Below are positions 1 through 24,071 of a stretch of DNA of 24,071 nt, piece by piece (position 1 is the stretch's first letter; every line of letters starts with the position of its first letter). Position numbers and translations under genes: made by a program. The notes beneath the pieces were generated by a model, which was not told the DNA's origin, made no database searches, and saw only the letters and a list, made by a program, of their open reading frames with translations. The DNA lies in NCBI GenBank assembly GCA_025435555.1, contig JAIWWG010000181.1, positions 1 through 24,071 of the forward strand, read 5' to 3'. Source of the stretch: Chytriomyces cf. hyalinus JEL632. Lineage: Eukaryota; Chytridiomycota; Chytridiomycetes; Chytridiales; Chytriomycetaceae.

Positions 1-1
1 C

Positions 2-990
2 GTACGTAATGCTTTCGTTCAAGCCAAGCTGGATGACGAAGTGTACATGAGGCAACCTCCTGGATTTGAAGAGTACCCTTTTGGTAAAGGTGTACCAACC
101 GTTCTAAAGCTTCTACGGGCATTGTACGGTACAAAGCAAGCTGCTAGAGCGTGGAACAAGACGTTTAGCAGTTCATTGAAAGATCTCGGTTTCAAGCCAA
201 GTGTCTTCGACCCATGTATTTTCACACGTGGGAAACTCATGGACAAGGATTTCATCATGTTAATCTTAATCGTGGACGATTTTCTGTGTGGTATTGCCAG
301 GAGCAACAAGTCTCTCTGGGCCAAGTTCGTTAAGGAGTTATCTGCCAAATTTGAAATCAAGGATTTAGGTGTAGTGGAACGTTTTGTTGGTATGCAAGTC
401 ATGAGGGACGAGTCTCGGATCTATCTATCACAGAAGCCATCTCTGGGTGAGATGCTAACTCATTTTGGTATGACGGAAGCTACTACAAGGGAAACGCCAA
501 TGGTAGGCACTCCAGTAGCACCTTCAGATGACAACGACACCACAACACAACCTTACAGGAGTCTCATTGGATGTCTCTTGTACCCTACTCAATGGACAAG
601 ACCAGACCTAGCCTTTGCTGTTGGTAGTCTTAGTAGATTCAATAATAAGCCAAGTGATGTTCACTGGAAGCACGCTACCGATGTTTTACGGTACATTAAA
701 CAATCACTGGACCTCTGTCTAGTGTTCACACGGTGCAAGGAGTTCCACCATGTCGGCTAAGCGGATGCTGAATGGTTAACAGACACGATTGACTGTCGTT
801 TCACATACGGCTACATCACGTTCTTGGACTCAAACATTATGCACTGGAAAAGTAAACGATCTGGAGGAGTTGTAGGTTCAACAACAGCTGCCGAATTGGA
901 GAGCGTCTATATGTGCCTCACTCATATGATCTGGGAACGCGATTTACTCAAGTCTCTGGGAATTGTAACCAAGAGGATGAAGATTTTCAA
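2..990 (+). pseudogene. Ty1/copia pol fragment (reverse transcriptase - RNase H), broken
   Basis: This is part of a copia-type polyprotein that copies element RNA into DNA in a virus-like particle. The frame is open from base 2, before the first ATG at 47, and begins with a copia RT signature (NAFVQAKLDDEVYMRQPPGF). The catalytic Asp pair is at 275-280 in the context IVDD, where copia elements usually have YVDD. The RNase H start (ADAEW at 761-775) and the later TTAAELESVY block (about 880-910) are in the same frame. A TAA at 758-760 replaces the expected aromatic codon of the GY-ADAEW motif, so the frame is interrupted by a nonsense change. Gag, protease, integrase and the LTRs are absent. 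Homology stops near 990, where telomere-like TAGGGTTAGAG follows, so the end of RNase H is missing. The element is dead. The family call is firm; the exact breakpoint is good to a few bases. Confidence 0.9.
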
Positions 991-1001
991 TAGGGTTAGA
1001 G
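991..1001 (+). repeat. Degenerate telomeric repeat at the copia breakpoint
   Basis: TAGGGTTAGAG is nearly two TTAGGG units. It lies between the truncated copia frame and a T16 run. The same variant unit TTAGAG occurs at the B2/B3 junction (20131-20136), which supports a telomeric origin. On its own an 11-base match is weak; the case rests on the same motif recurring at every element junction in the window. Confidence 0.55.
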
Positions 1002-1406
1002 TTTTTTTTTTTTTTTTGGAGGTTTTATTCACCCGGTAACCCAGGGTGTTTGGTAATTTTGACCCAAAATAAGCTAAAGTACCAAATCTTTAACCTAAAA
1101 ATGCTAAGTGGAAATCTGAAGAAGGTAGACTAAAAATTGACCCTGAAACGTGTCGGCGACTTGGTGGTTCACCTTGTGCGCCAAGTGGCTTGCAGGGTTG
1201 ACCTTGTGTACTGGGGTGTGCTTGGTAAACCTTGTGTGTCAAGTGATTCAAGATGCGCAAGGGCGGCCAGGAGGTCTCCTTTGGCAATGAACTTGGTCAC
1301 GGTGGGGTCTTTGGGGCCGGTCGTGGGTGCAGTGTGGTACAAGACGAGACGTCGAGTCCCTTCCGCAGAAAGACCGGGGCTGTGCTTGAGGACATTGGCA
1401 ATGCCG
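1002..1406 (-). mobile_element. Short minus-strand polyadenylated retro-insert in telomeric repeats
   Basis: Read on the minus strand, this segment ends with AATAAA (complement of 1024-1029), six bases, then A16 (complement of 1002-1017), and runs directly into CTCTAACCCTA. This is the expected signature of a reverse-transcribed polyadenylated RNA inserted into telomeric DNA. Its other end abuts TTAGGGTTAGGG at 1407. The length is about 400 bp, so it could be a 5'-truncated LINE of the opposite, TRAS-like orientation, a SINE-like non-autonomous element, or a retrocopy of a host 3' UTR. A minus-strand frame from about 1406 down to 1169 is open and of ordinary composition (it includes TVTKFIAKGDLLAALAHLES), but I recognise no domain. 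No target-site duplication can be judged inside repeats. Confidence 0.5.
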
Positions 1407-1429
1407 TTAGGGTTAGGGAGAGTTAGGGG
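1407..1429 (+). repeat. Telomeric repeat tract at the 5' side of element A
   Basis: The tract is TTAGGGTTAGGG (1407-1418), then AGAG, then TTAGGGG (1423-1429). It separates the minus-strand insert from element A. It could be residual telomere or could include the first bases of element A. The two perfect repeats are preceded by CG, as at the other junctions. Confidence 0.8.
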
Positions 1430-2067
1430 ACAAAAAACGAGTGCGGTGTTGGAAAAAAACCAACAGCCCCACCACCACAGCAACAGCCACAGGAACATCA
1501 GACAGGGCTGGCAAGCGCGGCACCTTATTCAGGAAGATCTAGGAAGCACATTGGTGCTCTCGCGGGATCGAAAAAGAGGTAAGTGAGTGAGTTGTTGTTT
1601 ATTAACTACACGCTCTCCACACAGACTCTTTCAAATCGAGTCGGATCGCTTCCAAACCACTTTGGTTGCGTTCTCCGACATCGAAAACCATTGTATCAGC
1701 GGTCTGGGCATATCCCACAACCGCGCGCTCGTATCTTGTTGTTGTCTGTTTTGGTGTCAAACCAAACAAAAACCCAGCAACTCAACCGTCGAACGTCGGA
1801 CGCGCTTCAAATCACACGAGCACGGTCCCACGAACCCATCCAAGCAATCGCAACTGAGATCGGCGGCGTTGTATCGAAATTAAGCACGCTCGGGCGAGTT
1901 TTATTTTTCCCTACAACTAAACCCTCTCGATCTCCACAGGCGACAGCGTCCCAAGCCTGGGATTTACTGTCAGAGTCCGCCAGCCGTATCCGAATACCGC
2001 CGCGGCATCGAATTTTGTGCGACACGCTCGTGTTTCACATTGCGAGTTCTTCTTTCGTTTTTATTGA
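1430..2067 (+). other. Element A leader without any ATG
   Basis: I checked every line on the plus strand: no ATG occurs in any frame from 1404 to 2388, so the ATG at 2389 is the first in any transcript starting after the telomeric tract. Several frames are open here (one from 1583 to 2437), but I recognise no protein in 1430-2067. A candidate short intron lies at 1579-1624. No promoter motif such as a TATA box stands out. The region probably contains the element's promoter and 5' UTR, but that is inferred from position. Confidence 0.6.
1579..1624 (+). other. Candidate 46-nt intron in the element A leader
   Basis: The donor context GAG|GTAAGTGAG fits the eukaryotic consensus. It is followed by TTAAC, a possible branch site (1602-1606), and a pyrimidine-rich stretch ending in CACACAG at 1624. 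The size suits compact genomes. Splicing would not create an ATG, so its role would be in the leader only. A second acceptor-like CTCCACAG lies near 1939. This is pattern-based only and could be chance. Confidence 0.25.
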
Positions 2068-4314
2068 TTGTCCGGAAGGTTCGGACTTTGCTCAAAAGTG
2101 TCTGCTGGGGAAGAATATTCCAAAGCCGAGGCTGCGCTCTGGGAATTCGTCAAAGGAAAACTATTCTGCTCATTCTGTAAGAACGAGAAGGTCCTGGCTG
2201 GCTCCGCAGGCAATCCATCAGCTCTCGGCATCTCAAAACGATCCCTGGCCTGCCGCGCATCAAAGTGTCCAAAACCACGGCTTGTCACCTATATTCTGTC
2301 ATTACCCATTTGTGCGGAAAATCAGGGGTTTATTGAGCGTGCACAAGCAGTTGATCAGTTGTATCAGAAACTCAAAGCCGAGCGAAAAATGGGGTCTCAC
2401 AAAAAAATCGCCATCGCAGCTAAGTCCCATACCTTAGACCGCTTTGGATTCAGTTCCACCTCAAAACAAATCGAAACAGACGACGCGGCTGCACCAACCG
2501 GGATCAGCGGCTCCTCCTCGCATACATCATCAATGCCAGACGCTGGAAATCACACCAACGAATCTGGCGAGTCTACAATCATTTCACCCACACCCACCTT
2601 GCAACAATCCATTATCCCAAACTCCCTCGACCCAGATGCGGTGCTTGCAGAGGCGTCCCAGATCTCGAATTCTCTCGAGCCAGAAGCAGTGCTGGCAGCA
2701 GATTCTCAGATCGCGGATTTTGATTCTGCAATTGATTCAGCCATTGATTCACAGCAGTCCTTATTGATCTCAAAAACGCCATCTCGAAAACGTGCACTCC
2801 CATTTTCGTCACCAATTGACTCACCAATGTCCCCACTCGATTCTGCCCCTCCACCGCCTGATTCTGAAATTGATTCCGAAGACGATGAAGTGCACCGTTC
2901 CAACACGCCAACACCCACTACTGGAGTCGAATCGCTGATGGACGAACGCGATGCCGGGGACCGCATGGCCACCGAAATCGCGGCGCTTTCAGAAATCTTT
3001 GGAATTAATGAAGCTAAGGCCAAAAATCTTAACGATTTTTTCAACATGAAAAACTCTAAAGTAAAAAAAGACCTCACAGATCTGCTCCAACTCGAACTCA
3101 AGAAGAAGGACGCGATCATAAAGCAGCAGCAACAACGAATTACAGAGCTGGAGGCACTGTTGGAGCCGCGCTCATCTCCCAGTGACCACGAACTTGTATC
3201 GGGCCCGCCTCCGCCGCCGAAACCCACAAAACAGCAGACGCAGCAACGGGGATTGGTGAAGGGGAGAGGCGGGAAAGCGGTCCAACGCTCGCGTTCAAAG
3301 AGCGCTGCCTGTGGATCGTATGCAGCAGCTGCAGCAAAGCCAGTTGGGGAAGTTGTTGGAGCTGAGAAGGGGAAGGCACCCGAAAGTGCACGCGCAGTCT
3401 CGAAACCATCCCCACAACAGCAGCAGCAACAACAGCAACAGCAAACAAAGCGCCTGAACTTCGAGCAGAAGATCAGAGCGCGAAAATTGACCCACATTGC
3501 GAATGCCCAGATGGCGTCAAACGCGGATTTTATCGAAAACTTGAAACTGATCCAGGAAAATCGCGCGAATGCACAAACGGCACCAGCTCCTCGGGCGAGT
3601 GTCGTTTATCGAAATATTTTTATTGAAAACCCCCTCGGTAACAGCACGGATCTTGTCACAGATCCATTTGTCAAAATTCGATCCATCTTGTTTGATGTCT
3701 ACAAAATCCCGCGTTCGATTCGTGAGATCTCGTTCGTTGGCATCAAAAAGTCCGTGCTGGAGTTGTTCATCAGGGACTCGGACCTGGATGAGGCCATTGC
3801 GACTCTGTCCAATCCGGGGAGTGGCTTACCAGCAATTTTTATTACCACTAACATTCTCGACACACCCAAACACAGAATCTTCGAAAAGCTGAGTGCAAGT
3901 CGCATGGAGCGAGCAACCATCCTTCGTCGCGGAATCATGCTCGAGCGTGCGATGCGCCAGGGTGTGCGCGTGATGCAGGAGATTGCTCGCTCCAATGTCG
4001 ACGAGTTCACAGCATATCAGATTGAGTCTTGTGCACGTCATATTTATTTCGAAAATAACTTGAATTTTTCTTACCCAAATTCAATCACTCGCACTAACTT
4101 TGAAGAAAAAAAATCCCAAGCACAGGAACGGCTGCCGGAAACTCCAGAACGGATCAAGTTCCCATTGACGGTGCCATCTTCACGTGTTGGTTCCAGTATC
4201 TTGTCGCAGTCCGAGCTCATGGCACAAGCAAAGAACTTTGCTTATGCTAGTCTCAAAGCCCGGCTGCACAGGAAAATCTGGAATCTTAGCGTAGAATCTG
4301 GGGAGTCTCAATGA
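2068..4314 (+). CDS. Element A ORF1: Zn-ribbon-like / coiled-coil / RRM-like RNA-binding protein
   Basis: This is the probable nucleic-acid-binding protein of the LINE particle. The frame opens just after TGA (2065-2067), but its first ATG is at 2389 (641 codons, strong context with A at -3 and G at +4). Upstream, still in frame, is a four-cysteine pattern C-x2-C-x24-C-x4-C (residues 34-67 counted from 2068) with a GNP motif. It resembles the N-terminus of family B ORF1, so translation may also start upstream at a non-AUG codon. From the ATG the order is: a Ser/Thr/Pro/Asp-rich region, a coiled coil (about 220-261), a basic stretch, Q10 (343-352) and an RRM-like region (about 404-480). The protein ends in an ATGA overlap with ORF2. 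I infer RNA binding from family precedent. The start is the main uncertainty. Confidence 0.8.
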   Translation: MSGRFGLCSKVSAGEEYSKAEAALWEFVKGKLFCSFCKNEKVLAGSAGNPSALGISKRSLACRASKCPKPRLVTYILSLPICAENQGFIERAQAVDQLYQKLKAERKMGSHKKIAIAAKSHTLDRFGFSSTSKQIETDDAAAPTGISGSSSHTSSMPDAGNHTNESGESTIISPTPTLQQSIIPNSLDPDAVLAEASQISNSLEPEAVLAADSQIADFDSAIDSAIDSQQSLLISKTPSRKRALPFSSPIDSPMSPLDSAPPPPDSEIDSEDDEVHRSNTPTPTTGVESLMDERDAGDRMATEIAALSEIFGINEAKAKNLNDFFNMKNSKVKKDLTDLLQLELKKKDAIIKQQQQRITELEALLEPRSSPSDHELVSGPPPPPKPTKQQTQQRGLVKGRGGKAVQRSRSKSAACGSYAAAAAKPVGEVVGAEKGKAPESARAVSKPSPQQQQQQQQQQTKRLNFEQKIRARKLTHIANAQMASNADFIENLKLIQENRANAQTAPAPRASVVYRNIFIENPLGNSTDLVTDPFVKIRSILFDVYKIPRSIREISFVGIKKSVLELFIRDSDLDEAIATLSNPGSGLPAIFITTNILDTPKHRIFEKLSASRMERATILRRGIMLERAMRQGVRVMQEIARSNVDEFTAYQIESCARHIYFENNLNFSYPNSITRTNFEEKKSQAQERLPETPERIKFPLTVPSSRVGSSILSQSELMAQAKNFAYASLKARLHRKIWNLSVESGESQ
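4311..4314 (+). promoter_or_regulatory. ATGA stop-start overlap joining A ORF1 and ORF2
   Basis: The ORF1 stop TGA and the ORF2 start ATG share bases in ATGA. In a bicistronic LINE RNA this layout suggests termination-reinitiation, as described for the UAAUG junction of silkworm SART1. Family B has the identical arrangement. Confidence 0.75.
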
Positions 4315-7300
4315 TTGAGACAACCTTTGCTTTATTAAATATTAACAAAAACCTCATAGGCTCGAAAGCACTGCAAGTAGACCAGCTTATCACTAACTTT
4401 TCGATTACTTTTTTCGCACTAACTGAACACACTCTAGCTAGGAACGACACCTGTCCTCTCAAGGGCGTGATTTCTGAATCACGCGGTGAATCCCCACACA
4501 TAGATCGGCTGGGGCGTGACGGGGTGCTCATTGCACGCACCGATGATCGTTTCACCACTAAATCCATCGCAGAACACAATGACGGTCGCTGGTGTGTCTC
4601 GCTCATTGGGGACATGGTGGTCATTGCTGTATATCTTGCGCCTCGCTTGGGGGCACAAGACCTTCTTGATTTCGATATTTTTATTACTTCCATTACACAG
4701 CTGTATCCCAATGCGCCAATGATCCTCATGGGGGACTTCAATGCTCGGGACCAGCAATTCGGAGACCACGCCAACTGTCAAGACCCTGTGCGGCGCGACT
4801 GGATTCGAACCCTGGTCAATGACGGGTTTTGGAACTTTGTGGTGCCAACTCAGGGGAAATGGACATCTGTCACGGAAACAGGTCATGGAATCCCCGATCT
4901 CGTTTTTGTTAATGATGTTGGTAAAAACCGGGTCTCCAACCTCCAGGTGCTTGAACATGATTCAACTGTCTTGTCGGATCACCGCCCCATCATCTTCACG
5001 GTTTTGTATCCAGACGGTCTCGAAAAACCACCATTCACGCGGACGAACATCAGAAACCTCCTCGCAAATTGCGAGGACTTTATTTTGAAATTGGTTCCTC
5101 GCTGCGCCACAATTTCGCAACTTATTGACGCGGAGTTGGTGAATGCAAACAATAAACGCGTCGACAACTCTCCAATTCTCTGGGAAGATCGCCGTGTTAT
5201 CGCAGGTAAAATCGCGACAGAGATTTCGACAGCTCTGGTGGAGTCAGCACGCGAAACAGCGGGAATTTTGCAGTTTCGAGGCGGTTGTATCCATGCGCCA
5301 ATGCGCGAGTCCCACGTTGCGCACATCAGATCCATAGTTGTTGAAGCCTGTCGAAACGCGTCGGAAAGTGCTGTGGGATCTGTTGGCCATGCGGTTCTTT
5401 GGGCGCGTGCTCGAAAATGGAAAGTCATTCTTCGTCGTGCTGAATTACGCTCACGAAAACGTTTATTCAACAAAACAGCCGACGAGAGACTGTACGATCC
5501 AGCCGGTGAAGCCAAGCGACTCGCGAACGCAAGACATAGACGGAACAGGTCCCACTGTGGGTTGGATCCCAACCACATGGACAACCACTGCGCGTATTTT
5601 TCCACAACGTTTGGTGCCCAACCAACGGGTACCGATCAGCCGGATCCTGGTTCTCTGGAGATGACTGACCCCACCCAGCCAATGGTTCCCCTCGAATACG
5701 CAAGCATTACCCCCCTCTTTTCTGAAGAGGACATTGCAGAAGTCCTGAGATGCCAACCACGTGGGAAAGCAACAGGAGATGATGAGGTGTACGGGGAGAT
5801 GCTGGCCTATTCGGCTGAGGAGCTCAAGGAAGTCGTGTGCGAGTTTTTTCGACTGTTGGTGATACTGCGTGTAACGCCACCACAGTGGGGGAAGGCAAAT
5901 GTGGCGCTTGTCTGGAAAAACAAAGGAGACAAGATGGACGTTGCAAACTACCGACCCATCTCCCTTATCTCACGTCTGCGCATGGCTTTTGAAGGGTGTT
6001 TACGACCCAAAGTCATGATACTAACTCATAGGATGCTCGACGTGGCTCAAGGTGGTTTCAGGCCACAACGTTCAACAATGGAGCAGGTTTTCAATCTTCA
6101 TGAACTGATGGTTGCTAATCCCGCCATGGTGACCATCTTGATGGACATCATGGCGGCCTATGATTGTACTAATCGACAGTTGCTCTGGAGTGATCTGGCC
6201 ACCAACCCATTGGACCCACATCCGGAGTTGACAAGGGGAGTCTTGATCCCCATTCTTCGTTCTTTGTTTGATCATTGCGTTGCTCACCTTTTGGTCTTAG
6301 GACACAAAAGTCAAGGTATCCCAGTGCTTCGTGGTCTACTACAAGGAACGGTTCTGGCTCCTCCTTTGTTCAATGTCTCGATCAACACACTCCCCGGGGG
6401 TCTACGTGCCAATTTCCAAGCACGTTGCTTCAAAGTTGGCCCACTGGCTGGACCCAGATTTGATATCAACTCGCTTCTTTTTGCTGATGATACTGCTAAC
6501 CTTGCTAGAATAGATACCGCGCAAGCCCAAGTCGACTTCTGCGTGGCATGGGGCCGCCGTCGGGGTACCACATTTCGTGCTGACAAGACATTTGTGCTGG
6601 CAAGGGACCCAATCCGGCTCACACTGGATGGTGTAGCAGTCCAACAAGTTGATTCAGCTGAGTACCTTGGGGTTTCCATGTCGTACCAAGGTGTTGAAAT
6701 GACTAAGCAACTCGAAAAACGCTGCAGTGACGCCAAGAACACTGCCAACTGGCTCCGGTCCAAAGGCATGAATGCATACGGCTTCCGGTACCTTCAGTCC
6801 CTCCGTTTGTATCCAGTCTTCATTCGGTCTCAGTTGGAGTATGGCATGTGTCTCCGCCCCCTCTCGGACGAGGAAGCACGCACAGCCCAACTCGTTCAAA
6901 ACCAGGTGTTGCGTTTTATTTTCTCTGTTGCTCGAAACACTTCGATTTCAGCACTCCACCAGGTCTCCTCGGTGACACCCATCGCTGCAAGGGCCAAGAT
7001 TCTCAACGCCGGGTTTCTTTGGCGGCTCCATCATTCCACTGACAAGTCCAACCTCACGGTCCACATGTATCGGATGCTACAAGCTCGGATGCTGCACCCA
7101 CCGGACTCCAAGTCCCTGTACGTTGCATCCACGAGGCACAACGAGTTCTGGTCCAGCAACACTGACCTTATGGCCAAGCGCTGGCGGAATCTGTCTGTTG
7201 ATCACCCACTTGTATCCGTCGACCCACTGGTACCCTTTGGCAGGGCTGCAAAACGTGTAGTCTCACTCCCCGACAAGGCAATTGATGAGTACCACTTTCG

Positions 7301-7982
7301 ATCTTTAACTTTAATGCTCCGTGCTTCAAAATCCCGTATCGCACAGATTCTACCCGTACCCAAAACACGTCATCAACGTCATCCATTGGTTCAATCTGGT
7401 GCTTATATCCCTCGTGTTGTCTCAAGACCCATCACACTGTGGCTCCTTGGCTGTGTGGCAACACACCAAGACTGCGTCAACTGCAATGGCTTCAAGAATC
7501 TCTCTCGTCAACATGCTGTCGAATGTGCCCAAGTGGATCCACAAGTCTTCCAGCGGTTGGGGGTGACCAGGCCTATGACTGCAGCAGAAGTTGGTATGGG
7601 GATGACCCAGATCGACCTATGCCTCCGGATCCTCAACTACGAGGAACCGGCGCAGTTGGTGGTGCTGGCCACACTCATTGAACAAGTTCGAACTACTTGC
7701 ACTGGATACCACGCCATCTACGATGCCTCGGATGCTACCCCAGCTCAAGAAATCGAGTTTCTCACACGCGACCTGGAACCCCTTGACGGCGAGGACTTGG
7801 ATCACGAAATTCTCGGACAAGCTACCCAAATTATCGATCTGCATTTTGAACCTCTCGCAGCTGTTCTACCTCCTCGGACCCAAGCTCCAAGGCCAAGACG
7901 GCAAGCTCAAGTCAATGCTCCTCCTCGCGTTCCCCTTCCTGGTGGTTTGGGGATTGGCGGCCGTCCTCGCGGACCCCGCTAA
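4311..7982 (+). CDS. Element A ORF2: APE endonuclease - reverse transcriptase polyprotein
   Basis: This 1223-aa protein should nick target DNA and prime reverse transcription there. The N-terminal APE-type endonuclease (about 1-235) shows the Asn-rich start (LLNIN), Glu39, GDFNAR (141-146), the GIPD Asp196 and SDHRP with His224. The reverse transcriptase (about 480-760) shows NYRPISL, GGFRPQRS, the catalytic Asp612 in MDIMAAYD, LLQGT and FADD (724-727). A C-terminal knuckle C-x2-C-x9-H-x3-C starts at Cys1055. The tail is basic and proline-rich with LPGG...RPRGPR. I see no RNase H domain. All catalytic residues I can check are present and the frame is intact. It starts inside the ORF1 stop. 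Telomeric specificity of the endonuclease is inferred from the flanks. Confidence 0.93.
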   Translation: MIETTFALLNINKNLIGSKALQVDQLITNFSITFFALTEHTLARNDTCPLKGVISESRGESPHIDRLGRDGVLIARTDDRFTTKSIAEHNDGRWCVSLIGDMVVIAVYLAPRLGAQDLLDFDIFITSITQLYPNAPMILMGDFNARDQQFGDHANCQDPVRRDWIRTLVNDGFWNFVVPTQGKWTSVTETGHGIPDLVFVNDVGKNRVSNLQVLEHDSTVLSDHRPIIFTVLYPDGLEKPPFTRTNIRNLLANCEDFILKLVPRCATISQLIDAELVNANNKRVDNSPILWEDRRVIAGKIATEISTALVESARETAGILQFRGGCIHAPMRESHVAHIRSIVVEACRNASESAVGSVGHAVLWARARKWKVILRRAELRSRKRLFNKTADERLYDPAGEAKRLANARHRRNRSHCGLDPNHMDNHCAYFSTTFGAQPTGTDQPDPGSLEMTDPTQPMVPLEYASITPLFSEEDIAEVLRCQPRGKATGDDEVYGEMLAYSAEELKEVVCEFFRLLVILRVTPPQWGKANVALVWKNKGDKMDVANYRPISLISRLRMAFEGCLRPKVMILTHRMLDVAQGGFRPQRSTMEQVFNLHELMVANPAMVTILMDIMAAYDCTNRQLLWSDLATNPLDPHPELTRGVLIPILRSLFDHCVAHLLVLGHKSQGIPVLRGLLQGTVLAPPLFNVSINTLPGGLRANFQARCFKVGPLAGPRFDINSLLFADDTANLARIDTAQAQVDFCVAWGRRRGTTFRADKTFVLARDPIRLTLDGVAVQQVDSAEYLGVSMSYQGVEMTKQLEKRCSDAKNTANWLRSKGMNAYGFRYLQSLRLYPVFIRSQLEYGMCLRPLSDEEARTAQLVQNQVLRFIFSVARNTSISALHQVSSVTPIAARAKILNAGFLWRLHHSTDKSNLTVHMYRMLQARMLHPPDSKSLYVASTRHNEFWSSNTDLMAKRWRNLSVDHPLVSVDPLVPFGRAAKRVVSLPDKAIDEYHFRSLTLMLRASKSRIAQILPVPKTRHQRHPLVQSGAYIPRVVSRPITLWLLGCVATHQDCVNCNGFKNLSRQHAVECAQVDPQVFQRLGVTRPMTAAEVGMGMTQIDLCLRILNYEEPAQLVVLATLIEQVRTTCTGYHAIYDASDATPAQEIEFLTRDLEPLDGEDLDHEILGQATQIIDLHFEPLAAVLPPRTQAPRPRRQAQVNAPPRVPLPGGLGIGGRPRGPR

Positions 7983-8218
7983 TGTTTTTTCTCTTTATTC
8001 TATTGGTCCCATTGTGCGGCCAGGCTGTTGTATACCTGTCGCCAGCTCAAGCCTTTGAGTGTTCACTGTTTTGTGATTTTCGTTTCTACCTTTTATTTGC
8101 CAAAACAACCATCCTCTTTTCACTATACCTTCTTGATATTGACTATCTCTACCGGGTTTTTGTGTTGGGTGGGCTCCTGTTTATGGGTTTTTTCTTCGCC
8201 AAATCTTTTCCCATCTAG
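7982..8218 (+). CDS. Possible small hydrophobic ORF3 of element A
   Basis: An ATG at 7982-7984 overlaps the ORF2 stop TAA (7980-7982) as TAATG, the stop-start arrangement described for SART1. The frame encodes 78 aa up to a TAG at 8216-8218. The start looks like a signal peptide (MFFLFILLVPLCGQA), and two further hydrophobic stretches follow (about 35-50 and 57-73). I recognise no family. The region is T-rich, which by itself favours Phe and Leu codons and depresses stops, so this may be a chance frame in the 3' UTR. Family B has no equivalent after its ORF2 stop. Confidence 0.3.
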   Translation: MFFLFILLVPLCGQAVVYLSPAQAFECSLFCDFRFYLLFAKTTILFSLYLLDIDYLYRVFVLGGLLFMGFFFAKSFPI

Positions 8219-8294
8219 TCATGCGTTTTCTCCTTCTTTCGTGCTGCACGTCCTTTCCTTCTAAAGCGTATTGGAATAAAACCAACTGAAAACG
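7983..8294 (+). other. Element A 3' UTR
   Basis: This is 312 T-rich bases between the ORF2 stop and the telomeric repeats. It contains the possible ORF3 and ends with AATAAA (8275-8280) only 14 bases before the junction. It probably carries the 3' signal recognised by the reverse transcriptase, by analogy with other LINEs. It might also carry promoter activity for the B1 copy just downstream, since B1 has almost no leader of its own. Confidence 0.6.
8275..8294 (+). other. Conserved 20-nt 3' terminus of element A
   Basis: This stretch runs from AATAAA to ...AACTGAAAACG and stops exactly where TTAGGG begins. It matches the family B terminus (14189-14208) at 17 of 20 positions, although the rest of the UTRs look unrelated. 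It is probably the 3' recognition or processing signal shared by both families. The AATAAA-like start may also be a polyadenylation signal. Confidence 0.7.
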
Positions 8295-8306
8295 TTAGGG
8301 TTAGGG
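8295..8306 (+). repeat. Telomeric (TTAGGG)2 between A and B1
   Basis: Two perfect TTAGGG units lie directly between the AAAACG end of element A and the AAAAAGTCTG start of B1. Residual telomere trapped between two insertions is the simplest reading. Confidence 0.92.
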
Positions 8307-8322
8307 AAAAAGTCTGTTTGAA

Positions 8323-10206
8323 ATGTCCACGGTCATCAAAAGCAGCAGCACCAACACCAAGCACCCGTTCGTGATGCTGGAGCTCAACATCGCAAAGCGC
8401 CTCAAGGGGACGGCTCGCTGTCCCGTGGCGGGATGCGGGTCGGCCTCTCTGAAGAGCCTTGGGGTGGGAGGGAATCCGAACCAGTTTGGGTTCTCCACCA
8501 TCCAAATGCAGTGCACCACGTGCACCAAACGTTGCAGACTCAACGCAGCGCTGAAGGCAGGAGGGTCGGCCTCTGCGGACCTGTACGCAGAGTGGGAGAA
8601 GGCTTTCGGTAAGCTGGTCCCAGTCACTTCCACCACAGGCACAGCAGCAAAGCGCCGCCGCCAGAACTCCGAAGCAGACACTGCCACTGCAGTCTCTACT
8701 TCCACACCCAGTGCTTCCCAGAGTCGTCTGATCCAACAGACCCTCTCATTTGCTGCAGCCACCGCTGGCCGCTCTGTGGATCAGCCACCAGCAGGCTCAG
8801 CAGGCTCAGCAAGCACAGCAACAACCTCAACAACCAATCTCACCACCCCAGCTGGTTCCGCAGGCCTTCCACAGAGCGAATTCAGCTTCATGGCACCCGC
8901 GCCAGCCATGCAGACCACCGCTGCAGCCTCCGAAATGTCGCCATCAGTGATTTCGAATGCATTTCCACCCCCTGCTGTGCCTGCCACAGCTGTCAACTGG
9001 CAGCAGCGTGCAGAGGCAGCAGAGGCCGCTACAGCTTCCCTTCAGACGCAGCTGCAGTCCCTGATTGCGCTGCTGGCCCAGCTGGTCACCCAGATGCAGC
9101 AGGGCTCAGTTGGTGTGGGTAAGTCATCAGGCACAGCAAATGAGTGTCAGCCAACTGTGGCGCAGCCATTGAGCACAGCAACAGCCCTCTTGGCTTCCAT
9201 CAGTGCTTCAACTGCTCCCACGCTCGCAGCACCAACTCCCAATGGAGCCCAGTCCACCCACGTGCAGCCCCATGTGCGTACCTCTCGAAAAAGCGGTCGT
9301 GGAGGTCGCACTGGACCTGGAGGGCGTATTGTCCCAGGTGCTGCCCCTGCCTCAACAACAACTGTTTCTGTACCCGTTGCTGTTGAAAACACTTCCACAC
9401 AGGTTGTTGAAGCCGCCTGGTCCACTGTTGCACGTAATGGAACGCGTCGTGCCCCTCCACCATCTTGCGAATCTCGTCAACGCGCGCCGCAAACTCAGCA
9501 GCAGTATGATGAAAAAACACACCGCATGCGTCAAAAGAAGGCATTACAGATGGCGAAAGCTGTCCCTGAACCGAAAAAGTTTGCAGTGATCCGTGTTGAA
9601 CTCCACAGCAGTCGTCAGTTGCGCGGATGTTCCTTCCGGGACCGGAAACATTTGATCGATGCGTTTGTGGGACAGATGGGGGTTCGCCACAATGTGGCTC
9701 TTACCTCATCTATTGGTAACTCCATCATTGAGCTGTATTGTCCGACTGATGTTGTTCTGGAAGTGGTGCGAGTTCTTAGGGAGCGTGGCCAACAAGTCCT
9801 CCTTGCAGCCTTCAACCCACTCATATCCGACATTGACGGAAATCGCCTTGACTCCACCCAGACAGAAAAAGCTGCCAAGCGCCTCGCGTTTTTGTGCAAA
9901 GCCGCACGTACTGTCAATCTCCGTGCTGCCATCCTTGCCGGTGCCTCTCAGCAACTCAAGGAAGCCACGCAGAAAGTGTTTGAAACCATCCGAGGCTCCC
10001 CATCCGACTCCCTTCTTGCACCCCCACGCCCCCACCGTAGCGCGTTTGCGAAATTTGCTGCCCCAGACACACTGTCGCTAACTGATTTTGTGACTCTCGA
10101 CCCAGTTCCGGAATCTACTGAGTTTGTCGATAGTCAAGACGATGTTGCCATGTCTGTGTCCAATCTGGATCTTGGTCCCGCGGCTGACGCCGCCGACCAA
10201 GAATGA
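8323..10206 (+). CDS. Element B copy 1 ORF1: Zn-ribbon-like / coiled-coil / RRM-like RNA-binding protein
   Basis: This 627-aa protein starts at the first ATG, 16 bases after the telomeric repeats (G at -3). Its N-terminus has C-x4-C-x25-C-x2-C (Cys33, 38, 64, 67) with a GNP motif between the pairs, matching the pattern upstream of the first ATG in element A ORF1. A low-complexity Ala/Ser/Thr/Gln region follows, then a coiled coil (about 225-260, LQTQLQSLIALLAQLV), an Arg/Gly-rich segment (about 319-336) and an RRM-like region (about 420-505, with IGNSIIELY). The RNP-forming and RNA-binding role follows from LINE ORF1 precedent. Whether the zinc module helps find telomeres is unknown. The frame is intact and, by eye, encodes the same protein as copy 2. 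Confidence 0.88.
   Translation: MSTVIKSSSTNTKHPFVMLELNIAKRLKGTARCPVAGCGSASLKSLGVGGNPNQFGFSTIQMQCTTCTKRCRLNAALKAGGSASADLYAEWEKAFGKLVPVTSTTGTAAKRRRQNSEADTATAVSTSTPSASQSRLIQQTLSFAAATAGRSVDQPPAGSAGSASTATTSTTNLTTPAGSAGLPQSEFSFMAPAPAMQTTAAASEMSPSVISNAFPPPAVPATAVNWQQRAEAAEAATASLQTQLQSLIALLAQLVTQMQQGSVGVGKSSGTANECQPTVAQPLSTATALLASISASTAPTLAAPTPNGAQSTHVQPHVRTSRKSGRGGRTGPGGRIVPGAAPASTTTVSVPVAVENTSTQVVEAAWSTVARNGTRRAPPPSCESRQRAPQTQQQYDEKTHRMRQKKALQMAKAVPEPKKFAVIRVELHSSRQLRGCSFRDRKHLIDAFVGQMGVRHNVALTSSIGNSIIELYCPTDVVLEVVRVLRERGQQVLLAAFNPLISDIDGNRLDSTQTEKAAKRLAFLCKAARTVNLRAAILAGASQQLKEATQKVFETIRGSPSDSLLAPPRPHRSAFAKFAAPDTLSLTDFVTLDPVPESTEFVDSQDDVAMSVSNLDLGPAADAADQE
10203..10206 (+). promoter_or_regulatory. 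ATGA stop-start overlap joining B1 ORF1 and ORF2
   Basis: The sequence GAATGATC holds the ORF1 stop TGA and the ORF2 start ATG. The same overlap occurs in element A and in copies B2 (16118-16121) and B3 (22029-22032), which points to translational coupling by reinitiation. Confidence 0.78.
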
Positions 10207-13200
10207 TCAAAATCGCATTTTCGAATCTCAACGGGCTGTCTGGCAAAGCCGAAGAAGTCCTGAGATTCAAGTCTGCGCAATCTGTTGACCTTTCTTTAAT
10301 GGTGGAAACGTGGCTCTCCCCAACATCCTCCATTCCTTTTCGACCACACCTATTTAATATCACAAGTACAAACACGGAGGCAATTGCGGGAGGTCGGCGC
10401 AATTTTGGCGGCATTTTGGCGTTCTCAACTGCAACTCTCTCCCCCCAATTCCGAGTTATCTATGAAGATCCCTTGGGGTTCTATTGCGCAATGCGCATCT
10501 CTGATCTTATCCTCATCACTGCCTACATCCCCCCCTCTGCTGACAATCGGGTAATCGGGGACATGCTTCAAAAAGCGGAAACGTTATCTGAAGGCTTTAC
10601 GTTGCGTTGTCTTTTGGTTGGCGATCTGAACGCACGGATGACGGATGCTGGTGATTCACTCACAAACACACGTGGAACGTATATGCAGCAGGAACTGTTC
10701 AACTCTGGACTTGCGCTTCAAATCCCGGAGTCTGGGAAATGGACGTCGTGGGCTGGTGGTGGTCGAGGGATTCCGGATGTTGTACTCTCGAGCTTCCCAG
10801 TCTCTAACCTCACAGTTCATGAAGGCGAGTCACTTGGAGGTTCGGACCATCGGCCGCTGACATTTTCTGTGCCACTGGATGTCGAAACCAAGCCCAAGTC
10901 TTTTGCGCGCTGGAATGTTCGTCGCCTCACAACTGCCAAATACCATCAGCGTTTTGCTGAGGAGCTGGAGTCCACGCAGCAGGAGATCATGGATCAACTG
11001 GAATTGCTGCGAACACGCTTGGAAAGCCCTGCTGTGGGATACGTTGCGGGTGTATCACAGTGCGATGCACACACCGTGGCACCTGCAGTAGGCGCCAACC
11101 CTCCGGGAAGTACTTCCCATGCTTCTCTTGATCCTGTTACCCACACTGCAGATTGCCCCAGAGCCACCACTCACATGTCTGACAGTCCTTCTCAGTCCGC
11201 TGGTCCATCCCACTCCCATCCACGTTCTGTCGATGCTCCCAACCCATCTACGCAGCAGGACATGTGCTTATGCCTGGAATTGCTGCGAACGAGCTTTGAA
11301 AGCCCTGCTGTGGGGTACATCGCGGGTGCATCACAGTGCGATGCACACACCGCGGTACCTGCAGTAGGCGCTCCCCTCCCGGGAAGTACTTCTCGCTCCT
11401 CGCTCTTGAACAATACTCACACACCAAACCGTGCTAGAACTCAAGAGTTGATCAACGAGGCCTGGGAACACTTCCTGTCATGGGTCCGAAATGCTGCGTC
11501 AAAGTCAATTGGTGTCCTCCAAGTCTCTGACCATCTGCCATCGGAGTTTTGGACTGATGAGCTTGAACAAAGTCGGGACAACGTGCAGCAAGAACTTGCG
11601 AACGTGCAACAGGAAATCGAGCGTGGCCAGTTGTCTCGTCTCGAAATCAAACGCCTTGCTTCCGAACTGACCAACACTCAGCGTGCTTACCGGGCGGATC
11701 TGACCACACGCAAGCGCGTGCTCTTCGAAGATGCTGTCGATAAGCTCACAGTCCCACAAAACATGTCCTCGTTCATGCGCATGGTAAAAGGAGCCAAGTC
11801 GCGAAAAGACCGCACTGTCTGCAAACTGGACCCGGCGAAAATCAATGAACACGCTGCCCATTTTCGAACTACCTTTGGAGCACCTCCGACTGGACATCCC
11901 CAACCTGGACCCCCTGCGCTTGAGGAAATCCAGTCGCGTCCAACTCAGGAAGTCTTCAACCCGGATGCGATCATGTCTGCGATTGCTGGACTCCCACTCG
12001 GAAAGGCTACTGGATCCGATGGAATTCCTGCTGAACTCATCAAAGCCGGTGGCGATCTCATGGCTGACGTTCTCAGTGTTTTCCTGCCCATGGTCCATGC
12101 TGCTGCAACTATTCCATCTGACTGGAGGAAGGCGCTCATTGTGCCAGTCTTCAAGAAGAAGGGATCTGATCAGGACATTGCAAACTACCGACCTATTGCA
12201 CTGACAAGTACGATACGACGACTCTACGAGCGGCTGCTTGTTCCTGAACTTGGACCCGTAATGCAACAACTCGATGACTTTCAAGGTGGCTTCAGACCCG
12301 GTCGGTCCTCGCTCGATCAAGCCATGGTTCTCCACGAAACCCTGAACACCAATGAACATGCTTCGACTATCCTGCTGGACATCAAAGCGGCATATGACGA
12401 AGTCGATCGAAGGGTTCTTTGGCAAATGCTCACACAAGTCTTCGGCCTGGACGAATTCATGCTTGCACGGCTCCAGGATCTTTTCGATCACAACTCGTGC
12501 TGTCTGGTGGTGGCTGGCGTGATTAGTGATCCGATTGACAACGAACGAGGTCTTTTGCAGGGTGCTACTCTGTCCCCGATTTTGTTCAACTGTCACATCC
12601 ATGGTCTCTCAATTCGGCTACGTGCTCCTGGAATCCCGCGAATTCGAATCAACGGTATCCATCTCAATAACCTCCTGTTTGCAGACGATACGTCCTTGGT
12701 AGCTGCAAATCAACATGATCTCGCAGTCCTGCTCCGAACGTGTGAGGAATGGTCCAACACTGTCGGCATCCGGTTCTCGCCATCCAAGTGCATCTATCTC
12801 GGTCCTGTTCCAGCACTACGTGATGTACCTCTCAAGCTCTACAACGTGGACCTTCCATCCCAGCAATGTGCCCCGTATCTCGGCATCCCTTTTGGCCAAC
12901 ACGGAATCAACTGGGCTCTGCTGGCAAAGGAACGAACTTCAAAAGCGCGTGGTGTCATTGTGGCGCTGGCATCGGTAGGTATGAATGCAATGGGCTGGGC
13001 TCCTGCAGCTTCTGTTACTATCTACAGGAGTTTCATTCGGCCGGTCCTTGAATATGGCATTGCTCTCAAGCTCCCATCCGCGTCCACGCTCAAGTTGTAC
13101 GAGTCGGTCCAACGTCTTGCACTACGGACTCTCACATCAACACCCCGCAACACGTCCACTGCCGCTCTCCACAAGCTGCTGCAAGTCGAACCATTCAAAC

Positions 13201-14024
13201 ACCGTGCTACCGAGCTCAATCTCATGTGGTCCTCCCGATTGCATAACTCAACTGATCGTTCTATCCCGGCTGTTCGTTTCTGGCGCGGCGCTCTGCTTGG
13301 TGCTGACAAACCATTTCAGGAATGTCTTCCCCGCCTTGCTCGCTCCAACCCACTTGTGACTCATGTGGATGCTAAATGGATTGATTTTCGACAGCAACCA
13401 CTGGTTCCCCCACCTCCAGCTGAAGTTCCGTTCCGGTACCCTCCGAAGCCAAAACAAGCGCTGTCTGACAATGCTCGCAAGAAGCTGCGCAAGGAATCCA
13501 TCGTCAACCTGGACAACAACCTGGACACCATTGCTGGCGCAATCCAAGTCGAAACCAAAGACCCAGTCCGGCCGTATCTGACTGCCTGCAAGGGAATTGA
13601 CCGCAAGACACGCAACAACATCCTTCGCTGGACTCTTGGTGCCGTCACCCGACACGAACCGTGCCTCAAGTGCAACGACGTACTGACCCGATCCCATGCT
13701 GCTGACTGTTCTGGTGCCACTGCTCTCCTGCGCATCAACTGGGACACGCTTGCACCTCCTGCCGGCCGAATGACCTGGCTTGATACGATCCTGAATGAAG
13801 TCCGGAATACACCGCCCTCCGAAATCGACACGTACACCGAAGTCTCTTCTGCCGTAGCTCTCATCTACACCGAATGTCGCCACCTCCAACAGCAAGCCAA
13901 TGGCTACTGGGCCGAGCCAGATGCACCCGCACGACCACTGCCGCCTCGAAGACCGCGAAATCGCATACCTCAACCCGGGGGAGCCCCGCTTGGGCGACCA
14001 CGGCAAAACCCGGAGCCTGGATAA
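10203..14024 (+). CDS. Element B copy 1 ORF2: APE endonuclease - reverse transcriptase polyprotein
   Basis: This 1273-aa protein is the catalytic subunit for target nicking and target-primed reverse transcription. The endonuclease (about 1-225) has Asn8/Asn10, Glu35 in VETWL, GDLNAR (140-145), Asp192 and SDHRP with His216. A linker (about 258-400) carries an in-frame direct duplication. The reverse transcriptase (about 590-865) has GKATGSDGIP, NYRPIAL, GGFRPGRS, the catalytic Asp726 in LDIKAAYD, LLQGATLSP and FADD (826-829). A knuckle C-x2-C-x7-H-x3-C runs from Cys1154 to Cys1169. The tail is basic with IPQPGG...GRPR, like element A. No RNase H domain is seen. All motifs are present and the frame is intact, so this copy could be active. 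Telomere specificity is inferred from the junctions. Confidence 0.95.
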   Translation: MIKIAFSNLNGLSGKAEEVLRFKSAQSVDLSLMVETWLSPTSSIPFRPHLFNITSTNTEAIAGGRRNFGGILAFSTATLSPQFRVIYEDPLGFYCAMRISDLILITAYIPPSADNRVIGDMLQKAETLSEGFTLRCLLVGDLNARMTDAGDSLTNTRGTYMQQELFNSGLALQIPESGKWTSWAGGGRGIPDVVLSSFPVSNLTVHEGESLGGSDHRPLTFSVPLDVETKPKSFARWNVRRLTTAKYHQRFAEELESTQQEIMDQLELLRTRLESPAVGYVAGVSQCDAHTVAPAVGANPPGSTSHASLDPVTHTADCPRATTHMSDSPSQSAGPSHSHPRSVDAPNPSTQQDMCLCLELLRTSFESPAVGYIAGASQCDAHTAVPAVGAPLPGSTSRSSLLNNTHTPNRARTQELINEAWEHFLSWVRNAASKSIGVLQVSDHLPSEFWTDELEQSRDNVQQELANVQQEIERGQLSRLEIKRLASELTNTQRAYRADLTTRKRVLFEDAVDKLTVPQNMSSFMRMVKGAKSRKDRTVCKLDPAKINEHAAHFRTTFGAPPTGHPQPGPPALEEIQSRPTQEVFNPDAIMSAIAGLPLGKATGSDGIPAELIKAGGDLMADVLSVFLPMVHAAATIPSDWRKALIVPVFKKKGSDQDIANYRPIALTSTIRRLYERLLVPELGPVMQQLDDFQGGFRPGRSSLDQAMVLHETLNTNEHASTILLDIKAAYDEVDRRVLWQMLTQVFGLDEFMLARLQDLFDHNSCCLVVAGVISDPIDNERGLLQGATLSPILFNCHIHGLSIRLRAPGIPRIRINGIHLNNLLFADDTSLVAANQHDLAVLLRTCEEWSNTVGIRFSPSKCIYLGPVPALRDVPLKLYNVDLPSQQCAPYLGIPFGQHGINWALLAKERTSKARGVIVALASVGMNAMGWAPAASVTIYRSFIRPVLEYGIALKLPSASTLKLYESVQRLALRTLTSTPRNTSTAALHKLLQVEPFKHRATELNLMWSSRLHNSTDRSIPAVRFWRGALLGADKPFQECLPRLARSNPLVTHVDAKWIDFRQQPLVPPPPAEVPFRYPPKPKQALSDNARKKLRKESIVNLDNNLDTIAGAIQVETKDPVRPYLTACKGIDRKTRNNILRWTLGAVTRHEPCLKCNDVLTRSHAADCSGATALLRINWDTLAPPAGRMTWLDTILNEVRNTPPSEIDTYTEVSSAVALIYTECRHLQQQANGYWAEPDAPARPLPPRRPRNRIPQPGGAPLGRPRQNPEPG
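10974..11127 (+). repeat. Direct repeat unit 1 in the B1 ORF2 linker
   Basis: About 150 bp, recurring 276 bp downstream (exactly 92 codons). It encodes ELLRT..ESPAVGY.AG.SQC and the sequence after it. It lies between the endonuclease and RT domains. Similarity fades near 11127. The same unit is at 16889 in B2 and 22800 in B3. Confidence 0.85.
11250..11403 (+). repeat. Direct repeat unit 2 in the B1 ORF2 linker
   Basis: This is the second unit, offset 276 bp from the first and diverged by scattered substitutions, so the duplication is older than the spread of the three B copies. Counterparts are at 17165 in B2 and 23076 in B3. Element A has no such duplication. Confidence 0.85.
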
Positions 14025-14208
14025 TCAACCGTCAAGCCCGAACTGACCATACATATCTTATTACCTTTACCGATCATCTGTTTTCTTAACATTTCCGCAC
14101 TTTACTTCTGATTCTTTGGAGTTCTTGAACTTTTTTTGAGTGATTTTTGCTATCTTTCAACCCCGCACTTGTGTTACTGTGTAACTTGATTAAAAGAAAC
14201 TGAAAACG
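14025..14208 (+). other. Element B copy 1 3' UTR and conserved terminus
   Basis: The 184-base 3' UTR ends with ATTAAAAG..AACTGAAAACG (14189-14208), 17/20 identical to the end of element A. There is no poly(A) tail before the telomeric repeats. The ATTAAA may be a polyadenylation signal. Because the next copy begins only 11 bases later with a very short leader, this UTR is also a candidate promoter for that copy. Confidence 0.7.
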
Positions 14209-14219
14209 TTAGGGTTAGG
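14209..14219 (+). repeat. Telomeric repeats between B1 and B2
   Basis: TTAGGGTTAGG followed by A7, against TTAGGGTTAGGG plus A5 at the A/B1 junction. The difference is a G/A boundary shift plus one base and could be sequencing error. Confidence 0.9.
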
Positions 14220-14237
14220 AAAAAAAGTCTGTTTGAA

Positions 14238-16121
14238 ATGTCCACGGTCATCAAAAGCAGCAGCACCAACACCAAGCACCCGTTCGTGATGCTGGAGCTC
14301 AACATCGCAAAGCGCCTCAAGGGGACGGCTCGCTGTCCCGTGGCGGGATGCGGGTCGGCCTCTCTGAAGAGCCTTGGGGTGGGAGGGAATCCGAACCAGT
14401 TTGGGTTCTCCACCATCCAAATGCAGTGCACCACGTGCACCAAACGTTGCAGACTCAACGCAGCGCTGAAGGCAGGAGGGTCGGCCTCTGCGGACCTGTA
14501 CGCAGAGTGGGAGAAGGCTTTCGGTAAGCTGGTCCCAGTCACTTCCACCACAGGCACAGCAGCAAAGCGCCGCCGCCAGAACTCCGAAGCAGACACTGCC
14601 ACTGCAGTCTCTACTTCCACACCCAGTGCTTCCCAGAGTCGTCTGATCCAACAGACCCTCTCATTTGCTGCAGCCACCGCTGGCCGCTCTGTGGATCAGC
14701 CACCAGCAGGCTCAGCAGGCTCAGCAAGCACAGCAACAACCTCAACAACCAATCTCACCACCCCAGCTGGTTCCGCAGGCCTTCCACAGAGCGAATTCAG
14801 CTTCATGGCACCCGCGCCAGCCATGCAGACCACCGCTGCAGCCTCCGAAATGTCGCCATCAGTGATTTCGAATGCATTTCCACCCCCTGCTGTGCCTGCC
14901 ACAGCTGTCAACTGGCAGCAGCGTGCAGAGGCAGCAGAGGCCGCTACAGCTTCCCTTCAGACGCAGCTGCAGTCCCTGATTGCGCTGCTGGCCCAGCTGG
15001 TCACCCAGATGCAGCAGGGCTCAGTTGGTGTGGGTAAGTCATCAGGCACAGCAAATGAGTGTCAGCCAACTGTGGCGCAGCCATTGAGCACAGCAACAGC
15101 CCTCTTGGCTTCCATCAGTGCTTCAACTGCTCCCACGCTCGCAGCACCAACTCCCAATGGAGCCCAGTCCACCCACGTGCAGCCCCATGTGCGTACCTCT
15201 CGAAAAAGCGGTCGTGGAGGTCGCACTGGACCTGGAGGGCGTATTGTCCCAGGTGCTGCCCCTGCCTCAACAACAACTGTTTCTGTACCCGTTGCTGTTG
15301 AAAACACTTCCACACAGGTTGTTGAAGCCGCCTGGTCCACTGTTGCACGTAATGGAACGCGTCGTGCCCCTCCACCATCTTGCGAATCTCGTCAACGCGC
15401 GCCGCAAACTCAGCAGCAGTATGATGAAAAAACACACCGCATGCGTCAAAAGAAGGCATTACAGATGGCGAAAGCTGTCCCTGAACCGAAAAAGTTTGCA
15501 GTGATCCGTGTTGAACTCCACAGCAGTCGTCAGTTGCGCGGATGTTCCTTCCGGGACCGGAAACATTTGATCGATGCGTTTGTGGGACAGATGGGGGTTC
15601 GCCACAATGTGGCTCTTACCTCATCTATTGGTAACTCCATCATTGAGCTGTATTGTCCGACTGATGTTGTTCTGGAAGTGGTGCGAGTTCTTAGGGAGCG
15701 TGGCCAACAAGTCCTCCTTGCAGCCTTCAACCCACTCATATCCGACATTGACGGAAATCGCCTTGACTCCACCCAGACAGAAAAAGCTGCCAAGCGCCTC
15801 GCGTTTTTGTGCAAAGCCGCACGTACTGTCAATCTCCGTGCTGCCATCCTTGCCGGTGCCTCTCAGCAACTCAAGGAAGCCACGCAGAAAGTGTTTGAAA
15901 CCATCCGAGGCTCCCCATCCGACTCCCTTCTTGCACCCCCACGCCCCCACCGTAGCGCGTTTGCGAAATTTGCTGCCCCAGACACACTGTCGCTAACTGA
16001 TTTTGTGACTCTCGACCCAGTTCCGGAATCTACTGAGTTTGTCGATAGTCAAGACGATGTTGCCATGTCTGTGTCCAATCTGGATCTTGGTCCCGCGGCT
16101 GACGCCGCCGACCAAGAATGA
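14238..16121 (+). CDS. Element B copy 2 ORF1: RNA-binding protein
   Basis: This intact 627-codon frame encodes, by eye, the same protein as copy 1 ORF1: the four-cysteine module at residues 33-67, coiled coil, Arg/Gly-rich segment and RRM-like region. It starts at the first ATG after the telomeric repeats, with an 18-base leader. The absence of amino-acid differences from copy 1 implies very recent duplication, gene conversion or selection. It ends in the ATGA overlap with ORF2. Confidence 0.88.
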   Translation: MSTVIKSSSTNTKHPFVMLELNIAKRLKGTARCPVAGCGSASLKSLGVGGNPNQFGFSTIQMQCTTCTKRCRLNAALKAGGSASADLYAEWEKAFGKLVPVTSTTGTAAKRRRQNSEADTATAVSTSTPSASQSRLIQQTLSFAAATAGRSVDQPPAGSAGSASTATTSTTNLTTPAGSAGLPQSEFSFMAPAPAMQTTAAASEMSPSVISNAFPPPAVPATAVNWQQRAEAAEAATASLQTQLQSLIALLAQLVTQMQQGSVGVGKSSGTANECQPTVAQPLSTATALLASISASTAPTLAAPTPNGAQSTHVQPHVRTSRKSGRGGRTGPGGRIVPGAAPASTTTVSVPVAVENTSTQVVEAAWSTVARNGTRRAPPPSCESRQRAPQTQQQYDEKTHRMRQKKALQMAKAVPEPKKFAVIRVELHSSRQLRGCSFRDRKHLIDAFVGQMGVRHNVALTSSIGNSIIELYCPTDVVLEVVRVLRERGQQVLLAAFNPLISDIDGNRLDSTQTEKAAKRLAFLCKAARTVNLRAAILAGASQQLKEATQKVFETIRGSPSDSLLAPPRPHRSAFAKFAAPDTLSLTDFVTLDPVPESTEFVDSQDDVAMSVSNLDLGPAADAADQE

Positions 16122-16888
16122 TCAAAATCGCATTTTCGAATCTCAACGGGCTGTCTGGCAAAGCCGAAGAAGTCCTGAGATTCAAGTCTGCGCAATCTGT
16201 TGACCTTTCTTTAATGGTGGAAACGTGGCTCTCCCCAACATCCTCCATTCCTTTCGACCACACCTATTTAATATCACAAGTACAAACACGGAGGCAATTG
16301 CGGGAGGTCGGCGCAATTTTGGCGGCATTTTGGCGTTCTCAACTGCAACTCCTCTCCCCCCAATTCCGAGTTATCTATGAAGATCCCTTGGGGTTCTATT
16401 GCGCAATGCGCATCTCTGATCTTATCCTCATCACTGCCTACATCCCCCCCTCTGCTGACAATCGGGTAATCGGGGACATGCTTCAAAAAGCGGAAACGTT
16501 ATCTGAAGGCTTTACGTTGCGTTGTCTTTTGGTTGGCGATCTGAACGCACGGATGACGGATGCTGGTGATTCACTCACAAACACACGTGGAACGTATATG
16601 CAGCAGGAACTGTTCAACTCTGGACTTGCGCTTCAAATCCCGGAGTCTGGGAAATGGACGTCGTGGGCTGGTGGTGGTCGAGGGATTCCGGATGTTGTAC
16701 TCTCGAGCTTCCCAGTCTCTAACCTCACAGTTCATGAAGGCGAGTCACTTGGAGGTTCGGACCATCGGCCGCTGACATTTTCTGTGCCACTGGATGTCGA
16801 AACCAAGCCCAAGTCTTTTGCGCGCTGGAATGTTCGTCGCCTCACAACTGCCAAATACCATCAGCGTTTTGCTGAGGAGCTGGAGTCC

Positions 16889-17045
16889 ACGCAGCAGGAG
16901 ATCATGGATCAACTGGAATTGCTGCGAACACGCTTGGAAAGCCCTGCTGTGGGATACGTTGCGGGTGTATCACAGTGCGATGCACACACCGTGGCACCTG
17001 CAGTAGGCGCCAACCCTCCGGGAAGTACTTCCCATGCTTCTCTTG
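16889..17045 (+). repeat. Direct repeat unit 1 in the B2 ORF2 linker
   Basis: Equivalent of the unit at 10974 in copy 1, at the same 276-bp spacing from its partner. It shows that the linker duplication is a fixed feature of family B. Confidence 0.82.
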
Positions 17046-17164
17046 ATCCTGTTACCCACACTGCAGATTGCCCCAGAGCCACCACTCACATGTCTGACAG
17101 TCCTTCTCAGTCCGCTGGTCCATCCCACTCCCATCCACGTTCTGTCGATGCTCCCAACCCATCT

Positions 17165-17321
17165 ACGCAGCAGGACATGTGCTTATGCCTGGAATTGCTG
17201 CGAACGAGCTTTGAAAGCCCTGCTGTGGGGTACATCGCGGGTGCATCACAGTGCGATGCACACACCGCGGTACCTGCAGTAGGCGCTCCCCTCCCGGGAA
17301 GTACTTCTCGCTCCTCGCTCT
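17165..17321 (+). repeat. Direct repeat unit 2 in the B2 ORF2 linker
   Basis: Partner of the unit at 16889, carrying the same diverged positions as in copy 1. Confidence 0.82.
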
Positions 17322-19941
17322 TGAACAATACTCACACACCAAACCGTGCTAGAACTCAAGAGTTGATCAACGAGGCCTGGGAACACTTCCTGTCATGGGT
17401 CCGAAATGCTGCGTCAAAGTCAATTGGTGTCCTCCAAGTCTCTGACCATCTGCCATCGGAGTTTTGGACTGATGAGCTTGAACAAAGTCGGGACAACGTG
17501 CAGCAAGAACTTGCGAACGTGCAACAGGAAATCGAGCGTGGCCAGTTGTCTCGTCTCGAAATCAAACGCCTTGCTTCCGAACTGACCAACACTCAGCGTG
17601 CTTACCGGGCGGATCTGACCACACGCAAGCGCGTGCTCTTCGAAGATGCTGTCGATAAGCTCACAGTCCCACAAAACATGTCCTCGTTCATGCGCATGGT
17701 AAAAGGAGCCAAGTCGCGAAAAGACCGCACTGTCTGCAAACTGGACCCGGCGAAAATCAATGAACACGCTGCCCATTTTCGAACTACCTTTGGAGCACCT
17801 CCGACTGGACATCCCCAACCTGGACCCCCTGCGCTTGAGGAAATCCAGTCGCGTCCAACTCAGGAAGTCTTCAACCCGGATGCGATCATGTCTGCGATTG
17901 CTGGACTCCCACTCGGAAAGGCTACTGGATCCGATGGAATTCCTGCTGAACTCATCAAAGCCGGTGGCGATCTCATGGCTGACGTTCTCAGTGTTTTCCT
18001 GCCCATGGTCCATTGCTGCTGCAACTATTCCATCTGACTGGAGGAAGGCGCTCATTGTGCCAGTCTTCAAGAAGAAGGGATCTGATCAGGACATTGCAAA
18101 CTACCGACCTATTGCACTGACAAGTACGATACGACGACTCTACGAGCGGCTGCTTGTTCCTGAACTTGGACCCGTAATGCAACAACTCGATGACTTTCAA
18201 GGTGGCTTCAGACCCGGTCGGTCCTCGCTCGATCAAGCCATGGTTCTCCACGAAACCCTGAACACCAATGAACATGCTTCGACTATCCTGCTGGACATCA
18301 AAGCGGCATATGACGAAGTCGATCGAAGGGTTCTTTGGCAAATGCTCACACAAGTCTTCGGCCTGGACGAATTCATGCTTGCACGGCTCCAGGATCTTTT
18401 CGATCACAACTCGTGCTGTCTGGTGGTGGCTGGCGTGATTAGTGATCCGATTGACAACGAACGAGGTCTTTTGCAGGGTGCTACTCTGTCCCCGATTTTG
18501 TTCAACTGTCACATCCATGGTCTCTCAATTCGGCTACGTGCTCCTGGAATCCCGCGAATTCGAATCAACGGTATCCATCTCAATAACCTCCTGTTTGCAG
18601 ACGATACGTCCTTGGTAGCTGCAAATCAACATGATCTCGCAGTCCTGCTCCGAACGTGTGAGGAATGGTCCAACACTGTCGGCATCCGGTTCTCGCCATC
18701 CAAGTGCATCTATCTCGGTCCTGTTCCAGCACTACGTGATGTACCTCTCAAGCTCTACAACGTGGACCTTCCATCCCAGCAATGTGCCCCGTATCTCGGC
18801 ATCCCTTTTGGCCAACACGGAATCAACTGGGCTCTGCTGGCAAAGGAACGAACTTCAAAAGCGCGTGGTGTCATTGTGGCGCTGGCATCGGTAGGTATGA
18901 ATGCAATGGGCTGGGCTCCTGCAGCTTCTGTTACTATCTACAGGAGTTTCATTCGGCCGGTCCTTGAATATGGCATTGCTCTCAAGCTCCCATCCGCGTC
19001 CACGCTCAAGTTGTACGAGTCGGTCCAACGTCTTGCACTACGGACTCTCACATCAACACCCCGCAACACGTCCACTGCCGCTCTCCACAAGCTGCTGCAA
19101 GTCGAACCATTCAAACACCGTGCTACCGAGCTCAATCTCATGTGGTCCTCCCGATTGCATAACTCAACTGATCGTTCTATCCCGGCTGTTCGTTTCTGGC
19201 GCGGCGCTCTGCTTGGTGCTGACAAACCATTTCAGGAATGTCTTCCCCGCCTTGCTCGCTCCAACCCACTTGTGACTCATGTGGATGCTAAATGGATTGA
19301 TTTTCGACAGCAACCACTGGTTCCCCCCACCTCCAGCTGAAGTTCCGTTCCGGTACCCTCCGAAGCCAAAACAAGCGCTGTCTGACAATGCTCGCAAGAA
19401 GCTGCGCAAGGAATCCATCGTCAACCTGGACAACAACCTGGACACCATTGCTGGCGCAATCCAAGTCGAAACCAAAGACCCAGTCCGGCCGTATCTGACT
19501 GCCTGCAAGGGAATTGACCGCAAGACACGCAACAACATCCTTCGCTGGACTCTTGGTGCCGTCACCCGACACGAACCGTGCCTCAAGTGCAACGACGTAC
19601 TGACCCGATCCCATGCTGCTGACTGTTCTGGTGCCACTGCTCTCCTGCGCATCAACTGGGACACGCTTGCACCTCCTGCCGGCCGAATGACCTGGCTTGA
19701 TACGATCCTGAATGAAGTCCGGAATACACCGCCCTCCGAAATCGACACGTACACCGAAGTCTCTTCTGCCGTAGCTCTCATCTACACCGAATGTCGCCAC
19801 CTCCAACAGCAAGCCAATGGCTACTGGGCCGAGCCAGATGCACCCGCACGACCACTGCCGCCTCGAAGACCGCGAAATCGCATACCTCAACCCGGGGGAG
19901 CCCCGCTTGGGCGACCACGGCAAAACCCGGAGCCTGGATAA

Positions 19942-20124
19942 TCAACCGTCAAGCCCGAACTGACCATACATATCTTATTACCTTTACCGATCATCTGTTT
20001 TCTTAACATTTCCGCACCTTACTTCTGATTCTTTGGAGTTCTTGAACTTTTTTTGAGTGATTTTTGCTATCTTTCAACCCCGCACTTGTGTTACTGTGTA
20101 ACTTGATAAAAGAAACTGAAAACG
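19942..20124 (+). other. Element B copy 2 3' UTR
   Basis: Essentially identical to the copy 1 UTR apart from T to C at 20018 and one missing T that turns ATTAAA into ATAAA. It ends in AACTGAAAACG at 20124, immediately before TTAGGG. Confidence 0.7.
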
Positions 20125-20136
20125 TTAGGGTTAGAG
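20125..20136 (+). repeat. Telomeric repeats between B2 and B3
   Basis: TTAGGGTTAGAG: one perfect unit and one G-to-A variant unit. The same TTAGAG variant follows the copia fragment at the left of the window. Confidence 0.88.
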
Positions 20137-20153
20137 AAAAAGTCTGTTTGAAA

Positions 20154-22032
20154 TGTCCACGGTCATCAAAAGCAGCAGCACCAACACAAGCACCCGTTCG
20201 TGATGCTGGAGCTCAACATCGCAAAGCGCCTCAAGGGGACGGCTCGCTGTCCCGTGGCGGGATGCGGGTCGGCCTCTCTGAAGAGCCTTGGGGTGGGAGG
20301 GAATCCGAACCAGTTTGGGTTCTCCACCATCCAAATGCAGTGCACCACGTGCACCAAACGTTGCAGACTCAACGCAGCGCTGAAGGCAGGAGGGTCGGCC
20401 TCTGCGGACCTGTACGCAGAGTGGGAGAAGGCTTTCGGTAAGCTGGTCCCAGTCACTTCCACCCACAGGCACAGCAGCAAAGCGCCGCCGCCAGAACTCC
20501 GAAGCAGACACTGCCACTGCAGTCTCTACTTCCACACCCAGTGCTTCCCAGAGTCGTCTGATCCAACAGACCCTCTCATTTGCTGCAGCCACCGCTGGCC
20601 GCTCTGTGGATCAGCCACCAGCAGGCTCAGCAGGCTCAGCAAGCACAGCAACAACCTCAACAACCAATCTCACCACCCCAGCTGGTTCCGCAGGCCTTCC
20701 ACAGAGCGAATTCAGCTTCATGGCACCCGCGCCAGCCATGCAGACCACCGCTGCAGCCTCCGAAATGTCGCCATCAGTGATTTCGAATGCATTTCCACCC
20801 CCTGCTGTGCCTGCCACAGCTGTCAACTGGCAGCAGCGTGCAGAGGCAGCAGAGGCCGCTACAGCTTCCCTTCAGACGCAGCTGCAGTCCCTGATTGCGC
20901 TGCTGGCCCAGCTGGTCACCCAGATGCAGCAGGGCTCAGTTGGTGTGGGTAAGTCATCAGGCACAGCAAATGAGTGTCAGCCAACTGTGGCGCAGCCATT
21001 GAGCACAGCAACAGCCCTCTTGGCTTCCATCAGTGCTTCAACTGCTCCCACGCTCGCAGCACCAACTCCCAATGGAGCCCAGTCCACCCACGTGCAGCCC
21101 CATGTGCGTACCTCTCGAAAAAGCGGTCGTGGAGGTCGCACTGGACCTGGAGGGCGTATTGTCCCAGGTGCTGCCCCTGCCTCAACAACAACTGTTTCTG
21201 TACCCGTTGCTGTTGAAAACACTTCCACACAGGTTGTTGAAGCCGCCTGGTCCACTGTTGCACGTAATGGAACGCGTCGTGCCCCTCCACCATCTTGCGA
21301 ATCTCGTCAACGCGCGCCGCAAACTCAGCAGCAGTATGATGAAAAAACACACCGCATGCGTCAAAAGAAGGCATTACAGATGGCGAAAGCTGTCCCTGAA
21401 CCGAAAAAGTTTGCAGTGATCCGTGTTGAACTCCACAGCAGTCGTCAGTTGCGCGGATGTTCCTTCCGGGACCGGAAACATTTGATCGATGCGTTTGTGG
21501 GACAGATGGGGGTTCGCCACAATGTGGCTCTTACCTCATCTATTGGTAACTCCATCATTGAGCTGTATTGTCCGACTGATGTTGTTCTGGAAGTGGTGCG
21601 AGTTCTTAGGGAGCGTGGCCAACAAGTCCTCCTTGCAGCCTTCAACCCACTCATATCCGACATTGACGGAAATCGCCTTGACTCCACCCAGACAGAAAAG
21701 CTGCCAAGCGCCTCGCGTTTTTGTGCAAAGCCGCACGTACTGTCAATCTCCGTGCTGCCATCCTTGCCGGTGCCTCTCAGCAACTCAAGGAAGCCACGCA
21801 GAAAGTGTTTGAAACCATCCGAGGCTCCCCATCCGACTCCCTTCTTGCACCCCCACGCCCCCACCGTAGCGCGTTTGCGAAATTTGCTGCCCCAGACACA
21901 CTGTCGCTAACTGATTTTGTGACTCTCGACCCAGTTCCGGAATCTACTGAGTTTGTCGATAGTCAAGACGATGTTGCCATGTCTGTGTCCAATCTGGATC
22001 TTGGTCCCGCTGACGCCGCCGACCAAGAATGA
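20154..22032 (+). pseudogene. Element B copy 3 ORF1, frameshifted
   Basis: This is the same RNA-binding protein as copy 1, with three single-base indels. A C lost at about 20187 puts everything after residue ~11 out of frame. A C gained at 20462-20464 restores the frame, so the four-cysteine module is scrambled. An A lost from a run at 21696-21699 (A5 to A4) shifts the frame again after the RRM-like region. A 3-base loss near 22009 removes one Ala before the end. The ATGA junction with ORF2 is preserved (22029-22032). The changes fall in short runs, so sequencing error is a serious alternative. Confidence 0.8.
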
Positions 22033-22799
22033 TCAAAATCGCATTTTCGAATCTCAACGGGCTGTCTGGCAAAGCCGAAGAAGTCCTGAGATTCAAGTCT
22101 GCGCAATCTGTTGACCTTTCTTTAATGGTGGAAACGTGGCTCTCCCCAACATCCTCCATTCCTTTTCGACCACACCTATTTAATATCACAAGTACAAACA
22201 CGGAGGCAATTGCGGGAGGTCGGCGCAATTTTGGCGGCATTTTGGCGTTCTCAACTGCAACTCTCTCCCCCCAATTCCGAGTTATCTATGAAGATCCCTT
22301 GGGGTTCTATTGCGCAATGCGCATCTCTGATCTTATCCTCATCACTGCCTACATCCCCCCCTCTGCTGACAATCGGGTAATCGGGGACATGCTTCAAAAA
22401 GCGGAAACGTTATCTGAAGGCTTTACGTTGCGTTGTCTTTTGGTTGGCGATCTGAACGCACGGATGACGGATGCTGGTGATTCACTCACAAACACACGTG
22501 GAACGTATATGCAGCAGGAACTGTTCAACTCTGGACTTGCGCTTCAAATCCCGGAGTCTGGGAAATGGACGTCGTGGGCTGGTGGTGGTCGAGGGATTCC
22601 GGATGTTGTACTCTCGAGCTTCCCAGTCTCTAACCTCACAGTTCATGAAGGCGAGTCACTTGGAGGTTCGGACCATCGGCCGCTGACATTTTCTGTGCCA
22701 CTGGATGTCGAAACCAAGCCCAAGTCTTTTGCGCGCTGGAATGTTCGTCGCCTCACAACTGCCAAATACCATCAGCGTTTTGCTGAGGAGCTGGAGTCC

Positions 22800-22956
22800 A
22801 CGCAGCAGGAGATCATGGATCAACTGGAATTGCTGCGAACACGCTTGGAAAGCCCTGCTGTGGGATACGTTGCGGGTGTATCACAGTGCGATGCACACAC
22901 CGTGGCACCTGCAGTAGGCGCCAACCCTCCGGGAAGTACTTCCCATGCTTCTCTTG
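22800..22956 (+). repeat. Direct repeat unit 1 in the B3 ORF2 linker
   Basis: Third occurrence of the linker unit, 276 bp before its partner at 23076, as in the other copies. Confidence 0.8.
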
Positions 22957-23075
22957 ATCCTGTTACCCACACTGCAGATTGCCCCAGAGCCACCACTCAC
23001 ATGTCTGACAGTCCTTCTCAGTCCGCTGGTCCATCCCACTCCCATCCACGTTCTGTCGATGCTCCCAACCCATCT

Positions 23076-23232
23076 ACGCAGCAGGACATGTGCTTATGCC
23101 TGGAATTGCTGCGAACGAGCTTTGAAAGCCCTGCTGTGGGGTACATCGCGGGTGCATCACAGTGCGATGCACACACCGCGGTACCTGCAGTAGGCGCTCC
23201 CCTCCCGGGAAGTACTTCTCGCTCCTCGCTCT
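23076..23232 (+). repeat. Direct repeat unit 2 in the B3 ORF2 linker
   Basis: Partner of the unit at 22800. The frameshift of copy 3 ORF2 lies just downstream of it. Confidence 0.8.
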
Positions 23233-24071
23233 TGAACAATACTCACACCCAAACCGTGCTAGAACTCAAGAGTTGATCAACGAGGCCTGGGAACACTTCC
23301 TGTCATGGGTCCGAAATGCTGCGTCAAAGTCAATTGGTGTCCTCCAAGTCTCTGACCATCTGCCATCGGAGTTTTGGACTGATGAGCTTGAACAAAGTCG
23401 GGACAACGTGCAGCAAGAACTTGCGAACGTGCAACAGGAAATCGAGCGTGGCCAGTTGTCTCGTCTCGAAATCAAACGCCTTGCTTCCGAACTGACCAAC
23501 ACTCAGCGTGCTTACCGGGCGGATCTGACCACACGCAAGCGCGTGCTCTTCGAAGATGCTGTCGATAAGCTCACAGTCCCACAAAACATGTCCTCGTTCA
23601 TGCGCATGGTAAAAGGAGCCAAGTCGCGAAAAGACCGCACTGTCTGCAAACTGGACCCGGCGAAAATCAATGAACACGCTGCCCATTTTCGAACTACCTT
23701 TGGAGCACCTCCGACTGGACATCCCCAACCTGGACCCCCTGCGCTTGAGGAAATCCAGTCGCGTCCAACTCAGGAAGTCTTCAACCCGGATGCGATCATG
23801 TCTGCGATTGCTGGACTCCCACTCGGAAAGGCTACTGGATCCGATGGAATTCCTGCTGAACTCATCAAAGCCGGTGGCGATCTCATGGCTGACGTTCTCA
23901 GTGTTTTCCTGCCCATGGTCCATGCTGCTGCAACTATTCCATCTGACTGGAGGAAGGCGCTCATTGTGCCAGTCTTCAAGAAGAAGGGATCTGATCAGGA
24001 CATTGCAAACTACCGACCTATTGCACTGACAAGTACGATACGACGACTCTACGAGCGGCTGCTTGTTCCAA

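Follow-up and report, generated by a model that had tools for sequence, protein, structure and literature searches.

A probable telomere-targeting LINE system in a fungus with a telomerase gene

A fungal genome that carries a telomerase gene probably also hosts a telomere-targeting LINE system, in which families A, B and D and a gag-only element, F, enter telomeric DNA by insertion and a further family, E, apparently by attachment to chromosome ends. The evidence lies in the anatomy and orientation of the elements, the 11-bp duplications at their junctions, their recurrence on many contigs and selection on ORF2 of A relatives. The window analysed is the whole of contig C92 (24 071 bp) of a 37.8 Mb assembly, so the array in it is the assembled portion only.

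A sequence-only reading of the window had described one A and three B copies stacked head to tail on one strand, with TTAGGG repeats at 1407, 8295, 14209 and 20125. Comparison within the window bore out the arrangement (Table 1): all four copies lie on the + strand, the third B is truncated by the contig end at 24071, and an alignment of the first two B copies has 1 mismatch and 5 gap columns over 5.9 kb. Telomeric sequence is present at all four positions, TTAGGGTTAGGG-type sequence being exact on the + strand at 1407 and 8295 and carrying one mismatch at 14209 and 20125 (0.02 such matches are expected in a shuffled window, and four were reached in 0 of 100 shuffles). However, the three within-array junctions hold only 11 bp, a target-site duplication, and the description of TTAGGG tracts separating the copies was therefore rejected. 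The telomere run before A is degenerate and is itself preceded by an antisense piece of E, whose poly(A) tail (poly-T 1002-1017) adjoins a further telomere-like run. The Copia-type fragment, whose Pfam match spans 2-757 only, is a proximal neighbour outside the LINE system. Scanning the window for Rfam families and tRNAs gave no matches.

Table 1. Features of the window (contig C92) and 11-bp duplications at non-telomeric insertions on other contigs
Feature	Location	Strand	Basis
Copia-type LTR retrotransposon fragment	2..990	+	Pfam RVT_2 1.4e-31 on frame 2-757
Short telomere-like run TAGGGTTAGAG, joined to E	991..1001	+	sequence read
LINE E, 5'-truncated, antisense, 405 bp	1002..1406	-	97% match to E; one of 24 genome matches
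Degenerate telomere run TTAGGGTTAGGGAGAGTTAGGGG	1407..1429	+	sequence read
LINE A, near full length, 3' end ...ACTGAAAACG	1430..8294	+	5' start checked against A copies on C5, C10, C137
A ORF1, gag-like, 748 aa	2068..4314	+	ORF; no ATG close to frame start
A ORF2, 1223 aa, APE endonuclease + reverse transcriptase	4311..7982	+	Pfam Exo_endo_phos_2 9e-11, RVT_1 3.6e-15
11-bp target-site duplication TTAGGGTTAGG	8295..8305	+	junction reading
LINE B copy 1, full length	8306..14208	+	sequence comparison
B ORF1, gag-like, 627 aa	8323..10206	+	ORF
B ORF2, 1273 aa, APE endonuclease + reverse transcriptase	10203..14024	+	Pfam RVT_1 1.9e-25, Exo_endo_phos_2 7.3e-9
11-bp target-site duplication TTAGGGTTAGG	14209..14219	+	junction reading
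LINE B copy 2	14220..20124	+	small indels interrupt the ORF2 frame
11-bp target-site duplication variant TTAGGGTTAGA	20125..20135	+	junction reading
LINE B copy 3, incomplete	20136..24071	+	ends with contig
11-bp duplication TTAGGGAGTAA, family A	C221		both flanks read
11-bp duplication TAAGGGTTAAC, family B	C202/C231, one locus present twice		both flanks read
11-bp duplication TCACTCTTAGA, family B	C32		both flanks read
11-bp duplication TTTTGGTTAGG, family F	C199		both flanks read

A, B and D are autonomous APE-type non-LTR retrotransposons that encode a reverse transcriptase and lack poly(A). Pfam identifies both domains in A and B, which have two ORFs each; D aligns with A and B over both domains and shares their GDxNAR, SDH and FADD residues. 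The ORFs of A overlap by ATGA, and CCHC-like residues were seen by eye at the C-terminus of its ORF2. Structures matched by a low-confidence model of the B endonuclease domain (pLDDT 61) include AP endonucleases and those of TRAS1, L1 and R1, with the TRAS1 endonuclease (1wdu) at rank 2 after a Neisseria AP endonuclease; a phmmer search of this domain against the PDB gave no relevant match. B ORF2 has at least 20 full-length stop-free frames among 40 matches, at least 18 of them at 100%, and D ORF2 gave 13 equal-scoring matches. ORF2 of A relatives is under purifying selection, with a dN/dS of 0.17 over 587 codons for A and a 74%-identical relative, and of 0.10 over 448 codons in a second comparison. 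The elements may still be active and moving; recombination or gene conversion would account for the near-identical copies as well as recent insertion would.

We read 80 3' junctions on 36 contigs, many of them located by a pattern containing TTAGGG and thus biased to telomeric sites: 37 are exactly TTAGGGTTAGG, 59 have at most one mismatch, 66 at most two, and 14 exceed two (the chance of one random 11-mer lying within two mismatches is 1.3e-4). Families were typed on the last ~22 nt of the tail. The 69 exact tail matches comprise 57 junctions within the 80 and 12 outside, and at up to two mismatches the tail pattern occurs at 111 places versus 39 with a reversed control. The junctions at C95:2263 and C96:7016 are untyped and excluded from the 80, C57, which matched by chance, and C21, whose tail the sequence did not reach, were left out, and C13 was counted on its tail alone, its 731 bases being otherwise dissimilar to the elements, so that it may be a stub or chance. 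With a B query stopping before the junction, a search that favours near-identical copies, we found 42 ends and read 37 junctions, of which 32 are within two mismatches; two of the remaining five are also telomeric but carry an indel or have the tail duplicated, and three are non-telomeric, being one locus present twice (C202/C231) and C32. On both counts, the association with telomeric sequence proposed by the sequence-only reading held up.

Outside telomeres, four independent insertions with both sides read each carry a different 11-bp duplication (Table 1). These cover A, B and F; for D, none was read outside telomeres. In a fifth case (A on C4), the 9 bases read agree, the element start itself being unread, and the left flanks obtained for C2, C12, C49, C150, C180, C198 and C210 remain inside the element and are outside the duplication count. 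An old B copy on C134 (83% identical), with the same right flank as C202/C231, has no matching 11-mer at the far side of the similarity; it seems to be a rearranged version of that locus, yet still counts as a case without duplication. Since copies at interstitial sites or non-telomeric words occur on C2, C4, C12, C180, C198, C199, C202/C231, C203, C210 and C221, the targeting is a preference for TTAGGG-like sequence.

Within arrays, odd spacer variants are common to unlike elements. Of 33 within-contig pairs of non-canonical spacers, 31 match, where shuffling gave a mean of 2.2 and no more than 11 in any of 5000 runs; every one of the 31 is flanked by different neighbours, and TTAGGGTTATG occupies 7/7 spacers on C10. 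Together with the 11-bp duplications, this argues that each insertion rebuilds its own target and that arrays grow thereby. It might instead be supposed that the junction TTAGGG is an encoded telomeric 3' tail of the element RNA and not target DNA, as TTAGG or TTAGGG follows ACTGAAAACG in the interstitial copies on C2, C4, C12, C150, C180, C210 and C221. We rejected this on the left flanks and the spacer variants, and regard it as quite improbable: the same 11 bp precede the element where the left flank was read, including TCACTCTTAGA and TAAGGGTTAAC, which do not begin with TTAGGG; the variants track the contig, not the element family; and C32, C134, C199, C202/C231 and C228 have no TTAGG directly after the tail.

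The A/B/D/F elements are polarised, with 3' ends facing the contig end. All 14 contigs with at least two exact tail matches have them on one strand, and 55 of the 69 matches lie within 35 kb of the contig end toward which they point, in agreement with the earlier proposal of stacked, telomere-associated APE-type LINEs. C111 (993 kb) runs from non-LINE DNA through 21 perfect repeats and a 5'-truncated B to the contig end, and is an insertion into a telomere; 5'-truncated copies also occur on C94, C125 and C238. Because the spacers are 11-bp target duplications, arrays of A, B, D and F form by insertion into telomeric DNA; attachment to the tip was rejected on orientation and duplications. That the elements add kilobases to chromosome ends, as had been suggested, stands as a description of structure, and they may contribute to chromosome length.

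Two other origins for the arrays were weighed against insertion. False chaining of repeats by the assembler would be in keeping with a window contig made almost wholly of repeats and with small indels in the second and third B copies that are typical of low-quality consensus, but is extremely unlikely given the same junction type on 36 contigs, with contig-specific variants, and arrays joined to non-LINE DNA (not necessarily single-copy) on C111, C113, C60 and C238. Expansion from a few old insertions, chiefly through unequal recombination or break-induced copying and with little new retrotransposition, is a stronger contender although still unlikely. MoTeR arrays expand and contract in this way (PMC7367193), the copies are almost identical, a 5.9-kb period repeats, and one truncated-A junction is found at two places on C10 (C10:46816 and C10:52944). 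Against it, neighbours vary in family, in order and in where their 5' ends are truncated, the matching non-canonical spacers have unlike neighbours, single insertions with 11-bp duplications lie outside arrays, and A relatives show the selection on ORF2 noted above.

F has a 694-aa frame, no reverse transcriptase and the 3' tail common to A, B and D. The copies on C94 and C10, the two fully read, span 2.33 kb from spacer to spacer; further frames and a gag alignment were also examined. We called 11 junctions as F; in some of these (C10:46816, C198, C203:91947) the 3' UTR upstream is A-like. A model of its gag (pLDDT 59) gave weak RRM-like matches only, none at E <=0.001. Presumably F is moved in trans by the A, B or D enzymes.

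E is antisense, with a poly(A) tail and a reverse transcriptase, and lies at many contig tips beside short, often degenerate telomere runs, an anatomy that fits HeT-A-type end attachment; some copies are interstitial. In the two copies examined, Pfam detects no endonuclease: the 799-aa ORF2 on C111 gives RVT_1 only, ORF1 of that copy has nothing endonuclease-like, and the same holds for endonuclease matches in the pieces of the C193 copy. The reverse transcriptase is LINE-type (RVT_1), with L1 and R2 as best PDB matches. Of 22 distinct poly-T junctions, 16 follow telomere-like sequence, compared with 3.3% for control 25-mers (C76:35203 was dropped as a repeat of another flank, TTAGGGTTAGGG). 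Three copies have non-telomeric DNA 3' and telomere-like repeats 5' (C177:932192, C76:27550, C193:243231), and on C167, C177 and C232 two consecutive copies are linked by short, mostly degenerate runs. E thus appears to be copied directly onto chromosome tips, perhaps by free-end priming. It is rather doubtful, though the least so of the alternatives considered here, that E is instead TRAS-like and inserts within telomere repeats by an undetected endonuclease, the copies with telomere sequence only at the 5' side being breaks healed by telomerase. Its orientation is opposite to that of A/B/D/F, as TRAS is to SART, several copies have telomere-like sequence on both sides, and C209 shows a broken B that was healed; the Pfam results and the short degenerate joins between consecutive copies speak against it.

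For the inserting families, we propose that the A, B or D endonuclease would nick the C-strand of telomeric or telomere-like DNA, probably just before TTAGGG, and that the CCCTAA-3' end would prime copying of an RNA ending ...ACTGAAAACG. A second-strand cut 11 bp further on would leave the insertion flanked by an 11-bp telomeric target duplication. As this duplication would itself be a fresh target, copies would accumulate in head-to-tail order, their 3' ends facing the chromosome end, giving tight arrays without tip attachment; F, having the same 3' tail, would be mobilised by the same enzymes. The poly(A) RNA of E would be copied from a free G-strand 3' end, placing antisense 5'-truncated copies end on end, which would then be capped by short, often imperfect telomere runs.

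HeT-A, TART and TAHRE have antisense orientation and 5' truncation, and elements of the MoTeR/FoTeR/CNL1 group, FoTeR included, carry a restriction-like endonuclease in a single ORF. A and B have an APE endonuclease and two ORFs, and D aligns with them; the fungal telomeric LINEs met in the literature consulted, MoTeR, FoTeR and CNL1, belong to the restriction-endonuclease/R2 side, from which the APE system here differs. Among the parallels named earlier, SART fits A/B/D/F, whereas HeT-A/TART and MoTeR are oppositely oriented and fit E instead. SART1 of Bombyx mori (R1 clade) has the G-rich telomere strand as sense, nicks the C-strand and lives in a host that keeps telomeric repeats (PMC7265360 and PMC4700185). 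A, B and D resemble it as two-ORF APE-type LINEs with G-strand sense and a proposed C-strand nick, a likeness of layout, target and orientation, and the A/B/D/F arrays share its insertion into telomere repeats in that orientation. SART1 is described as needing a poly(A) tail for accurate insertion, along with at least three TTAGG repeats, whereas A/B/D/F have no poly(A), ACTGAAAACG directly meeting the target in the junctions read; they also differ in the 11-bp duplication, in having under two repeats at the majority of array junctions, and in including 5'-truncated copies and a partner that is gag-only. The telomere-repeat-specific APE endonuclease of TRAS1 (Bombyx mori, R1 clade) is matched by the weak B model; E shares the TRAS1 orientation but has no detected endonuclease, and A/B/D/F have the opposite one.

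MoTeR of Magnaporthe forms head-to-tail arrays with short TTAGGG tracts between copies, truncated copies and a non-autonomous MoTeR2 (PMC7367193 and PMC12857005). In MoTeR1, the endonuclease is putatively restriction-like and the 5' end lies toward the tip, an orientation found here in E alone; A/B/D/F have their 3' ends to the tip. Fusarium FoTeR 3' ends are followed by TAACCC, again the opposite, and its authors were unable to identify target duplications (PMC12857005), since telomeric flanks hide them. CNL1 of Cryptococcus forms subtelomeric arrays and is said to prefer inserting into its own copies near telomeric repeats (PMC12810828); it is described as R2-superfamily with duplications of 0-13 bp, whereas the elements here are APE-type and all four duplications read measure 11 bp. 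In Drosophila, gag-only HeT-A stands beside gag+RT elements and chains form at chromosome ends (PMC4700185). F beside A/B/D resembles the former and E chains the latter, although F is oriented and inserted as A/B/D and not tip-attached, and E has its own reverse transcriptase. Athena, Penelope-like elements of bdelloid rotifers, are endonuclease-deficient retroelements at telomeres (PMC3846280); E is alike in both respects, but its reverse transcriptase is LINE-type, not Penelope. Among the matches listed from the open-licence PMC literature, titles and abstract openings name no such fungal system.

Drosophila, the host of the HeT-A/TART/TAHRE system, is without telomerase, whereas the TERT RNA-binding domain is found here at C172 (PF12009, 1e-11; 0/14 control genomes matched), and inspection by eye shows RT-like motifs in the frames next to it. 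We tentatively suggest, at somewhat less than even confidence, that two opposed retrotransposon systems build these chromosome ends, a SART-like, target-regenerating set of A, B and D that lengthens the ends, with F as its HeT-A analogue, and an endonuclease-less, G-strand-priming E that heals eroded or broken ends alternately with telomerase, in an independent state intermediate toward Drosophila-type telomeres. If so, the silkworm and fly solutions would have converged within one telomerase-keeping genome, and one could ask how retrotransposons come to take part in maintaining chromosome ends and perhaps to assume that task altogether. The assembly also has TTAGGG telomeres and chitin synthase and radial-spoke matches, which suggests a flagellated, zoosporic fungus.

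The assembly comprises 37.78 Mb in 242 contigs, and the window is contig C92 in full (24,071 bp; other C-numbers are contigs of the same assembly, L-numbers are loci). Analysis of ORFs and repeats placed one LINE A and three LINE B copies on the + strand, with TTAGGG pairs on that strand at 1407, 8295, 14209 and 20125, confirming the sequence-only reading of four same-strand LINEs with telomeric sequence at these sites. Alignment of the first two B copies (B1 and B2) shows one mismatch and five gap columns, and the third (B3) runs off the end of the contig. That reading also proposed a telomere-associated LINE system that adds to chromosome ends. This proposal is borne out in part: the system is real and structured, and is found on many contigs; the separators, taken there for TTAGGG repeats, are 11-bp target-site duplications, and a part in chromosome-end maintenance is possible.

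Locations of features in the window and on other contigs
Feature	Location	Remark
Copia fragment	window, upstream of A	
Short run TAGGGTTAGAG	window, upstream of A	
LINE E, 405-bp antisense piece	window, upstream of A	poly-T at its beginning
Degenerate telomere run	window, upstream of A	
LINE D	C66:8052-13493 (L044)	same plan as A and B
11-bp duplication TTAGGGAGTAA	C221	element A
11-bp duplication TAAGGGTTAAC	C202 and C231	element B; one locus present twice
11-bp duplication TCACTCTTAGA	C32	element B
11-bp duplication TTTTGGTTAGG	C199	element F
Degenerate telomere runs	L125, L126, L127, L071, L074, L159	

Both A and B carry ORF1 and ORF2, the latter encoding an APE-type endonuclease and a reverse transcriptase (RT), with an ATGA overlap in which ORF2 starts on the ORF1 stop. 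The ORF2 of D is 41% identical to that of A along most of its length. F measures 2.33 kb in both copies that were read completely, on C94 and C10, and has a single ORF1-like frame of 694 aa, with no RT. The same 3' tail, ...ACTGAAAACG, terminates all four families. Alignment of their gag proteins gave 25 invariant columns, including an N-terminal cysteine set, with 20-35% identity to F; in a weak model, the F gag seems to contain a coiled coil together with an RRM-like domain. For B ORF2, the 40 matches listed include 20 that span the full length without stops, with 18 at 100% identity; this count rests on 36 of 290 candidates scored, and so is at least 20. Among relatives of A, dN/dS was 0.17 and 0.10. 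The gag frames of A (window 2068), D (L044:85) and F (L065) have no ATG near the start, and that of B has one, which suggests non-AUG initiation, an intron or a spliced leader in the former three. An extra A-like family on C10 and C203 (L055, L057, L085, L155) starts with GGGAAAGGTTAAGG at its 5' end, carries an ORF2 fragment 74% identical to A, and has its own long ORFs.

Genome-wide, the tail followed by TTAGGG has 69 exact matches on 24 contigs. All 14 contigs with at least two such matches carry them on a single strand, and for 55 of the 69 the contig end that the 3' end faces is no more than 35 kb away; the remainder are on C10 (six), C66 (three), C198 (two), and C2, C4 and C221 (one each), C66 being a 49-kb contig with such matches across most of its length. 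Examples of large contigs that terminate in A/B/D/F-type elements are C68 (508 kb) and C111 (993 kb); statements on contig ends, here and below, rest on the minority of the 242 contigs whose ends were inspected. In the clearest case, C111, non-LINE sequence (single-copy or repeated) leads into a perfect TTAGGG array of 21 units, after which come a 5'-truncated B and the contig end. The 12-mer TTAGGGTTAGGG occurs 57 times in the whole genome versus 8 for the reversed control; a telomeric 18-mer has five occurrences, spread over four contigs, versus none for its control, and on two of these contigs, C94 and C209, the run is terminal. At C209:193400-193648 (L043, L133), a B copy broken within ORF2 is capped directly by telomere repeats, and looks like a healed chromosome end. 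Short, strongly degenerate telomere runs (TTAAGG, TTAGAG, TTAGGA, GGTAAAG) lie at element boundaries, with perfect repeats elsewhere, and may reflect wear, or telomerase healing that is error-prone in its first rounds. The non-LINE DNA adjoining the arrays of C113 (L160) and C89 (L073) matches at 30 of 31 bases; these ends may share a subtelomeric repeat.

Across 80 3' junctions of A, B, D and F on 36 contigs, the spacer was exactly TTAGGGTTAGG in 37, and differed from it by one base in 22, by two in 7 and by three or more in 14. A search without TTAGGG in the query found 42 B 3' ends, at 37 of which the junction was read: 32 of the 37 were within two mismatches of the telomeric 11-mer, two were telomeric with an indel or a duplicated tail, and three were non-telomeric. 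An element-encoded spacer would follow the family; the spacer instead follows the contig. The spacer was TTAGGGTTATG at 7/7 junctions on C10, TTAGAGTTAGG at 3/5 on C5 and TTAAGGTTAGC at 3/3 on C203. Among non-canonical spacers, 31 of 33 within-contig pairs match, versus 2.2 in shuffles, and the neighbours differ in all 31 matching pairs. Extra-telomeric insertions readable on both flanks had an 11-bp duplication in four of four independent cases, with four different words; in a fifth, an A on C4, the duplication agrees over the nine bases available. One case counts against this: an old B copy on C134 (83%), whose right flank is common to C202 and C231, has no matching 11-mer where B similarity begins; we regard it as a rearranged version of the C202/C231 locus. 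The identical B insertion and flanks on C202 (L112) and C231 (L113) represent either uncollapsed alleles or a segmental duplication, as radial-spoke genes on C231 and C182 may do too. At C96:7003 (L017), the tail is duplicated at one junction (ACTGAAAACGTTA-ACTGAAAACGTTAGGG), as might result from template slippage when reverse transcription begins.

Since the sense strand of A, B, D and F is the G-rich strand and the 3' end faces the chromosome end, first-strand synthesis would be primed by the C-strand at ...CCCTAA-3', as in SART1 (PMC7265360), and the other strand would be cut 11 bp further on. Once duplicated, TTAGGGTTAGG would offer a fresh target, so that arrays would grow by serial insertion. 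The presence of 5'-truncated copies fits target-primed reverse transcription. Recombination surely contributes to the arrays as well, because the same truncated-A junction occurs twice on C10. As F lacks an RT, we infer that it moves in trans; the grounds are the common tail, the position of F within arrays and the 11-bp duplication that flanks it on C199. The mechanism for A, B, D and F is well supported, and we consider the explanation of the LINE system as a whole probable, with confidence lowered slightly by the C134 case.

Element E, with 24 matches in the genome, is antisense to A/B/D/F. Its C111 copy has an ORF1 of 360 aa and an ORF2 of 799 aa, in which Pfam found an RT and no other domain; no methionine occurs in residues 1-118 of the ORF2 frame. 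Sixteen of 22 distinct poly-T junctions follow telomere-like sequence, versus 3.3% of control 25-mers, and an exact TTAGGG rotation precedes 14 of the 22 (control, 0.9%); five follow clearly non-telomeric DNA (C193:243231, C177:932192, C76:27550, C204 and C210) and one, C167:334849, is preceded by TAGGG only. On C193, C177 and C76, telomere-like repeats lie at the 5'-truncated side, with no return to other sequence ahead of them. Consecutive E pairs are joined by short runs on C167, C177 and C232, eight contigs end within E (C177, C193, C167, C232, C70, C76, C117 and C137), and on C94 E is followed by eight TTAGGG repeats. This anatomy makes a HeT-A-like attachment to chromosome ends, with capping by telomerase, a plausible mechanism for E. 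The main rival is insertion of E inside the telomere with breakage afterwards. Counting against end attachment, the short copy at C232:601077 runs into other sequence on its 5' side, the C165 and C182 copies are far from the contig end they face, and those on C204 and C210 are 19 and 27 kb from theirs.

Known systems were compared from published descriptions of SART1, MoTeR (PMC7367193), CNL1 (PMC12810828), FoTeR (PMC12857005) and the mushroom chromosome-end Penelope elements (PMC7473861), with two reviews (PMC4700185, PMC10088271), and of Athena. The orientation of A/B/D/F is opposite to that described for MoTeR, whose 5' end is toward the tip, and for FoTeR, whose 3' end is followed by TAACCC. 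The available text on the Bd chytrid assembly (PMC11797018) gives plain TTAGGG ends and describes no telomeric LINE. Among the titles and abstract openings listed in searches of open-licence PMC papers, none names an APE telomeric LINE in a fungus, which does not prove absence.

As to the host, 18 chitin synthase matches and 12 matches to radial-spoke genes suggest a flagellated fungus. C172 encodes a TERT RNA-binding domain, and the adjoining frames have RT-like motifs by eye.

In the window, the 5' UTR of A has a possible spliceosomal intron at 1578-1625 (GGTAAGTGAG ... CACACAG), which would be odd for an RNA-copying element; the donor-like stretch recurs in an A relative on C95 (L069). Between the endonuclease and RT of B ORF2, all three B copies have a 119-bp internal duplication (10998-11116 and 11274-11392), 88% identical and 276 bp apart.
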